The notes under the pieces are model-generated. The model worked only from the letters and a program-made list of their open reading frames with translations. It made no database searches and was not told the DNA's origin. The position numbers were made by a program, and so were the translations under genes. Source: Parapedobacter pyrenivorans (GTDB lineage: Bacteria > Bacteroidota > Bacteroidia > Sphingobacteriales > Sphingobacteriaceae). From it: DNA of 64,000 nucleotides. The stretch spans positions 62,001-126,000 of the forward strand of contig NZ_BMER01000001.1 of assembly GCF_014636865.1 (NCBI RefSeq). The letters are read 5' to 3'. Of this stretch, positions 1 to 64,000 are shown piece after piece; the stretch's first letter is position 1, and the number at the start of each line of letters is the position of its first letter.

Positions 1-3
1 AAA

Positions 4-465
4 TCAGCGCTGTTCGTTGTTAATCTCTATCCAATAGCCATCGGGATCTTTGATATAAAGCTGTTTAACTCCATCCACGCGCGTACCCACCTTGCCGGGC
101 TCATTCCCCGCACTATAATAAGTAATGCCGGACGCTCCGAGCCGGGCGATAAACTCGTCAATATCGACTACGCTAAAACAAATGTGTGTATTCCTGTTGT
201 GCTCCTTGATTTCCGTAGCATCCATGATCAGATGTAGTGAAAAACCAGGAGCAATCTTGAACCATTTGTGCTTGCCTATTTTAAAAGGCTCGGGTATAGT
301 ATCAAGTAACAGTACATCCTGATAAAACGATGTACTTTTCTGTAGATCGTAAACAGACAATGCAACATGGTTGAACACTGTCTTAGTCTCTTGAGCATAG
401 CTGTTGACTGTGCATCCAATAAGACACATGCCAACGAGCATGTAAATGGCTATGAATTGTTTCAT
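4..465 (-). CDS. VOC (glyoxalase-like) family exported protein
   Basis: A 153-residue single-domain vicinal-oxygen-chelate protein. The N-terminus is a hydrophobic signal with a possible lipobox LIGC (residues 15-18), so it is either a lipoprotein or is cut after SYA near residue 24. The VOC fold shows the opening FNHVALSV with a candidate metal His at about 33, a second His in HICFSV, and the closing DPDGYWIEIN with the usual metal Glu. VOC enzymes act as isomerases, dioxygenases or resistance proteins, and nothing here tells which. An exported VOC protein is less usual than a cytoplasmic one. It stands alone, about 50 bp beyond the putative anti-sigma gene and in the same direction. Confidence 0.85.
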   Translation of the reverse strand: MKQFIAIYMLVGMCLIGCTVNSYAQETKTVFNHVALSVYDLQKSTSFYQDVLLLDTIPEPFKIGKHKWFKIAPGFSLHLIMDATEIKEHNRNTHICFSVVDIDEFIARLGASGITYYSAGNEPGKVGTRVDGVKQLYIKDPDGYWIEINNEQR

Positions 466-514
466 TCACCAAATATACAATCGGCAAAGGACACGCGCAA
501 GTTCTAACCTCATA

Positions 515-922
515 CTAACGCCGCAAAACCAACTTCTTGTCGGCAAACTGGATGAGGCAGACTGCAATGATGACAAACAAAACGACCGAAAAATTGGCCT
601 TCAACCAGAATAGGCCGGCTTTTAATAGCGGATAGTCTACAAAATAATAGCTAATCGAGGTAGCCAAAACACCAAGACAGAGGGCCAATATGACGGTAAC
701 GAGGTCTCTATTGCGGTCTCTTCGCTCTTCAAGCAGGGCGATTTCAGCCATCACTGCATTCGCCACGTCAACCGAAGTCGCCGCGGATTGATTCTCCTTT
801 TCGCTCCTAAGAGATTCAAAAAGCAACGTGTACGCATCAATTTCGTCTGGGGCCAATTGTCGTTCTTCCGTTTCTGCCTGTTCCTGCAATAGCTTTTTCA
901 GCTGTTCGTCTGTTAGTCTCAT
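515..922 (-). CDS. Probable anti-sigma / membrane partner of the ECF sigma factor
   Basis: A 135-residue protein with an acidic, Glu/Gln-rich cytoplasmic N-terminal half (about residues 1-70) followed by two membrane segments (about 73-95 and 105-127). It begins 9 nt after the stop of the upstream ECF sigma gene, so the two are almost certainly cotranscribed. Sigma gene plus small membrane protein is the usual sigma/anti-sigma arrangement, but no zinc-binding anti-sigma motif (HxxxCxxC) is visible, so the role rests on context. It could also be an unrelated small membrane protein of the operon. Confidence 0.7.
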   Translation of the reverse strand: MRLTDEQLKKLLQEQAETEERQLAPDEIDAYTLLFESLRSEKENQSAATSVDVANAVMAEIALLEERRDRNRDLVTVILALCLGVLATSISYYFVDYPLLKAGLFWLKANFSVVLFVIIAVCLIQFADKKLVLRR

Positions 923-931
923 TTATCCCTC

Positions 932-1483
932 CTAATTTGCCAGCTTTACTAATTTGTCTTTAAGTATTTTCCTTGCTCTGAAAAGGTGACTTTTTATGGT
1001 ACCTTCCGATAGCCCCGTGATTTCCGCAATTTCCTGATAAGAATAATCATCGATATGAAAGAGATTAACCACCAATCGATAATTATCGGGCAATTGATTA
1101 ATCTCATGCACAATAAAGGTACGTAATTCTTTTTTATTTAACTCCTGTTCGGGGTCCGAACCTCCTTCGATCTGGTAATGGCTATTATTTACCTCGCCGT
1201 TCTGTTTGTATTTCTGTTGGGTACTTTTCAAGTAATCCAGACTCGTCGTGTAGGCGATTTGAGCTATCCAAGTGGAAAGCTTACTCTCCTGCTTGAAGCG
1301 ACCGAGATTTCTATATACTTTAATGAAGACGTCTTGGCATATATCCTTTACATCTTCCTCATCCTTTATGATTCGCTGCACCATATGCTGTACGAGCCTT
1401 TCGTATCTATTTACCAATAACCTAAATGCATGGAGATTTCCTGCCGTTATTTTTGCTATCAGTTCGTAGTCCGGATACATCAT
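932..1483 (-). CDS. RNA polymerase sigma factor, ECF (sigma-70) family
   Basis: A 183-residue group 4 sigma factor. Region 2 spans about residues 20-90 (LVNRYERLVQHMVQ, then DEEDVKDICQDVFIKVYRNL), with the core-binding helix and the -10-recognition helix ending STWIAQIAYTTSLDYL. Region 4 lies at about 125-178 with the helix-turn-helix YSYQEIAEITGLSEGTIKSH, which reads the -35-type element. Length is normal. The downstream gene is a small two-TM protein that probably holds it inactive. Adjacent ATG codons at the start make 1483 or 1480 equally possible. Confidence 0.93.
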   Translation of the reverse strand: MMYPDYELIAKITAGNLHAFRLLVNRYERLVQHMVQRIIKDEEDVKDICQDVFIKVYRNLGRFKQESKLSTWIAQIAYTTSLDYLKSTQQKYKQNGEVNNSHYQIEGGSDPEQELNKKELRTFIVHEINQLPDNYRLVVNLFHIDDYSYQEIAEITGLSEGTIKSHLFRARKILKDKLVKLAN

Positions 1484-1598
1484 TACGCTATTAGACGATC
1501 ACAGCAGGGTACGGGTTTCAAAAAAGAAAATTAAATTTTATGCAACTTTTTCGGCGCCGAAACAGTCACATGGGCATTGAACATCAAAGCATAAAGAT

Positions 1599-1952
1599 AT
1601 GAATCATTTGGAACCCGTATTGATCGTCGGAACAGTGTTTTTCACTGTCGCTTACATTATTGAAATCATTCTAAAATACCGACTTCGCTCTCGGATTGTA
1701 TCATCCGGACTTACTGATGAAAAATTGATCAGAGGATTATTTGCCAGCAAGGTAGATAATCGGTACAGCACCTTGAAATGGGGTCTTATCCTCCTATTCG
1801 CCGGCATTGGCCTTATCGTGTTGGAATATGTGCCCTATGAATACGATTCTCCGCTGCCTTACGGTATCGAAGGCACATTTATAGCACTGGGATTTTTGCT
1901 TTATTATTTCATGGTAAACGGCAAGCCGTCAGGTGCGAAGCGTGAGGAGTGA
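1599..1952 (+). CDS. Small membrane protein, DUF6249-like
   Basis: A 117-residue protein with three predicted membrane segments (about residues 6-24, 60-80 and 90-110) and a charged cytoplasmic stretch between the first two (LTDEKLIRGLFASK). The layout, including LKWGLILLFAGIGL in the second helix, resembles the DUF6249 group that often accompanies ECF sigma/anti-sigma operons in Bacteroidota. It is divergent from the sigma gene with about 115 bp between the starts. Function is unknown. Confidence 0.7.
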   Translation: MNHLEPVLIVGTVFFTVAYIIEIILKYRLRSRIVSSGLTDEKLIRGLFASKVDNRYSTLKWGLILLFAGIGLIVLEYVPYEYDSPLPYGIEGTFIALGFLLYYFMVNGKPSGAKREE

Positions 1953-1961
1953 GCGCTTACG

Positions 1962-3116
1962 TTATCGCATTGAGAATTGGATGATCCCATATTTGCCCGC
2001 AATCAGCCAGTCAGGTTCGGTTATATGGAGTCCTTGAACCGTGGTTGGTTGCAATCCAGTCATGATCTCGGACTTCAGCGTTCTCAAAAATAGAATCGGA
2101 GCAGTTGTTGTCGTTACTGCCGCTTCGGTTGGTGTATCGGCAGGCCAGGCTCTGTCTTCAAAAAATCGCCGGTAGTTCAGGTCGCCTTTGCAAATGATCA
2201 GCTCTCCGGGATCAACGTTCAATACGTTAAGCCAGTGATCAGAAAAATGGTACGCCGACGACCAAAAAGGATCTGTTGTGAGTGAAATCCGACGTTCCGT
2301 TAGTGCAGACTCCAGTACAAAACGCCAATTATGGGGTGGCATCTCCTTCCGGTCGCTAATAGCGGCTAGCGTCAACTGCCAATCGTTAATGGTTGTATCC
2401 GACACAAACATCGGTATCGGTTTGACATGTGCCTTGATTTTGCAATAGGGATTGGCAAGCAATAATACGGCAATTAAATATAGATCACTTACAAGTTCAT
2501 ATCCCGCATTGTCTAAAAAAACATGTACGGTTCCCCTGTACGATCGAAAAAACTCGATGAATGCTATGGAATCGTCGATTAAAATCCTTTCCGGAGAAAA
2601 CGAACCCTTTGGAGATTGCTTTGCCAGCGTAAATAAACTGAGGTCCGCTAAATTGCCCCACAAGGCAAAATGCAACGATTGGACAACGTGCTCCGGTGTA
2701 ATGGCACCCCAATCCATAGGAAATGGGGCTAGTCTACCGGAGATGAGCTCGATCGCATCCGACAAACTTCTATTTTTCAGCGTTGAAAAATAGTCCAATC
2801 CGTTAACGCGGTAGTTCAGTTGCTCAGCAAGAAGCTGATAAAAAAACAGCTCCGCCGTAAAAAATGGCACATCGAAAATGCCTTGATTCAAAAATGGCTC
2901 AATACTGGCATTAAATAATGCAACGTTATCGTCTACCGGGACCAATGTCTTAATTTTCAAGCCGGAAATCCCTTCGTCCAATATCGTTAGGTGCCGGACG
3001 TCGGCCCCTTTATTATTTTCAATAATATCATTAACAATTTTCGGGAAACGGCTGCAAATCGTATAGCGTCCAAAAGAGTCCGCATCGCTACTTCTAATAT
3101 AATCAGGTATCATCAT
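1962..3116 (-). CDS. DUF89 family damage-control phosphatase (ARMT1-like)
   Basis: A 384-residue DUF89 protein. These metal-dependent phosphatases remove phosphate from damaged or over-produced sugar-phosphate metabolites. Visible family marks are the opening IPDYIRSSDADSFGRYT, the metal-site motif DNAGYELVSDL in the middle, KGDLNYRRF near the C-terminus, and the closing RTLKSEIMTGL and W-x7-GIIQFS. The frame stays open upstream to a TTG at 3161, but the paired ATG at 3116/3113 lies just before the conserved IPDYIRSSD and is the better start. It diverges from dinB across about 155 bp that contain the palindrome at 3211-3229. Confidence 0.85.
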   Translation of the reverse strand: MMIPDYIRSSDADSFGRYTICSRFPKIVNDIIENNKGADVRHLTILDEGISGLKIKTLVPVDDNVALFNASIEPFLNQGIFDVPFFTAELFFYQLLAEQLNYRVNGLDYFSTLKNRSLSDAIELISGRLAPFPMDWGAITPEHVVQSLHFALWGNLADLSLFTLAKQSPKGSFSPERILIDDSIAFIEFFRSYRGTVHVFLDNAGYELVSDLYLIAVLLLANPYCKIKAHVKPIPMFVSDTTINDWQLTLAAISDRKEMPPHNWRFVLESALTERRISLTTDPFWSSAYHFSDHWLNVLNVDPGELIICKGDLNYRRFFEDRAWPADTPTEAAVTTTTAPILFLRTLKSEIMTGLQPTTVQGLHITEPDWLIAGKYGIIQFSMR

Positions 3117-3210
3117 GCAATAATAGGCATTCAATACCCATTTGAACAAGTGGCATGACAATTTTCTACTGTTGAAAATGAAACACTTTGCATATCGCCA
3201 AGATTTTTAT

Positions 3211-3229
3211 TTGCTAATATAATTAGCAA
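3211..3229. promoter_or_regulatory. Perfect palindrome upstream of dinB (candidate operator)
   Basis: The arms TTGCTAAT and ATTAGCAA are an exact 8-bp inverted repeat separated by ATA. The site lies 43 bp before the dinB ATG and 95 bp before the DUF89 start. That spacing places it in or next to the dinB promoter, as expected for a LexA-like or XRE-type SOS repressor. The repressor identity is inference, since no lexA-like gene is in the window. Confidence 0.6.
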
Positions 3230-3271
3230 TTCGTATTCTTGTATATTGATTACGATACCTTCGTTAAAAAT

Positions 3272-4459
3272 ATGGAACGACACGTAGTACATTGTGATTT
3301 GGATACTTTCTTCGTCTCGGTAGAGCGGCTCCTAAACAATAAGTTGGCGGGCAAACCCGTACTCATCGGAGGTAGCAGTGACCGCGGCGTTGTTGCATCT
3401 TGCAGTTACGAGGCACGGCGATACGGTGTCCATTCTGCTATGCCTATGCGGCTGGCTCTTCGGCTTTGCCCCGAAGCGGTGGTGGTGCGCGGTGACCACG
3501 ATCTGTATTCGAGATACTCCAACACCGTGACCGAAATCATTGAAGCGTCGACGCCTGTGGTGGAGAAAGCGTCCATAGACGAACATTACTTAGACCTATC
3601 GGGCATGGATCGCTTCTTCGGCTGCTGGAGATGGACGCAGGAATTGCGTCAACAGATCATGCGGGAAACCGGATTACCCATTTCCTTTGGGTTATCAGCG
3701 AATAAGACGGTATCGAAAATCGCCACGGGCGAGGCAAAACCCTGTGGAGAACGTTTGGTGGAGGGCGGCACCGAGAAACCATTTTTGGCTCCGCTATCGG
3801 TCCGTAGAATACCAATGGTAGGCGAGAAGTCGTATACACTGCTACGCAATATGGGCATCCATCGCATCCGTACCGTGCAGGAGATGGAATCCTTTACCAT
3901 GCGTAGGGTGCTCGGCGAAAACGGCGTGACCATCTGGCGAAAAGCCAACGGACTGGATGATAGCCCGGTGGTACCATTCCGTGAACAGAAATCGATGAGC
4001 AAGGAAACCACCTTTCAACACGACACCATTGATGTAGGAGTATTGCGCCGCATACTGGTAGGTATGGTGGATACACTGGCTTTTGAGCTACGCAAGGAGA
4101 AAAAACTGACTGGCTGCATCACCCTGAAAATCCGGTACTCGAATTTCGACACGCATACCCAACAACTACGGATTCCGTATACCAATTCCGACCGGGTGGT
4201 TGCTGAGCATGTGACGGTGCTTTTCAAAAAACTGTACAGCAGACGGATGCTCATCAGGCTTATTGGTGTGAAGTTCTCCAGCCTGATCTATGGTGCCTAC
4301 CAGGTCGATCTGTTTAACGACACGCTGGAAGAGATCAGCTTGATGCAGGCGATGGACAAGATAAGGATTCGTTATGGTGAACAATATATCCTGAAAGGGA
4401 TCTGCTTACCTGACGTAGCCGGAAAGCAAGGAGGGTATCGTGCTGCTGAACGTGCATAG
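3272..4459 (+). CDS. dinB: Y-family DNA polymerase (DinB / Pol IV-like)
   Basis: A 395-residue translesion polymerase. The palm starts with VVHCDLDTFFVSVERL (first catalytic Asp) and carries the second acidic pair in ASIDEHYLDLSGM, so the metal-binding residues are present. That distinguishes it from the inactive ImuB type. The steric-gate and fingers region (SYEARRYGVHSAMPM) and the little-finger domain (about residues 230-350) are also visible. The reading frame is open from a TTG at 3239, but the ATG at 3272 starts right at the conserved core. It overlaps dnaE by 20 nt, so the two polymerases are translationally coupled. The palindrome upstream suggests damage-induced expression. Confidence 0.92.
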   Translation: MERHVVHCDLDTFFVSVERLLNNKLAGKPVLIGGSSDRGVVASCSYEARRYGVHSAMPMRLALRLCPEAVVVRGDHDLYSRYSNTVTEIIEASTPVVEKASIDEHYLDLSGMDRFFGCWRWTQELRQQIMRETGLPISFGLSANKTVSKIATGEAKPCGERLVEGGTEKPFLAPLSVRRIPMVGEKSYTLLRNMGIHRIRTVQEMESFTMRRVLGENGVTIWRKANGLDDSPVVPFREQKSMSKETTFQHDTIDVGVLRRILVGMVDTLAFELRKEKKLTGCITLKIRYSNFDTHTQQLRIPYTNSDRVVAEHVTVLFKKLYSRRMLIRLIGVKFSSLIYGAYQVDLFNDTLEEISLMQAMDKIRIRYGEQYILKGICLPDVAGKQGGYRAAERA

Positions 4460-7376
4460 CTATTATAGCCTCCGCTATGGTACATTATCGCCCGAAGATC
4501 TTATAACCGGGATGTTGCAGGGAGGTTATGACACAGCTTTACTTACAGACATCAACAATTCGAGCGGTTCGCTCGATTTCATGCGCCGCGGCCGCAATGC
4601 GGGGTTACATATCCTGATGGGCATGGAGTTTCGCAATGACGACCGGCTACTTTATATCGGTATCGCACGCAATAACGCGGGGTTCCGTGCACTGAACGAG
4701 CTGCGCACAGCCTACAACCGCGACGGCAGGCCATTACCTGACCGAGCACCAGAATTAGCCGATGTGTACATTGTGTATCCGTACAAGGCGGTTCCACTGG
4801 GCGTGCTGCGGGATTTTGAATACGTGGGCATCCGCCCGACCGAACGAAACCTGATCCGTATGGAGCCTACGGCAAACTTCGGGCGGTATGTCATCCTTGC
4901 ACCGGTGACCTTTGGTCCGGATGACTACAAATTACACTGCCAGCTTAGGGCCATAGACCGCAACATCCTCTTCTCACAACTGGAACCGTATATGGTGGCT
5001 CAAAGAGATGAAGTCTTCGTGTCCAAGTTGAAATTGATGGAGTGCTACCGTGACTTCCCGATCCTGATTCAAAATACCGAACGATTGCTGGGCGGCTGTA
5101 TATTTGATTTCGATTTTACGACGGTCAAGAACAAACAAACATTCACGGAAAGCCGTCATGACGACCGGCTACTGCTGCATCAATATGCCATCGAAGGTTT
5201 AGATAAGCGTTATGGCAAGCGGGATCATGCAGCACGGGAACGTATAGCACGGGAATTGGAAGTCATCGAAAAACAACAATTCTCCAGCTACTTCCTCATC
5301 ACAAATGACATCTGCCGCTATGCACGGGGTTGTAACTTCCACTACGTCGGTCGCGGAAGCGGTGCCAACAGTGCGGTAGCCTATTGCCTGGGCATTACTG
5401 ATGTCGATCCCATCGCACTGCGACTGCCATTTGAGCGGTTTCTCAACCCGAAGCGAAAATCTCCGCCTGATTTCGACATCGACTTTTCGTGGGACGAGCG
5501 GGATGCTGTATATGACTACATCTTTGATCATCACCAAACGGGCTGCACGGCGCTGATGGGAGCGATGAGCACATTCCGTAGCCGCAGTATCCTGCGCGAG
5601 CTCGGCAAGGTATACGGGCTACCAAAAGGCGATATCGACCGCTTGGTGAATGAGCCGGAGCACATGCTCAACAAGAATGAGGTGACGGATACCATCCTCG
5701 GTGTATACAACCGCATGGCGGATTTCCCCAATCAGCGTACCATCCATGCCAGCGGCGTACTGATTTCGGAACTGCCACTCACCTATTATTCGGCTATGGA
5801 CTACCCACCGAAGGGACGGCCCACCGTACAATTCGATATGTATACAGCAGAAGAAATCGGTTTTGAGAAATTCGACATCCTCTCCCAACGCGGCATCGGC
5901 CACATCAAGGAATGTCGGGAAATCGTAAAACGCAATACCGGACAAGTGATCGCTACCACTGACCCACGGCGATTTTTCACCGATCCGAAGATCGCTACAG
6001 CACTCAGGAACGCAGACACCATTGGATGTTTTTACATCGAGTCTCCGGGTATGCGCCAACTGATCACCAAATTACGATGCGACGATTACCTAACGTTGGT
6101 GGCAGCATCGTCCGTAATCCGGCCAGGTGTGGCTTCTTCGGGCATGATGGCCGAATACATCAAGCGCCATCACAACCCGGCTTCGGTAGAATATCTCCAC
6201 CCAATATTCCGCGCGCAATTGGAGGAAACCCACGGCGTAATGGTTTACCAGGAGGATGTGATGAAAATCGCCAATGCGTATGGCGGACTGGACATGGCCG
6301 ATGCAGATGTGCTGCGTCGGATGATGAGTGGTCGATCCCGCAACAGGGACCAACTCGTGGAAATTGAGCATAAATATTTCGCCAATTGCCGGGCCAAGGG
6401 CTATGACGAGCGGGTGAGTCGAGAAATCTGGCGACAGCTGGAGAGCTTTGCAGGGTTTTCATTCAACAAAGCACATTCCGCTTCCTTCGCCGTGGAAAGC
6501 TACCAGAGCCTATACCTGAAAACCTATTTCCCTCACGAGTTTATGGTAGCGGTGCTCAATAATTACGGTGGTTTTTACGACCGCAAGGTGTACGTAAATG
6601 AAGCTCGGCGGGCAGGAGCGACTATTAACCTGCCGTGTGTAAACCGCAGCGTGTTCAAAACAGCCATCTACGCCAAGGATATTTTCCTGGGGTTTGACTG
6701 CTTATTAAATCTTGAGGAAAAGCTGGCCCGGCGGATTTCCCAGGAGCGGCAATTCAACGGCAATTACAAAGGGCTGGAAGATTTCGTGCTGCGCACAAAT
6801 GCAAAGTTGGAACAGCTTGTCCTATTAATCCGCGTTGGTGCGTTGCGCTTTACCGGCGTGGGTAAGAAAGAGTTACTGTGGGAAGCTCATCTATTGCTAT
6901 CGGGCAACAAAACATCGCTATCCGGTCCGGCACTGTTCGAAAGTGCAATCCGCAAGCCCGTGCTACCCAAGCTGGAGACTTCAGTTGAGGAAGACCGTTA
7001 TGATGAGCTAGAGCTTATAGGCTTTGTCGTATCGGGCACACTATTTGATCTGGCCCGGAGCGCTTACCGGGGTGATGTAATAGCCTCGGAGCTATCGCAA
7101 TATGAAGGCCGGATGGTGCGTATGGTAGGCGACTTTGTGCTTGACAAAACCTTGAGGACCAAACGTGGAGATCTCATGAAACTGGGTACATTTCTCGATG
7201 CCCGCGGCGACTTTATCGACACCGTACACTTTCCACAGACGCTGAAACAGTATCCACTTCGCGGCGCGGGCCTATACCTCTTGGAGGGCAGCGTGGTGGT
7301 AGAATTCGGCTACGCATCACTGGAAATCATCCGTTGCGGCAAAATGCCACTCAAGCCCGACCCCCGGAGTGAATGA
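4440..7376 (+). CDS. dnaE2: Error-prone DNA polymerase III alpha subunit (DnaE2-like)
   Basis: A 978-residue C-family polymerase, shorter than a replicative DnaE (about 1150) and typical of the inducible second copy. The N-terminal PHP domain begins LLNVHSYYSLRYG but has TDINN where TDHxN is usual, so its metal site looks incomplete. The polymerase core shows VGRGSGANSAVAY, PDFDIDFSWDERD (catalytic Asp pair), RTIHASGVLIS, the third Asp in FEKFDIL, and FAGFSFNKAHSASFAVESY. The GTG start at 4440 has a strong AAGGAGGG at 4428-4435, inside the end of dinB. With dinB it forms a mutasome-like cassette; no imuA is visible. The stop abuts the end of the convergent HAD gene. Confidence 0.92.
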   Translation: MLLNVHSYYSLRYGTLSPEDLITGMLQGGYDTALLTDINNSSGSLDFMRRGRNAGLHILMGMEFRNDDRLLYIGIARNNAGFRALNELRTAYNRDGRPLPDRAPELADVYIVYPYKAVPLGVLRDFEYVGIRPTERNLIRMEPTANFGRYVILAPVTFGPDDYKLHCQLRAIDRNILFSQLEPYMVAQRDEVFVSKLKLMECYRDFPILIQNTERLLGGCIFDFDFTTVKNKQTFTESRHDDRLLLHQYAIEGLDKRYGKRDHAARERIARELEVIEKQQFSSYFLITNDICRYARGCNFHYVGRGSGANSAVAYCLGITDVDPIALRLPFERFLNPKRKSPPDFDIDFSWDERDAVYDYIFDHHQTGCTALMGAMSTFRSRSILRELGKVYGLPKGDIDRLVNEPEHMLNKNEVTDTILGVYNRMADFPNQRTIHASGVLISELPLTYYSAMDYPPKGRPTVQFDMYTAEEIGFEKFDILSQRGIGHIKECREIVKRNTGQVIATTDPRRFFTDPKIATALRNADTIGCFYIESPGMRQLITKLRCDDYLTLVAASSVIRPGVASSGMMAEYIKRHHNPASVEYLHPIFRAQLEETHGVMVYQEDVMKIANAYGGLDMADADVLRRMMSGRSRNRDQLVEIEHKYFANCRAKGYDERVSREIWRQLESFAGFSFNKAHSASFAVESYQSLYLKTYFPHEFMVAVLNNYGGFYDRKVYVNEARRAGATINLPCVNRSVFKTAIYAKDIFLGFDCLLNLEEKLARRISQERQFNGNYKGLEDFVLRTNAKLEQLVLLIRVGALRFTGVGKKELLWEAHLLLSGNKTSLSGPALFESAIRKPVLPKLETSVEEDRYDELELIGFVVSGTLFDLARSAYRGDVIASELSQYEGRMVRMVGDFVLDKTLRTKRGDLMKLGTFLDARGDFIDTVHFPQTLKQYPLRGAGLYLLEGSVVVEFGYASLEIIRCGKMPLKPDPRSE

Positions 7377-8063
7377 CTAATTCAGTTCCGTCCATTGATT
7401 TTCCAAAAATTCACGTACTTCATGCAAATTATCAAAAGACCGATCCACCACAAGCACCTGCCGTATTGATTCATGGGGTTGCACCCCAAAACAGGTTAAG
7501 CCAGCAGCCTTTGCTGCCGTGGCACCGGTAAACGAGTCTTCCAATACGAGGCAATCCTTGGGTGGCAGGCCGAGCTGCTGCACACACCGACGATATGGCT
7601 CGGGGTCTGGCTTTGGATGCACGACTTCCGTACGGGAAACTAACACGTCAAAAAAGTGCCGCAACCCATTACGCTCCAGATGATAAGTCGCCACTTCCCG
7701 TTTACTGGATGTTACTACCGCCATGGTAACTTTCCGCTGATGCAAAAAATTGATCAGATCGGCGCTCCCCGGCATTAACGGTACGGCTTCCTCATCGAGC
7801 TGCTGAGCAATACGCTTGCGTGCCCGCTCAAAAACCTCGCTCTTATCAGCTTGAAAACCGTATCTGCTACGCAGTACTTCAAATGCCTGGCTATCAGTTT
7901 TACCAGCCAACTCACTCAGCCACAAATCACTACCAAGCGTAAAGCCGTAAGTTGCCAACACTGCCTTCCAAGCCTTGTAATAAAACCATTCCGAATCTAT
8001 GAGGGTGCCATCCAAGTCAAACAGCACTGCTCTCTTCTGTTCTATTGTATCCACAATATTCAC
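7377..8063 (-). CDS. HAD-family hydrolase, beta-phosphoglucomutase-like
   Basis: A 228-residue HAD phosphatase of subfamily IA with a helical cap at about residues 25-95. Motif I is FDLDGTLIDSE (nucleophile Asp at about 16), motif II is VVTSSKR, the motif III Lys is in HPKPDPEPY, and motif IV is LVLEDSFTGATAAKAAGL. All catalytic positions are present. Relatives dephosphorylate small sugar phosphates or interconvert glucose phosphates, and the substrate cannot be named. It is convergent with dnaE2 with no gap, leaving no room for a terminator between them. Confidence 0.88.
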   Translation of the reverse strand: MNIVDTIEQKRAVLFDLDGTLIDSEWFYYKAWKAVLATYGFTLGSDLWLSELAGKTDSQAFEVLRSRYGFQADKSEVFERARKRIAQQLDEEAVPLMPGSADLINFLHQRKVTMAVVTSSKREVATYHLERNGLRHFFDVLVSRTEVVHPKPDPEPYRRCVQQLGLPPKDCLVLEDSFTGATAAKAAGLTCFGVQPHESIRQVLVVDRSFDNLHEVREFLENQWTELN

Positions 8064-8464
8064 TAGCTATTTTCAAAATCTGTCCCGTACCCACGCCCCA
8101 TGAACTTTTTGCCATTTACGACAATCTATACACCACAAGTTCACTTTCGCGGTCGAGCTCAGAATCGCTGTCCTAACAGCCATTCCATCCAAAGCACAGG
8201 ATATACAAATTGCTGTAAAGATACCAAAATCGATCGATACCCTATTCCATGGGTGCAAAAGGGTGCATTCCAAACAGTTGCGAAGCTATTTATAAAAGCT
8301 TGTGCCAAATTTGGAAAATCAATTTCTTTTCCGGTCCTTCGTAAAACTGCAGTGGCCACTCGGTCTACCCCGGCGCAGGCCGTCATATCCTTCCGTACTT
8401 CCTCTATCTTTCGTCCGTACCAACTTCGTATATGCTTCGCTATGAGATTAGGTTAAGTCTATCC

Positions 8465-8543
8465 TGAGTCCAAGGTGAGTCCATGTTTTTTCTGTAAAAA
8501 GGTGGACTCATCTCGGACTCACCTCGGACTCACCTTGGACTCA
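8465..8543. repeat. Inverted repeat with internal GGACTCACC tandem units
   Basis: TGAGTCCAAGGTGAGTCC at 8465-8482 is the exact reverse complement of GGACTCACCTTGGACTCA at 8526-8543, giving an 18-bp stem. Between and inside the arms, the unit TCGGACTCACC recurs in tandem (8513-8535). The whole can fold into a long hairpin. It looks like a dispersed repeat of the REP/mini-repeat kind rather than a terminator, since no T-run follows. No transposase is nearby. Confidence 0.7.
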
Positions 8544-8636
8544 CTCCGAAGCAGGCACAAACGAGGTACCCGGCTGGCACGAAGCAGAGACAAACGTGAA
8601 GTGGAGATTGGGCAGGTATGGAGGCATCGGCTCGAC

Positions 8637-8661
8637 TACCCCAAATATCGGGTATTTTTTT
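8637..8661 (+). terminator. Weak Rho-independent-terminator-like hairpin
   Basis: TACCC (8637-8641) pairs with GGGTA (8650-8654) around an 8-nt loop and is followed by seven T. The stem is short and there is no recognised plus-strand gene upstream, so this is a tentative call. Confidence 0.3.
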
Positions 8662-8888
8662 AGTAATACAAAGTAATAGTTGCATTCTACTGCCAAGCGT
8701 ATGCTATGCCTTTTGGGTTAGAGGCTTGAGTCGGGTCACTCCGATGCGGTGCGGAGGGATTTGCTCTAAAGTCCGGCTGAAACGGATTTGCTTTTTGAGA
8801 CGGTACTCATTATCCGACATATTTTACGTACGTTTGACTATCGGCCAATGCTGATAGGCCGTCAAGCGGTATACTCAACACAACAAAC

Positions 8889-9899
8889 ATGAAACTGATT
8901 TTTAGCCCAATTGTATTGACCATGGCATTGGCCTGCAATAATACCCAGCAAACGCAACAGATGACCTACAAAACCACGGGCAGTATCGAGCGTATCGACC
9001 CGGCACTGGATGCCATTATTGACATCGGCACAACCGCCGAAATCATTGCCGAAGGTTATGAGTGGAGCGAAGGGCCACTATGGGTGGAAAGCGAACAGAT
9101 GCTATTGTTTTCGGATGTACCGACCAACACGGTTTACAAATGGACCGAAAAAAATGGCGCCAAAATTTACCTCCGACCAAGCGGTTATACAGGCTCGGCT
9201 CCCAGCAATAGCAAAGAGCCGGGCAGCAATGGCTTGTTACTGGATGGCCAGGGAAACTTGGTACTTTGTCAGCACGGCAACCGGCAGTTAGCGAGAATGG
9301 ATGCTCCATTGAATCAACCCGAAGCGACATTCGTCGCTTTGGCTGACAACTATGACGGAAAGCGTTTCAATAGCCCGAATGACGCCGTATACAACGGCGC
9401 AGGTGAGCTGTTTTTTACCGACCCGCCATATGGGCTACCATTGCAAAACGATGAAGATCCTACTAAAGAGATCGCTTATAACGGCGTTTATAAAATCGAC
9501 ACGGACGGTAAGGTCGTATTATTGACCGACAGCATCACAAGGCCCAACGGTATCGCGCTCTTCCCTGGCGAGCAAAAGATGTTGGTTGCCAGTTCCGATC
9601 CAAATGCCGCCAATTGGTACCTGCTCGAAGTCGGTGATACACAGACGACCCCAACTTTATTCTACAGCGCCACGAATGAACGCGATGGATTGAAGGGCCT
9701 CCCCGACGGCTTGAAAATCAATAAAAACGGGACTGTATTCGCCAGCGGCCCCGGCGGCATATGGATATTCAATCGCAATGGAAAGGTACTGGGAAAGATA
9801 AAACTGGACGAGGCTACCTCGAATGTGGCTTTATCCGACGATGAAAAAACATTATACGTAACAAACGATGGGTATGTGTTGCGCATTAAACTATTGTAA
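8889..9899 (+). CDS. SMP-30/gluconolactonase-like lipoprotein
   Basis: A 336-residue six-bladed beta-propeller of the SMP-30/LRE family (calcium-dependent sugar lactonases and related hydrolases). The N-terminus is a lipoprotein signal ending in ALAC (Cys at about 16). Blades are marked by SEGPLWV (candidate metal Glu), NGLLLDGQGNLVLCQHG, RFNSPNDAVYN (candidate metal Asn), FTDPPYGLP, RPNGIALFPGE and GLPDGLKINKNG (candidate Asp). Length is normal for secreted members. It is monocistronic, with no adjacent sugar-acid gene to narrow the substrate. Confidence 0.88.
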   Translation: MKLIFSPIVLTMALACNNTQQTQQMTYKTTGSIERIDPALDAIIDIGTTAEIIAEGYEWSEGPLWVESEQMLLFSDVPTNTVYKWTEKNGAKIYLRPSGYTGSAPSNSKEPGSNGLLLDGQGNLVLCQHGNRQLARMDAPLNQPEATFVALADNYDGKRFNSPNDAVYNGAGELFFTDPPYGLPLQNDEDPTKEIAYNGVYKIDTDGKVVLLTDSITRPNGIALFPGEQKMLVASSDPNAANWYLLEVGDTQTTPTLFYSATNERDGLKGLPDGLKINKNGTVFASGPGGIWIFNRNGKVLGKIKLDEATSNVALSDDEKTLYVTNDGYVLRIKLL

Positions 9900-10074
9900 G
9901 ATGGTTTTAATGCCAAAATAAGACTGAAGGCATTGCCAAACCGACAATAAACACCCAGAAAAGCCACTTTCTTATCATACTTGGCGCCAGCACTCATCAA
10001 GCTTAGACTGGTATTCCTATAAATTGCCCCCTGTCGGAAATTCGCTACAATATCTGATTATCAACCAGTTTATG

Positions 10075-10105
10075 TTTGCCTAATAACTACACGTTTATAC
10101 CTTTG
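10075..10105 (+). promoter_or_regulatory. Bacteroidota sigma-A-type promoter
   Basis: TTTG at 10075-10078 and TACCTTTG at 10098-10105 are separated by exactly 19 nt. This matches the TTTG-N19-TAnnTTTG consensus of Bacteroidota. It lies about 60 bp ahead of the response-regulator gene and probably drives the regulator/113-aa/kinase group. Confidence 0.75.
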
Positions 10106-10167
10106 TCCTCGCTTATGGAATGAATCCGCCTTTAAATACTGGCGGCGCTTACTTTTCAAAAAGGTAT

Positions 10168-10566
10168 ATGGATTTAAGTGTATTTATTGTTGACGACGAT
10201 GTCATGCTAGGCAAGATACAGAAGGCGCTGGTTAAATCGGTGTGGCCATTGGACGAACCAATTATATGCTATGACGGTCCTAGCGCACTTGAGCGCATAG
10301 AACTAGAAGCTGCATCCGGCAAAAAAATATTGATACTACTTGATATCAATATGCCCGAAATGGATGGTTGGGGTGTGCTGGATTTTCTGTGCGAGAAATC
10401 TTACGGTGAGCATGTCTGGGTAATCTTGAATACGTCGTCTGAAGAAGTAGCCGACGAAATAAAATCAAGATCATACACCCAAGTAATTGCTTATAATAAA
10501 AAGCCGCTTAAAAGGGAAATACTACGCGAGTTAATGGGCAGAGAACCGTTGGCCGTGTTCTTTTAA
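10168..10566 (+). CDS. Single-domain response regulator (CheY-like)
   Basis: A 132-residue receiver domain with no output domain. Acidic pocket residues are in FIVDDD (9-11), the phosphoacceptor Asp is in LLDINMPEMDGWG (about 59), the conserved Ser/Thr is in LNTSSEE and the Lys is in NKKPLK (about 113). The frame is open from an ATG at 10120, but the ATG at 10168 starts directly at the first beta strand and has AAAAAGG upstream. It precedes a 113-residue protein and a histidine kinase in the same direction, probably one signalling operon. Output must be by protein contact, since there is no DNA-binding domain. Confidence 0.88.
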   Translation: MDLSVFIVDDDVMLGKIQKALVKSVWPLDEPIICYDGPSALERIELEAASGKKILILLDINMPEMDGWGVLDFLCEKSYGEHVWVILNTSSEEVADEIKSRSYTQVIAYNKKPLKREILRELMGREPLAVFF

Positions 10567-10581
10567 AAAAGGAATATCACT

Positions 10582-10923
10582 TTGAATGCAGGTAAAACAT
10601 ATGGAATTGACGTCAGCTTTGAGGAGCTTCGGCTGCCGTTATCCCATGATGTGTTGATCCTAGCAAAAAAATCAGCACAGGGGAAACGTGGTTTGGGTAA
10701 GTCGTTGGATCTACTTGCTCCCGGAACATTTCAAACGATGGATACGAATCTAGAACATGAACACGTAGAGGCTATTTTTGTCAATCGAAAGCTCCTTACC
10801 AAAATTTCCGCTGAACACCTTATACAGGTCTTACAACGGCACGTTTTTGAACATGTATCCGAAGGTGAATTAATAAAGGTTGACATGAAGGTGCGGATTT
10901 CGATAAATAACATCAATAGTTAA
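10582..10923 (+). CDS. Conserved hypothetical protein in signalling operon
   Basis: A 113-residue soluble protein of no family I recognise. It has no signal peptide or membrane segment and reads as mixed alpha/beta with a central helix, ISAEHLIQVLQRHVFEHV. The start is a TTG at 10582, about 16 nt after the response-regulator stop, with AAGGA upstream; the first in-frame ATG is about 50 codons further in. The kinase gene follows 19 nt after its stop, so it probably belongs to the same pathway, perhaps as a partner of the response regulator. Confidence 0.6.
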   Translation: MNAGKTYGIDVSFEELRLPLSHDVLILAKKSAQGKRGLGKSLDLLAPGTFQTMDTNLEHEHVEAIFVNRKLLTKISAEHLIQVLQRHVFEHVSEGELIKVDMKVRISINNINS

Positions 10924-10942
10924 CGGAATATACGCCTTTGCT

Positions 10943-11950
10943 ATGACTATAAAACCACTGGTAACCAAGCACTATGAGACGATCGATGCCTACGCAGGAG
11001 CATGCGTCGCGAGGGAATTATTGCGTCTTACTCCTGCAGTGGTTGTCTTAGAAGAAAATAGGCCTATCGATGTTTTGACCGCTTCAGACTTGGCTTTGAA
11101 ACCACATCAACTGGTGATCGATTGTTTACATGGCAGTCCAACCGTATCTTGCACGGAATCTACCGCGGCAGTGATGAGCCTGATGAAAACGACAGGCAAG
11201 ATCGTACTTCCTGTTATTTACAACGATAATTTCTATGGCTTAATTTACCAAGCGGACATCCTTTCTTATTTACATACGAACCATGAAAAGCAAAAATTGG
11301 CCTTATTAGCGGCGGCGCATGATCTGCGAAGTCCGATAGCTGCCATTGATATGCTTGGAACAATATTGCGAGCCGACCCTGTATTAAATAAGCATCTACA
11401 CCTCATCGACAAACTTAGTGAGACCTGTGATTATGCACAAGTGCTCATAGAGGACATCATCATCACCGAGAAATCTCATAGTGAAGAGCTTACACTTCTC
11501 GATGAAAATTTGGACGAGCTGGTGGATGAGTGCACGACTTCGCTATCCGACAAATTAAAAGATAAGCAACTCGTGTTGTCTAAACAATTGTGCAGCAACC
11601 GAGCTGTAAAGGTTGACCGGCTGAAATTAAAACGGGCAATCGGCAATATACTTTGGAATAGTATCAAATTTACCCATCCCGGAGGCATGATTATGCTATC
11701 TACAAGTGAAGCGGCCAACAATCGGGTGTGTATCACTATACGGGATACGGGCATCGGCATACCCGAATCGATGCGAGAGAATATATTTGATAAATTTACA
11801 AAAGCCAAACGACAGGGTACAGCCGGGGAACCTACAACCGGATTGGGATTATACCTTACCAAAACCATCATTGAATCGCACGGAGGCACAATCGATATGG
11901 AGAGCGACGGGAAAACAGGCACCAGTTTCATTGTTTCGCTGCCTGCATAA
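10943..11950 (+). CDS. Sensor histidine kinase with N-terminal CBS-like pair
   Basis: A 335-residue soluble kinase. Residues about 20-112 look like two CBS motifs (PAVVVLEENRPIDVLTASDL and IVLPVIYNDNFYGLIYQADI), which bind adenosyl ligands in other proteins. The dimerisation helix carries the H-box AAAHDLRSPIAAI with the phospho-His at 126. The ATPase domain shows the N-box ILWNSIKFTHPGG, G1 box DTGIGIPE, F-box IFDKFTKA and G2 box TTGLGLYLTKTIIESHGG. There is no membrane segment, so it senses a cytoplasmic signal, possibly nucleotide charge through the CBS pair. The response regulator two genes upstream is the natural partner. Confidence 0.85.
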   Translation: MTIKPLVTKHYETIDAYAGACVARELLRLTPAVVVLEENRPIDVLTASDLALKPHQLVIDCLHGSPTVSCTESTAAVMSLMKTTGKIVLPVIYNDNFYGLIYQADILSYLHTNHEKQKLALLAAAHDLRSPIAAIDMLGTILRADPVLNKHLHLIDKLSETCDYAQVLIEDIIITEKSHSEELTLLDENLDELVDECTTSLSDKLKDKQLVLSKQLCSNRAVKVDRLKLKRAIGNILWNSIKFTHPGGMIMLSTSEAANNRVCITIRDTGIGIPESMRENIFDKFTKAKRQGTAGEPTTGLGLYLTKTIIESHGGTIDMESDGKTGTSFIVSLPA

Positions 11951-12059
11951 GTTTATGCTCACGTATTTTATCAACAGATGAGCCTATTCTCCGATGATTG
12001 TATAAAATACGCATATGCTAGTAAGAATGGGAAAATCCGTATCTTGCAACGACGGACAT

Positions 12060-12611
12060 ATGAACCATTACATGAAAAAACACAGGCGGCTTAGCATTAT
12101 CATTGGTGTGTTATTAATATCCGCAAATATCGGTTGCGACCAGTTCACAAAATCTATTGTGCGAAACGCCATACTCCCCAATGAACAGATTACGGTTATT
12201 ACCAACCATTTGACACTCACCAAAGTGGAAAATACCGGCGCTTTCTTGAGTATGGGGCAATCGTGGTGGCCGCCCCTGAAAGTTGCCCTACTTATCGTAT
12301 TGCCCATCTTCGCGCTCGGATTTGCCCTTCACATTATGATCAAAAGATCGCGCCCCAGCCGCTGGTTTACTTGGGGCTTAGCCTTCGCCATTGGGGGCGG
12401 TACCGGCAACTTAATCGATAGGATCATCCACGGATCGGTCACCGATTTCCTTCATCTGAAGGCCGGGATGTTACAAACCGGGATATTCAATATGGCCGAT
12501 GTATCCATCATGGTAGGCATCGGCATGGTATTGGTCGATGTACTTGTCTTCAACAACGGACGTCAACCGGATACCGAGGCCGCTATCGGAACGGTGAATG
12601 AATCTCCTTGA
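12060..12611 (+). CDS. lspA: Lipoprotein signal peptidase (signal peptidase II)
   Basis: A membrane aspartyl protease that cuts prolipoproteins before the lipid-modified Cys. Four membrane helices are visible. Family signatures are CDQFTKSIVRN, the box VENTGAFLSMG, and the two catalytic Asp in GGGTGNLIDRII and FNMADVSIMVG. The frame is open from 12015, but that start would add an uncharacteristic polar leader; ATG at 12060 or 12072 fits the usual length (about 180 residues). It is convergent with the next gene, with only 9 bp between. Confidence 0.93.
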   Translation: MNHYMKKHRRLSIIIGVLLISANIGCDQFTKSIVRNAILPNEQITVITNHLTLTKVENTGAFLSMGQSWWPPLKVALLIVLPIFALGFALHIMIKRSRPSRWFTWGLAFAIGGGTGNLIDRIIHGSVTDFLHLKAGMLQTGIFNMADVSIMVGIGMVLVDVLVFNNGRQPDTEAAIGTVNESP

Positions 12612-12620
12612 AAAAATGTA

Positions 12621-13481
12621 CTACCTCAGTGGCAAGGCCTTAAACGCACGGGTCAATTCGGTCAACGATTCTTCGACGCCCATTCTTTCTAACGAAGACG
12701 CGCCGACAAAGCCATGTGCATCGGTCTGATCCAGTATCTGACGGACATCTTCCGGTGTATTGATCGGCCCGCCGTGAGCGAGGAAGAAAATATCGGGATT
12801 AACGGACCGACCGGCTTCGATGATTTCCTGGGTCCGCTCAATCGAAAAATCCATACTACGTGATGCATTCACCACGCCGATGGAACCACCTACCGTGGTG
12901 CCTACGTGCGAAATAATGGCGTCCGCTCCCGCATCCGCCATCTGCTTGGCTTCTTCCGGAGTAGCAACATAGACAATGGAAAATAGATCCATTTTGGTAG
13001 CCAACCGGATCATTTCCACTTCTTTCGCAAAGCCCATTCCTGTTTCTTCCAATACCTGCCGGAAATGCCCGTCGACAATGGAGTGGGTAGGAAAGTTATT
13101 CACACCAGAAAAGCCCATATCCTTTATTTTCAACAGGTGATGCCACATCCGGCGCCGGGGATCGGACCCGTGCACACCGCAGATAACCGGCACTTCCTGG
13201 ACCACGGGCAATACCTCAAATTCGCCTATTTCAAGCGCTTCTGCATTTGCATCACCATAGGCCATCATCCCGGCGGTAGAACCATGCCCCGCCATACGGA
13301 AACGCCCGGAGTTGTAGATGATGATGAGGTCGGCACCGCCCCGCTCAATAAATTTGGCACTGATACCCGTCCCCGCTCCGGCAGCGATGATGGCTTTCTT
13401 ATTCGTGATAGTCTTTTTCAGACGCTCCCTGACTTCTTGCTTCGTATAGGGGTTACCTACCCCTGTCCATGGATTTGGCAT
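12621..13481 (-). CDS. Phosphoenolpyruvate hydrolase-like TIM-barrel protein
   Basis: A 286-residue TIM barrel of the family annotated as phosphoenolpyruvate hydrolase or TIM-barrel signal-transduction protein. Characteristic stretches are IIAAGAGTGISAKFIERGGADL, NSGRFRMAGHGSTAGMMAYGDAN, VICGVHGSDPRRRMWHHLLK, GVNNFPTHSIVDGHFRQ, GADAIISHVGTTVGGSIG and FLAHGGPINTPEDV. The full length is present. In other genomes the family often pairs with a UPF0261 (Tm-1-like) protein, which is not adjacent here. The catalytic reaction in vivo is uncertain. Confidence 0.85.
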   Translation of the reverse strand: MPNPWTGVGNPYTKQEVRERLKKTITNKKAIIAAGAGTGISAKFIERGGADLIIIYNSGRFRMAGHGSTAGMMAYGDANAEALEIGEFEVLPVVQEVPVICGVHGSDPRRRMWHHLLKIKDMGFSGVNNFPTHSIVDGHFRQVLEETGMGFAKEVEMIRLATKMDLFSIVYVATPEEAKQMADAGADAIISHVGTTVGGSIGVVNASRSMDFSIERTQEIIEAGRSVNPDIFFLAHGGPINTPEDVRQILDQTDAHGFVGASSLERMGVEESLTELTRAFKALPLR

Positions 13482-13576
13482 ATATAAATCGTTTAACTAG
13501 CTGTTGGGCGAATGTCGTTAAGTTTGATAACATTCGCAAATCTGTTTACCTTTGCTATTTCTTTAAACAGTTTATC

Positions 13577-14563
13577 CTATGGGCAGCTCGGGGTCACAAA
13601 ATTATCTAATATGGTCATGACCTCGTACCCTTCCTGAGCGCTACAAGGATTTGGCCCCAAACCACGGAAGTAAGAAACAACGGCTTCAATCATGGGTTGC
13701 TGCACGTGTGGTAAGGGTTCGAAGTCAAAATGCTGAACGCCGTGTTCGTTTACCAGTTCTATCGGCTGGTAGGTGAATACGGAGAATGAGATCCGTCCTG
13801 CCGAACCGATTATCTCGCATACATCACGATTTTCAGCGACATTAAATGCCCACTGACCGCTAAAAAGCACATCGTTCTCAAATAAGATCTGTCCAGACAC
13901 GGCGTCAGCAGCCGCATACAATTTTGCTTGGTTGTGCGCAATGCCTTTGCTCCATACGACATTACCAAAAAAATGACGCATCAGGTCAATCTGGTGCGGG
14001 GCTAAATCGTGAAATAAGCCGCCGCCGGATTGTTCCGGATTGAGCCGCCATAGCATACCAGGCGATTGCAGGGTTTCGGCCGACAGTGGCTGCTGATAAA
14101 ACCTCAGATTGACAACCCGAGGCGTGCCGATATGCTCGTCGATCAATTCCTTTACCTTTTTGAAATACGGCTGCTCCCTACGGTAGTGTGCCACAGTAAG
14201 CTTTCCACTGCATGCTTGCTGCGTATGCAGGAGTTCTTTTGCCTGCAACCGACCCAATGTCATCGGCTTCTCAAGATAAACAGGTTTTCCTGCCTTTAGG
14301 GCTGCGGCAGCATAATAGGCATGGGTATCCGGCGGTGTAGCAACATAGATGGCGTTTACCCGCGGATCGTCAATGAGCTGCTGCGCATCGGAATACCAGG
14401 TGGGTACACGGTGCCTTTCCGCGTAGTCTCTCGCTTTGGCTGCATCTCTACGCATAACGGCCACCAACTGCGAATGTTCCACTTTTTGGAAAGCTGGGCC
14501 GCTTTTTACTTCAGTTACATCGCCGACACCGATAATGCCCCATTTTATTTCCTTTATCTCCAT
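13577..14563 (-). CDS. Gfo/Idh/MocA family oxidoreductase
   Basis: A 328-residue NAD(P)-dependent sugar or sugar-acid oxidoreductase. The Rossmann start is KWGIIGVGDVTEVKSGP; the central motif is YLEKPMTL (EKP Lys), followed by AHYRREQPYFKKV and GGLFHDLAPHQIDLMRHFFG (GGxxxDxxxHxxD type, with His active-site candidate). The frame is open to 14725, but the first part lies inside the neighbouring regulator gene; the ATG at 14563 (or 14584) sits at the conserved core. It follows the AraC-TPR gene by 34 bp, so they may be cotranscribed. The substrate is unknown. Confidence 0.87.
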   Translation of the reverse strand: MEIKEIKWGIIGVGDVTEVKSGPAFQKVEHSQLVAVMRRDAAKARDYAERHRVPTWYSDAQQLIDDPRVNAIYVATPPDTHAYYAAAALKAGKPVYLEKPMTLGRLQAKELLHTQQACSGKLTVAHYRREQPYFKKVKELIDEHIGTPRVVNLRFYQQPLSAETLQSPGMLWRLNPEQSGGGLFHDLAPHQIDLMRHFFGNVVWSKGIAHNQAKLYAAADAVSGQILFENDVLFSGQWAFNVAENRDVCEIIGSAGRISFSVFTYQPIELVNEHGVQHFDFEPLPHVQQPMIEAVVSYFRGLGPNPCSAQEGYEVMTILDNFVTPSCP

Positions 14564-14597
14564 ACGTTCTTTGTATACGATCATTAGCTGGTTGCAA

Positions 14598-16661
14598 TTA
14601 CAGCAACCCTTTCTCTTCCAGTGTCTTCCTGACCTGCTTGTTCTTGTTCCAAAATTTAGTTTCGATGACATCGAACACGGCTTTGAACGCGGGGTTATCC
14701 TTGAATCGTGCCACCATAATATCATCTTTAAACAACAGAATCCAATACTGGTAATTGTCTTCTTTTGAAAATAAGCGAAGGTGGCCGATCATGCTGGAGG
14801 CATTACCCTGGTAGGCATCATACAACGCCAGATGCATATGTCTGTAAATGGATTGATCATTATCCGCAAAGGTCTTGAAACGTGCAAAATGGTATTCGGA
14901 TTTCTCTCGATTGCCCTGCTTGGACCACAGTATCGCCATGTCCAGGTCGACCGTATGAAAAAGATCCAACTGCTGTGCATCACGCAATTGAAAAAATCGT
15001 TCGTAATAACGAAAAGCAGCCTTATCATCTCCCGTATGGAAATAAAGTTTCCCGAGCTCCTGTAGGATATGTAATTGGGTCGAATCCTTCGCAAATTCGG
15101 CCAACAGTAATTTTTCTGCCTTAGCGGATTCTCGGTATTTAGCGTAAACCACGACGGCTTTCAGCCACGATGCGTACGGATTGTGCGGATTATAAGCAAT
15201 TGATTGCTCAATATACTGGAGAGACTCGTCTATGAAGCCGGTTTGGACCAACGCATTACTCAAGTGCAGGTAGTTCATACTAGCGGTGGCACTATCGTGC
15301 GCTGCCGGATCTAAACGGACTCCCTGAAGTGCATATTCCAGGTACTTGGCCGTATTGGGAACATACCAATTGTAAAAATCCGAGAGGAAATGAATGATCA
15401 GCGGTGAGTTCGGCTTGTACTCCAGTGCTTTTTCCAAATACGGAATGGCCGATTCATATGCTTTTTGGTTGACATAATATAGTCCCTTGGCAAACAAGCA
15501 TTCCGCTGACGAAGGACCGTAAAGCACCGACTTGTCAGCATATGCGCCAATAGAATCTCCGTATTGGCGCTCCTGTTGAAAGGCGTCAAGGTAATAATAG
15601 GCTATCGCTGTCACTGCGTATGCGAGTGCAAACTCGTCATCGCGCGCTATCGCTTTTCCTAGAAGCACGATAGCGGCTTCCAAATTTGTCCGCCCGCCCT
15701 GTCGCATCAATTCCGTTGCCTGCAGAAACAGGTCATAAGCGGCTAAGTCGGTTGTCGGTATCTGTTCTATTCGTTTTTGCTCTTCCCATGTTACGATCGC
15801 TTGCACCTCTTTGGCAATATCCTTGGCGATCTCCTGTTGCAGTTGAAAGATGTCCGTTATTTCCCGTTCATACTGCCGCGCCCATAAATGGCTGTCGTGC
15901 TGTGCATCTATCAATTGGATGTTGAGTAATATGCGGTTGCCGACCTTTTGGCCACTTCCCTCCACAACATAGTTCACCTGGAGCTCGTCAGCCATTTCCG
16001 GAATAGACAGGGTTGCGTGCCGATATTTTTCGGCAGAAGTACGGCTTACCACCCGAAGGTCTTTAATCTGCTGCAAGTGGTTTAAGGTCGATTCCATCAA
16101 CCCGTTGATCAAATAAACGTTGGCCGAGTCACTGCTATCGTTCTTGAAAGGCAGTACGGCGATGGATTTTTCGATCGGTGTAGGCGAGACGGAGCGAGCA
16201 GTCCAATAAATGGTAATTCCGAGCGCGATGATCATCGCCGCGGCCAAGGCAACCAAAAGCCAACGATTGATCCTCCGCTTGGCAGGTATCTCGGCCGACG
16301 GCAGCTCTTCCTTTCCCACCCTTTTCCCTACTCCACCTGGCGGATACCCGTAGTATTCACGGAAACACTTGATAAAATAGGATGTGCTGCTGAATCCCAC
16401 CTGATGGGCCACTTCGGAAACTGTATATCCGGCACCACCCAGTAACTCCATACCTCGTTTTAATCGGATTTCGCGGATGAACTGGCTCGCGGATTGACGG
16501 GTGGCTTGTCTAATCCGGCGGAGCAGATTGGACCGGCTCATGTGCATCTTTCCGGCAAGTTCGGATACGCCAAACCTTTCGTCCGACACATTTTCCATGA
16601 TTACAGCGGTAACCTGGGAAAGGAAATCACTGTTTATGGAATTAGCATCAGACACGGACAT
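14598..16661 (-). CDS. Membrane-anchored AraC-type HTH protein with TPR domain
   Basis: A 687-residue fusion. Residues about 10-110 are an AraC HTH (VSELAGKMHMSRSNLLRRIR and EVAHQVGFSSTSYFIKCFREYYG). A single membrane helix lies at about 130-152. Residues about 163-290 form a TolB/FlgO-like domain (SIAVLPFKNDSSD, GLMESTLNHL, YVVEGSGQKVGNRILLNIQL). The remainder is tetratricopeptide repeats. With DNA-binding on one side and TPRs on the other side of the membrane, it may be a one-component transmembrane regulator. The target is unknown; the downstream Gfo/Idh gene is a candidate. Confidence 0.85.
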   Translation of the reverse strand: MSVSDANSINSDFLSQVTAVIMENVSDERFGVSELAGKMHMSRSNLLRRIRQATRQSASQFIREIRLKRGMELLGGAGYTVSEVAHQVGFSSTSYFIKCFREYYGYPPGGVGKRVGKEELPSAEIPAKRRINRWLLVALAAAMIIALGITIYWTARSVSPTPIEKSIAVLPFKNDSSDSANVYLINGLMESTLNHLQQIKDLRVVSRTSAEKYRHATLSIPEMADELQVNYVVEGSGQKVGNRILLNIQLIDAQHDSHLWARQYEREITDIFQLQQEIAKDIAKEVQAIVTWEEQKRIEQIPTTDLAAYDLFLQATELMRQGGRTNLEAAIVLLGKAIARDDEFALAYAVTAIAYYYLDAFQQERQYGDSIGAYADKSVLYGPSSAECLFAKGLYYVNQKAYESAIPYLEKALEYKPNSPLIIHFLSDFYNWYVPNTAKYLEYALQGVRLDPAAHDSATASMNYLHLSNALVQTGFIDESLQYIEQSIAYNPHNPYASWLKAVVVYAKYRESAKAEKLLLAEFAKDSTQLHILQELGKLYFHTGDDKAAFRYYERFFQLRDAQQLDLFHTVDLDMAILWSKQGNREKSEYHFARFKTFADNDQSIYRHMHLALYDAYQGNASSMIGHLRLFSKEDNYQYWILLFKDDIMVARFKDNPAFKAVFDVIETKFWNKNKQVRKTLEEKGLL

Positions 16662-16681
16662 TTAATTGGATTCTAGATAAG

Positions 16682-16689
16682 CAAAGATA
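16682..16689 (-). promoter_or_regulatory. -7 promoter element of the AraC-TPR gene
   Basis: TATCTTTG on the minus strand fits TAnnTTTG and lies about 20 bp before the ATG at 16661, implying a very short leader. The -33 position has CATC (plus-strand reading) instead of CAAA, so the call rests on the -7 element alone. Confidence 0.45.
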
Positions 16690-16858
16690 GCTGTTGCATA
16701 CGTATTTGCATCATAATTTATATTAACGCGTCATAATTTTCATTCACTCCACCAAACTTGACACATTTTTCCGCATAACTCATTTCCAGGTCTTCGAAGG
16801 TTACAGACCTTTGCTATATCAAGATCAAACACTTATTGTATCATTTAAAATCATTAAC

Positions 16859-17455
16859 ATGATGAACGTCCAACACATCAATCCGTTTTACCAAATCGCC
16901 AGATGGCTACTGGTGGTTTGTATTGCCATCACTACATCCTGCGCCGGCGAGGGAAATTCGTCGCGGCAGGCCGACCAACCAAGCAACGGTACAGCAGAAG
17001 TGCCGCAAGTAGACATCCATACCGCCGTAGTCACCGGCAACGTGGACGCCATTCGCCAACACATCGCCGCCGGCACGGATATCAACGCCAAGGATCCCTT
17101 CGGCGGGTCGAGTCCATTAATTACGGCAGCCGTATTCGGCAAGGCAGACCTTGCAAAGATCCTCATCGAGGCCGGCGCCGATCTCAACTTCCGTAACAAC
17201 GACGGCTCCACAGCACTCATCAGTGCAGCTTTCTTTGGGCGGCCAGAAATCGTCCAGTTGTTACTCGATGCAGGTGCAGACAAGACCATCAAAAACAAAT
17301 ACGGTGCAACGGCTTACGATACAGTTATCCTGCCATTTAATGAGGTAAAAAGCACGTATGACATGATGGGCAAAGCATTGGCACCGATGGGGCTAAAACT
17401 CGACTACGTCTATCTCGAAGCTGTCCGGCCCGAAATCGCCAACATGTTGCAATAA
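16859..17455 (+). CDS. Ankyrin-repeat lipoprotein
   Basis: A 198-residue lipoprotein with signal WLLVVCIAITTSC (lipid Cys about residue 28) and three to four ankyrin repeats at about 55-155 (DIHTAVVTGNVDAIRQHIAAG, SPLITAAVFGKADLAKILIE, TALISAAFFGRPEIVQLLLD). The frame is open from a TTG at 16811, but ATG 16859/16862 precedes the signal directly. Ankyrin repeats mediate protein contact, and no enzymatic domain is present. The stop overlaps the ATG of the acyltransferase gene (TAATG), so both are translated together. Confidence 0.85.
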   Translation: MMNVQHINPFYQIARWLLVVCIAITTSCAGEGNSSRQADQPSNGTAEVPQVDIHTAVVTGNVDAIRQHIAAGTDINAKDPFGGSSPLITAAVFGKADLAKILIEAGADLNFRNNDGSTALISAAFFGRPEIVQLLLDAGADKTIKNKYGATAYDTVILPFNEVKSTYDMMGKALAPMGLKLDYVYLEAVRPEIANMLQ

Positions 17456-18522
17456 TGGAGCGCCGATACGATATCGATTGGATCAGGGTTATTGCCATAG
17501 GTCTGCTCTTAGTGTATCACGTGGCCATCGGCTTTCAACCATGGGGCGTTATGATTGGGTTTATCGGCAATGACCAGCCCTGGCAATCGCTATGGATACC
17601 CATGACCATGCTAAACGTTTGGCGTATACCCCTGCTATTCTTCGTATCCGGTATGGGAGTTTACTTCGCCCTCCAACGTAGGAGCTGGGTGCAACTCGTA
17701 AAGGAGCGAGCCCAGCGTATCCTACTCCCCTTCGCGTTCGGCATGGTGGCTATTGTACCCATCCACATATCCCTTTGGCAGCGGTACTATCAAATAGACA
17801 TGAGCTACGTTCCAGGGCCGGGACATCTCTGGTTTCTGGGCAACCTATTTTGTTATGTGGTTATCCTATCACCTATTTTCTACTATTTAAAACGTCAGGA
17901 GGGTCGGCAACTCGCCCACTGGGTTGCCAGGGTATTGCGTACGCCGCTGGGCTTGTTGCCCATGTTCGCGTTATTCATCGTGGAAGTGGTTATTTTAAAA
18001 CCAGTGCCATTTGAACTATATGCGACGACGTGGCATGGCTTTTTCCTGGGTTTACTAGCTTTTTTCTTTGGCTTTCTCTTTGTGTGGTGTGGCAGCTCGT
18101 TCTGGAACCTATTGGTTCGTTGGCGTTGGTTGTTTCTCGTGACTGCCGCGGGTCTTTTCATTTTGCGGCTTCTGCTTTTCCAGCCGATGGCACCCAATTA
18201 TTTGTTATCCGTCGAGTCCAATTGCTGGATAATGGCCATCTTCGCACTTGGTTACCGATACCTCAATCGCGCCAGTCGGGCATTGCATTACTTAAGTCAG
18301 GCTGCGTACCCCGTTTATATTTTACACATGGCATTTCTGTATTGGGGATCCATGCTCATCTTTCCGCTCGATATTGCAGCGCCGATTCAATTTGGGTTGG
18401 TCTTGTTATTTACCATAGCCGGTAGTTTCCTACTGTATGAACTGGTTATCCGGCGGACACGATTCTTGAGACCGCTGTTTGGATTGAAAGCGAGAGCCGC
18501 AAAGAACCGTAAAGAAAAATAA
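17455..18522 (+). CDS. Acyltransferase 3 family membrane protein
   Basis: A 355-residue integral membrane protein with about ten helices. The start MERRYDIDWIRVIAIGLLLVYHVAIGFQPW has the family's catalytic-type His in the first helix. Later RIPLLFFVSGMGVYFAL and the RAQRILLPFAFGMVAIVP pattern are typical of acyltransferase 3 (OpgC/OafA type). Such enzymes acylate extracytoplasmic glycans or small molecules. It overlaps the ankyrin lipoprotein gene by one base. No terminator is evident after it. Confidence 0.87.
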   Translation: MERRYDIDWIRVIAIGLLLVYHVAIGFQPWGVMIGFIGNDQPWQSLWIPMTMLNVWRIPLLFFVSGMGVYFALQRRSWVQLVKERAQRILLPFAFGMVAIVPIHISLWQRYYQIDMSYVPGPGHLWFLGNLFCYVVILSPIFYYLKRQEGRQLAHWVARVLRTPLGLLPMFALFIVEVVILKPVPFELYATTWHGFFLGLLAFFFGFLFVWCGSSFWNLLVRWRWLFLVTAAGLFILRLLLFQPMAPNYLLSVESNCWIMAIFALGYRYLNRASRALHYLSQAAYPVYILHMAFLYWGSMLIFPLDIAAPIQFGLVLLFTIAGSFLLYELVIRRTRFLRPLFGLKARAAKNRKEK

Positions 18523-18542
18523 TCGCGGGGAATCCACAATTG

Positions 18543-18582
18543 TTACATTACTATATTTTCGAATTGTAGTACTATTTTTCGG
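18543..18582 (+). promoter_or_regulatory. Putative AraC operator box, copy 1
   Basis: The segment begins TTACATTAC and ends TTGTAGTACTATTTTTCGG. It aligns with boxes at 23470-23508 and 58870-58909. Its end is 72 nt before the ATG of the truncated regulator copy, almost the same distance as in front of the intact copy (73 nt). Operator function is inference from this conservation. Confidence 0.5.
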
Positions 18583-18654
18583 TTATACATAACAGCCATT
18601 GCTTTGACCAACAGAAAACAGTAAATTAGCATCACTAACTTATTGATCGGCATT

Positions 18655-18712
18655 ATGAAAGCTGTAGAATACCGTCTGCCCAAGGAGTTTGACAAATCGT
18701 TTATTGTATTTA
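18655..18712 (+). pseudogene. 5' fragment of an AraC-family regulator gene
   Basis: 58 bp are identical to the first 58 bp of the intact AraC gene at 23582, encoding MKAVEYRLPKEFDKSFIVF. After that the frame continues into unrelated sequence (18713-18790, with a phytanoyl-dioxygenase-like start such as KETFERDGYVLP) and then into the antisense of the dipeptidase gene. The identity extends 5 bp upstream of the ATG, and the diverged promoter region beyond it is still alignable. It is a truncated duplicate, not a working regulator. Confidence 0.8.
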
Positions 18713-18790
18713 GAATAACATCCGGTATAGACAGAAAAACGATCAAAGAAACATTCGAGCGCGACGGCTACGTGCTACCCCCCAGGTATG

Positions 18791-19867
18791 CTATGCTGGC
18801 AGGTTCTTACGTAGGAACCTCAGCCAGTTTCCGTGAAAAATCCGCTGAATATCAGCCTCGGAGTAACCACGTGTCGCCAATATATCGGTTAGCCGTTGCA
18901 ACCCCGTAATGTCGTCGAGGTCATATGGAGATTGCTCCGTGCCATACCCACCATCCAAGTCACTGCCAATTGCAATGTGATGAGCGTTCCCTGCCAAGTC
19001 ACAGATGTGGTCGAAATGATCGACAATATGGGCCAAGCGGACGCCTGTTGTCACGGGATCCGAAATTCCCCTTTCCCAATGATTATATAGCATCCACGCA
19101 TCAAAAACGCCTCCAATGACCGCATCTCGGCGAATGAGTTCTCGGATTTGATCGTCTGTGAGCTGTCGTTGATGCCTAACGAGCGTCCGGCAATTATGGT
19201 GGCTCGCCCAGACGGGGCCCTGAAAAATATCGAGGGCTTGTCGAAACCCCTCATCAGTGAGATGAGTAACGTCCAGGATCATGTTTAGCTGATCCATTTC
19301 GCGAAGTAATTCCTTACCGGCCGCCTTAAGCGGTCCAGACGCGCCTGTTCCGGGTGCGTATCGCCCGTCACCATAATGCGCAGGCCCAACGGCCCGTAGG
19401 CCATAGGCATAAGCCCTTTCCAAATACGAGAGATCGATTAGCGAATCAGCCCCTTCTAAGCTAAGAATATATCCAATAGGTTTATCTTCGTTAGCCATGG
19501 ATTTGTCGCTCCATAACGACATATGCGTTTCAAGTGCAGCAACATTCGCGATCTGCACCATTTCGCCAGCTGCTTCCATGGCTCGATACCAGGCTAACTG
19601 CCCCTGTGTTTGAGCCCAAGCTTGCTCAGGTGAATTCCAACCACTCAATGGGCTCCTCGGTGCTACGTATCGCGCAATTTGAGTAGCAACCACCAGCCCG
19701 ATTTCCCCTTTTCTGAGTTCCGGCAGCGACACGGTCCCCTTGCCGCGATCGGGCTTGTCATTAAGCCCCGCTTCGCGTTGCCGTATAACCTGCACAGGTT
19801 TCCTCAAATCCCTATTCCATTCCAGGGCATTCATTGCTAGATCCAGGTGGGCGTCGACCAGTAACAT
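18791..19867 (-). CDS. Membrane-dipeptidase family (M19) metallohydrolase
   Basis: A 358-residue renal-dipeptidase-like amidohydrolase without signal peptide. The binuclear metal site is complete: DAHLDLA (His7, Asp9), SLEGADS (Glu138), DVTHLTD (His202), and ASHHN (His223/224), with GSDLDGGYG near the C-terminus. M19 enzymes cut dipeptides, often with D- or modified C-terminal residues, or N-acyl amino acids. Here the neighbours are sugar-type dehydrogenases, not peptide genes. It is closely similar along its whole length to the second M19 protein at 54106, so the two are duplicates. It is 6 bp from the upstream 3-HAD-like gene and likely cotranscribed. Confidence 0.9.
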   Translation of the reverse strand: MLLVDAHLDLAMNALEWNRDLRKPVQVIRQREAGLNDKPDRGKGTVSLPELRKGEIGLVVATQIARYVAPRSPLSGWNSPEQAWAQTQGQLAWYRAMEAAGEMVQIANVAALETHMSLWSDKSMANEDKPIGYILSLEGADSLIDLSYLERAYAYGLRAVGPAHYGDGRYAPGTGASGPLKAAGKELLREMDQLNMILDVTHLTDEGFRQALDIFQGPVWASHHNCRTLVRHQRQLTDDQIRELIRRDAVIGGVFDAWMLYNHWERGISDPVTTGVRLAHIVDHFDHICDLAGNAHHIAIGSDLDGGYGTEQSPYDLDDITGLQRLTDILATRGYSEADIQRIFHGNWLRFLRKNLPA

Positions 19868-19873
19868 GACTGT

Positions 19874-20854
19874 TTATTTTTTTGCCGATTCTAATTTCTT
19901 TTTGACGACGTCAGCCGGGTATTTCAATGCCAGTTCCCGTATTTCGTAGCTGAAGGCGGCGAATGTTTCTTCCCACATCCGGGCTTCTTCCGGCGTATAG
20001 TCATAAAAACCTTTCTCGTTGGCGACGCCTCTGCTACCTTTTTCCATGAGATCTTTCATCAGTTCTGGCACCTCTGTGAGATTGCTAAGTGTCGGAAACA
20101 AATCCTTCATGACGTTGCCATAGGCGTCAACGCCGGTGAGATCCATCCATCGAAATACACCCACCAAGGTCATCCAATACCCCGGATTATTGCGGCAGGC
20201 ACGGTCTACATCCTCGATGGTAGCATAGCCGTTTTCCACGAGAAAAAAAGCCTCGCGATACATCGCGTACATCAGTCGATTCGTGATGAATCCACGGATG
20301 TCTTTCCGAACCAAGGTTGGCTCCTTGTTCCAACAGTGTGCCAGCTCGTAGAGGTATTCACCTCGGGAGACATCACTCTCGTCGCCACAAATAATTTCGA
20401 GAAAACGGGTCGTATGTGATGGTTCAGCCCAATGCAAACCTAAAAAACGCTGTGGCACACTCGTCAGCTTTTGCAAATCGCTGATGGGAATGGCCGATGT
20501 ATTACTGGCAAGGATAGCGTCCTTAGCAATATACCGTTCAACTTTTTCATACACACTTCGTTTAATAGCTTCATTTTCCAGGGTACATTCGATTACCAAT
20601 CGGCAACTCGCCAAACACCCATAGTCTTCCGTGATCATCAGGCTTTTTAAGTACACTTCAGCCTTTTCCTTGCAAATACCTTCCTGATAGGAGCGTTCCA
20701 AATGTTTTCTGATTCGTTCTGCAGCATTTTTCAAATCTAAGGGAATGGGGGCTACCGCGTTTACGGGATGTCCCGCCATCAGAAGGCACGCCGAGATGCT
20801 TGTACCCATTAGGCCCAATCCAACGACTCCAACTTCTATTTCGCTCGTATTCAT
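19874..20854 (-). CDS. 3-hydroxyacyl-CoA dehydrogenase-like (lambda-crystallin type) dehydrogenase
   Basis: A 326-residue NAD-dependent dehydrogenase. The Rossmann loop is VGVVGLGLMGTSIS. SNTSAIPIS and GLHWAEPSHTTRFLEI follow, the latter carrying the catalytic His where true 3-HADs have HFFNP. The helical C-terminal domain shows DIRGFITNRLMYAMYREAFFL. This HWAEP variant is closer to lambda-crystallin/L-gulonate 3-dehydrogenase or carnitine-dehydrogenase relatives than to beta-oxidation enzymes, so oxidation of a small 3-hydroxy acid or sugar acid is more likely. ATG 20854 is preferred over an upstream in-frame start at 20884. Confidence 0.85.
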   Translation of the reverse strand: MNTSEIEVGVVGLGLMGTSISACLLMAGHPVNAVAPIPLDLKNAAERIRKHLERSYQEGICKEKAEVYLKSLMITEDYGCLASCRLVIECTLENEAIKRSVYEKVERYIAKDAILASNTSAIPISDLQKLTSVPQRFLGLHWAEPSHTTRFLEIICGDESDVSRGEYLYELAHCWNKEPTLVRKDIRGFITNRLMYAMYREAFFLVENGYATIEDVDRACRNNPGYWMTLVGVFRWMDLTGVDAYGNVMKDLFPTLSNLTEVPELMKDLMEKGSRGVANEKGFYDYTPEEARMWEETFAAFSYEIRELALKYPADVVKKKLESAKK

Positions 20855-20931
20855 AAGATCGTTAAGTTTAAACAGGTAGCACAATACTACTACTTTTCTG
20901 ACGAATCACCCACGAAAATACGCAACCTATT

Positions 20932-21705
20932 TTACTGGGCTGTATATCCGCCGTCAATCACTACGGCCTGACCGGTGATTCCCTTCGCCTGATCACCGGC
21001 TAAAAAGACCACATAATCTGCAACTTCACGAACATCAAGCAAACGCCGTTGCGGGACCATCGGGTAGATAACTTCTTCCAAGACACGTTCGAGATCGACA
21101 TTCCGCTGCTTGGCGATATCGCCTAATTGATTTCGAACTAAAGGGGTGTCTACATATCCCGGGCAAACTGCGTTTGCGGTTATACCGTGGGATGCGCCTT
21201 CCAACGCCGTAACTTTTGTAAGCCCGATGACACCATGCTTGGCGCTATTGTACGCCGCCTTTCCGGCAAACCCTACCAGCCCATTAATAGATGCCATATT
21301 AATAATCCGACCAAAACCTTGTGCTTTCATGATTGGAAATGCATGTTTAATCGCATAAAATGGCGCCGTCAACATGATCTTAATCAGCAGTTCGAACTTT
21401 TCTGAAGGAAAGGCTTCGATCGCCGATACATGCTGCATACCGGCATTATTCACCAAAATATCCAATCGGCCGAATCGATCGGTCGTCTCTTGGATCGTAG
21501 CCGAGAGATTCGTTTCGGCGGTCACGTCGCACGCTATACCGAGTGCATTGAAACCCCGATCATTCAATCGGGCAGCTTCCGCAGCGGCCTGTGCGCCATT
21601 GAGGTCGGCCAGACATACGGTAGCTCCAGCTTCGGCTAGTGCATTGCTGATCGCTAATCCAATCCCGCTGGCTCCGCCTGTGATTATTGCAACTTTACCT
21701 TTCAT
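20932..21705 (-). CDS. SDR-family dehydrogenase, 3-hydroxybutyrate-dehydrogenase-like
   Basis: A 257-residue classical SDR. It has TGGASGIG (NAD loop, 9-16), NNAG, the catalytic Ser in INMASINGLVG, the YNSAKHG (YxxxK) pair and ANAVCPGYVDTPLVRNQ. The C-terminus QRRLLDVREVADYVVFLAGD and GQAVVIDGGYTAQ is strongly like D-3-hydroxybutyrate dehydrogenase. In this setting the substrate may be another 3-hydroxy acid. All catalytic residues are intact, unlike in the SDR at 24697. It is first in a set with the 3-HAD-like and M19 genes, directly downstream of the AraC/SDR remnant. Confidence 0.85.
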   Translation of the reverse strand: MKGKVAIITGGASGIGLAISNALAEAGATVCLADLNGAQAAAEAARLNDRGFNALGIACDVTAETNLSATIQETTDRFGRLDILVNNAGMQHVSAIEAFPSEKFELLIKIMLTAPFYAIKHAFPIMKAQGFGRIINMASINGLVGFAGKAAYNSAKHGVIGLTKVTALEGASHGITANAVCPGYVDTPLVRNQLGDIAKQRNVDLERVLEEVIYPMVPQRRLLDVREVADYVVFLAGDQAKGITGQAVVIDGGYTAQ

Positions 21706-21721
21706 TCTCCTTGGCTTTAAT

Positions 21722-21998
21722 TACGCATCTAATCCACCATCCATCAGGATGTTCTCGCCGTTGATATACGTTTCATCGTTACCCATACCTGAGGCAGCGA
21801 TGGCCCCATAAATACCAGATCTCCTTCGTCAAAATAGCCAATGTGATTGCCTACCATGCGTCTGCCTGTACTCTGGGTTATAAGTACCAGTTCATACTCG
21901 GGATGATAGTGCCCTTGGTAATGAAAAAATCGTTCCCTTTCTTGAAAAACAATGAAAGATTTATCATAACCTTAAATCGCTGTTCGATAATCTTCATA
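21722..21998 (-). pseudogene. Fused remnants: AraC regulator N-part plus SDR C-terminus
   Basis: Read on the minus strand from 21997, the sequence gives MKIIEQRF, then after a one-base frameshift YDKSFIVFQERERFF, HYHPEYELVLI, STGRRMVGNHIGYFDEGD and LVFMGPSLPQVWV. This is a clear paralogue of the cupin half of the AraC protein at 23582. With another one-base shift it runs straight into DETYINGENILMDGGLDA and a stop, which is the C-terminus of an SDR like that at 24697. A deletion joined the two genes, and neither part can function. Confidence 0.8.
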
Positions 21999-22017
21999 TT
22001 CCCATCCTTTAGGTAGC

Positions 22018-23211
22018 CTAGTCTATTTCCAGCAGGGTGCCGGCAATAAACCTCGTACCATTGTTGTGATTGAGGTAGTACGTGACCAGAACATGTTTGT
22101 TGTCAATTTGTACAGACCAAGGATAGCCAATATCTACACTCCCACCATCTTCCCTTAATATGATCTCAGGTGCCGTCATAAAGTCTGTGCATTCGGCATT
22201 GAGCACGCGGGCACGTATGCCATAAGGCTTATGCCGATAACCGTAAACCAACAAAACCCGATCATCCGGCAGCTTCAATGCTTGCAGCGGATGCCCCTTA
22301 AAACCCATGTTTTCCCATTTTCCAAACGTCCTACCTCCATCCGATGAGCGCGTAATGCACGTATAGTCATCAAGGTTAGCCGTTCGGTGAAAAACGACCA
22401 AGTCACCTTTTGGTGTTTCATATATGGAAGCTTCATTGAAGGCCACTTTATCATCCCTGGCAACGGTAGCCGCATAAGACCAGGTAAGCCCTTTATCGTC
22501 AGACATCAACAAGTAATTAGATGTCTTCCATGGAGAATTGGAGTCTGTTGCCGCCACTACCCAGAAGACGCGACCATCTTTCCCTTCAAAAAGCGCTCCC
22601 CGGTTGTATGCCGGCAGGGGGTTTCTAAACACATCATGATTGATTTCATTCGGGATATGCGGGGGATCAATGGGGCCTTGCCAGCTTTTTCCATCATCTT
22701 CTGATCGAAGGACATAGCCACCCAAAAAAACGGCTCCGCCAGCATAAAAGAAGGGCTTCTTTAAGGAATCCAACGCTTCCTCCCTAACGGGTGCCCAACC
22801 GTAGCTCGTGCAGAGCAGTGTACCGTCGCTTAATTTCAGTAAACAAGGATCTTGTGACCCACCAAAGGGATGCGCGTAAATCAGTTCCGGCTCGGCTGTC
22901 CAGGTTATCCCGTCTTCTGAACGAACCGCAACCAAGTAGCTGTTCGGATCGATGTGGTTGTACCCCGGCTCGCCGTAGTTTCTACGTTCGGGAGCACGGC
23001 GAAAAGCCAGTAAAAACGTGCCGTTCCGCATTTGAACTACAGAAGGAAATGTGGCATAGAATTTTGGATCTTCATAGATAACGATGTCCTTTACTTTGCG
23101 GATTCCAGCTGCATGACTTCCGTTTGCATTGCCCAGTTGACCAAAAACTACGATGCCTTTGAAAAAGAAAACAATGAAAACAATATACGGTAATATAATT
23201 CTAAAAGGCAT
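22018..23211 (-). CDS. Exported BNR-repeat (sialidase-like) protein
   Basis: A 397-residue six-bladed propeller with N-terminal signal peptide (IILPYIVFIVFFFKGIVVFG). Asp-boxes are seen as SEDGITWTAEP, SEDDGKSWQGP, SDDKGLTWSY and SSDGGRTFGKW. The start of the domain reads PSVVQMRNGTFLLAFRRAP rather than a clear FRIP motif. The C-terminal GFKGHPLQALKLPDDRVLL and GYPWSVQIDNKHVLVTYYLN are shared with the protein at 36494. Automated tools would say exo-alpha-sialidase, but the Arg triad is not evident by eye and the glycosidic target may differ. Confidence 0.82.
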   Translation of the reverse strand: MPFRIILPYIVFIVFFFKGIVVFGQLGNANGSHAAGIRKVKDIVIYEDPKFYATFPSVVQMRNGTFLLAFRRAPERRNYGEPGYNHIDPNSYLVAVRSEDGITWTAEPELIYAHPFGGSQDPCLLKLSDGTLLCTSYGWAPVREEALDSLKKPFFYAGGAVFLGGYVLRSEDDGKSWQGPIDPPHIPNEINHDVFRNPLPAYNRGALFEGKDGRVFWVVAATDSNSPWKTSNYLLMSDDKGLTWSYAATVARDDKVAFNEASIYETPKGDLVVFHRTANLDDYTCITRSSDGGRTFGKWENMGFKGHPLQALKLPDDRVLLVYGYRHKPYGIRARVLNAECTDFMTAPEIILREDGGSVDIGYPWSVQIDNKHVLVTYYLNHNNGTRFIAGTLLEID

Positions 23212-23581
23212 CTTGGTTATTTAATCAATGATTCAAAAGTAAAAAAAATATGGTTCGATTGAAACTTTCTCTCGCGGCACTGATGTTATTCAAGCTCCAG
23301 CACCAAATCTTCAATATACAACAGTGGCTCCAGTGTCAAGAATTACGTGCTTCAAGATTCACACGGCTGAAATCACAGTTGTTTCTATTTTCATTGTCTC
23401 GATGATAAAATTGGCTCTTTGGGTAGGGACATGCCTGATTGGCTACTCATGGTAGCGACAATCACTATAGCTATTACAATTTTATGCATTGTTGATACGA
23501 TTTTACGGCGTATGCGCTTTTCATTTGGATTATCGCCCCCTTAGGTGTAATTTAGCACCACTAACTTTATTGATCCGCATT
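23212..23581. other. Intergenic region between BNR and AraC genes
   Basis: Holds a -7-like TACTTTTG on the minus strand (23234-23241) for the BNR gene and the putative operator box at 23470-23508 for the AraC gene. Between about 23270 and 23400 the minus strand reads LTLEPLLYIEDLVLELE followed by a stop, with stops in neighbouring frames. This may be the tail of a lost gene, but no family can be named. Confidence 0.45.
23470..23508 (+). promoter_or_regulatory. Putative AraC operator box, copy 2
   Basis: Starts GCTATTACAATTTTATGC and ends GATACGATTTTACGG. It shares GCTATTACA, TG-ATT, and the trailing ATTTT-C-GG with the box ahead of ridA (58870-58909), and lies 73 nt before the intact AraC ATG. 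Autoregulation is inferred. Confidence 0.5.
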
Positions 23582-24457
23582 ATGAAAGCTGTAGAATACC
23601 GTCTGCCCAAGGAGTTTGACAAATCGTTTATTGTATTTACAGAGCGTGGCACCTATTTTCCCTGTCCTTGGCATTACCATCCAGAATACGAATTTGTATT
23701 GGTAAATAGGAGTACCGGCAGGCGCATGGTGGGTGACCATATCGGTTATTTTGATGAAGGCGACCTGGTGTTTATGGGTCCGGCGCTTCCTCACGTATGG
23801 GTCAACGATGCGGCTTATGTACAAGGCCAAGCCAAGGAAGAAGCCAGTGCGGTGGTCGTCCATTTCGTAGAAGATTTCCTGGGCAAGAACTTTCTCAGCC
23901 TTCCGGAATTGGAACCGTTAAAAAAAGTACTTGATTTGTCAAAACGAGGGTTGGTCATTACCGGAAAAACCAAGAAAGAGATCAATCGACGGATCAATGG
24001 CATGATCGGCGAAAGCGGATTGAGGCGACTTTCTTCGCTTTTTACCATATTTGACATCCTCACCCATAGTTCGGAATACCAGCCACTGGCCAGCCCTAGT
24101 TATATGCAACATACACAAGGCTATTATTCGGATCGGTTCAGCAAGATCACCGATTATATTCTACGGAATTTCCAACACGAAATATCACTCAATGAAGTCG
24201 CATCCGAGGCTAACATGGCCACGACCACGTTCTGCAACTTTTTCAAAGAACACTACCGGATGACGTTTGTGGAATACCTCAACACTATCCGTATTGGCCA
24301 TGTATGCAAATTATTGGCTGATAGCGATGAAAACGTGGTGAACATCGCTTATGAATGTGGGTTTAACAATTTGGCTAATTTCAATAGGCAGTTCAAGCGG
24401 CTGAAGGGGATGTCACCGAGTGAATACCGAAAAACCCTGGAGTTGCAATCGGCATAA
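23582..24457 (+). CDS. AraC-family transcriptional regulator (cupin + HTH)
   Basis: A 291-residue regulator. Residues about 20-110 form a cupin sensing domain (FPCPWHYHPEYEFVLVN, GDHIGYFDEGDLVFMGPALPHVW). The C-terminal 100 residues carry two HTH motifs (ISLNEVASEANMATTTFCNFFKEHY and VVNIAYECGFNNLANFNRQFKRLKG). The ATG at 23582 is chosen over an upstream in-frame start because two paralogous fragments begin at the same point. It is the only intact regulator inside the island and lies between its blocks, so it probably controls the catabolic operons in response to a sugar-like ligand. It is followed by a terminator. Confidence 0.9.
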   Translation: MKAVEYRLPKEFDKSFIVFTERGTYFPCPWHYHPEYEFVLVNRSTGRRMVGDHIGYFDEGDLVFMGPALPHVWVNDAAYVQGQAKEEASAVVVHFVEDFLGKNFLSLPELEPLKKVLDLSKRGLVITGKTKKEINRRINGMIGESGLRRLSSLFTIFDILTHSSEYQPLASPSYMQHTQGYYSDRFSKITDYILRNFQHEISLNEVASEANMATTTFCNFFKEHYRMTFVEYLNTIRIGHVCKLLADSDENVVNIAYECGFNNLANFNRQFKRLKGMSPSEYRKTLELQSA

Positions 24458-24470
24458 GTCAACAAGCATT

Positions 24471-24496
24471 AAACCCCGATTAACTCCGGGGTTTTT
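24471..24496 (+). terminator. Rho-independent terminator of the AraC gene
   Basis: AAACCCCG (24471-24478) pairs with CGGGGTTT (24487-24494) around an 8-nt loop, ending in a short T-run. It lies 14 bp after the AraC stop. Confidence 0.85.
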
Positions 24497-24696
24497 GGAT
24501 GGGTGGTAAATGCCGCACCCGTAGAAACGGTTTTTAGTGGCTGGTTTCGGGATTGTGTTAGTATTTTACCATGGTCGGTAGCGCTTTGGAGAAAAATAAA
24601 ACAAGGAAGAAAACAACAAAAAAAAGCCGCTTGAGGCAACAGTATATCTATTCATAGGGATAAACATGGGATTTTTTTCATTAATCACCGCGGTGA

Positions 24697-25473
24697 TCAA
24701 GCATTCAACCCACCGTCCATTAAAATATTCTCTCCGTTGATGTAAGCACCCGCTTCCGAGGCGAGTAGCACAACCAGCCCTTTGATATCATCAGGGTTGG
24801 CCATCCGACCCATGGGAACTTTCTTACAATAGTTTTTTAGAAATTGTTCGGGTTGATTATTGAATAGACCGCCCGGGCTGATGCAGTTGAAGCGAACATT
24901 TTTTCCCGCATGTATCCTTGCCATGTAACGTGTCAGGTTGATGAGGCCTGCATTGTGAAAGAAATAATCCGGGGGTGGATCGCCCATTTCGGTACCTTCA
25001 TAATTGGACAAATCCGGGCCTTTCATCCCCATCATTGAGGCGATGTTGATAACACTCCCCCCCCCTGATCTAGCAATTAAACTGGTCATTTCGCGAAGCA
25101 AGTGGAACATCCCTGTGGCATTGTCCTGCATGGATTCGGCGAACTGTTCCAATGGAGCGTCGTACCCAACCATAGGACGTGAAACCGCATTATTAATAAA
25201 ACCGTCGAGCTTGCCGAATCGCTCAGTGATTTCCATTTTTAAGGCATACACTGTAACTGGTCGAGCTTGATCTACGGTAATCGCATGGACGTCAAAACCT
25301 CTGGATCGAAATGTTTCGGCTGTTGCTTCAGCGCTCTCCAACCGTCGCGACGTCGTGATTACCGTAGCATCGGCTTCCCCCAAACCTTCCAAAATGCATT
25401 GACCATACTTCCCCGAACCACCGGTAACGAGAATGACCTTATCTTTTAAGCTGAGTAGTTCCTTTACGTTCAT
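24697..25473 (-). CDS. SDR-family oxidoreductase with altered catalytic Lys
   Basis: A 258-residue SDR: VTGGSGKYGQCILEGLG (coenzyme loop), FINNAVSRPM, INIASMMGMKG (catalytic Ser) and the C-terminal GAYINGENILMDGGLNA. The expected YxxxK reads YFFHN (PDYFFHNAGLINL), so the catalytic Lys is replaced by Asn. Relatives in sugar-acid pathways (gluconate 5-dehydrogenase-like) normally keep it. It is the last gene of the long minus-strand run, 11 bp after the GH20 stop. The C-terminal tail matches the SDR remnant at 21722, so a paralogue once lay nearby. Confidence 0.82.
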   Translation of the reverse strand: MNVKELLSLKDKVILVTGGSGKYGQCILEGLGEADATVITTSRRLESAEATAETFRSRGFDVHAITVDQARPVTVYALKMEITERFGKLDGFINNAVSRPMVGYDAPLEQFAESMQDNATGMFHLLREMTSLIARSGGGSVINIASMMGMKGPDLSNYEGTEMGDPPPDYFFHNAGLINLTRYMARIHAGKNVRFNCISPGGLFNNQPEQFLKNYCKKVPMGRMANPDDIKGLVVLLASEAGAYINGENILMDGGLNA

Positions 25474-25484
25474 AATCTTATCCG

Positions 25485-27542
25485 CTAGTCCATATCAAGC
25501 AATTCAGACAAAGGGGGAAGCCTTTCATCGCCGGGAATCTCCACCAATGTCTTTAAACGATTTTGAATCCGGAACCAAAAATCAAGCTCTCGGTCAAATT
25601 TGGACATCGGAATTCCCAACCGATAGGTGGTATATTCGTTTAACCAAGCCTCCCGGAACATTTCTTTCGTCTCGACAATGACATCAAACATATCTACTGT
25701 CAGTGATGAGAAAAATGCGGTTGCTTCTGCCAGCACCCTCCTGAATTCTGTAGGATCTCTTTTTTCTTGATACTTTTCGTGGATGTCACTAATCCTCCCA
25801 GCAAAAAGATACCTCATCGTTAGCATATCCAGTTCTCTTGCTCCCGTGAGCATAGCAAATAGCGTTGTAGAATCTACTTGATGTGGCAGCGCTTGTCTCA
25901 AAAGAATTTGTGCTTCTTCACTAGCCAGTCTTGCCGATTTGAGTTTATCTTTATGGTTTCGTACTATTTCAAGTGACTTTTCCGAAAATGGATTATCCCA
26001 TAGCGCATTTGTGGTTGATCCCAGTGCGCTTCTTGTTAATCTATCTGCTTTCGACAACTCCAAATGAGCTTGCTTGACAATATCGGATAAAACAGCAGGG
26101 TATAAAATAGTTGTATACCTATTAAAAAAATCACTTTCACCTATCTCCACATTATTCCAAGCAACCGATGAACCGTATGCCATATCTGGCCGAGAAGAGC
26201 GCATCAATACCTGCGAATCATCCGTCCAACCAGAATTAATAAATCCTCGTGCTCCATACTTCATCCCTTCATTCAACAATAAGCGGTGATTACGAAATGA
26301 AACACTTGTCGCGGGATACAAAAACTTCCAATTCAACGTGGCTGATTGGACGAATATGGGTACCTCGAACTGTTTAAATGGTTCCAAAAATTCACGATAC
26401 GCTTCTTCTTTTAATGGGCTGTAGTGCCAAGCCACCAAGATGTTATTACTAAGTTTATTTGAAATTGCATTTGGGTACTTCTGAAGCATATCTGCATACA
26501 GCATTACCTTTTTACCTTTCGCTTCAACCATACTTGCTGTCCGCTCCAACATCTTCAAATAAACATCTTCGACGGTACTTCCTACCCTTTTTGCTTCCAA
26601 CTCGATCAACCAAGTTTCGTCAAACCCAATATGAAAAAAAGGACTCGGAAAAAGCTCAGCAAACTGCTTTACCCAATCCGATACGATAGCGTTAACGCGA
26701 GGGTCTGTGGCACTGAACTCTCTTCCGTAAGGGGTTGCAGCGAGGTCCGCATAGTGTTCATATTTAAAAAAATCATGAAGATGACCGTACAAATTCAGAT
26801 TAGGGACGATATCGATATGACGCTCCTCGGCGTAAGCAATAATGTCCTCCATTTGCTCTGTCGAAAAACGAGCATTCGGAATCAACAAGGGGTAACCTTC
26901 TAGTTCAATATTTGTTTCAGAATAGAAATAATATTGATTAGTTTTCCATAATGCCAAAAAATCCAACTGCCGCTTTATCTCATCAACTGTTGGAAACTGC
27001 ATATGTGTCATGTCCATCATAAACCCCCGATACGCCATTATAGGCCAATCTTCAACGGTAGCGACAGGGAAATAGGCCAATTCGTCTTCACCCACTACCA
27101 TCTGCCGAAGTGTTTGTACAGCATAATACAATCCTGTTGATGATTTTGCAGTTATCAAAATCCCCGTTGGCGTGATAGCTATTTGGTATGCTTCTCTCGA
27201 GTCTCGCCCTACTTTCTCGTCTAACTGGGGCGTAGACGGAGCGTCCGCGAGCTTTTTGAAGATAAGATTTGCAGAGGAAATTGACTTTTCATTTAATGCT
27301 ATTTCAACACCGCATTCCTCACGGATCATGCGAATAAGTTCATTAGCTGTAAAGATATCTTCCTCCGATGGGGATTTTTCAAAGCCTATCGACAGTTGTG
27401 AGATTGACAATGTCCCCTCACCGAACTGAATATACTGGGGAACGGGAAGAATAGGATTCTTATCACTCGCCACCGCCTGATTTCCAACGGAAAGCACTGA
27501 TAGGGTAAATAATACTAAAAATCGATTTTTAACGTGTTTCAT
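25485..27542 (-). CDS. GH20 beta-N-acetylhexosaminidase-like protein
   Basis: A 685-residue exported glycosidase. After a signal peptide (to about residue 26) comes a GH20b-type N-terminal domain (about 30-150). The TIM barrel begins near YRGFMMDMTHMQFPT, and the catalytic Asp-Glu pair is in HIGFDETW (308-309), where the family consensus is HxGGDE. A helical C-terminal region of about 180 residues follows. GH20 enzymes remove terminal GlcNAc/GalNAc by substrate-assisted catalysis, implying an N-acetylhexosamine in the target. It lies 27 bp downstream of the FucP-type porter gene, a natural partner for import of the released sugar. Confidence 0.85.
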   Translation of the reverse strand: MKHVKNRFLVLFTLSVLSVGNQAVASDKNPILPVPQYIQFGEGTLSISQLSIGFEKSPSEEDIFTANELIRMIREECGVEIALNEKSISSANLIFKKLADAPSTPQLDEKVGRDSREAYQIAITPTGILITAKSSTGLYYAVQTLRQMVVGEDELAYFPVATVEDWPIMAYRGFMMDMTHMQFPTVDEIKRQLDFLALWKTNQYYFYSETNIELEGYPLLIPNARFSTEQMEDIIAYAEERHIDIVPNLNLYGHLHDFFKYEHYADLAATPYGREFSATDPRVNAIVSDWVKQFAELFPSPFFHIGFDETWLIELEAKRVGSTVEDVYLKMLERTASMVEAKGKKVMLYADMLQKYPNAISNKLSNNILVAWHYSPLKEEAYREFLEPFKQFEVPIFVQSATLNWKFLYPATSVSFRNHRLLLNEGMKYGARGFINSGWTDDSQVLMRSSRPDMAYGSSVAWNNVEIGESDFFNRYTTILYPAVLSDIVKQAHLELSKADRLTRSALGSTTNALWDNPFSEKSLEIVRNHKDKLKSARLASEEAQILLRQALPHQVDSTTLFAMLTGARELDMLTMRYLFAGRISDIHEKYQEKRDPTEFRRVLAEATAFFSSLTVDMFDVIVETKEMFREAWLNEYTTYRLGIPMSKFDRELDFWFRIQNRLKTLVEIPGDERLPPLSELLDMD

Positions 27543-27569
27543 AAGAAATATATTTCACCTAACGATCTA

Positions 27570-28847
27570 CTATCTATTTCGTGACCAACTGGTATACTTA
27601 TGGCCCCATACCGCATAAAACAATAAAATAAGATAACAAGGCACCAATAACAATACCGATACTTGAGGATAAGTTGTGTTCACATCAATCAATCTGCCAA
27701 AAATCAGTGGGAAGATGCCCCCGCCTACCACTGCCATTAACAAGATAGCTGAGCCGATTTTGGTATACCTCCCTAGACCCCGCAACGATAAGCCCCATAT
27801 CAACCCCCAAAGCATGGCTGCACCAAAAGCAGTGAAGATAAGTAGGTAGATTGAAACAACACCCTCCGTATAAAATGAAGCCAAACTCAGAATAAGTCCT
27901 AATACTGCACACAGCAACATTCCTCCTTGTTGGGTCAAATATTTCGGAATCAAAACAACACTAGCAATATATCCAAGTAACATCGCATACAATGAATACT
28001 GGATATAGACTCGTCCTTCTTCGATAGGTATGCCCAAGGCACGGCTATAAATAATGATTCCGTCAATAGGTAAGCCTTCGCAAGCGGTAGATACAAAAAG
28101 GCAGAGTACACCCAACAACAAATGAGGATATTGGAAAACAGTTGATTTTTGCGACCCGATATTCGACAATTCTTTTGTTTGCTCACTATCTGACTCGTTC
28201 ACCTCAGGCAGACGTGAAAAATATACCAGTACCGCCAGCAATAGGAGCACCGACGTGATAATTATATATGGCTTCACCACCTTTAGCACATAGTCATCTA
28301 GTATGGCAGTTACGGCCCCAGCATCTGCGCCTTCGATCTGTGTGATAATACTGTCTGCGTCCAATAAAAATACAGACCCTAACAACGTGATGCAAATTAT
28401 ACCAGCTAATTTATTTGCTAACCCCATAAAACCAATACGTTGTGCCGTACTTTCGATTGGGCCGATAACGGCTACATACGGGTTTACCGCCGCCTGCAAC
28501 AATGTGGTACCGCTACCGGTCACAAATAATCCGATTAGAAATAATGGAAAAGCACGCAAATAGGCCGCAGGTATAAATATCAGCGTACCTACAGCCATGA
28601 TAACAAGCCCTAACGCCATCCCCTTCTTGTAACCTGCCCATTGAAGTATTTTCGCAGAAGGTAACGAAAATGTAAAATATGCAATATAAATAGCGAAAGC
28701 AACAAGCGAAGCCTCCACATTACTCAGTTGCAAACAAATCTGAAAATACGGAATCAATATGCCACTTATCCATGTCAAAAAGCCGAACACAAAAAACAAT
28801 GATGCTATAACAGCCAGTGGATAATAATAAGAACGCGATTTGCTCAT
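27570..28847 (-). CDS. FHS-family sugar MFS transporter (FucP/NagP-like)
   Basis: A 425-residue, 12-helix MFS protein. The opening SYYYPLAVIASLFFVFGFLTWISGILIPYFQ and LQAAVNPYVAVIGP are typical of the fucose/GlcNAc:proton symporter group. An additional loop (about residues 155-180) is seen, as in NagP-like proteins. In company with GH20 it would take up a neutral monosaccharide, possibly N-acetylhexosamine, across the inner membrane. It is part of the long minus-strand run. Confidence 0.87.
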   Translation of the reverse strand: MSKSRSYYYPLAVIASLFFVFGFLTWISGILIPYFQICLQLSNVEASLVAFAIYIAYFTFSLPSAKILQWAGYKKGMALGLVIMAVGTLIFIPAAYLRAFPLFLIGLFVTGSGTTLLQAAVNPYVAVIGPIESTAQRIGFMGLANKLAGIICITLLGSVFLLDADSIITQIEGADAGAVTAILDDYVLKVVKPYIIITSVLLLLAVLVYFSRLPEVNESDSEQTKELSNIGSQKSTVFQYPHLLLGVLCLFVSTACEGLPIDGIIIYSRALGIPIEEGRVYIQYSLYAMLLGYIASVVLIPKYLTQQGGMLLCAVLGLILSLASFYTEGVVSIYLLIFTAFGAAMLWGLIWGLSLRGLGRYTKIGSAILLMAVVGGGIFPLIFGRLIDVNTTYPQVSVLLLVPCYLILLFYAVWGHKYTSWSRNR

Positions 28848-28858
28848 GATTCTACTTA

Positions 28859-30019
28859 CTATGATTTTGGCTTAAGGTACGTGTCTCCAATTTCTTCAAA
28901 TATTGTTCTGATTATACCCTCGTAACCAGTGGCATAATTTCTCATTCCATAATCTGTCGGGTGGGTGCCATCCACCGTACATTCCTGACAAATTCCAAGT
29001 GCAGATTTAGTCAGCATATAGACGCGAGACGCGCCCTCATTTTCCAGGTCGTGCACAACGCGCTCCAGCACGTTATTCACTCGATCCACCCGCCGCTTTT
29101 CTTCAACATTATAGATCTCGTCTGCCAGCCCCGGATGCTGCGTAAACAAAATAGGCGTTTCGGCATGGGCCTCACGTAGCTTCCTATATGCATTCCTAAT
29201 ACGCTGTTCGATGATTGTATCCGGAAAATTAACCTCATTTAACATATTCCCCATGCAATCAACAACATAAAGGTCCGCATCTATTTCCTCCACCAAATCT
29301 ATAAGCTCGGATTCTATACGACCGTTATCGGAAAACCCTAAATTAATAATCGGCTTATCGATAGCGCGTTGCAATACAGATGTCCAAGCTAAACCAGGTC
29401 TGGAAACACAAGCTCCTTGCGTTTTTGATGTACCGTAAACCACAATAGGTTTACTGGCCGACTTATCTACACCTACTACACGTGCGTGCTGATTTAAGCC
29501 AATCTCCAACCATTTCACGGTGTTATACAGCGGTAGGTAAAGCCGGTAATGTCTGAGCCTATTTTTAACAGTGGGTATTCCTTCCAAATTCGAATACTGA
29601 AATCTGATAGTATCCTGAAAAGCATACTTCGATCTACACCATATCGGATTCATCAGATCATCAAAAGCGTATAAATCTACGCCACTCACGCCGGTAGCCG
29701 CCATATGATACATATATAATCTGCCTTCAACTTGGTACCGAACTTCGATTTGGGCAGCGTCTGTATAAAACTCTATACAAACACCAGAAGAATTACGAGA
29801 GAGGTTCCATACGCCCGGTCTTACAGTACGTTGGGCTTTTGCTGGCAGCCGGTCAAAAGGGTTCGCCAGCTGGTCATTATTCCATCCTTGTCCAGAAATC
29901 AAAAACGCGCCATCAGTGATAGGGTTATACCACCGTAAATCTGCCTTCGATTCCTGAGCGTTCAGATCCGAATAGCAAAACCATATCGCAAACAAAAAAA
30001 TCATACGAGCCGATTTCAT
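28859..30019 (-). CDS. Exported SGNH/GDSL hydrolase
   Basis: A 386-residue esterase-type protein with signal peptide (MIFLFAIWFCYSDLNAQ). An N-terminal jelly-roll (about 30-170) precedes the SGNH domain. Block I is VVYGTSKTQGACVSRPGLAW (nucleophile Ser), block II LGFSDNGRIES, block III VVDCMGNM (Asn) and block V DGTHPTDYGM (Asp/His). Such enzymes remove O-acyl groups from glycans. The ATG at 30019 is preferred over a GTG at 30031. In the run it would deacylate the substrate before GH20 or BNR enzymes act. Confidence 0.85.
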   Translation of the reverse strand: MKSARMIFLFAIWFCYSDLNAQESKADLRWYNPITDGAFLISGQGWNNDQLANPFDRLPAKAQRTVRPGVWNLSRNSSGVCIEFYTDAAQIEVRYQVEGRLYMYHMAATGVSGVDLYAFDDLMNPIWCRSKYAFQDTIRFQYSNLEGIPTVKNRLRHYRLYLPLYNTVKWLEIGLNQHARVVGVDKSASKPIVVYGTSKTQGACVSRPGLAWTSVLQRAIDKPIINLGFSDNGRIESELIDLVEEIDADLYVVDCMGNMLNEVNFPDTIIEQRIRNAYRKLREAHAETPILFTQHPGLADEIYNVEEKRRVDRVNNVLERVVHDLENEGASRVYMLTKSALGICQECTVDGTHPTDYGMRNYATGYEGIIRTIFEEIGDTYLKPKS

Positions 30020-30046
30020 CACTGTAAACACATTCTACTACTTTAA

Positions 30047-30964
30047 CTACAAGTTGATTTTAATCCCACACTGTGCCTTGCTCTCCAATGCCCCTATAAC
30101 AACCCGAATTATTTGTGCTGTCTTATTAAAAGGAATACGTGGACTTCCCTGATTTACTGAACGGACAAACTCACTAATCGTGTCCCGAAACATCGCATAT
30201 GAATTGCGGATATCAACAATCCGCCAGTCCGATTTTCCGAAAAACGTCAATTGGAAAGTAGGGGCAATATCCTTAAATAAATGAACACTTGCTACAATGC
30301 CGCTTCTAAATTTAACCAAAACAACATCCCTATCGGGTTCCCCTACATATTGTACGCTTTCGGGTTCTGGGTCGTCTAAAATCGTAAAAAGGGCCTCTAC
30401 CATGTGTACCCCATACTTAGTCCAGTCTTTCTTACCCACCACTGTTACAAGCTTAATATCTCCCAGTTGAGGAAGTTCGGCTTTAATCGTCCGGCATTCT
30501 GGAGCGTACCGCATGGAAGAACATGACATGATAAACTTACCCGCCTCAACCTGATGGGCAAACCACTCATAATCATCATGCGAAACAGCTAACGGCTTAT
30601 CTATGAATAACGGAATCCCCGCTTTAACAAACGGCTTTGCCATCTCGACATGGAACTCTGGATCATCCCTAGCAAGGATAACAGCATCGACTTTCTCCAA
30701 TAGGTCTTCGATATCTTTTACGACATGTGGAATACCTGCTGACCGTGCGATGCTTAACGAAATCGCCTTCTCCTGACACCATACATGGCTAACAGTTGCT
30801 CCATCAATACCTAACGTATCACGGTTTATTTCCAAATAATTGGCCACTGCCGGATAACCCGCTTTACAGATTTCGGATGAATCAAATTGACCGTTAACAA
30901 TACTTGACCACGAATAAGGATGAGCATTCCCTTCACTCATCCCGATAATTCCTATTTTGACCAC
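30047..30964 (-). CDS. Gfo/Idh/MocA-like oxidoreductase
   Basis: A 305-residue protein. The N-terminal strand-turn GIIGMSEGNAHPYSW departs from the usual GxGxxG, while VDAVILARDDPEFH, IDKPLAVSHDDY (DKP Lys) and the C-terminal domain are recognisable. Cofactor binding may be altered, or the protein may bind a different nucleotide arrangement. It lies 28 bp after the SDR gene and 27 bp before the SGNH hydrolase GTG. It probably oxidises or epimerises a sugar intermediate. Confidence 0.78.
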   Translation of the reverse strand: MVKIGIIGMSEGNAHPYSWSSIVNGQFDSSEICKAGYPAVANYLEINRDTLGIDGATVSHVWCQEKAISLSIARSAGIPHVVKDIEDLLEKVDAVILARDDPEFHVEMAKPFVKAGIPLFIDKPLAVSHDDYEWFAHQVEAGKFIMSCSSMRYAPECRTIKAELPQLGDIKLVTVVGKKDWTKYGVHMVEALFTILDDPEPESVQYVGEPDRDVVLVKFRSGIVASVHLFKDIAPTFQLTFFGKSDWRIVDIRNSYAMFRDTISEFVRSVNQGSPRIPFNKTAQIIRVVIGALESKAQCGIKINL

Positions 30965-30992
30965 AAAACTATACTTTAATCGAATTTTTGAC

Positions 30993-31781
30993 TTACCAGC
31001 ACGTCCATCCGCCGTCCACCTGGATATTCTGTCCGGTCACGTAACTGGCTGCTTCTGACATCAAGAAAGCAACAATACCCGCTATTTCTCCGCTTTGACC
31101 TACCCTCCCCATTGGACTCTTTTCGGCCAATCGCCGAACAAAATCGGGATGCTGTGTTTGAACCTGTGGATTAGGGAAAGGACCGGGCGATACACAGTTG
31201 CATCGAACGTTATCGCGCCCCCAATGAACGCTAAGGTATCGAGCCATTTGGATAACGGCAGCTTTTTCCATTCCATATTCTATTGGGTTCTTAGTCATCG
31301 GTTCTTCATAAACCGAGGGATAGGGAGTCACTATCCCGTACATGCTCGCAAACAACACAATACTACCTTTTCCAACTTCTGCCATGTGTCGGCCAACTTC
31401 TCTTGTCAACAAAAACGTACTGGCCAAACCGTCTTGATGAACCGACAATAAATCCGCCTCGTCGAGCATTTCCATAATCTTGCTAGTCGAAGAAAATGTC
31501 AAATCAACCAGGCCAAATGGCACTCCTTGTTGTCCGATTTGCTCCTGAACTACTTCCTTGACCTTCGAAGTATCGGATTTGTCTAACGACAACGGAACTA
31601 CCCCTGCTCCATCTTCCAGTTCATTTACAAACTTATGAGCACGTGTACCTCGATCAATACAAATGACCTTAGCGCCCATCACAGACAACAACTTGACTAC
31701 CGCTCCACCTAAGTAACCTGCACCACCAAACACCCAGATATCTTTGCCCGCTAAAGTAAAAATTTCCTTTGCTAAATGCAT
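30993..31781 (-). CDS. SDR-family oxidoreductase
   Basis: A 262-residue SDR: VFGGAGYLGGAVVKLL (coenzyme loop), VLFASMYGIVTP (catalytic Ser), YGMEKAAVIQMARYLS (YxxxK intact), CNCVSPGPFPNPQ and GQNIQVDGGWTCW. Its tail and the long insertion before YGMEK resemble the SDR at 24697, but here the catalytic Lys is present. It is between aldo/keto reductase and Gfo/Idh genes with gaps of 12 and 28 bp, so it probably works on the same sugar or sugar-acid route. Confidence 0.85.
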   Translation of the reverse strand: MHLAKEIFTLAGKDIWVFGGAGYLGGAVVKLLSVMGAKVICIDRGTRAHKFVNELEDGAGVVPLSLDKSDTSKVKEVVQEQIGQQGVPFGLVDLTFSSTSKIMEMLDEADLLSVHQDGLASTFLLTREVGRHMAEVGKGSIVLFASMYGIVTPYPSVYEEPMTKNPIEYGMEKAAVIQMARYLSVHWGRDNVRCNCVSPGPFPNPQVQTQHPDFVRRLAEKSPMGRVGQSGEIAGIVAFLMSEAASYVTGQNIQVDGGWTCW

Positions 31782-31793
31782 TTGAGTCTATAT

Positions 31794-32747
31794 TTACAAC
31801 CAACCATTTTTATCCCACTGCGCTAAATTCAGGAATTCCTGATTCGGATAAGCCATCCCCTGCAATGTTGCAAACAAGGCCTCCCCTATGCAATTACCTT
31901 CGACTGTTACCACCGCATCCTTCAGGTACTGCAGCTTATCGATACCTATTAATGCGGAAGACACAGCATCATAGGCCAATGCAAATTGAGTGGCCAGTTT
32001 CGATAAGCCAGGATACTCCTTCCCGACGAGCAATCGATACCGATTGATATGCGCTTCGACATCTGCCAAAGCAGGGTGTGATTGCTGCATCCGATCCGTT
32101 AGCATGCCGCGCATAAGTACCGAACGGATAATAACACCAACACCTTGGCGGTAAGCCTCATCAAAATACTGCCCGTGCCTTTGATCCATCAGGTTAAATG
32201 GTAGCTGTATCGCATCCCAAAGTCCAGTCGCTATGGCCCGCTGCGTTTCTTCTGTCTTGTAGACCGAAACACCGATGGCCCTTACCAGTCCCAGTACTTT
32301 CAATTTTGAAAATACGGCGGCTACCTCTTCATTCTCCAAAATACCGGCATCCGCATAATGTACCATATACAGGTCGAGGTAATCGGTTTGCAGGGCCACC
32401 AAGCTTTCGTCGAGAGACCTGCGTATAAAATCGTACAAGGCACGACCAGTAGGTATCGTGCCATCGGAGGTTCGAAGGTGTCGACATTTACTGGCGAGTA
32501 CCACCTGTTGGCGTTTTTCCCTGAACGCCCGTCCCATGATCCGCTCGCTTTCGCCATAATGCCTTGCGGTGTCAAAGAGATTTATCCCCTCGTCAATGGC
32601 ACGATGTAGTAGGCGAATCGCATCTTCCTCGACAAGCATATCGGATTCATCCTTAACGCCGATACCATAGGGCATGCCAATCTCCACACCGCCGAAGGAG
32701 ATTTCAGACACCGACAAACCTGTGTTTCCAAGTTTCTTATACCGCAT
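31794..32747 (-). CDS. Aldo/keto reductase
   Basis: A 317-residue (beta/alpha)8 NAD(P)H-dependent reductase. The tetrad is visible: Asp and Tyr in NLFDTARHYGESE, Lys in VVLASKC, and His in LDLYMVHYAD. The opening RYKKLGNTGLSVSEISFGGVEIG is typical of the L-fucose/galactose-dehydrogenase-like AKR branch. It is 3 bp from the HpaI aldolase gene and must be cotranscribed. It probably oxidises a sugar or reduces an aldehyde from the aldolase step. Confidence 0.88.
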   Translation of the reverse strand: MRYKKLGNTGLSVSEISFGGVEIGMPYGIGVKDESDMLVEEDAIRLLHRAIDEGINLFDTARHYGESERIMGRAFREKRQQVVLASKCRHLRTSDGTIPTGRALYDFIRRSLDESLVALQTDYLDLYMVHYADAGILENEEVAAVFSKLKVLGLVRAIGVSVYKTEETQRAIATGLWDAIQLPFNLMDQRHGQYFDEAYRQGVGVIIRSVLMRGMLTDRMQQSHPALADVEAHINRYRLLVGKEYPGLSKLATQFALAYDAVSSALIGIDKLQYLKDAVVTVEGNCIGEALFATLQGMAYPNQEFLNLAQWDKNGWL

Positions 32748-32750
32748 ATA

Positions 32751-33548
32751 CTATGATTGCTCCAGATAAGATTTACCGGTCTCGCCTGTTTTGCCGAATG
32801 TCTTTACAATGTCCTGGCAGTAGTTCTTCAGCCCAACCACATCAGCGCCAACACTCACAAAATGATAACCCATATCCAGTAGTTCTTGAAGGTTAGCGAC
32901 AGACCCTACCGTGGCGGCAAACTTGCCGTATTTGTTGGCCACCTCGGCCACGCGTATTCGCGTTTCAATCAATAGTGGGTGGTCCCACTGGCCTGGCACA
33001 CCGATACCTTGACTGAAATCGCCCGGGCCGAAAAAGAGCATATCGAAACCGTCTAACTGGGCGATTCCTTCCAATTCGGCTAATGGTTCGGGGTCCTCGA
33101 TTTGCAAAGCGATGAATCGTTCCCGGTTTGCCGACGTTAGGTATTCATTGAAATCAAGCATGGTATAAGAACCATCGGCATTTCCGCCATCTATCGGCCT
33201 ACGTCCGATAGGATGGAACCGGGTCATATGAATGACTTTTTTTGCGTCTTCCAGCCCCATGATATGCGGCACCAAAATACCGGTAGCATCCATTTCCAGC
33301 GGTTTAATGTAATCACTATATGGCCCCCTAGGCACCCGCACCATCAAGTCGACGCCGTGGGCTTTCGTTGCCCACACATGAGCATTGATAATTGACCAGT
33401 CCTGCCCAATGTGTTCCAAGTCAACCCATATACAGTCAAAACCTGACAAAGCGGCTATTTCCACTACCTGAGCATCCTTGAGATTCACTTTAAAGCAACT
33501 CGCTATTTGCCCATCGCGCAATCGCTGAAGTACTTTACTCGTTCTCAC
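32751..33548 (-). CDS. HpcH/HpaI-family aldolase
   Basis: A 265-residue class II pyruvate aldolase. The active-site His is in WVDLEHIGQDW, the Arg in VRVPRG, and metal ligands in LQIEDPEPL (Glu) and FFGPGDFSQG (Asp). Relatives cleave 2-keto-3-deoxy sugar acids such as KDR or 4-hydroxy-2-ketoheptanedioate to pyruvate plus an aldehyde. This is strong evidence that the island ends in retro-aldol cleavage of a 2-keto-3-deoxy acid. The start is a GTG with AGGAA close upstream. Confidence 0.88.
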   Translation of the reverse strand: MRTSKVLQRLRDGQIASCFKVNLKDAQVVEIAALSGFDCIWVDLEHIGQDWSIINAHVWATKAHGVDLMVRVPRGPYSDYIKPLEMDATGILVPHIMGLEDAKKVIHMTRFHPIGRRPIDGGNADGSYTMLDFNEYLTSANRERFIALQIEDPEPLAELEGIAQLDGFDMLFFGPGDFSQGIGVPGQWDHPLLIETRIRVAEVANKYGKFAATVGSVANLQELLDMGYHFVSVGADVVGLKNYCQDIVKTFGKTGETGKSYLEQS

Positions 33549-33569
33549 TTCCTACTATTCATTTCAACA

Positions 33570-34802
33570 TTAATAATTTACCACCTTTTTCTTCGGCTTT
33601 AACCAGAACAATAACAACGCACAAATAACCATGGTAAAAGCAGCGACCTGAAAAATCAAGCTAAGGTTAACTTGTTCATCCCGAAGCGCACCTGCCGCAT
33701 AGATACCTATCCCGCCAATCACACAGCTAAAAAGATTCAGTATCCCATATCCAGTGGCGAGGTAACGCTTATCGGCTATCATATCCAAAATGGGCATCAT
33801 ATTCGCATCGATGAAAGGGCGTGTAAACGCATACACTGTAAATCCCATCACGGTAATCAACAGGAAATCGGTATAACTGGCTACAAAAACCCCCGGTACG
33901 GCGATAAGGAAACCGATAGCAGGCAGCAATACGCGTGCCCTGCTGTTCGTCCTTGACCACCAATCGGCAATGGCGCCGCCTGATATTACGCCCAACAGCA
34001 TCGCCGTGAAAAAGTATGCGGTAGCATATACCCCCGCTTCCGTTTGCGACAAATCGAAATGCTCTTGATAATACGTAGGCAACCAGCCATTGATCATCCA
34101 ACTAATGGATCCAGCCAAGCCCCACACGATTAATACCAAAATGAAAGACTGGTTGCCGAATAACACCTTTAACCCCTTCCAAAAGTCTAGCTTTTCTTGC
34201 TTATTAACCGTCGAGTTTTGTACGGGTTTGTCCGCTCGGTCTTTCAACAAGAATATCAACACCAACGCATAAACAATCCCAATGATTCCAAAAATGCTGA
34301 ACGCGTAGTTCCAACTGTGGCTTTCGGCCAACCACCCCCCAATAAAACCCAAACTTTGACCGACGTAGATGCCCCCGATATGCAAGCCGGTGGCCGTGGA
34401 CTTCGTTTTCCCTTGATGGTAGTCAACAATAAGTGCAAGCGCTGCCGGAATGTAACACGCCTCACTGAATCCCATCAATGCCCTTATGATCAACAGCTCT
34501 TCAAATGAGGAGGCTAACGAGGTAAGCCAAGTAAGCAACGACCAAATGAAGAGGCTCAATATAATGACTCTGCTTCTATTAAAGCGATCTGCTAAATAAC
34601 CGGCAACCGGACTAAAAAACCCATATAGCCACAGAAACGCTGATGTAAGCAAACCGAATTGTGCATCTGTCATTGGGATCGCCTCCACAATGCTGCCGCG
34701 CATGGTGGTGATAATCATGCGATCGAGGTAATTCAATGCGCCCACGACACATAGCAGCGCTACCAACAACCAAGGATAATACTTGCCGTTCTTAACGTTC
34801 AT
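33570..34802 (-). CDS. MFS transporter, ACS (sugar-acid) type
   Basis: A 410-residue 12-helix porter. YPWLLVALLCVVGALNYLDRMIITTM and RALMGFSEACYIPAALALI match the anion:cation symporter group (ExuT/GudP relatives), whose substrates are hexuronates and aldarates. It precedes the HpaI aldolase by 21 bp, consistent with uptake of a sugar acid that the aldolase route then breaks down. Confidence 0.87.
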   Translation of the reverse strand: MNVKNGKYYPWLLVALLCVVGALNYLDRMIITTMRGSIVEAIPMTDAQFGLLTSAFLWLYGFFSPVAGYLADRFNRSRVIILSLFIWSLLTWLTSLASSFEELLIIRALMGFSEACYIPAALALIVDYHQGKTKSTATGLHIGGIYVGQSLGFIGGWLAESHSWNYAFSIFGIIGIVYALVLIFLLKDRADKPVQNSTVNKQEKLDFWKGLKVLFGNQSFILVLIVWGLAGSISWMINGWLPTYYQEHFDLSQTEAGVYATAYFFTAMLLGVISGGAIADWWSRTNSRARVLLPAIGFLIAVPGVFVASYTDFLLITVMGFTVYAFTRPFIDANMMPILDMIADKRYLATGYGILNLFSCVIGGIGIYAAGALRDEQVNLSLIFQVAAFTMVICALLLFWLKPKKKVVNY

Positions 34803-34852
34803 AATTTGAGGCCTACTCGCAATTCCATTAGACGAACGAGAGAAGCTCTTGA

Positions 34853-36451
34853 TTAACGTGCGAACTCATTCAAAACACGTATAGCAACTGCAGCTGCTTC
34901 ATCTGCTCCGGGGGCACGATATGGAGGGAAAAATCCCGGGCCAGAATAGGATCGCTTAGGTATAAAAGATCTTTCCTCGTCCGCCGTTTGACCCTCATCA
35001 TCGCTACTATTTAAATGCATATACCGAAATGCTCCAGACATATATTCTCGATCATCTACAGCTGAAGCATCAGGTATATAGCCGAATCTGCCATCGGTAT
35101 AACCACAAGCTAAAACACAAGGCAGCACCGTTTCTTCTTTGATCTTTAGCCCTGTTTTTACAAAAGGCTCAAACGGCAAACCAGTAAAACCTACGTCGCC
35201 AAATCGTGCCACGACTATTTGCATCGGCATACTGCGTGGTATCATATGCAATCTATTTTCTTCGTATTGTGTTAACGCCCATTCATACCAGGGCCGAACT
35301 AAGCTTACAAGACGTCCCCGGTAACTTGGACTCAACGCCTTTGGAAAATTCATACCTACACATGATAATGTGTTTTCATCTCCCTTGTTTGCTCGACGCA
35401 CAAAATCATCGATCTCCTTAAGATCAGCCAATAACGTTTGCTTATCAGGCAAATGATCCAGGGGTATATGAACAGACTGCCGCTGCCAGGTCAATCCGCT
35501 TCTAACCGAAGGTTTTGCTTTTTTTGCAGCCACGATAAACGTTTCGCCTAACAATTTACCCAGTTCTTTCGCTTGTTCCATGGTACCCGTCAACATATGT
35601 TTTGAATTAATATCACCGCCAGGTCCTTGCAGGAATGCCACGGGGATGCCGCCAAAATATGCGGAGAGCATATCATTGGCATCCTGGGGAAACTGACCGT
35701 AACTAATGAGGTTCTCTGGGTTGTAGGCAGCAACAGGATGTCCGGTAAAAAACGTAAATGCTGCAAACACCTTGTTATCGTCAATGGACCTGAATAGCAC
35801 TACCGTTGCATCCGGATCTATTAAACCGCGATATCCCTCTCCTAAAGCCAATCGATCTTCTTCCCTTATGAAATAAGATTTGCCCGTTACAAAATCACGC
35901 CCCCTCCTGTTGTATGTTATCCTGTTTTCCTCGGCCTTTCCCCATTCAATAGTAGCCGGCTGCAATCTGCTAACCAAATCGCTGGCGGATTTCTGTAACT
36001 TCATTAAAAAATCGTTTGCCAACAACATCGATTTATAAGCTGCGGAATCATTGGGTGTCGGCACATTGTCACCATCCAAATGGAGATAAGGATTGGTATG
36101 GCTGTGAGAAGTTGTTGTAACTATTGCCGAAGGTGATATTTCTAATATCGTTGAAAGTACGCTGACTATTGTATCGTGCAAAGGCCCCCGTTCAATATCC
36201 AAAGGTGAAGTAAAGAAACAGAGCTTATTTTCATGCTCTTCTAAAAGTACCATGGTGCTCTTAATATCACCATAAACTGCGGAAATCAATGCCCCCGTCC
36301 TTGAATGTTCACTCAGCGCCCCCACTTCGGGCTGAATGGAAAAGGTACTCGCTGCCACATTCAAATGTGGAGATTTATTACTGGAAAAACTGACATTTGC
36401 AGCACATAACAACCATGCCGTACCCAGTGAAAATTTTGAAAAAATATTCAT
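34853..36451 (-). CDS. Ceramidase-like (neutral/alkaline non-lysosomal type) exported protein
   Basis: A 532-residue protein with a signal peptide (LGTAWLLCAANVSFS). The ceramidase fold is marked by the zinc motif TTTSHSHTNPYLH, the second-His region FFTGHPVAAY, and the late segment CGYTDGRFGYIPDAS ending in a Tyr-containing strand. In true neutral ceramidases the nucleophile Ser sits in a G-D-V-S-P-N type segment; here the aligned stretch is QGPGGDINSKH, with Asn. The hydrolytic target is therefore uncertain. It is one of three paralogues in the island, adjacent to a BNR gene and an MFS gene. Confidence 0.78.
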   Translation of the reverse strand: MNIFSKFSLGTAWLLCAANVSFSSNKSPHLNVAASTFSIQPEVGALSEHSRTGALISAVYGDIKSTMVLLEEHENKLCFFTSPLDIERGPLHDTIVSVLSTILEISPSAIVTTTSHSHTNPYLHLDGDNVPTPNDSAAYKSMLLANDFLMKLQKSASDLVSRLQPATIEWGKAEENRITYNRRGRDFVTGKSYFIREEDRLALGEGYRGLIDPDATVVLFRSIDDNKVFAAFTFFTGHPVAAYNPENLISYGQFPQDANDMLSAYFGGIPVAFLQGPGGDINSKHMLTGTMEQAKELGKLLGETFIVAAKKAKPSVRSGLTWQRQSVHIPLDHLPDKQTLLADLKEIDDFVRRANKGDENTLSCVGMNFPKALSPSYRGRLVSLVRPWYEWALTQYEENRLHMIPRSMPMQIVVARFGDVGFTGLPFEPFVKTGLKIKEETVLPCVLACGYTDGRFGYIPDASAVDDREYMSGAFRYMHLNSSDDEGQTADEERSFIPKRSYSGPGFFPPYRAPGADEAAAVAIRVLNEFAR

Positions 36452-36493
36452 GTTTTGTGAAAAATATTAATTACCATTCAATTAAAAAAACCG

Positions 36494-37690
36494 TTACTGA
36501 ACCTCCAAAATGGAACCACCGATATACCTAATCCCGTTTTTGTTATTAAAATAATAGACTACAAGCACGTTATTCCCATCCAACATAACAGACCATGGAT
36601 AACCTAAATCTGGAGTTCCGCCATCGTCGCGGATGACAAATTCCTCGGATTCCATATAATCGGTACATTCAGCATCCAAGACCCTTGCCCTGATACCATA
36701 CGGTTTGTGCCGATAGCCATAAACGAGCAGAACCCGGTTATCCGGAAGCCTAAGCGCTTGGAGCGGGTGCCCCTTAAACCCCATTGAGGTCCAACTTCCA
36801 AAAGATTTTCCACCATCTTCTGATACGGCCATACATGCTTGGTCTGCATGATTACTGGTTCTCATAAACGCCACGATTCTTCCAGTCGGCGTTTCATACA
36901 AAGAGGTCTCGTTAAATACAATCTTTTCGTCCGAAGCAATCTCGCTCTGATAATCCCATGTCTCCCCACCGTCATCGGATGCCAATAAATGTACTGAATT
37001 TGGGCTGTCGATGTCGGGTACTTTTCCGGTAACCGCCCAGAACATACGCCCGCTTTTATGTTCCAATAGTGCCCCACGATTGTAGGCAGGCAGCGGCTTA
37101 CCTGTCGGAGTTAACCGAGGTTCTAAGGGAATGGTCGGCGGATCATTCAGCTGTACCCAATGATCACCTCCGTCGTATGATTTGGTAATATACCCTCCTG
37201 AAAGTGCATGATCATCCCTAAAGGAATTCTTGTCAAACCAAGGCATACGTAGCGTATCTCCCCCCACATAAGACCACAAAAAACTGGCACATAAGATACT
37301 TCCATCACTTAACGGCAGTAAGCAAGGGTCTTGGGAGCCACCAAAGGGATGAGCAAAAAGCAACTTTGGCTTTTCGGACCACGTTGCTCCGCCATCTATT
37401 GATCGTACACTGACCAGACAAGCGTTTGGATCAATATGAATATTGGATTTCCTTCCATATAAAACCCGATTCGGCGCCCTTCTAAATGCAATAAACAGCT
37501 CCCCATTTTTCTTTCTAATGACAGAAGGAAAACTGGAGTAAAATGCGGTGTCCTTATAAATAACAAAATCTTTTAATTTGGTTAGTACCGAGCGAGAATT
37601 ATCCTGAGCCGGAGTGATACCTCCTCCTAGCAAAAGGAAAACTACGATAGCCCGAAGAATGGCACTAAAAAATACACCCTTACTATACAT
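36494..37690 (-). CDS. Exported BNR-repeat (sialidase-like) protein
   Basis: A 398-residue propeller with signal peptide (FFSAILRAIVVFLLLGGGIT). Asp-boxes: SIDGGATWSEK, SYDGGDHWVQL, SDDGGETWDYQ, SEDGGKSFGSW. The C-terminal half (GFKGHPLQALRLPDNRVLL, GYRHKPYGIRARVLDAECTD, GYPWSVMLDGNNVLVVYY) is nearly the same as in the protein at 22018. ATG 37690 is preferred over an upstream GTG at 37699. It is in the SusCD operon, directly after the acetyltransferase gene. Sialidase activity is possible but not shown by visible residues. Confidence 0.83.
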   Translation of the reverse strand: MYSKGVFFSAILRAIVVFLLLGGGITPAQDNSRSVLTKLKDFVIYKDTAFYSSFPSVIRKKNGELFIAFRRAPNRVLYGRKSNIHIDPNACLVSVRSIDGGATWSEKPKLLFAHPFGGSQDPCLLPLSDGSILCASFLWSYVGGDTLRMPWFDKNSFRDDHALSGGYITKSYDGGDHWVQLNDPPTIPLEPRLTPTGKPLPAYNRGALLEHKSGRMFWAVTGKVPDIDSPNSVHLLASDDGGETWDYQSEIASDEKIVFNETSLYETPTGRIVAFMRTSNHADQACMAVSEDGGKSFGSWTSMGFKGHPLQALRLPDNRVLLVYGYRHKPYGIRARVLDAECTDYMESEEFVIRDDGGTPDLGYPWSVMLDGNNVLVVYYFNNKNGIRYIGGSILEVQ

Positions 37691-37701
37691 GATTATCACG
37701 A

Positions 37702-38442
37702 TTACTTTGTATTTATATCCCTCGTATTATCCGAGTCACTAAGCCAGTCTTCCTTCCCAAAAAAATCTTCTATTCTCCAAGAATCGTCATCCCGATAACC
37801 ATTCCATAAATCCAATCCACAAAAAATCTGGACGGGGTCATTACGTTTGCCAAACCGAGCGGGCAGGGACTTATTCACACCCGGACAACCATATACCAAG
37901 GAATTTGACGGGACGTCTCTGATAACCGTAGTACCTGAGGCAACGAATACATTATCGCCAATCACGACACCAGGGTTAATCGTAACTCCACCTCCGATCA
38001 CTACGTTGTTTCCAACTTTTGGACCAGAAATACCTAGCTTGCGCATGGGAAACAACGCATTTAAAAAATGTGTTCCGGGCCCAATAAACACCATGTTTCC
38101 GATAACCGTTTGGCTGGGAATGTACACATTGGCCATAATTTTGACCCCCTTTCCAATAATCACCTTCCCTTCCAATGTACATCCATGCAAAATAACGACC
38201 CGATCGCCAATTATACATTGAGCACGAATCGTAACGTTGTGCCCACACGTAAAATAGTTGCCAATCTCAGTATCCGAATAAATAACGGCACCACTGTGAA
38301 TTAGTGGATAATCACCGAGCCGCAATGGTTCTTTCCAGTTCGTATATTTGTACCCCAACATCACGTTAGGCTCAATATGGGCCTGATTACCCACCGTACA
38401 ATTGCGCATATTTGGTGCATTAGCTTCCATATGGCTACTCAT
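37702..38442 (-). CDS. Left-handed beta-helix (hexapeptide-repeat) acetyltransferase
   Basis: A 246-residue protein made mostly of hexapeptide turns (about residues 8-190: IGNYFTCGHNVTI, IGDRVVILHGCTL, IGKGVKIMANVYIP, VGNNVVIGGGVTI, IGDNVFVASGTTV). This is the WbbJ/NeuD-type sugar O- or N-acyltransferase fold. Such enzymes normally serve glycan biosynthesis in the cytoplasm, so its place between susD and a BNR gene in a catabolic operon is unusual. ATG 38442 has AGGTGG at good spacing; ATG 38448 is the alternative. Both overlap the end of susD by a few bases. Confidence 0.82.
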   Translation of the reverse strand: MSSHMEANAPNMRNCTVGNQAHIEPNVMLGYKYTNWKEPLRLGDYPLIHSGAVIYSDTEIGNYFTCGHNVTIRAQCIIGDRVVILHGCTLEGKVIIGKGVKIMANVYIPSQTVIGNMVFIGPGTHFLNALFPMRKLGISGPKVGNNVVIGGGVTINPGVVIGDNVFVASGTTVIRDVPSNSLVYGCPGVNKSLPARFGKRNDPVQIFCGLDLWNGYRDDDSWRIEDFFGKEDWLSDSDNTRDINTK

Positions 38443-39910
38443 ATCCATCCACCTGTGTGACCAATGGTTCCAGATTCAATACGGAGGTAGGAATAGGGAA
38501 ATAAAGCAAATGCCGTTGGCTTTCCTTCCCTTGGAGTGAAGGAACCAGTTCAAAAGCTTTGTCAAACCGCACCAAATCCCACCAACGCTTAGCTTCAAAA
38601 CAAAGTTCCAACAAACGCTCTTTTAAGATTGCTTCATCATTTTCGGCTTGACTGCCGGTTACAAATTTATATTCATCGAAATGTTCTCCAAACGCCCGTT
38701 CGCGAACCGAATTAATCTCCTCCGATGGATCTTGGTTGAGAAGGTTTTTGGCCTCAGCAGCCATCAACAAGACGTCCGATAAACGGTATAATATAACGTC
38801 ATCCAAAAAGTACCTTACGCCCCCTTCTTCAAAACCTTTTCCTTTTAATGGGAAACTCGCATGGAACTTCTCCGTTCCATCCACCGTAGTGTATAACTCA
38901 TGAAACGTCGCATCCCGTCGTTGGTCATCCGCCTCGAATTGCCCTCGCAAAATCGCTGATGGAGAAAGAATTAAGTTACCGCCTGGCGTACCGATTATTT
39001 CTCTAGACTCCTGACTTGGATTACCCGCCAGCGCAAAAGAAGGCATATACATTTGGTTAAAGTAGTTATTCGACGCTTCGTCTTGAAAAAATCGAATTGC
39101 CATCAGGACTTCCTTGTTGCCTTTATTCGCATATTTGAATATATCTGAATAATCCGAAAGGAGCTGAACATCAGACTGACGAGCTTCAGTCGCAGCTGCT
39201 AACGCCTGTGTCGCATCATTTTCTCCTCCTCCCAAGCGTTTAGCAGTCCACAAATACACATCTGCTTTTAGCGCATTTACCGCAGGTTTAGACCACAAGT
39301 GTCGTCCGTCAGGGAACGAATTATCGGTAAACAACCCCAAAGCCGTTTCAATATCGGACTTTATCAAAGAGAATACCTCTTGCTCAGAAGACTTCGGCAA
39401 ATAAATCATAGCCGGATCCGCGTTTTCCGTTGGTAGAATCCGCAATGGAACCTCACCCCAAGTACGCACCATAATGAAATAACTGTATGCACGCATCGCA
39501 TATGCCTGTGCCAACAGATTGCTTTTCGTTGACTCATTGACAAACTGCACATTTTCTATGTGTTCAAAAATGAGGTTACACGTGTTAATTACCTTGTACA
39601 ACGTTGTCCAACCGGGCCCGGGAAGACTATAGGCATCTAAGAGGTTTCGGTGATACCGCTCATGTGTATCCCCAACTAAACCATCAGATTGAACAGATTC
39701 ACTACGCGCTTCACCAACCAACAATAAACCTAACTCAGCAAACCCCCTCAACTGATCATACATCCCCATTGTGGCTGAAGTGGCATCATCCTCTGTTTGC
39801 CAAAAGGAAGCATTACTAATGTTGCTAATTGGGGCAATGTTCAAATGTTTATCACAAGAACAAATAGCGAAAACTAACAAAAGCGAATATTTAAAAAAGC
39901 TATTTTTCAT
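38435..39910 (-). CDS. SusD/RagB-family outer-membrane glycan-binding lipoprotein
   Basis: A 491-residue lipoprotein: signal LLVFAICSC with lipid Cys at about 19, then the SusD N-terminal TPR-like region (SNASFWQTEDDATSATMGMYDQLRG, TLYKVINTCNLIFEHI, RAYSYFIMVRTWGEVPL). The C-terminal domain has the family ending RWWDLVRFDKAFELV and LLYFPIPTSVLNLEPLVTQ. It forms the lid of the SusC channel encoded 22 bp upstream and binds the imported oligosaccharide. Confidence 0.93.
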   Translation of the reverse strand: MKNSFFKYSLLLVFAICSCDKHLNIAPISNISNASFWQTEDDATSATMGMYDQLRGFAELGLLLVGEARSESVQSDGLVGDTHERYHRNLLDAYSLPGPGWTTLYKVINTCNLIFEHIENVQFVNESTKSNLLAQAYAMRAYSYFIMVRTWGEVPLRILPTENADPAMIYLPKSSEQEVFSLIKSDIETALGLFTDNSFPDGRHLWSKPAVNALKADVYLWTAKRLGGGENDATQALAAATEARQSDVQLLSDYSDIFKYANKGNKEVLMAIRFFQDEASNNYFNQMYMPSFALAGNPSQESREIIGTPGGNLILSPSAILRGQFEADDQRRDATFHELYTTVDGTEKFHASFPLKGKGFEEGGVRYFLDDVILYRLSDVLLMAAEAKNLLNQDPSEEINSVRERAFGEHFDEYKFVTGSQAENDEAILKERLLELCFEAKRWWDLVRFDKAFELVPSLQGKESQRHLLYFPIPTSVLNLEPLVTQVDGYE

Positions 39911-39932
39911 TTTTGATTCTATTTTCCGTTAG

Positions 39933-42900
39933 TTAAAGTGTTATTTTCAAACCCATAATAAAATTCCGGGGGATGGGGTAGCGTCCATTATCCTGGCCGC
40001 CCTCTTCCGGATTCACGCCTTTGTACTTGGTGAAATAATGAAGATTGTTGCCCGTAACATAAATACGCACATTATTGATGTTAATACGGTTTAATGCAAT
40101 TCTTCCAATATTATAATTTAGGGTAACCTCTCTGATGTTCAAAAAATCACCTTTTTCGTAATATCTTGAGTATATTGCCAACCAGGGTCCCTGTGGAATA
40201 TAAACGGGCATATGCGTTATATCGCCTTGTTGCTTCCATGAGTGGGCCGCCATTTCCTTAGACGTATTCACATCGCCCTGCCCGTTTCGGTCAAAAAAAA
40301 GCTGGGGATAATTGTAAATCGTGTGACCCGTGGTATAGTCTAATCTTAAGTAAAACTCGAAATTTTTATACGCAACGGTACTTGAGAATCCGCCATTCCA
40401 AACGGGATAAGGATTGCCCATGTATACTTGATCGTATGCATCGATAAGCCCATTGCCGTCTACATCTAAAAGCTCGATATATCCACCATAACTTGTTTTG
40501 TCGTTGCCTGTGATAAACGTATTCACAGGCCCCAGTGCCGCTTCTTCATCTGTTGGATATATGCTCACTTGCTTATGTGAATAGAAATCTCCTATCCTCC
40601 CTCCCTCCTGAAGCCCCCCAAACCATCCGTAGTCACCTTTCTCAGGATCCCAAATATTCACGCCCCCAACCCGGTTATTTTCGATGCCGTTTTCGGGAAG
40701 CTTTAATATCTTGTGCTTCGTTTTGGACGCTAAAAAGGATGCCCGCCATTTAACTTCGCTGTTAACTGGTAAAATATCAGCGGAAAGTTCTAATTCGATT
40801 CCCCTGTTTTCTAAACTCCCAAAATTGGTGGCAATGCTTGTAAAGCCAGTAGAGGGAGGAAGGGTGAGGTTCGTAATTAAGTTATCGGTGATGCGCCGGT
40901 AGATATCAGCAATTAACGTGATCCGGTCATTAAACAAACCTAAATCTATTCCGCCATTGAGCGTCTTAGATCGCTCCCACTGTAACTCATTATTTGCCAA
41001 TACCGTATTCTGAATGCTGGGCTGACCTCCGTACCTACCCTGCACGGCGTAAACGCCTTGGGCTTGGTACCAGCCCAATCCGCTGATATTGCCATTGACC
41101 CCATAACTCCCACGCAATTTCAACCGGAGTAAGTCCGCTAACGATGAGGATTTCCAAAATTCCTCGTTGTGCATATTCCACCCCACAGAGATACCCGGGA
41201 AAAAGCCCCATCGATTGTCCGTTCCTAAGTTTGATGCACCATCGTACCTTGCGTTGAGTGTGATGAGGTATTTATTGTCAAAATCATAGTTCAAACTACC
41301 GAAATAACTGAGCATAAGGAACTCCGTAATGGTGCCACTAACCGCCTGTGGCGTGGCGGAAGCATTTAACGTCGGTATCAAATCAGTAGCCGCATCCCGA
41401 CCGGTCGCACTCATCCCACTTCTATTCTCATTAAAATAGGAAAACCCTGCGGTAACATCAAAATTATGAGCAAGAAAGCCTTTATTATACTGCAACAACA
41501 AATCAGCCTGCCGCACGGTGGATTTTGAATAAATTCCCGTAGCAGTCCTCGTATTTACGAGCCTTGTTGGCCCGTCCCAATAAGCTGGGATAAAGGAATA
41601 CGCTTCGTCCGATGTTCGAAACAAGGAAAGCCGGGGCCTAAAGTTGAGGCCGTCAATGATCTTCCAATCCGCACCGGCTGAGACGCTCAGTTTTTCATTG
41701 GTGTTTTGGTTGAAATCATTATTCATGTAGTAAGCCATGTTCCCAATAGTACGTCCTTGCCCCGGCGCCAACGTACCATCCTCAAACGTATACTTGGTTG
41801 TGGGAGGTAGCCCAACAGACCTGTAAAAAATAGCGGTGTAGTTATAAGGAGCATTATCTGATGAATTGGTGTACATACTATTCGCATGAAACTTAAGCCG
41901 ATCTGACAAGGAGATTTCACCCCCTAAATTCAAGCTAAGCCGATCGTATTCGGTGGTTATTACCGCGCCCTCATTTTGCAAATAGCCAATACTGGCGTTA
42001 AATTTAGCTGATTCACTTCCGCCCATTAAAGAAACGTGGTGGTTTGCGGTCTGGGCAGTCCTGTATAACACATCCTGGAAGTCAGTTTCTTTAAAAATGA
42101 TCGTTTTAGACGGGTCGGTTGGATCAACCATGCTTTGCCAACCCTCATTCAGCTTGTGCCGATTTTCGTCAGTTAGGTACTGTGGGGTGAATGCTGTATT
42201 TTTCGTTAAGTCGTTGCCCGTACCATAACCATTGGGCAATGCCAGTTTGGCGCTTGAGTTTGGCGTATATTTATCCTTGAGTATCAAGCCGGTTCTATTC
42301 AAGCTAATGTACTCTTCCGCAGATGCAAACTCGTACAATTTGGATGGATTTGAGATCGTATGACTGTAATTATAACTCACATTTACACTACCCGCTTTCG
42401 CTTTGACCGTCTCTACGATCACTACACCATTGGATCCACGAGCCCCGTATATAGCCGTCGATGCCGCATCCTTCAACACATTGATAGAGGCAATGTCTTG
42501 CGCATTAACATCAGTCAAACTTGAACGGATAACGCCATCGACGATATATAGTGGCTGGGCACCACCGGGGTTATTAATCGATGTACCACCTCGGACGATG
42601 ACTTTGGGTGCCGCCCCCGGCTGCCCGTGCGTTGTCTGCACTTGTACCCCGGATACGGCACCTTGCAATGCAGAAGCAGCGTTCGAAAATGGCACATTCT
42701 CCAGAACCTTGGTATCTATTTTGGAGATTGCGGTCGTGGTTTTATCCCGTGACTGTGTACTATATCCGACCACTAAAACTTCATCCAGCTTTTGCTCTAG
42801 GTAATCCAATACAACGCGTAGGTCATCTTTCCCTTCTGTATCAACCTCTTTTGAATCCATTCCGGTATACGAAAAAACCAACCACCGATTACCACCCTGC

Positions 42901-43109
42901 TTTATAATGGAGAAATTGCCATTTGCATCTGAGAGGGTTGAAGCGTTAGCATTTTTCCATTTCACCGTAACACCTGACAACGCAGCGCCATCCTTGCCAA
43001 TCACATTGCCTTTAATCGTTGTTTGAGCAAACGATCGAGTGGAAAAAAATGTAAGTGCAGTAATAAGAAGCGCAATTACATGTAGCGGGCCCAATCTGTT
43101 TTTAACCAT
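39933..43109 (-). CDS. SusC/RagA-family TonB-linked outer-membrane transporter
   Basis: A 1058-residue importer. After the signal (VIALLITALTFFSTRSFA) comes a carboxypeptidase-regulatory-like domain (TIKGNVIGKDGAALSGVTVKWKN). The plug domain follows (LQGAVSGVQVQTTHGQPGAAP, LYIVDGVI, VLKDAASTAIYGARGSNGVV), and then a 22-strand barrel ending PRNFIMGLKITL. The frame opens earlier at 43187, but that part overlaps the BNR lipoprotein gene; ATG 43109 directly precedes the signal. No N-terminal STN domain is present, so it is not a sigma-signalling transducer. It pairs with the SusD downstream. Confidence 0.94.
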   Translation of the reverse strand: MVKNRLGPLHVIALLITALTFFSTRSFAQTTIKGNVIGKDGAALSGVTVKWKNANASTLSDANGNFSIIKQGGNRWLVFSYTGMDSKEVDTEGKDDLRVVLDYLEQKLDEVLVVGYSTQSRDKTTTAISKIDTKVLENVPFSNAASALQGAVSGVQVQTTHGQPGAAPKVIVRGGTSINNPGGAQPLYIVDGVIRSSLTDVNAQDIASINVLKDAASTAIYGARGSNGVVIVETVKAKAGSVNVSYNYSHTISNPSKLYEFASAEEYISLNRTGLILKDKYTPNSSAKLALPNGYGTGNDLTKNTAFTPQYLTDENRHKLNEGWQSMVDPTDPSKTIIFKETDFQDVLYRTAQTANHHVSLMGGSESAKFNASIGYLQNEGAVITTEYDRLSLNLGGEISLSDRLKFHANSMYTNSSDNAPYNYTAIFYRSVGLPPTTKYTFEDGTLAPGQGRTIGNMAYYMNNDFNQNTNEKLSVSAGADWKIIDGLNFRPRLSLFRTSDEAYSFIPAYWDGPTRLVNTRTATGIYSKSTVRQADLLLQYNKGFLAHNFDVTAGFSYFNENRSGMSATGRDAATDLIPTLNASATPQAVSGTITEFLMLSYFGSLNYDFDNKYLITLNARYDGASNLGTDNRWGFFPGISVGWNMHNEEFWKSSSLADLLRLKLRGSYGVNGNISGLGWYQAQGVYAVQGRYGGQPSIQNTVLANNELQWERSKTLNGGIDLGLFNDRITLIADIYRRITDNLITNLTLPPSTGFTSIATNFGSLENRGIELELSADILPVNSEVKWRASFLASKTKHKILKLPENGIENNRVGGVNIWDPEKGDYGWFGGLQEGGRIGDFYSHKQVSIYPTDEEAALGPVNTFITGNDKTSYGGYIELLDVDGNGLIDAYDQVYMGNPYPVWNGGFSSTVAYKNFEFYLRLDYTTGHTIYNYPQLFFDRNGQGDVNTSKEMAAHSWKQQGDITHMPVYIPQGPWLAIYSRYYEKGDFLNIREVTLNYNIGRIALNRININNVRIYVTGNNLHYFTKYKGVNPEEGGQDNGRYPIPRNFIMGLKITL

Positions 43110-43155
43110 GCAGATATCCTTTTTTAATTTAAAAAAATATTGATTACTCAGTCGC

Positions 43156-44760
43156 TTAATCTGGGATGTTAAAATGTGTACTTGCAATGTGCGTAGTCAC
43201 ATAATCAGTGGTGTGATAGTACACACAGAATATCTTGCCATTGGGTAATTCAGTTACCATAGGATATCCCAAATCCGCCGGTGCGGCTTGACCATCTTTG
43301 CGGATTATCATTTCATTATCGACATCCCATGTCGTGCCATTATCGTCACTGACGGCAGCACGGATTCCCATCGGATACTCCCTATATCCATACACACATA
43401 GCAATCTTCCGTCATTGAGCTTAATTGCATCTGCAGGGAAACCTCGCATGTCCGTCTTGTTTGGAGTACTCCACGTCAACCCATCGTCAGTAGAGGTTGA
43501 GGACCACAAATTCCCTGTAGGTCTAGAACGCATGATGGCAATGATGTTTCCGTTGCCCGCCTGAACAAGAGCCGTCTCGTCAACACCCGTAATTTCAAGA
43601 CCTGAAATTCCGGCAGTTAACATCGGAAAACAATCCCATGTCTGCCCGTCATCATCAGATCGCAAGAAATAAATTTCAGATTTCCCTTCATTATTTAAGT
43701 TCACTTTCCTCCTGCCATAAACCGCACGCAACTTTGTGCCCGCGACTGTTGTAATATAACTTGCCGCTGAAGTATGGTTCATTAATCCGGACAATTCAAT
43801 GGGTATCGGAATGGGATCATGTTGTTGCCATGCAGTCGCAGTCGCAGATCGTCGAGATACCCTGGCGCCTCCTAGATATGCTATCGTCCCTGGTCTTACA
43901 TCCCGAACAACACGTTGCTCTGCGATAAGTGAATCTCTTAATGATTCATCAACGTAAATATAACCCTCGGCAGAGGCCAACAACAATGAGTCCGAAGCTT
44001 GGGTAAGCCAAGAGATATCATACATTGGGGATGTTGGAGTGCTCCAACCGTACCCTCCATCAGATGAAACCAGCGCCATGCTTCCTCCGGTATTATCAAT
44101 ATGGTCTCTCACAGCTTTGGTCGAAAAGCTTAATCCTAGTAGACCGCTATTCATTTTAAATAGGTTAGGGAAAGCGGCATAAACCGTATCATTTGAATAA
44201 ACAACTCGATGTTCAGCAGCATCAATATTAGCCGACTTTGCTGTATCCAACTTGCCCCCAACCAGCGTAAACTGCCTTGACATCGATTTATAACTAATTG
44301 TCTGTGGCCTCGTATGCCACCCGGCCGAAAAGTGGTAAACAGACGTATCCGGCCAGTCTGAAATATCAAACGAATAGGAAAACACATTTACGGTAGTATC
44401 CAAGTCCCTAATTCCGTTGTCGGTCAGATTATACGACTTACTTGGCAATGTGCTGCCATTTAGGTACCAATAGTTATTGGTGTGCATAAAAAAATCATCA
44501 ATATGCTCTGCAGACGTAAAGTCGTACATACGAAGCACAAAGGATCCTAACTCGACGTCATCTCCTTCTACTTCAAGTCTTAGATTCGTTGTGTTCTCGT
44601 CTACATGTGAAACTACTAATTCCTTGATACGAGGTGGCCCAGAATAAGGAGGTTCCGTTTCCTCTGCTTCTTCTATCGGAAAATACGTTTTCACACACGA
44701 AGAAACTGCCACCAAACAAGCTAATAGGAAAACAATTCTAATTTTGTACATTCTTTTCAT
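43156..44760 (-). CDS. BNR-repeat (sialidase-like) lipoprotein, first gene of the SusCD operon
   Basis: A 534-residue lipoprotein (VFLLACLVAVSSC, lipid Cys at about 22). An N-terminal beta-sandwich of about 140 residues precedes the propeller. Asp-boxes: SSDGGYGWSTP, SDDDGQTWDCFP, STDDGLTWSTP, SDDNGTTWDVD. The ending DLGYPMVTELPNGKIFCVYYH resembles the two other BNR proteins. It is placed before susC, so it is probably a surface glycan-binding or glycan-cleaving component. Confidence 0.83.
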   Translation of the reverse strand: MKRMYKIRIVFLLACLVAVSSCVKTYFPIEEAEETEPPYSGPPRIKELVVSHVDENTTNLRLEVEGDDVELGSFVLRMYDFTSAEHIDDFFMHTNNYWYLNGSTLPSKSYNLTDNGIRDLDTTVNVFSYSFDISDWPDTSVYHFSAGWHTRPQTISYKSMSRQFTLVGGKLDTAKSANIDAAEHRVVYSNDTVYAAFPNLFKMNSGLLGLSFSTKAVRDHIDNTGGSMALVSSDGGYGWSTPTSPMYDISWLTQASDSLLLASAEGYIYVDESLRDSLIAEQRVVRDVRPGTIAYLGGARVSRRSATATAWQQHDPIPIPIELSGLMNHTSAASYITTVAGTKLRAVYGRRKVNLNNEGKSEIYFLRSDDDGQTWDCFPMLTAGISGLEITGVDETALVQAGNGNIIAIMRSRPTGNLWSSTSTDDGLTWSTPNKTDMRGFPADAIKLNDGRLLCVYGYREYPMGIRAAVSDDNGTTWDVDNEMIIRKDGQAAPADLGYPMVTELPNGKIFCVYYHTTDYVTTHIASTHFNIPD

Positions 44761-44922
44761 TTTTAAAGGTCTTTAAAGCTAAAACATTTATCCTAGTTAA
44801 TACATTCATTAGAAACCAGCCAGTCTTTCCCAAATTCATCTTATATGTGTAAAAAACTGTGTCCTAAGCCCTAATTAGCCCCTCAAAATAACCAGGACGA
44901 TAATTGGTTGAAATCTGTAAAT

Positions 44923-44930
44923 CAAAGATA
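44923..44930 (-). promoter_or_regulatory. -7-type promoter element before the fifteen-gene run
   Basis: TATCTTTG on the minus strand fits TAnnTTTG and is about 160 bp upstream of the first gene's ATG at 44760. No TTTG is seen 19 nt further upstream, so an activator may be needed. The long leader has no recognised riboswitch. Confidence 0.4.
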
Positions 44931-44968
44931 GGTCGGAGGAATTCAGCCCGCTACTGCTATCGTACTAT

Positions 44969-45988
44969 TTATTGATACGATATTTCAGTAGTCAACATTA
45001 GAGTTTTATTTATTAATTTTAGTAACGTATAAGCAGCACTGGCGTGCAAATCCGGATTGTAATCCTGACTCCTTACGTCGCTTAACTGTTCGTATACTTC
45101 TTTCACCAGATCGACATCTCTTTTACACCCAACTTCGCCTATCGCAGCCAGAAAGTGTATTACGTTTGCTTTTCGGCTTCTCAGCGACATCAATTCCGAT
45201 CGCAGTAGATCATCCATCTCAAGCGACTTAGGCTTGGTAATCCATAACGTTGATAACAAGCTCGGCCGTAGCTCCAAATTGTCAGATGTCAATATTAGAT
45301 ACTTGAGAGATTTCCATTGATTGTCAGTCAACTTCCCAATATATCGAAGAATGTATGAAGCGATGCTCTTGACTGCGTTGTTCTTGCTATCCGATTTAGC
45401 AAGCACATCTATCATGAGATCACATGTTTTGCTGGCTTCATTTTGACTAATATGTGCCCTGCTCCATTGGGTATAGAGGTCAAAGGGAGATAAGTCAGAT
45501 TCATTAATATTTGGAAATTCCAATGTAAAGCATTGAAGCGGTGTATAACGGAGTTTCGCTAACGACTCGATGGCGTGGATCCTATCAACTTCGTTTGGGT
45601 TGACGAATACATCTAATATCTTATTTCGCCAAAAATTCTTTCCACTATCTGTCGTTGATGCTTGTGCCAGGACGCGCCATATACCGATACGATAATAGGA
45701 GGTATCACCAAACAAATCGTTCTCTTTTAAGAACAGTTCTTCTATATCAGTGTCGCACGTTCCATTTCCCTCCCAAATCAAAAATTCAGCGGCATGTACT
45801 TTAATCCACTCCCCTTCATTATTTAAGATCGACACAAGATCTTCCAAGCATTTTTTTTGCAACATTTTAATTTCTTCTTCTAGGCAATTGGTTACAGTAA
45901 AGGTTCTGGTTCTATCAGACCGAAATCCAAACAACAGCATTATGACTAATAACTTCAGTGATAATATACTTATCTTACCGAAAATCAT
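44969..45988 (-). CDS. HEAT-repeat-like exported protein
   Basis: A 339-residue, mainly helical protein with an N-terminal hydrophobic signal (ILSLKLLVIMLLFGF). Repeating helix pairs such as WIKVHAAEFLIWEG, DRIHAIESLAKLRYTPL and SIASYILRYIGKL resemble HEAT/armadillo repeats. No enzyme motif is visible. Base composition looks AT-rich compared with the flanking genome. It is 4 bp after the LhgO-like gene, so it is cotranscribed with it. The role is unknown, perhaps a protein-interaction scaffold in the periplasm. Confidence 0.7.
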   Translation of the reverse strand: MIFGKISILSLKLLVIMLLFGFRSDRTRTFTVTNCLEEEIKMLQKKCLEDLVSILNNEGEWIKVHAAEFLIWEGNGTCDTDIEELFLKENDLFGDTSYYRIGIWRVLAQASTTDSGKNFWRNKILDVFVNPNEVDRIHAIESLAKLRYTPLQCFTLEFPNINESDLSPFDLYTQWSRAHISQNEASKTCDLMIDVLAKSDSKNNAVKSIASYILRYIGKLTDNQWKSLKYLILTSDNLELRPSLLSTLWITKPKSLEMDDLLRSELMSLRSRKANVIHFLAAIGEVGCKRDVDLVKEVYEQLSDVRSQDYNPDLHASAAYTLLKLINKTLMLTTEISYQ

Positions 45989-45992
45989 TCCA

Positions 45993-47192
45993 TCAATCCA
46001 TGATTAGCTTTTCACTAATCGTCTTTCCAATGGCTAAACAAGACGTCGCTGCCGGAGATGGCGCATTTCGAACATGAATCACATTGTTCTTCGCTATGAT
46101 ATCAAAGTCATCGATCAGGTTTCCTGCCCGGTCGCAAGCCTGTGCCCTGACCCCGGCGGCGCCAGCTATCAAATCATCTTCATGTATTTCTGGAAGCAAC
46201 TTCTGCAAAGCACGCGTAAAGGCAGCTTTAGAAATCGAACGATACATCTCTCCCATACCGGTTTTCCCATATTTTCCGACGATTTTCCAAAAGCCAGGCC
46301 ATGTCAACGTGTCAACGGAATCCCTCACACTAAAACTGGAGAACTTATACCCCTCACGTTTGAATGCCAACACTGCATTTGGCCCAGCCTCAACACCCCC
46401 ATTAATCATACGGGTAAAATGAACTCCTAAAAAAGGAAATCTGGGATTTGGAACGGGGTAAATTAAGTGCTTTACAAGATATTCCTTTTCGGGCTTTAAC
46501 TTGTAATATTCGCCTCTAAATGGAATAATTTTCAAATCATTGTAACGCTCTGTCATACTTGCAACCCGATCAGAATGCAGACCCGCGCAGGTGACTACGC
46601 TGACCGCGTGATAAGTTTGCTTGGTTGTCTCAACAATATTTCCGGTACGTTGCCCCGTAATATCAATAACTTCTTCTCCAAAAGAAATTTCTCCTTCCTG
46701 TTCTTCGATAAACAACCGTAATAATTGGTGCGCCATCGCAGGATAGTCCACAATGCCAGTCTGCGGAACCTTAATTGCACAAACACCTGACGAATGTGGT
46801 TCAATTTCCTTTATTCCTTCCTTTGAAAGCATTTCCAAATCACTTAATCCATTGGCAATACCTTTGTTATAAATTGCTTCCAAGGCCGGAATCTCGTCTT
46901 TCGATGTAGCAACAATAATCTTTCCACAGCGATCATAAGGCACGCCATATTCCTTAACGAACTGAATCAAACTGTGATAACCTGCAATACAGTTAGCGGC
47001 CTTTAAGCTACCGGGGTTATAATATATCCCACTGTGTATCACACCACTATTGTGGCCCGATTGGTGAGTAGCAACGCCTTTTGTCTTCTCCAATATGAGT
47101 ACTTTTTTCTTCGGCGATTTCTTCTTTACTTCATAAGCGGTCGCCAACCCTACCAAACCGGCTCCCACAATAATAATATCATAATTTACCAT
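45993..47192 (-). CDS. lhgO: FAD-dependent oxidase, L-2-hydroxyglutarate oxidase-like
   Basis: A 399-residue DAO-superfamily flavoenzyme. The FAD loop is DIIIVGAGLVGLATAYEV; LEKTKGVATHQSGHNSGVIHSG and GGVEAGPNAVLAFKREGY are hallmarks of the LhgO/YgaF group that oxidises L-2-hydroxyglutarate to 2-oxoglutarate. In this island the substrate may be another 2-hydroxy acid. The MHS porter upstream in the same run resembles 2-oxoglutarate permeases, which fits a C5-dicarboxylate theme. Confidence 0.85.
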   Translation of the reverse strand: MVNYDIIIVGAGLVGLATAYEVKKKSPKKKVLILEKTKGVATHQSGHNSGVIHSGIYYNPGSLKAANCIAGYHSLIQFVKEYGVPYDRCGKIIVATSKDEIPALEAIYNKGIANGLSDLEMLSKEGIKEIEPHSSGVCAIKVPQTGIVDYPAMAHQLLRLFIEEQEGEISFGEEVIDITGQRTGNIVETTKQTYHAVSVVTCAGLHSDRVASMTERYNDLKIIPFRGEYYKLKPEKEYLVKHLIYPVPNPRFPFLGVHFTRMINGGVEAGPNAVLAFKREGYKFSSFSVRDSVDTLTWPGFWKIVGKYGKTGMGEMYRSISKAAFTRALQKLLPEIHEDDLIAGAAGVRAQACDRAGNLIDDFDIIAKNNVIHVRNAPSPAATSCLAIGKTISEKLIMD

Positions 47193-47310
47193 CTCTTATT
47201 AACTATACCAAGGCATTAACTATTAATCGCCCCTGAATAACTGTCGTTGTAAAATTCAGTCGGAAACAACGAAAAAGACAACCTGAAAAGAAAAAGTCGA
47301 TCCCGAATAA

Positions 47311-48393
47311 TCAGATCTTGAAAAAAATCTTGTTTTTATACAGATAATAGCAGAACAACCACTGAAGAATTGCCATAGTCACAGCTACTGCCAAAAAATG
47401 TGCTGTACCAAAGTCAATTCCACCTAGTATCGACTTTGCCAGTCGATTAAAGGAGACTAAATAATGAGCAACATATATGGCGATAGAATTAGCTCCGACC
47501 ACCACAAAAACAAATGGCCATTTTTTGAAACCCTTTACGTCAATAAGCCAATAAAATAAAGCAAACAACAACATCCCTAATCCCGAAGTCAGAAAAACAA
47601 ACGAAGAGGAACCCAGTTTCTTGTTAACCGGAAAATCTAAATGGACTAACCATGCAAGAGCTGCCAAAAGGATCCCCCCAAAAACTAACCATCGCAATTT
47701 ATTCACTTCTTTAATCTTACTTTTCACGAGATTTCCTGCCAAAGCCCCAAATAGTACATTTGAGACACTGCCAGCAATTGAAATATTGAGGATATACTGA
47801 ACGCCCGGCGAGACCGTTTCCGCAATTATTTTTCGAGTATAAACTAAGAGATTCCCTTCCTCGGTAAAATCGCCGTAGCCATACCCAGGTACTGGCATAA
47901 ATTTCATAACCAGCCAATAGCCAAAAACCAAACTAAAAGCCCAAAAAGCCTGATACCTTGAAGAACAATTAATTATGATTATCGATGCCAACATGTAACT
48001 GGCACCAATACGAAATAGCACACTATAGTAACCATAGGTAGGATGATATAATCCCGGCTGCTGCCACACCAATGCTCCCAATATGGAAAGTACAATAAAC
48101 CTAACAAATACATGTCTAAATAGCGAGCGTTTCCCGCTACGATCCATCCCTCTATTAGCGAAGGAAAAAGGCATAGAAATTCCTACAATAAATAAGAATA
48201 AGGGAAAAATTAAATCATATAACGTAAAACCATCCCACTGCGGGTGTCTGAACTGATTTGCAAGAAAATTAGTTATAACAGTGTCTTTAAAATCAGGTAG
48301 AGCTCTGCAAACTGGCCCTATGCCCACTAATAAAAACATATCCAAACCTCTCAACGCATCTATAGAAAGAAGCCGATTATTTTTATTTTCCAT
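47311..48393 (-). CDS. DUF5009/HGSNAT-like membrane acyltransferase
   Basis: A 360-residue, ten-helix membrane protein. NRLLSIDALRGLDMFLLVG and QWDGFTLYDLIFPLFLFIVGISMPFS with the conserved His further on match the heparan-alpha-glucosaminide N-acetyltransferase/NagX-like group. Such proteins acetylate amino sugars at the membrane or support their uptake. It supports an amino-sugar substrate for the island. The frame opens at a TTG (48420), but ATG 48393 is the natural start. Confidence 0.85.
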   Translation of the reverse strand: MENKNNRLLSIDALRGLDMFLLVGIGPVCRALPDFKDTVITNFLANQFRHPQWDGFTLYDLIFPLFLFIVGISMPFSFANRGMDRSGKRSLFRHVFVRFIVLSILGALVWQQPGLYHPTYGYYSVLFRIGASYMLASIIIINCSSRYQAFWAFSLVFGYWLVMKFMPVPGYGYGDFTEEGNLLVYTRKIIAETVSPGVQYILNISIAGSVSNVLFGALAGNLVKSKIKEVNKLRWLVFGGILLAALAWLVHLDFPVNKKLGSSSFVFLTSGLGMLLFALFYWLIDVKGFKKWPFVFVVVGANSIAIYVAHYLVSFNRLAKSILGGIDFGTAHFLAVAVTMAILQWLFCYYLYKNKIFFKI

Positions 48394-48469
48394 AAAATTC
48401 AGGGAATCGTGTTTGGTCAATACTATTAGGTAAGCAACCAGACACTTTAATCAAATGATGAATCGCGTT

Positions 48470-49921
48470 TCAATCCCGTAGGCTTCCAAACATGTCAACA
48501 ATCGTCTTGACAATTTTTTCGGAAGCGTGTATTTCCACCCTATTAGTTCCCAACCATGTCTCGTAACCGCCCAGTTCATGTTGCTTAGGTGTCGGCAAGT
48601 AACCAAATCCACCATTGGCTAATCCAACAATAAATGTGGCATCAAAAGGAGATTTTTCCTTCAGTTCCAACCCAGTTTCAGCAAAGACTTCAAATGGAAT
48701 TGCCCCTATTGCCACTCCGCCGATACGAAACACTTGCAAATCAATTGTTAGGCTATCCGGCCAATTCTCCTGCATATCGATAATTCGTTCTACATAGATA
48801 TGCTCATTTCGATGATAACGTTCTCCCTTAGTTAATTCCGGGAATTTACGAGCACGATCCAACATTTGTTGAGTAGGCTTGCGCACACCAAGCGTGAGCA
48901 TCGCAGATTTCGAGTCTAGCGAAACACGATCTTGAAACTTCAGCTTTTGATACACAGAAAAGACCTTGGCCGCAATATCTGTTGCTACTAGACTCATTTT
49001 TTCATATGGCTCGTACCTTACGGCCTCGCTTTGGACGTCTATGTTATTGATATCGCCCGATGTCCCGTTTGTCATTATTCCAACAAAGGGCAGGTCTCCG
49101 GCCGCTCTGTTTAAGAGCCCATCTATCTTCTTCGCAAATACACCAAAATAGTCAGCAGATACCTGTCCTGAAGGCACCCCGCCAACGTAATGTAAGGAAT
49201 AATTTGCGAGCAACGCTATCGGGCATCCTTCTAACGACTGCACAGCAAAAAAAGAAAGCTCGGGGTCGACAGGTCCGGCGGGTTCTACCAAATTTGGGTT
49301 GCTTCGACCGGGGTTCATCAATACCTGGTCTCTACCACCAAAGGGGTTAGTCATGAGATTCTTCATTTTCCACCTCCTGTTAAAAACGTGTTCCGGAATA
49401 TCCACACTGCCCCACGCTATCTGGGCGGGCGCCAGGTTATTGACCGCACAAACCATTCCGTCAGCTATTCGACGTATAAGGTACACTTGATACTCGTCGA
49501 ATTGCTCCCCCATATCCCATGCAACGCGCTTAGCCCCCTTTCCCCCCGCACTAGTGGCTGAATGCGTATGTGTGGAAGACAACATGACATTGTCCGTAGG
49601 AATGCCTGTTTTTTCGTACACCAATTCCTTAGCAGCGTCGAGCACCTCCTCTCTGACAAATACATTGTCTATGACTCCGAAAGCTAATCGAACGGAGCCA
49701 TCATCTAATACCAGACATCGGACAAATAAATCATCATGGATATGTGTTGCAGGGGGCGTGTTGAAATTACCAACAATCTCATTTCCCAAAAAAGGTGTCA
49801 CATTGCTAACAGCGGCTCCTGCTCTGAAAGTTGACTCCGTTTTGAATTCACCTTTCCGGGGCTGAGCCAATGCAAGAAACGGGGTCAATAATATAACAAT
49901 AAGACTTACTATTCTATCCAT
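48470..49921 (-). CDS. Ceramidase-like exported protein
   Basis: A 483-residue protein with signal peptide (VSLIVILLTPFLALA). Zinc motif SSTHTHSATSAGG, second His in NYSLHYVGG, late Glu region PFEVFAETGLELKE and Tyr region NGGFGYLPTPKQHELGGYETW match the neutral-ceramidase fold. The nucleophile segment is MTNGTSGDINNID, with Asn in place of the expected Ser. ATG 49921 has GGAGAA six bases upstream and lies just before the MFS stop. Closely similar to the protein at 52727 in its motifs, less so to that at 34853. Confidence 0.8.
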   Translation of the reverse strand: MDRIVSLIVILLTPFLALAQPRKGEFKTESTFRAGAAVSNVTPFLGNEIVGNFNTPPATHIHDDLFVRCLVLDDGSVRLAFGVIDNVFVREEVLDAAKELVYEKTGIPTDNVMLSSTHTHSATSAGGKGAKRVAWDMGEQFDEYQVYLIRRIADGMVCAVNNLAPAQIAWGSVDIPEHVFNRRWKMKNLMTNPFGGRDQVLMNPGRSNPNLVEPAGPVDPELSFFAVQSLEGCPIALLANYSLHYVGGVPSGQVSADYFGVFAKKIDGLLNRAAGDLPFVGIMTNGTSGDINNIDVQSEAVRYEPYEKMSLVATDIAAKVFSVYQKLKFQDRVSLDSKSAMLTLGVRKPTQQMLDRARKFPELTKGERYHRNEHIYVERIIDMQENWPDSLTIDLQVFRIGGVAIGAIPFEVFAETGLELKEKSPFDATFIVGLANGGFGYLPTPKQHELGGYETWLGTNRVEIHASEKIVKTIVDMFGSLRD

Positions 49922-51227
49922 GTGGTTCTCCATCTAATTTACTTCCTTTTTTGGTGTCCTGCATAAATACAAACATAATTAACGAAAGGAATATCCCTAT
50001 GGTAACGTACCAATAATACCAGCTTTCATGATCGACACTTTTAAACCACAAGGCAACATACTCGGCTGTACCACCGAATATAGCTACAGTGATGGCATGC
50101 GGTAGTCCAACCCCAATAGCACGGACTTCAGCGGGGAACAACTCTGCTTTGACAACAGCACCGATACTCGTATACGTACTGATAATGAGCAGGCCTATCA
50201 TTATAAACACAAAAATAGCCCAGTTCGAATTTGCTGAACTTATTGCATTCATCAAAGGTACTGTACAGATGGTGCCTAGCAAACCAAAGGTTATTAATAA
50301 TGGTTTCCTGCCAATTCGATCCGAAAGTCCTCCAAAGAGCGGCTGAATAACAGCAAAAGCAAATAATGAAACGAACGATATCATTGTCGCATCGCCTTTA
50401 GAAATGCCTACCGTATTGACGAGGAATTTTTGCATATATGTTGTGAATGTATAAAATGCGAGCGTACCTCCCAACGTTAACCCTACCACAATCATGATGG
50501 CTTTCGGATGCTTCAACAATTTGGATATCGAGCCATCCTTCGCTTTCCCTTTTTCCTTTGCTGCGGTATAGGCGCGCGTTTCATGAAGATGTACACGGAG
50601 GTATAATGCAATGACGGACAGTATCGCGCCGATCACGAATGGGATACGCCATCCCCAGTCATGGAGCTGTTCATCTGTCAACAAGAATTTCTGTAATAAT
50701 ATTTGTACGCCAAGTGCAAGAAGCTGCCCCCCAATAAGTGTGGCATATTGAAAACTTGAAAAAAACCCCCGTCTATTTGGTGTGGCCATCTCTGTCAAGT
50801 AAGTAGCCGAAACACCAAATTCACCGCCTACGCTTAATCCCTGTAACATGCGCGCGATGGTCAATAATAGGGGAGCCAAAATACCAATTGTCGAATAGTC
50901 GGGAATAAATGCGATAATCAGTGAACCAATAGACATTAACCAAACCGAGATCAACATCGTTTTCTTTCTACCAATGTTATCGGCAAGTGCCCCAAATAGC
51001 CAGCCGCCAATAGGTCTCATTAAAAACCCCAACGCAAAAATTCCAGCGGTTTGAAGTAATTGAACCGTTTGATTATCATTCGGAAAAAATGAGGCAGAAA
51101 AGTAGATTGCGAATGCCGAATAGGTGTACCAATCATACCATTCTACCAAATTACCTATTGACCCTCCCGCTATGGCTTTCAATCGCCGCATAGAGAGCGT
51201 CTGTTTATCTAACTTATCATCATTCAT
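49914..51227 (-). CDS. MHS-family metabolite:proton symporter (KgtP-like)
   Basis: A 437-residue MFS porter. GSIGNLVEWYDWYTYSAFAIYFSASFFP, MRPIGGWLFGALADNIGRK and RMLQGLSVGGEFGVSATYL are signatures of the metabolite:H+ symporter family (2-oxoglutarate, shikimate, betaine-type substrates). ATG 51227 is chosen over a TTG at 51236. It is the first gene of the run that continues to 44969, overlapping the ceramidase-like gene by 8 bases. It may carry an organic acid related to the LhgO-like enzyme's chemistry. Confidence 0.87.
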   Translation of the reverse strand: MNDDKLDKQTLSMRRLKAIAGGSIGNLVEWYDWYTYSAFAIYFSASFFPNDNQTVQLLQTAGIFALGFLMRPIGGWLFGALADNIGRKKTMLISVWLMSIGSLIIAFIPDYSTIGILAPLLLTIARMLQGLSVGGEFGVSATYLTEMATPNRRGFFSSFQYATLIGGQLLALGVQILLQKFLLTDEQLHDWGWRIPFVIGAILSVIALYLRVHLHETRAYTAAKEKGKAKDGSISKLLKHPKAIMIVVGLTLGGTLAFYTFTTYMQKFLVNTVGISKGDATMISFVSLFAFAVIQPLFGGLSDRIGRKPLLITFGLLGTICTVPLMNAISSANSNWAIFVFIMIGLLIISTYTSIGAVVKAELFPAEVRAIGVGLPHAITVAIFGGTAEYVALWFKSVDHESWYYWYVTIGIFLSLIMFVFMQDTKKGSKLDGEPHG

Positions 51228-51236
51228 TAAATTCAA

Positions 51237-51351
51237 TTAATTGGTCTTCAGTTTAAAAAGTCTTATAAAAGCAAAGGTATGTCCCTGCATTAGACATACC
51301 TTCAACGATTATTTACATAACTGATATAATATTTCAGCGTATTCAGGACAC
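51237..51351. other. Promoter region of the MHS-porter run
   Basis: Contains the stem-loop at 51274-51302 and the overlapping minus-strand -7 element TACCTTTG (51272-51279), about 45 bp before the porter ATG. Beyond it the SusD remnant begins. Confidence 0.5.
51274..51302 (-). terminator. Stem-loop after the SusD remnant, overlapping a -7 element
   Basis: AAGGTATGTC (51274-51283) pairs exactly with GACATACCTT (51293-51302) around a 9-nt loop. Read on the minus strand the stem is followed by TTGCTTTTAT, so it could end transcripts from the RidA operon. The same bases supply TACCTTTG (-7 type) for the next run, so terminator or regulatory hairpin are both possible. Confidence 0.5.
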
Positions 51352-51636
51352 TCAGTATTCGGAGTTATGAACCGATGGATTCAAAGATTCATTTAGATTC
51401 AGTTCAAAATTTGGGACTGGCCACGACAAGTACATGTCCTCAACATCCATATCTATTCCGTCATTGACAACATCTTTCACAATTCAAGATCTCCCCAAGT
51501 CAAACCTGAGCTTTCCTGCCAATTCGAATTCGTAACCTCACTTTAGAATCTCTTCACATCGCTACATGTTTCAGGGCTGGCCAAGATATCATCATTGTAA
51601 GGACTTAAGATGTCGGAAGTAACACCTGTTGTATAT
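51352..51636 (-). pseudogene. Decayed SusD-like gene remnant
   Basis: On the minus strand the last part reads DVEDMYLSWPVPNFELNLNE, then SLNPSVHNSEY and a stop. This is the typical ending of SusD proteins (Y-L-x-P-I-P-x-x-E-L-x-x-N). Further upstream, in other frames and interrupted by stops, come TTGVTSDILSPYNDDILASP and SNWQESSGLTWGDL, also SusD-like. There is no start or full domain. A second SusCD pair therefore probably existed here and was lost. Confidence 0.75.
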
Positions 51637-51639
51637 AAA

Positions 51640-52743
51640 TCAAGGATACCGCTTCCGCGCAACTACTTTCCATGTGTCTGTAGTCCGCTGGCCTTGAACC
51701 ACGGTAAGCCGATCATACAACGCAACAGTAGGGCAAATATGGATAGGTAGTGCATAAAGCACATCACCCACCTGCCAACTTTGTCCGCTGGGTGCCTTCA
51801 ACACCATATGTTCTTCGCTATGGCTGACAGGTTCGAGGTCTTCAGCGTTTAAAAAATAGACGCGCCTCTCCAACAGATTTTCGGAGGCAATGGCTTTGTA
51901 GCCCAAATCGATACAAAGTAGATCCGGACCAGGCATGGATACAATGCGACAAAGCAGCACTGCGGCAGCTAAAAACCGTTGTTCTGGCAGTGTATCGCTA
52001 TACCCTTTATCCCATAGCACAAATGTACCGGGGCTGCACTCTACTTCGGAGTATTGCGCGTAGATGGGAAACGAAGGGGAACCGCCGATAATGATTTGGG
52101 GCTTAGGATAATTCTCTTCATCTAGCTCACGAATCATAGCAGCAACAGGTTCGAAGTTCCGATCGCAAATGGCTTTGCGCTTTTCAAGATTAACTTCCCT
52201 AACATGACCATCATATGCATGGAAACCCTGGACGACCAATCCTGCTAATTGGCAGCTATGACGGTAAAGCGACAAGGCCGCCTCGCCCAAACTGATACCG
52301 GTGCGGCCCATTCCAACATTCAGATCGATATACGTATTAATGATTTCACCCGCGGCTAAGGCGATCTCCGACAATGTGTTCGCGGCTCCTTCATTGTCAA
52401 TAATAGTGGAGAACTTGGTGCCGCGATAGCTCTTGATTAACGCAAGAAAACGACCTGTTTTCGGCCCGTACAACGGATAGGCCAACAATACATCTAGAGC
52501 CCCGCACTCGCCTAGCATCTTGGCCTCAGCAATCGTTGCGCACTTAAACTTCGTGATGCCTGCATTCAATTGCAATTGCAAGATTTCCTTGGTTTTATGG
52601 GTTTTGACGTGTGGCCGCAATCGACTGACCTCTCCAATCATGGACATAGCTAATTCGATGTTACATTGAACGCGATCCGGATAGACCAAAAGCGCAGGTG
52701 AATCGACCTCATTTTCGTTATTGATCTTATACCAATTGCCCAT
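51640..52743 (-). CDS. DSD1/D-threonine-aldolase-like PLP enzyme
   Basis: A 367-residue fold-III PLP enzyme. The alanine-racemase-type barrel begins DSPALLVYPDRVQCNIELAM, with the PLP Lys in RPHVKTHKTKE. The C-terminal beta domain has the zinc site typical of D-serine dehydratase/D-threonine aldolase, SEEHMVLK plus PIHICPTVALYD (His-x-Cys). Substrates of the family are beta-hydroxy D-amino acids. It overlaps the ceramidase-like gene by 17 bp. A RidA gene starts the same operon, which fits an enamine-forming dehydratase. Confidence 0.88.
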   Translation of the reverse strand: MGNWYKINNENEVDSPALLVYPDRVQCNIELAMSMIGEVSRLRPHVKTHKTKEILQLQLNAGITKFKCATIAEAKMLGECGALDVLLAYPLYGPKTGRFLALIKSYRGTKFSTIIDNEGAANTLSEIALAAGEIINTYIDLNVGMGRTGISLGEAALSLYRHSCQLAGLVVQGFHAYDGHVREVNLEKRKAICDRNFEPVAAMIRELDEENYPKPQIIIGGSPSFPIYAQYSEVECSPGTFVLWDKGYSDTLPEQRFLAAAVLLCRIVSMPGPDLLCIDLGYKAIASENLLERRVYFLNAEDLEPVSHSEEHMVLKAPSGQSWQVGDVLYALPIHICPTVALYDRLTVVQGQRTTDTWKVVARKRYP

Positions 52744-54103
52744 AACTTCTTAATTGTTTTGTAAGTTGCTGTATAATTGTAGCTTCCGCATCTACTTCGA
52801 GATGACTGGTTCGGCAACGCCAGCATTCGTAACCGCCCTTTTTGAGCTCATGTGCCGGAGGCACATAGCCCACGTATTCATTCGCCAAGCAAATGGTAAA
52901 GTATTTCTTGTTTGGCCAAGCGGCTTTTAACTTCAGCCCAGTTTCAGCAAAAAACTCTCCTCCAAGTGCACCGATAACACCGGATCCTATCTGGAAACTT
53001 TGGACAGGAAATGACCTCTCATCCGGAAACTCAGCCAGTAGTACCTGTTCGCGGGCATAAACTTGCTCAAAAAATCGCGGCTCACCAAATTCAATATCTT
53101 CATAGTCGGTTTCAGAGACAAGTTGCTTTGCTCTCGTAAGCTCATCTTCCGAAGGTTTACGCACGCCTATTGGCACATCGGCATATACTACTGTTAACTT
53201 TGGATGAAGCTCCCACTCCACGCTAGGCAGTGATCCAATGACTGCGGATGCCAAATCTTCTCCGATCAATTGGCTTTTTTTGTGGTTATCCTTGGGATAA
53301 CGATCAGGGTCTCGAAAATCCCAAATATTGATTTCTCCACTTGTGCCGTTGCTCATCATACCGACAAAGTCGCAGCCAACACCCAGCTTCGTTGACAATG
53401 AACGTGCGAACGATCCGAAATAATCGGCACTAATGGTACTGCGGTCACAATCACCTACATAGTGTAACGAATAATTGGCCAACAGGCTGATCCATTGACC
53501 ATCCATATTTTGCACGGCCAAGTAGCGTAAGTTTGGATCGGGAACGCTCATCGGGCCTTCGATGTAATGCTCATCGCCAAATGGGTTGGTTTTAACGATG
53601 TCCCTTTCGCCAGTGACAGGATTGACCGCTTGGTATTCCGCTTCCATTCGGTAGCGTCGGCACATTAGGTGCTGAGGCTGATCTACACTACCCCAGCCAA
53701 TTCTAGCCGGCCGCAATGAAGAATATGCCGCTTTAACCCCCTGAACAATTAATGCAGGCAATCGCTGTCGATAAGCCCAATCAACGTGGCCCATCAACAA
53801 GTCCGTTACCGAACCCGCGGAATGCGTGTGAGTACTGGCAATGAGTTGGCATTGCCGTGGGATACCGACCTCACGGGCTATAACTCGCTTCACATCTTCA
53901 AGAAAATCACGCTGCATGGCGCAAATATCTACCATCACAATAACGAGGCTACAAGCACCCGCCTGCAAAACCAATGCTTTGGCATACAACGGATCCGCAA
54001 CCTTTGTAGCGTACCGGGATGTAAACTCGCCGTTAATGACTGTACCCAATGGCGGAGTAATGTCTATTTGAGCTGCTCCGGCTTTGAACCTATGATTTTG
54101 CAT
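52727..54103 (-). CDS. Ceramidase-like protein without signal peptide
   Basis: A 458-residue protein. It starts NHRFKAGAAQIDITPPLGTV, the usual opening of the ceramidase N-terminal domain. Zinc motif ASTHTHSAGS, second His NYSLHYVGDC, Glu region GGEFFAETGLKLK and Tyr region NEYVGYVPPAHELKKGGYECW are present. The nucleophile segment is MSNGTSGEINIWD, with Asn in place of Ser. Unlike the two paralogues it has no signal peptide and is probably cytoplasmic, acting with the M19 and PLP enzymes of the operon. ATG 54103 (after GGAAGAAAG) is preferred over an upstream GTG at 54121. Confidence 0.8.
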   Translation of the reverse strand: MQNHRFKAGAAQIDITPPLGTVINGEFTSRYATKVADPLYAKALVLQAGACSLVIVMVDICAMQRDFLEDVKRVIAREVGIPRQCQLIASTHTHSAGSVTDLLMGHVDWAYRQRLPALIVQGVKAAYSSLRPARIGWGSVDQPQHLMCRRYRMEAEYQAVNPVTGERDIVKTNPFGDEHYIEGPMSVPDPNLRYLAVQNMDGQWISLLANYSLHYVGDCDRSTISADYFGSFARSLSTKLGVGCDFVGMMSNGTSGEINIWDFRDPDRYPKDNHKKSQLIGEDLASAVIGSLPSVEWELHPKLTVVYADVPIGVRKPSEDELTRAKQLVSETDYEDIEFGEPRFFEQVYAREQVLLAEFPDERSFPVQSFQIGSGVIGALGGEFFAETGLKLKAAWPNKKYFTICLANEYVGYVPPAHELKKGGYECWRCRTSHLEVDAEATIIQQLTKQLRSYGQLV

Positions 54104-54105
54104 CT

Positions 54106-55194
54106 TTATACTTTCTTCCACGCATTCCGCAAAAATCGAAGCCAGTTTCCGTGAAAGATATTATCAATATCTGCTTCCGAATACCTCCGTCGCCGCAAGA
54201 CATCCTCAAACTTCTGCAAATCAACGATAGAATCCAAATCCCAAGGGCTTTGCTCGGTACCGAAAATACCATCCAGATCACTGCCTATACCAATATGGTT
54301 AGTATTTCCAGCAATTTGGCAAATGTGATCCCAATGATCGACCAACTGCTCCAACCGGATATCCAATTGCCATGGATCGGATACCATATCGATAAACCGG
54401 ATATCCAAGGCCCAACAATCCAACATGCCGCCGATGACAGCACCACGGCCCACCAATTTCTTGATTTGCTCATCGGTCAGTTGCCGCTGATTCGGCACTA
54501 GCTGGCGAACATTATGATGGCTAGCCCATAGAGGTCCTTCATACATATCCAACGCCTGGTTGAACCCGCCATCCGTCAAATGGGTGACGTCCAAAATCAT
54601 ATTCAGCTCACCCATCACCTTCATCAACTCCAACCCTTGCGGATGAATCCGCCCAGCCGTTTTTGTACCATCAGCATACCGGCCGGGACCAAAATGTGAC
54701 AACCCCAACGCTCTTAATCCATATTCGTATGCCCGATATAGATAGTCAATATTGACAAGTGAATCAGCACCTTCCAAACTCAATATGTAACCGATTGGCT
54801 TCTCTCCTTCAGCGATTTCTTCATCATTCCATAACGCAAGATGTTTGTCTAATCCGGAAAGATCTGTGATTTGGACCATTTCGCCCATAGCCTCCATTTC
54901 TCGATACCACGCAAGCTGCGCTTGGGTCATTGCCCAAGCCTGCTGCGCAGAATTCCACGTAGTAGGGCCATAACTGGACTCATTAACCCGCGCCAACTGC
55001 GTAGCGACCACAAGGCCTACATTTCCCTTGCGCAGTTCGGGCAAACAAACGGTCCCTTTGCCCCGATCGGGCTTGTCTTCCAAGTTCCGTTCGCACTGCC
55101 GAATCTCCGCCAATGGACGCGATATGTCCCGATTCCACTCTATGGCATTCATTGCCAAGTCCAAATGGGCATCAAAGATCAATCGCTTCTTCAT
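54106..55194 (-). CDS. Membrane-dipeptidase family (M19) metallohydrolase, second copy
   Basis: A 362-residue cytoplasmic M19 protein. Metal ligands are intact: FDAHLDLA, SLEGADS, DVTHLTDGG, ASHHNVRQ, GSDLDGIFG. It is similar along the entire length to the copy at 18791 (shared stretches include DKPDRGKGTV, LPELRKG, NMILDVTHLTD and IFHGNWLRFLR). Both are next to 3-HAD-like genes. It overlaps the 3-HAD-like gene upstream by 23 bp. Hydrolysis of an N-acyl or peptide-like bond in a modified sugar amino acid is a reasonable guess. Confidence 0.9.
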   Translation of the reverse strand: MKKRLIFDAHLDLAMNAIEWNRDISRPLAEIRQCERNLEDKPDRGKGTVCLPELRKGNVGLVVATQLARVNESSYGPTTWNSAQQAWAMTQAQLAWYREMEAMGEMVQITDLSGLDKHLALWNDEEIAEGEKPIGYILSLEGADSLVNIDYLYRAYEYGLRALGLSHFGPGRYADGTKTAGRIHPQGLELMKVMGELNMILDVTHLTDGGFNQALDMYEGPLWASHHNVRQLVPNQRQLTDEQIKKLVGRGAVIGGMLDCWALDIRFIDMVSDPWQLDIRLEQLVDHWDHICQIAGNTNHIGIGSDLDGIFGTEQSPWDLDSIVDLQKFEDVLRRRRYSEADIDNIFHGNWLRFLRNAWKKV

Positions 55195-56092
55195 GATTGT
55201 ATTTTCTCATCAATTCAAAAATCTCCTTGCTAAAAACTCGATAGATTTTTTCCCAATAATCTACTCCGTCATCGGAATAGGTGTAAAAGCCTTTTCCCGA
55301 TGCCATACCCGTTTCACCTGTCTCTACCAACCGCTTCATAAATGGAGGCACTTGGGTAGCGTTGGATAAGTCAGGGTTGAGGTCTTTCATGACCATCCCA
55401 TAGGCATAGGTACCCATCAAATCCATGTAGCGGAAATTGCCCGCAAATGGCAGGTAGTAGCCGGCATCATTTCGGCATGCTCGATCTACACTTTCGACCG
55501 TAGCATAGCCATGCGCAACCAAATATCCGGCCTCGCGCACCATGGCCGCAAATAACCGGGCACGCACACTGAATCCGGTCCGTACCGTGTAAGGGTCCTT
55601 CCCCCATTTTTCTTTCGCCAGCTTCTCTAGCCAATCAACTTGCCGACTATCTGAAACAGCATTGCAAATGATTTCTGCAAAGTATGTCTGGTGTGCCGGA
55701 TAAGTCCAGTTGAGTCCGAGTATCCGTGCGGGCACATCGCTTCCTTCTTGTAACTGATCCAGCGAGATGCTGTCTGTATTGATTGCAATAATGGTATCGT
55801 CCGCGATACGGCACTCCAATTGGCGAATTGCATGTTTCTTTTCTGCCAAAGACTCCGCAATGACAGCAACGACCAGTTGACATGGAATGGTATCCGGAAG
55901 CTCCGTCAATAAGTCTAATTGGTGAATTGTTTGTGGACTATCACGTTGCACTGCCAAATGCGCCGCAGTGGAATCTGCGGCAAATATAGTGACCCGCTGG
56001 CCCGCGGCAAGTATATTGGTGGCTATACTATAGGCTAGTTTGTCATCGCCGACAACCAACACTGAATTAGCTACTGATTTATTTCGTGTCAT
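55172..56092 (-). CDS. Degenerate 3-hydroxyacyl-CoA-dehydrogenase-like protein
   Basis: A 306-residue paralogue of the proteins at 19874 and 57450. The coenzyme loop is VLVVGDDKLAYSIATN instead of GxGxMG. The SNTSAIPIS block is INTDSISLDQ, and the catalytic block is LGLNWTYPAHQTYFAEI, with Asn in place of the catalytic His. The C-terminal helical domain (VDRACRNDAGYYLPFAGNFRYMDLMG) is well kept. It may bind the substrate or partner without oxidising it, or use different chemistry. It is translated with the dipeptidase through a 23-bp overlap. Confidence 0.8.
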   Translation of the reverse strand: MTRNKSVANSVLVVGDDKLAYSIATNILAAGQRVTIFAADSTAAHLAVQRDSPQTIHQLDLLTELPDTIPCQLVVAVIAESLAEKKHAIRQLECRIADDTIIAINTDSISLDQLQEGSDVPARILGLNWTYPAHQTYFAEIICNAVSDSRQVDWLEKLAKEKWGKDPYTVRTGFSVRARLFAAMVREAGYLVAHGYATVESVDRACRNDAGYYLPFAGNFRYMDLMGTYAYGMVMKDLNPDLSNATQVPPFMKRLVETGETGMASGKGFYTYSDDGVDYWEKIYRVFSKEIFELMRKYNHEEAIDL

Positions 56093-56114
56093 GCGTTAAT
56101 TGAGCCAATCGAAT

Positions 56115-57422
56115 TTACATTGCTTTCAATACGTCCTTTGCTTTGGCTATAGCGTGCTCAATATCGTCTTCGGTATGTACCGCACTGATATACCACAGGC
56201 CTCTGCCGATAACACGTATACCTAAGTCATGCAGGCCGGCGATAAACGCGTTTAACTTCGCTTTATCCGTAGCGAGCGTGTCGCGATAATCCACGATTCG
56301 ATCTAGATGTGTGAAAGCGGTATTGAACATAGGTCCCATTCCCTGCACCAGTAATTGGTGACCAGCGGCTTGAGCAACGTCACGCAATCCGTCCATTAGT
56401 CGGTTGCCCAAACGGAATAAACGCGGATAGGTTTCTTGATCTTGTTCTAAGACCGTAATCGTAGCCAAGGCAGCTGCAACGGTCGCATTGCTGGCATTCA
56501 TTGTGCCGGCATGAATGACCCGTGCCGATTCAATCTCTTCCATCCACTCCCGCTTGCCTACGATGGCACTGATGGGATAACCGCTTGCGATAGCCTTGGC
56601 AAAAATCGAAAGATCAGGCGTAATGCCAAAATACCGCTGTGCACCACCCAGTCCCAATCGGAAGCCGGTGATTACTTCATCAAAAATCAGCGCGATACCA
56701 TACTCATCACAGATCTCCCGCAGCCCTTTTAAAAAACCTTCTTGCGGGGCGATGCATCCGTTGTTACACATCACCGGCTCGGTAATGATCGCGGCGAGCT
56801 CATGTTGATGCTGGGCCACCGTTTGACGTACCAGGTTGAGGTCATTCCAAGGGATGATGATGAACTCTTCGCGGCTTCTGTCAGCCAATCCGCCCGACCA
56901 TGCATGCGCTGTAGGCTCGTCCCGATTACCTAATGCAGCGACCGATGGCGTGCTGATGCCCCAAGCCACATTATCCAACCAGCCGTGGTAGTGCCCTTCA
57001 AACCGAAGGAACTTTTGCTTGCCGGTTTTGGAACGTGCCACGCGAAAGGCGGTTTGCACCGCTTCTGAACCGTCCAAGCAAAATCGCATCAGCTCTGCTG
57101 ATGGGATGAGCTGATGGAGTTTCTCCGCCAATTCGATTTCCTTAAGGTGCTGGCCGGCGAACAACTGACCTTGCGTGGAGTATTCGGTAATGGCATTCAA
57201 AACAGCAGGATGGGAATGTCCGACAATCAGTGGCCCTTGGCTTAACGTAAAATCGAGGTATTCATTGCCATCGACATCGTAAATACGATTACCCTTACCA
57301 TGGGTATAAGAAATAGCGTGAGGATGATTGTATTTTCTAAATTCGGACGAGACTCCACTCGCCAAGACCCGCTTAGCGCGTGCTAGCATCCGGGCTGATT
57401 CTTTATAACTTCTCCTTGTCAT
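56115..57422 (-). CDS. Class III aminotransferase / glutamate-1-semialdehyde aminomutase-like
   Basis: A 435-residue fold-I PLP enzyme. Opening RKYNHPHAISYTHGKGNRIYD, DGNEYLDFTLSQGPLIVGHSHP, RFCLDGSEAVQTAFRVARS, LIFDEVITGFRLGLGGAQRYFG and the PLP Lys in SIFAKAIASGYPISAIVG are visible. The GSA-aminomutase-like branch includes many enzymes that move or remove amino groups on sugar-like or beta-amino substrates, so hemL itself is not implied. Flanked by two 3-HAD-like genes in the RidA operon, it would make or use the keto compound that a dehydrogenase handles. Confidence 0.87.
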   Translation of the reverse strand: MTRRSYKESARMLARAKRVLASGVSSEFRKYNHPHAISYTHGKGNRIYDVDGNEYLDFTLSQGPLIVGHSHPAVLNAITEYSTQGQLFAGQHLKEIELAEKLHQLIPSAELMRFCLDGSEAVQTAFRVARSKTGKQKFLRFEGHYHGWLDNVAWGISTPSVAALGNRDEPTAHAWSGGLADRSREEFIIIPWNDLNLVRQTVAQHQHELAAIITEPVMCNNGCIAPQEGFLKGLREICDEYGIALIFDEVITGFRLGLGGAQRYFGITPDLSIFAKAIASGYPISAIVGKREWMEEIESARVIHAGTMNASNATVAAALATITVLEQDQETYPRLFRLGNRLMDGLRDVAQAAGHQLLVQGMGPMFNTAFTHLDRIVDYRDTLATDKAKLNAFIAGLHDLGIRVIGRGLWYISAVHTEDDIEHAIAKAKDVLKAM

Positions 57423-57449
57423 TGGTTATATTTTTTCTGTCACTGGCTA

Positions 57450-58409
57450 CTACCCCTGCTCGGGGTACTTTTCCGCCAGCTCATAGATATCACGATTGAA
57501 CCGCGCAAATGCGCGGTCCCATGTTTTAGCTTCCTCCTGTGTGTATTCATAGAGTCCATTCATGTTATGAACACCCCTGCCGCGTTGTTCAACAATCTGT
57601 TGCATCAACACGGGGACCTCGGTCGAGTTGCTCAGCATTGCGAATAGCTGACCGAATCCTTTTATATAGTCAGTGGTGCCCATAAAGTCCATTCTCCTGA
57701 AAATACCCATCAGCGTAACCCAAGATCCCATATCATAACGGAAAGCCTTGTCGCTATCGCTCAAGGTAATATGACCTGCCTCTGCCAAGCAAAGTGCCTC
57801 ACGGAATACCGCATACATCAGCCGATTGGTAATGAAACCGCGGATATCTTTTTTGAGGAGCGTGGGTTCTTTACCCCACTCGATACCCAGCTGCATGATG
57901 TAATCAGCGATTCGTGGATCAGTCTGCTTGCCGCAAGTCACCTCCAAAAAACGGGTCATATAAGCGGGCTCGGCCCAATGCATTCCTAAAAACCGTTGAG
58001 GGTGGGGCACCAAAACTTGCAGTTCGCTGATGGGTATGGCCGATGTATTGGACGCGATAATGGTCTCATCAACTACTGATGCCGCTATTTGGTCATAAAC
58101 GGACTTCTTGATGGCCTTGTCCTCCATCACGCACTCCAGTACGACACGGCATGGTGCTAACTGCCTGTAATCTTCTACCAACTTCATCCTATTAACACAC
58201 GGAGCGATACCGTATTGTAAAATACCTGCGGAATCAGCGTGACGGAGCAAGTCCGCGATATGACCTGCTGCCCGTTCCTTTTCGCCGGGTATCGGCGCCA
58301 ACGCAACCACCCGATGACCGGAGGCCAACAAAGATATCACGATACTACTTCCCATTAGGCCTAAACCCACTACACCTACCGTTGTAGATTTGATGTCGAT
58401 ATTACCCAT
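57450..58409 (-). CDS. 3-hydroxyacyl-CoA dehydrogenase-like (lambda-crystallin type) dehydrogenase
   Basis: A 319-residue paralogue of the protein at 19874 with intact motifs: VGVVGLGLMGSSIVISLL, SNTSAIPIS, LGMHWAEPAYMTRFLEVTCG (catalytic His), DIRGFITNRLMYAVFREALCL. It is more likely a dehydrogenase for a small 3-hydroxy or sugar acid than for acyl-CoA. It follows RidA by 6 bp in the operon. Confidence 0.86.
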   Translation of the reverse strand: MGNIDIKSTTVGVVGLGLMGSSIVISLLASGHRVVALAPIPGEKERAAGHIADLLRHADSAGILQYGIAPCVNRMKLVEDYRQLAPCRVVLECVMEDKAIKKSVYDQIAASVVDETIIASNTSAIPISELQVLVPHPQRFLGMHWAEPAYMTRFLEVTCGKQTDPRIADYIMQLGIEWGKEPTLLKKDIRGFITNRLMYAVFREALCLAEAGHITLSDSDKAFRYDMGSWVTLMGIFRRMDFMGTTDYIKGFGQLFAMLSNSTEVPVLMQQIVEQRGRGVHNMNGLYEYTQEEAKTWDRAFARFNRDIYELAEKYPEQG

Positions 58410-58415
58410 ACAACC

Positions 58416-58802
58416 CTACGGAAGTTTCACGATGCAATCGATCTCTACGCGGATGCCTTCGCCGAGCACCGACTGAACGGTGGTACGGGCCGGTCGTGTG
58501 CCGGCAAAATAATTGGCATATACGGTATTGAAACGGTCGAATTCGTCGATTTCTTTCAGGTGGACGGTGCTTTTTACCACATCTTCCATGGTGGCACCAG
58601 CGGCTTCTATAATCGCCTTGATATTATCAAGTGTTCGGGCGGTCTCTTCTTCAATGGTGCCCAACACGAATTGGGAGGTCTTAAAATCTACAGAGGCCTG
58701 CCCGCTGATGAACAGGAATCCTCCTGCAATAACCCCATCCGAATAAGCTCCAGTCACGAAATTGGCATCCCTTTGTGGATGTACGATCTTTTGTTTGCTC
58801 AT
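58416..58802 (-). CDS. RidA-family enamine/imine deaminase
   Basis: A 128-residue trimeric RidA protein. YSDGVIAGGFLFISGQASVD, the catalytic Arg in RPARTTVQ and the ending RVEIDCIVKLP are canonical. RidA hydrolyses reactive enamines released by PLP dehydratases. As first gene of an operon that ends with a DSD1-like enzyme and includes a class III aminotransferase, it probably clears the intermediate those enzymes make. Confidence 0.92.
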   Translation of the reverse strand: MSKQKIVHPQRDANFVTGAYSDGVIAGGFLFISGQASVDFKTSQFVLGTIEEETARTLDNIKAIIEAAGATMEDVVKSTVHLKEIDEFDRFNTVYANYFAGTRPARTTVQSVLGEGIRVEIDCIVKLP

Positions 58803-58842
58803 GTCTACTTTTTCCTAATTTCAGCTACAAAGAATTAGTAAA

Positions 58843-58850
58843 CAAAGGTA
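58843..58850 (-). promoter_or_regulatory. -7 promoter element of the RidA operon
   Basis: TACCTTTG on the minus strand fits TAnnTTTG and lies 41 bp before the RidA ATG. The expected TTTG 19 nt upstream is absent, which fits activator dependence. The box at 58870-58909 starts about 20 bp upstream of it. Confidence 0.6.
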
Positions 58851-58869
58851 GGTTGATGGGCGTTTGGGG

Positions 58870-58909
58870 GCTATTACATTTATTTGTATTTGTAGTATTA
58901 TTTTTCAGG
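58870..58909 (-). promoter_or_regulatory. Putative AraC operator box, copy 3
   Basis: In plus-strand reading it starts GCTATTACATTTATTTG and ends TTGTAGTATTATTTTTCAGG. The final part matches copy 1 in 16 of 17 positions (TTGTAGTAyTATTTTTC), and the first 9 bases equal copy 2. It sits directly upstream of the RidA -7 element, the usual site for an AraC activator. Confidence 0.55.
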
Positions 58910-58913
58910 TGCC

Positions 58914-60566
58914 TTATAACGATACGCCCCGCTTCCATGGAATGAAATCATCCTGGCCCAACCGGACGGCGTGTGGAACTACCTCACCGGAAGCCGCCTG
59001 TATGCAATACGACAGGATATCTTCGCCCATTTCTTCAATGGATTTCATTCCGTCTATCACCGGCCCGCAATCAATGTCAATAATGTCGGCCATGCGTTTT
59101 GCCAGCTTGCTGTTGGTGGCGACTTTAATGACCGGACATATGGGATTTCCAGTAGGTGTGCCTAACCCCGTGGTAAATAGGATGAGCGTGGCTCCGCTCG
59201 CTGCCTTTCCAGTAGTTGCCTCCACATCATTCCCCGGCGTGCAAACAAGGCTAAGGCCTGCCTTGGTAGCAGGCTCGGTATAGTCTAGTACGTCTATCAC
59301 CGGCGAGGTCCCACCTTTCTTTGCAGCTCCGTTACTTTTGATGGCATCCGTAATCAATCCGTCTTTGATATTTCCAGGTGAGGGATTCATGTGGAAACCG
59401 GACCCTGCCCGCTCGGCGGATTCGCTGTAGGCCGTCATCAATCGGATAAATTTATGAGCAGCCTCTTCATCTACCGTCCGGTCGATTAAGGACTGCTCGG
59501 CACCGCAGAGTTCCGGAAACTCCGCCAATAATACCTTGCCTCCCAGGGCCACCAGCAGGTCTGCACAATAGCCGACAGCTGGATTGGCCGATATACCACT
59601 GAAACCGTCACTCCCGCCGCACTTCACACCCAAGGTCAGCTTTTCTAACGGTGCGGGTTGACGAGTTGCTTTGTTGGCTTCGATAAGCCCAAGAAAGGTC
59701 TGTCGGATCGCATCGGTAATCAGCTGTTCCTCACTTTCAGACTGTTGCTGTTCGAAGATCAATAGCGGCTTGTCGAAATTCGGGTTCAATGCAAGCAAAT
59801 CGTTTCTGAAATCGCATAGTTGAAGGTTTTGGCACCCCAGGCTTAATACCGTCACCCCGGCAACATTGGGATGGTCGGCGTAGGCGGCCAGCAGTTTGCT
59901 GAGTACCGCCGCGTCCTGGCGTATTCCGCCACACCCGCCTTCGTGGTTAAGAAATTTGATACCATCTACCTGTTTGAACAATCGGTCGACCGGTACAACA
60001 CTTTCCTCCAGCCGCAGATCAAGCGCTGACACATCCAGCCCACGCAGATACCAATCGCGCAATAAACGTGTTTTGGCCTTGTATTTATCCGTAACCGCAT
60101 AGCCAAGCTCGTTGTGGAGCGCCTCGCGGATCACATCCAAGTTGCGGTTTTCGCAAAACACGGTAGGGATGAACAGCCAATAATTAGCGGTTCCCACGCG
60201 ACCGTCTTTTCGGTGATAGCCCATGAATGTGCGCCCTTCAAATTTCGATACATCCGGCGGTGTCCATTGGTAGGATACCCGACGGTAACCGTAAGGTGCT
60301 GCCGCGTGTTTCACATTTTTGGTGGTCATCCGCTCGCCGACACCGATGGGTATTTCTGCTTTTCCAACCAACGTGCCGTACATGATCACTTCTTCTCCTC
60401 GTACGAGGCTGTGCGTAAAAAATTTGTGTTTAGCAGGAATAGCTTCTGCAAGAACATACACCTCGCCATTGTAAGATATCGATTCACCCTGCCGCAGTTC
60501 CTGCAATGCTACCAATACATTATCCAACGGGTGTATTTTCAGCACGCGTGTAATTTGATCACTCAT
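58914..60566 (-). CDS. uxaA: Altronate dehydratase
   Basis: A 550-residue enzyme that dehydrates D-altronate to 2-keto-3-deoxygluconate in galacturonate catabolism. Residues about 1-90 are the SAF domain (LKIHPLDNVLVALQEL). The main domain shows FMGYHRKDGRVGTANYWLFI, LNHEGGCGG, LKCGGSDGFSGISANPAVGY and DYTEPATKAGLSLVCTPGND. The full family length is present. Its ATG overlaps the uxaB stop by one base, so the two are cotranslated. Confidence 0.93.
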   Translation of the reverse strand: MSDQITRVLKIHPLDNVLVALQELRQGESISYNGEVYVLAEAIPAKHKFFTHSLVRGEEVIMYGTLVGKAEIPIGVGERMTTKNVKHAAAPYGYRRVSYQWTPPDVSKFEGRTFMGYHRKDGRVGTANYWLFIPTVFCENRNLDVIREALHNELGYAVTDKYKAKTRLLRDWYLRGLDVSALDLRLEESVVPVDRLFKQVDGIKFLNHEGGCGGIRQDAAVLSKLLAAYADHPNVAGVTVLSLGCQNLQLCDFRNDLLALNPNFDKPLLIFEQQQSESEEQLITDAIRQTFLGLIEANKATRQPAPLEKLTLGVKCGGSDGFSGISANPAVGYCADLLVALGGKVLLAEFPELCGAEQSLIDRTVDEEAAHKFIRLMTAYSESAERAGSGFHMNPSPGNIKDGLITDAIKSNGAAKKGGTSPVIDVLDYTEPATKAGLSLVCTPGNDVEATTGKAASGATLILFTTGLGTPTGNPICPVIKVATNSKLAKRMADIIDIDCGPVIDGMKSIEEMGEDILSYCIQAASGEVVPHAVRLGQDDFIPWKRGVSL

Positions 60567-61996
60567 TACGCTTCAACAGTTGATTTTATGGTATCCTGTA
60601 CGCCATTTTCTAGGAGATGCGCCAATTGTTGTTTGACAGACCGGGCAAAGGCCTCATACGTACGCAAATCAGTCTTCCATACCGCGCTTTGCCCAAGCGC
60701 AGCATCCACAACGGCATTGATATCAGACTGCTTCCAGGCTTGTTTTATTTCGCCTGCATTTGGATCATCCAACTGCGCATCCCGCATCAGCAGCAGATAG
60801 GCCGCGAATCCCAACGCCATATACGTCGGTGTCTCCAACTTCACTTGGACATAACGTTGGATCGTTGCTACGTTGCGCATTTCCATCTTGGCAGTATAAT
60901 TCAGGCTAATACTTTTCCATTGATGGTCGAGGAACGGATTGCCAAAACGGTCGACTACCGAATCGGCAAACGCACGTGCTTCCACTTCCCCGATAGCGAC
61001 GGCCGATAACGACGGAATGATTTCTAGGGTCATCAGGTTCGTAACGAATCGGGAAAACAACTCGTCTTGCATCGCTTCTTTTACCGTTGACCATCCACCC
61101 AGCATAGCCAACGCGCAAGAGAACGTATGCGTGCCATTCAACAAGCGTAATTTCAACTCCTTGAATTTAGTGATATCGGGTGCAAGCACCACGCCTGGGT
61201 CGACCACCGCAAAGGAAAGAATGGCCTTTACCCGCTCATCCGCAGTTTCGATGGCCCACAAGCGAAAGGGTTCTGCCATAATCGCCAGGGAATCGCGATA
61301 ACCCAAATCGGCCTCCGCACGCAACCGCTGAGCTTGTGGAAGTTTTCCGGGAACGATGCGGTCAACCAGCGTATTGCAAAACGTATTGAATGTAGTAACC
61401 CATTCCACGAAATCCGATGGTAAACCATTCAGCCGTGCCAATTGGAGGACAATGTCCTTCAGTCGCTGCCCGTTCCGGTCAATAAGTTCGGTAGGCAGAA
61501 TAACCAGCCCCTTAGTTGCATCTCCTTCAAACGCTTGGTAGCGCCGGTAGAGAAATGCCGTGAGTTTACCCGGAAAGGTTTGCGGTGGCTCGGCTGATAG
61601 GTTATCCTGCTCATCAAGCACGATACCCACTTCGGTCGTATTGGATATCACGATCTGCAGTGCTGGATTGGTCGCTGCTTCCAACACCTCTGCCCAGTCG
61701 CGCTGCGCTGACACCACCCGGCTTATAGCGGAGACCACCAGTGTTTCGGACACCTCTTGGCCCTTGTCCAACCCATTGATATGGACAGTATAGCGATTGT
61801 CCTGATCAATGAAAGGATCGGTGCCACCACTTGCAGTAGACTTGACAACCAGTATGCTACCACCGAAAATTCCCTGCCGGTTGGCTTTCTCAATAAAATA
61901 ATCGGGGAGGCCGCGGAGCAATACCCCCGTTCCAAACTGAAGTACCTTTTCGGGATAAACTGTTGCGGGCGCGATTTCCTTGTTCAATGATTCCAT
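60566..61996 (-). CDS. uxaB: Tagaturonate reductase (altronate oxidoreductase)
   Basis: A 476-residue mannitol-dehydrogenase-family NAD enzyme that reduces D-tagaturonate to D-altronate. VLQFGTGVLLRGLPDYFIEKAN, SNTTEVGIVL, LTAFLYRRYQAF, LPTELIDRNG, VDRIVPGKLP and KLRLLNGTHTFSCALAMLGG are hallmarks. It is the first gene of the uxaBA pair. uxaC and kdg genes are not in the window. A LacI-type site lies about 60 bp upstream. Confidence 0.93.
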   Translation of the reverse strand: MESLNKEIAPATVYPEKVLQFGTGVLLRGLPDYFIEKANRQGIFGGSILVVKSTASGGTDPFIDQDNRYTVHINGLDKGQEVSETLVVSAISRVVSAQRDWAEVLEAATNPALQIVISNTTEVGIVLDEQDNLSAEPPQTFPGKLTAFLYRRYQAFEGDATKGLVILPTELIDRNGQRLKDIVLQLARLNGLPSDFVEWVTTFNTFCNTLVDRIVPGKLPQAQRLRAEADLGYRDSLAIMAEPFRLWAIETADERVKAILSFAVVDPGVVLAPDITKFKELKLRLLNGTHTFSCALAMLGGWSTVKEAMQDELFSRFVTNLMTLEIIPSLSAVAIGEVEARAFADSVVDRFGNPFLDHQWKSISLNYTAKMEMRNVATIQRYVQVKLETPTYMALGFAAYLLLMRDAQLDDPNAGEIKQAWKQSDINAVVDAALGQSAVWKTDLRTYEAFARSVKQQLAHLLENGVQDTIKSTVEA

Positions 61997-62054
61997 CCAG
62001 CAATAATACGCCGCTTACTACCAATAAATGAAAAAAATGACCAAGTAAAGTTAT

Positions 62055-62065
62055 GCAAACGTTGC
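62055..62065. promoter_or_regulatory. Candidate LacI-family operator upstream of uxaB
   Basis: GCAAACGTTGC has GCAA and TTGC arms around a central ACG, the pattern of LacI/PurR-type sites. It lies 59 bp before the uxaB ATG. The start TTATGCAAA is repeated at 63148-63156, just upstream of the regulator gene, suggesting autoregulation. Confidence 0.4.
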
Positions 62066-62090
62066 CGATAGCAGCACACAGATGCGATAG

Positions 62091-63107
62091 CTAGCTTCGG
62101 CGGGTAGATTCTCGTGCAATTAAAACGCCGGGAAGCGTGATCTCCCGAACCTGGAAGTTATTCTTACGGACAATATGCTGTAACAGCAACTCGCAACTTT
62201 GCTTCCCCACCTCATAAGCTGGCTCCGCCACGGTCGATAAACTGGGCGATATGATGGCCGACATCGGGTCGTCCGTAAAACCGATCACACCAAAATCCGG
62301 TCCGACACGAATGCCACGTTTCTTTAATTGCAGTATCACGCCGATGGCCTTTCGATCGTTTACGGCAAAAACTGCATCCGGTCTTTCCTTTCCCTCCCAA
62401 AGCACCTCCAAATCGGCCTCACCGTCTGCTTGCGAAAATCCCGAATGGACAATCCATGCTGGTTCAACCGGCAGACCGTAGCGTTCCAATGCATCCAGGT
62501 ATCCCGCCAGCCGATGCTTTGTAAAATCCAGACCGGCAGGGCCTGCGATGTGTGCAATACGGGAAAAACCCTGTTTGACAAGATGTTCAACAGCCTCAAA
62601 CGCGCCATTGTAATCATCCTGCACGACCTTAGACGCATCCACACTTCCCAATACCCGATCGAAAAAAACAACCGGAGTGCCCTCGGCAATGATCTGTTCA
62701 AAGTAATTGTTGGCTGCGGAATCCGAACATACAGACACCAATACGCCGTCCAGGTTTTGCGTGTTCAGGTTCCTCACGACATCCATTTCCCGCTCAGGCG
62801 AATCATTGGTGACATACAATACGATATTGTATCCCTTGGCATAGGCTACCTCCTGAATACCGGTAATCACCATCGAAAAATAGTAGTTGGTAATAAAAGG
62901 CAGGATAATCCCGATGTTGCGCGTTCCGCCTCCTGCCAATCCGGACGCATTGAAATTCGGCTTATAGTCCAGTTCTTTTGCCAGATGTAGCACTTTCTCC
63001 CGCGTTTCCGGGTTGACATCATAAGCATCGCGTAATGCACGTGACACCGTGGAAACAGAGATATTCAGAATCCTGGCAATGTCCTTGATCGTAATGTGTT
63101 CTGGCAT
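62091..63107 (-). CDS. LacI-family transcriptional regulator
   Basis: A 338-residue repressor: HTH ITIKDIARILNISVSTVSRALRD at residues 4-26, hinge YKPNFNASGLAG, then a periplasmic-binding-like core (NIGIILPFITNYYFSMVITGIQ, GVLVSVCSD, PVVFFDRVLG, AVNDRKAIGVILQLK, GVIGFTDDPMSAIISPSLSTV). It probably controls uxaBA in response to a hexuronate intermediate. It lies between uxaB and the next SusC gene, which it may also regulate. Confidence 0.92.
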   Translation of the reverse strand: MPEHITIKDIARILNISVSTVSRALRDAYDVNPETREKVLHLAKELDYKPNFNASGLAGGGTRNIGIILPFITNYYFSMVITGIQEVAYAKGYNIVLYVTNDSPEREMDVVRNLNTQNLDGVLVSVCSDSAANNYFEQIIAEGTPVVFFDRVLGSVDASKVVQDDYNGAFEAVEHLVKQGFSRIAHIAGPAGLDFTKHRLAGYLDALERYGLPVEPAWIVHSGFSQADGEADLEVLWEGKERPDAVFAVNDRKAIGVILQLKKRGIRVGPDFGVIGFTDDPMSAIISPSLSTVAEPAYEVGKQSCELLLQHIVRKNNFQVREITLPGVLIARESTRRS

Positions 63108-63142
63108 AGCTAACGTTATTCAACCTACTGACGCTTGAAACG

Positions 63143-63150
63143 CAAATTTA
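63143..63150 (-). promoter_or_regulatory. -7-type element of the LacI-family gene
   Basis: TAAATTTG on the minus strand matches TAnnTTTG, 36 bp before the ATG. It partly overlaps the TTATGCAAA repeat, as expected for an autoregulated repressor. No clear -33 element. Confidence 0.4.
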
Positions 63151-63375
63151 TGCAAATAACGGATGAAATTACAGCCGCTACCCCCCTATTTCGGTAACGT
63201 TCTCGCTAATATAACTGGGCAAATCATTGCGTTCACTGATCTGACATGATACTTTTGGACGTACCAATTTGTAAAACCCCCATTGAAACGAGGGCAAGGG
63301 AGCGTCATCGCATCGGAAGAATGCATGGCCAAACTTAGAAACAATTAATGTTTGAAAAAACAAAATAGATGAATT

Positions 63376-64000
63376 ATGAAAATAAGAACTTCCATTTACT
63401 ACTCGCTGATGATGGTCTGTTTGACTATGTGGAGTACGTTCCGACTGCATGCACAGCAGAACCGTGAAATCGGTGGAACAGTGAAAGACGCGGCTACAGG
63501 TGCAACGCTTACCGGTGTAAGCGTGCGCGTAACGGGCAAGAGCCAAGCGACAGCAACCGACGAAACGGGGCGCTTTGTTCTGCAAGCTGCGCAGGGCGAC
63601 GTACTCGTCTTTTCTTACTTGGGATATGTCACGCAGGAGGTATCGATTGGAACGTCATCCACCTATACCGTTAATCTCCAGCCTGCTGAGTCTGAAGAAC
63701 TCGGTGAGGTGGTAGTCACGGCACTTGGTATCGAACGGCAGACACGATCGTTGAGCTACGCAACGCAGCGGCTATCTGCAGACCAGTTGAACGAAGTACG
63801 GGATAACAGTGGCAACCTGATGAACAGTCTGTCAGGTAAGGTTGCTGGCGCTGTTATCACTCCGGCGGCAACCGGTCCGGGTGGTGCTGCTCGCATCGTC
63901 TTACGCGGCAACCGCTCTATCAGCGGCAATAACAATGCGCTCATTGTGGTGGACGGCGTGCCCATAGACAACTCCGCCAATACACAGGCCAACAGTACAT
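63376..64000 (+). CDS. SusC/RagA-family TonB-linked transporter (partial, runs off the edge)
   Basis: The first 208 residues of a SusC protein: signal peptide (SLMMVCLTMWSTFRLHA), carboxypeptidase-regulatory-like domain (REIGGTVKDAATGATLTGVSV, VLVFSYLGYVTQEV), TonB-region EELGEVVVTALGIER, and the plug start (NLMNSLSGKVAGAVITPAAT, RIVLRGNRSISGNNNALIVV). The ATG at 63376 follows an A-rich leader without SD. It is oriented away from the LacI gene; together with uxaBA it may form a pectin or hexuronate locus continuing to the right. Confidence 0.92.
   Translation, partial: MKIRTSIYYSLMMVCLTMWSTFRLHAQQNREIGGTVKDAATGATLTGVSVRVTGKSQATATDETGRFVLQAAQGDVLVFSYLGYVTQEVSIGTSSTYTVNLQPAESEELGEVVVTALGIERQTRSLSYATQRLSADQLNEVRDNSGNLMNSLSGKVAGAVITPAATGPGGAARIVLRGNRSISGNNNALIVVDGVPIDNSANTQANST

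Follow-up and report, generated by a model that had tools for sequence, protein, structure and literature searches.

Sialidase-fold propellers without the FRIP arginine in and beside a sugar-uptake operon of Parapedobacter pyrenivorans

A 64 000-nucleotide stretch of the Parapedobacter pyrenivorans genome (hereafter the window) encodes three BNR propellers, and raises the question of whether these proteins are sialidases. An initial annotation had described them as three propellers of one type without an obvious FRIP motif or arginine triad. The open reading frames proved real and lay on the minus strand at exactly the coordinates annotated (Table 1). Each product (BNR-A, BNR-B and BNR-lip) scored above the Pfam cut-off for BNR_2 and matched no Pfam family besides it; there were no NCBIfam matches above cut-off. 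The good Asp-boxes previously noted were confirmed, with three strict copies in each protein. A looser pattern gave five in BNR-A and four each in BNR-B and BNR-lip; with this pattern, 2000 shuffled sequences averaged 0.04–0.05 and never exceeded 2. The BNR-A copy at residue 358 shares residues with the GYP block and is unlikely to be an Asp-box.

The C-terminal block with its GYP and YY motifs is, as annotated, common to all three proteins. The more distant L133 relatives have it too, and it therefore does not define one type. The grouping itself did not hold. BNR-A and BNR-B are 52% identical, whereas BNR-lip is only 28 and 25% identical to them and has ∼140 additional N-terminal residues. 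Inspection by eye revealed a probable signal peptide in BNR-A and a lipoprotein-like N-terminus in BNR-lip. Judged from sequence, BNR-A and BNR-B are one family and BNR-lip is a remote, lipoprotein-like relative.

The AF2 model of BNR-A (pLDDT 93) had PDB 5hx0 as its closest structural match by far (Z 62, rmsd 1.0, 68% identity over 365 residues). This protein, Dfer_1899 of Dyadobacter fermentans, also matched BNR-A (E 5.8e-180), BNR-B (E 6.3e-134) and BNR-lip (E 4.7e-24) in sequence. It belongs to the same family and has the same active-site letters in the alignment with BNR-A. Its structure has been public since 2016 and the protein is uncharacterised; a literature search found no paper on Dfer_1899 or 5HX0, and a search of titles and abstract starts (sialidase, pseudaminidase, Kdo hydrolase, nonulosonic catabolism, GH93, PF13088) found none on the family among the entries listed (25 of 1,551 for PF13088). 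The other 49 structural matches listed (Z 33.0–35.7 over 310–331 residues) were all sialidases except the designed protein 4j9t, and the Foldseek neighbours listed were likewise sialidase-type. BNR-A is an Asp-box propeller of the sialidase fold, as GH33 enzymes are. The Pseudomonas aeruginosa ‘pseudaminidase’ (2w38/3h6j) is a structural neighbour (TM 0.61) with only 16% identity, no nearer than ordinary sialidases; it, too, is not known to act on Neu5Ac. Residues 26–175 of BNR-lip had a pLDDT below 50 in its model, and no claim is therefore made for that region.

The active site was read in 86 family members, down to ∼32% identity, with identical copies, proteins shorter than 300 aa or containing X, L103, BNR-lip and four divergent BNR proteins (22–24%) set aside. 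Arg71, His86, Gln120, Asp121, Glu260, Arg276, Tyr363 and Tyr379, all carried by BNR-A and BNR-B, were each present in 86/86, as was Arg326; Asp88, the acid/base equivalent, was present in 82/86. Position 54, which an ungapped alignment would set opposite the FRIP Arg, was never Arg among the 85 readable members, as compared with 11 of 13 proteins of a GH33 control set that had the FRIP/YRIP Arg. The Glu partner of this arginine (Arg1) is replaced by Tyr379 in all 86. Of the triad reported as not obvious, Arg1 is thus gone, but the second arginine is the invariant Arg276, aligned by both hmmsearch and hhalign, and the presumed third position is flanked by two conserved arginines, Arg326 and Arg333 (84/86).

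Comparison with the full-triad GH33-like protein that the genome itself encodes (C1:2722701) gave an hhalign probability of 99.4 in local mode (residues 42–300), with Asp88, Glu260 and Arg276 aligned, and of 99.8 in global mode. The C-terminal part alone (97.6) placed Tyr363 on the Tyr and Tyr379 on Arg1's Glu partner, a pairing that falls outside the local match. The spacings of 16 between Glu and Arg2, and of 16 between Tyr and the Glu/Tyr position, equal those of the genome's own GH33 (E238–R254, Y347–E363) and those reported for the Oerskovia sialidase (E211–R227, Y314–E330; PMC9782813). Among the seven positions of the GH33 active site, Asp, Glu, Arg2 and Tyr are conserved, Arg1 and the Glu that pairs with it have been lost, and the seventh, Arg3, is ambiguous. 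By alignment, then, BNR-A and BNR-B retain the Tyr nucleophile with its Glu and the acid/base Asp of GH33 exo-alpha-sialidases, along with their propeller fold and second Arg. Unlike GH33, the 5hx0 family lacks both the FRIP Arg and the Glu that partners it, has a third Arg that is shifted or unclear, and strictly conserves an extra His86, Gln120-Asp121 and Tyr325-Arg326.

The FRIP motif had been described as replaced by AFRRAP-type sequence or absent. The arginine is indeed absent, but the alignment does not support AFRRAP as its replacement. When the profiles of the family and of the genome's own GH33 are aligned, the FRIP Arg lies opposite a two-residue gap just before F-P, or opposite Thr54 if ungapped; AFRRAP lies on the strand after the FRIP strand, its AF on AF and its arginines within an insertion. 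Strand geometry suggests that Arg71 (or Arg71/72), on this neighbouring strand, may replace the lost FRIP Arg. BNR-lip has no equivalents of Arg71/72, Arg204 or Gln120-Asp121; as it fails at Arg71 and Gln120-Asp121, it was not placed in the core 5hx0 family. It is probably a surface glycan-binding protein.

Sialidase activity might nevertheless persist if the altered residues held the Neu5Ac carboxylate in a GH181-like manner, ordinary sialosides being cleaved and the operon serving another sugar of the same glycan. The GH33 fold and the retention of Tyr, Glu, Asp and Arg2 are consistent with this, and GH181 offers a precedent. The GH181 enzyme Amuc_1547 of Akkermansia, also a GH33-like propeller with its Glu and Arg 16 apart (E218, R234), is reported to have Gln for one triad Arg and yet to cleave sialosides (PMC10067855), so that Arg loss alone does not rule out such activity. 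It has Gln/His (Q350/H349) in place of the Tyr nucleophile, and GH181 is described as inverting, with a CBM-like domain (PMC10067855, PMC12018670). In contrast, Tyr363 is invariant in the present family, and BNR-A and BNR-B have no CBM-like extra domain. Arg1 and its Glu partner are both gone in every member read. The genome already has its full-triad protein, and 4.7 kb from that gene lies a NanA/DHDPS-like one that scores below the nanA cut-off, whereas nothing in the BNR operon matches NanA/NanE. We consider a sialidase function distinctly unlikely.

Table 1. Propeller genes, operon members and regulator, with window positions.
Feature	Position	Strand	Remarks
BNR-A	22018..23211	minus	397 aa, GH33-fold protein, 5hx0 family; isolated, adjoins AraC regulator
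AraC-type regulator	23489..24457	plus	Pfam; between operon end and BNR-A
SDR oxidoreductase (SDR1)	24697..25473	minus	Pfam; last of 15-gene run
GH20 hexosaminidase-like protein	25485..27542	minus	Pfam
MFS transporter, NagP/GluP/FucP type	27570..28847	minus	Pfam, NCBIfam
GxDLY + SGNH/GDSL hydrolase	28859..30031	minus	Pfam
Gfo/Idh/MocA oxidoreductase	30047..30964	minus	Pfam
SDR oxidoreductase (SDR2)	30993..31781	minus	Pfam
Aldo/keto reductase (AKR)	31794..32747	minus	Pfam
HpcH/HpaI-type aldolase	32751..33548	minus	Pfam; nearest NCBIfam HpaI, GarL, 2-keto-3-deoxy-L-rhamnonate aldolase, all below cut-off
MFS transporter	33570..34802	minus	Pfam; best NCBIfam D-galactonate transporter, below cut-off
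Ceramidase-like 532-aa protein	34853..36451	minus	By eye; no Pfam family at E 1e-4
BNR-B	36494..37699	minus	401 aa; BNR-A paralogue, same active-site residues; operon gene 5
Hexapeptide-repeat acyltransferase	37702..38448	minus	Pfam
SusD-type lipoprotein	38435..39910	minus	Pfam
SusC-type TonB-dependent receptor	39933..43187	minus	Pfam; longest ORF, true start possibly further in
BNR-lip	43156..44760	minus	534 aa, divergent propeller; operon gene 1

The 15 genes from BNR-lip to SDR1 form a tight run, with gaps of −32 to 50 nt. Pfam matches and spacing place adjacent SusC and SusD genes with glycan-active genes, the arrangement of a polysaccharide utilization locus. No NanA/NanE gene lies in the window, as had been noted: none of the genome's matches to TIGR00683 (at least nine) or PF04131 (one) is there, and the TIGR00683 matches listed and the PF04131 match are all below cut-off.

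A dehydrogenase set of this kind could also serve for uronic acids or for neutral deoxy sugars. BNR-A and BNR-B could be retaining enzymes that release a neutral or uronic sugar, Glu260 being the nucleophile and the Tyr a helper, and the aldolase acting on a 2-keto-3-deoxy aldonate made from that sugar in the cell. In GH93, a Glu is the nucleophile. If the substrate had no C1 carboxylate, the loss of Arg1 would make sense; the AKR, SDR and Gfo/Idh enzymes are in keeping with oxidative breakdown of a neutral sugar, and BNR-lip weakly matched the exo-arabinanase 3a71 (E 0.24). Arg276 and several further arginines are invariant, however, and no sugar-acid dehydratase family was found among the 14 of 15 operon products with a Pfam match. 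The structural matches listed were sialidase-type; GH93 was absent from these and from the sequence matches listed (best 60 of 105), an absence that decides nothing. This reading appears rather unlikely.

Occurrence was assessed in 200 relatives, own genome included, with cut-offs of E 1e-60 for the aldolase and E 1e-20 for the BNR family. The aldolase was present in seven (own genome included), six of which were among the 10 genomes with the BNR family (Fisher p 1.8e-8 with and 3.0e-7 without the own genome, uncorrected for kinship). It lay within 10 kb of a family gene, on the same strand, in five of those six genomes, and on another contig in the sixth. Across 76 counted loci (80 scanned; the BNR gene of L031, L065, L069 and L079 was missed by ORF picking), the aldolase was found at 11, near-identical Runella loci included, always on the BNR strand. 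It was not seen at the other 65, and the pathway link therefore applies to a subset; at 29 of the 76, the flanking sequence fell short of 5 kb on at least one side. GH20 was found at none of the 76 other loci.

The lipoprotein-like BNR-lip, which adjoins SusC/D and has lost active-site residues, could suggest that all three propellers are non-catalytic glycan-binding lectins. We regard this as very unlikely: Tyr, Glu and Arg2 are invariant and Asp88 nearly so across the whole range of identities read, and a SusD like the window's (at least 40% identity) occurs at only 12/76 loci.

With a probability of about 45%, we favour BNR-A and BNR-B as retaining exo-glycosidases that act on an acidic sugar but not on Neu5Ac; the cell would import the product and cleave it with the aldolase, and BNR-lip would bind. 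The family is sialidase-shaped without one hallmark Arg and one member sits in a sugar-uptake cluster; the target is therefore probably an acidic sugar distinct from ordinary sialic acid. Both enzymes would be exported and would use GH33 chemistry, with Tyr363 as nucleophile together with Glu260, and Asp88 as acid/base. The carboxylate pocket would be rebuilt, possibly with Arg71/72 taking over. The terminal acidic sugar released would most probably be an ulosonic (2-keto-3-deoxy) acid or some other sugar acid. It would be taken up by SusC/D, carried inward by the sugar-acid-type MFS transporter, and split or oxidized by the HpaI-type aldolase, AKR, Gfo/Idh and SDR enzymes. BNR-lip would be a degenerate copy that holds glycan at the cell surface. 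The initial suggestion of a non-sialidase glycosidase, lyase or binding group agrees in part with this: the family has no FRIP Arg, its nearest relative of known structure is uncharacterised, the adjacent genes point to a sugar-acid type of pathway without NanA/NanE, and binding fits BNR-lip. The lyase reading was rejected because the structural matches listed include no lyase. A bolder version, which we think unlikely, has the carboxylate-binding Arg shifted one strand along from FRIP (Arg71), a non-sialic 2-ulosonic acid (e.g. Kdo or a bacterial nonulosonic acid) as substrate and the HpaI-type aldolase in NanA's place, and would make this a widespread orphan glycosidase family.

The family is widespread, strongly conserved and uncharacterised, a known kind of fold that is functionally orphan. 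It has only a general BNR_2 signature and a sialidase look, yet the hallmark residue is missing in every member read. Sialidase labels are common in environmental genomes, and the family could correct some of them. It would also add a second rebuilt version of the sialidase pocket, beside GH181. Because the Bacteroidota operons give a ready list of pathway genes, substrate and route could be within reach of a handful of assays.

In a quick tree, the family spans eight phylum-level groups. Its distant proteobacterial members had no signal peptide by eye. At four of 10 distant loci, all gammaproteobacterial and forming one clade in that tree, genes for NeuB, DegT, a PseG-like protein and a cytidylyltransferase adjoin on the opposite strand. 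As a lead only, this neighbourhood may point to a nonulosonate substrate.

The three BNR open reading frames have the coordinates assigned in the initial annotation, and the Asp-boxes it described are far more numerous than in shuffled sequences. BNR-A, its paralogue BNR-B and the divergent BNR-lip each exceed the Pfam cut-off for BNR_2, for which 16 matches are listed in this genome; no NCBIfam model exceeded its cut-off for any of the three. BNR-A and BNR-B are 52% identical, while BNR-lip, which has an extra N-terminal part, is 28% identical to BNR-A and 25% to BNR-B. The best PDB match of BNR-A is 5hx0 (Dfer_1899 of Dyadobacter fermentans, labelled 'unknown function'; E 5.8e-180), followed by sialidases at E about 1e-5; 5hx0 is also the top match of BNR-B and BNR-lip. 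With an AF2 model of BNR-A as query (58 sequences; pLDDT 93), Foldseek and VIA-align both ranked 5hx0 first, at Z 62 with an rmsd of 1.0. Of the VIA-align rows shown, the remaining 49 (Z 33.0-35.7, 310-331 residues aligned) are sialidases, except one designed protein, 4j9t.

Features of the window and of related loci
Feature	Location	Strand	Description
BNR-A	22018-23211	-	397 aa
BNR-B	36494-37699	-	401 aa
BNR-lip	43156-44760	-	534 aa
Operon	44760 down to 24697	-	BNR-lip, SusC, SusD, hexapeptide acyltransferase, BNR-B, ceramidase-like (by eye), MFS, HpaI aldolase, AKR, SDR2, Gfo/Idh, SGNH, NagP-like MFS, GH20, SDR1
Other window genes	45993-58802, 18791-20884
GH33-like protein, same genome	L007:1309-2481 (contig 1 at 2722701)
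G008 aldolase locus	L140, 9755-19108
G228 BNR row	L133:5263-12179
~350-aa protein	L027:8779-9843
Distant members	L098:10073-11212, L099:2-1081, L100:1563-2717, L101:6105-7259		gammaproteobacterial

The GH33-like protein encoded elsewhere in this genome has the full triad. Its profile, built with relatives, was aligned with that of the core family, to which BNR-A, BNR-B and 5hx0 belong (BNR-A numbering). The match reached 99.4% locally (residues 42-300), 99.8% globally and 97.6% when only the C-terminal part was used. The local alignment placed Asp88 on the acid/base Asp, Glu260 on the Glu and Arg276 on Arg2, the second triad Arg; the global and C-terminal-only alignments placed Tyr363 on the Tyr nucleophile and Tyr379 on the Glu partner of Arg1, the FRIP Arg. 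Arg1 itself lay opposite a gap immediately before F-P, or opposite Thr54 if ungapped. In 86 core-family members position 54 is occupied by A (43 members), S (24), T (16), C (2) or a gap (1), and never by Arg. Invariant in all 86 are Arg71, His86, Gln120, Asp121, Glu260, Arg276, Tyr323, Tyr325, Arg326, Arg353, Asp355, Asp360, Tyr363, Tyr378 and Tyr379; Arg204 (85/86), Arg333 (84/86), Asp88 (82/86) and Arg72 (81/86) are nearly so. In PMC9782813 the Oerskovia sialidase residues are R25, D49, E211, R227, R287, Y314 and E330, and its Glu-Arg2 and Tyr-Glu spacings, both 16, equal those of the core family (260-276, 363-379). Among 13 GH33-like controls from relatives, the FRIP Arg and the Glu partner were each found in 11. 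The two lacking the Arg were L113 and the second, weaker match of L107, the latter missing most other catalytic residues too.

Strands 51-60 and 66-74 adjoin in the BNR-A model, and Arg71 lies on the latter. Because Arg1 and its Glu partner are lost together while Arg71 is invariant, this suggests that the Arg may have been relocated from the FRIP strand to the adjoining one. The BNR-A/BNR-B family is a real, conserved functional orphan. It is not to be filed under GH33, because the FRIP Arg was sought and not found; it is predicted, in all likelihood, to act like a GH33-type retaining glycosidase. GH181, for which PMC10067855 and PMC12018670 describe an altered triad with sialosides still cleaved, warns against ruling out sialoside cleavage from a changed triad alone.

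BNR-lip keeps Asp222, Glu395, Arg411, Tyr499 and the Tyr514-Tyr515 pair; it has Ser213-Thr214 at Arg71-Arg72, Ala332 at Arg204 and a gap across Gln120-Asp121. Its N-terminus carries a lipoprotein-like signal, judged by eye. Proteins closer to BNR-lip than the core family is are rare, with E 1e-20 matches in 3/395 genomes of the class: this one, G451 (Membranihabitans), where core-family proteins lie at two of three places, and G228, where three of four consecutive BNR proteins are BNR-lip-like; three of the four are about 600 aa long. The G228 row adjoins two enolase-superfamily dehydratases, a KDPG/KHG aldolase, a 2-hydroxyacid dehydrogenase and a GH36 protein.

BNR-lip is the first of fifteen genes, ahead of SusC/SusD, and spacings within this run range from -32 to 50 nt; BNR-A lies outside the run, adjoining an AraC gene. 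Four genomes (G005, G006, G057 and G111) carry MFS-aldolase-AKR-Gfo/Idh-SDR1 in this order behind a BNR gene and on its strand, and in the first three SusC and SusD precede the BNR gene; the G451 locus combines BNR with aldolase, AKR, Gfo/Idh and SDR1. Across 76 counted loci the aldolase is present in 11, which include two near-identical Runella loci, and it always shares the strand of the BNR gene; three or more of six core genes occur in 11. No such aldolase was seen in 65/76; of all 76 loci, 47 have 5 kb on both sides. The aldolase (E 1e-60) occurs in 7/200 relatives and the core family (E 1e-20) in 10/200; six of the seven have both (Fisher p 1.8e-8; 3.0e-7 without this genome; uncorrected for kinship). 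The seventh, G008, of the same genus, has aldolase and MFS without a BNR family member; there these two and a 44969-like gene adjoin ceramidase-like and BhcC-like genes. A cluster of ~350-aa proteins recurs in seven BNR loci; the one member tested matched nothing in Pfam and nothing convincingly in the PDB.

The nearest models, each scoring below its cut-off, are a D-galactonate transporter for the operon MFS and HpaI, GarL and 2-keto-3-deoxy-L-rhamnonate types for the aldolase. Because of these matches and the conserved Arg-rich, Tyr/Glu pocket, an acidic sugar is favoured as the candidate BNR-A/BNR-B substrate. The window has no NanA/DHDPS-like match; one such gene, below the nanA cut-off, lies 4.7 kb from the ordinary GH33 gene. 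Other genes of the window (45993-58802 and 18791-20884) encode L-2-hydroxyglutarate oxidase, a BhcC-like aldolase, two M19 dipeptidases, three 3-hydroxyacyl-CoA-dehydrogenase-like proteins, a Rid protein, a GntE/HemL-like transaminase and ceramidase-type proteins. Loci of Runella, Rhabdobacter, Spirosoma and Larkinella have parts of this set near the BNR gene as well, which suggests a linked amino-compound pathway.

The contig scan for the core family kept 80/91 relatives. Members at 50-70% identity come from Bacteroidota, Verrucomicrobiota, Planctomycetota, Acidobacteriota, Hydrogenedentota, one Balneolota and one Acidimicrobiia bin; those at 29-37% from Pseudomonadota and one Paenibacillus; and one at 27% from a Chloroflexota bin. 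The distant members of L098-L101, with no visible signal peptide, lie beside nonulosonate-type genes on the opposite strand: NeuB and PseG-like in all four, DegT in L098, L100 and L101, and a cytidylyltransferase in L099-L101.
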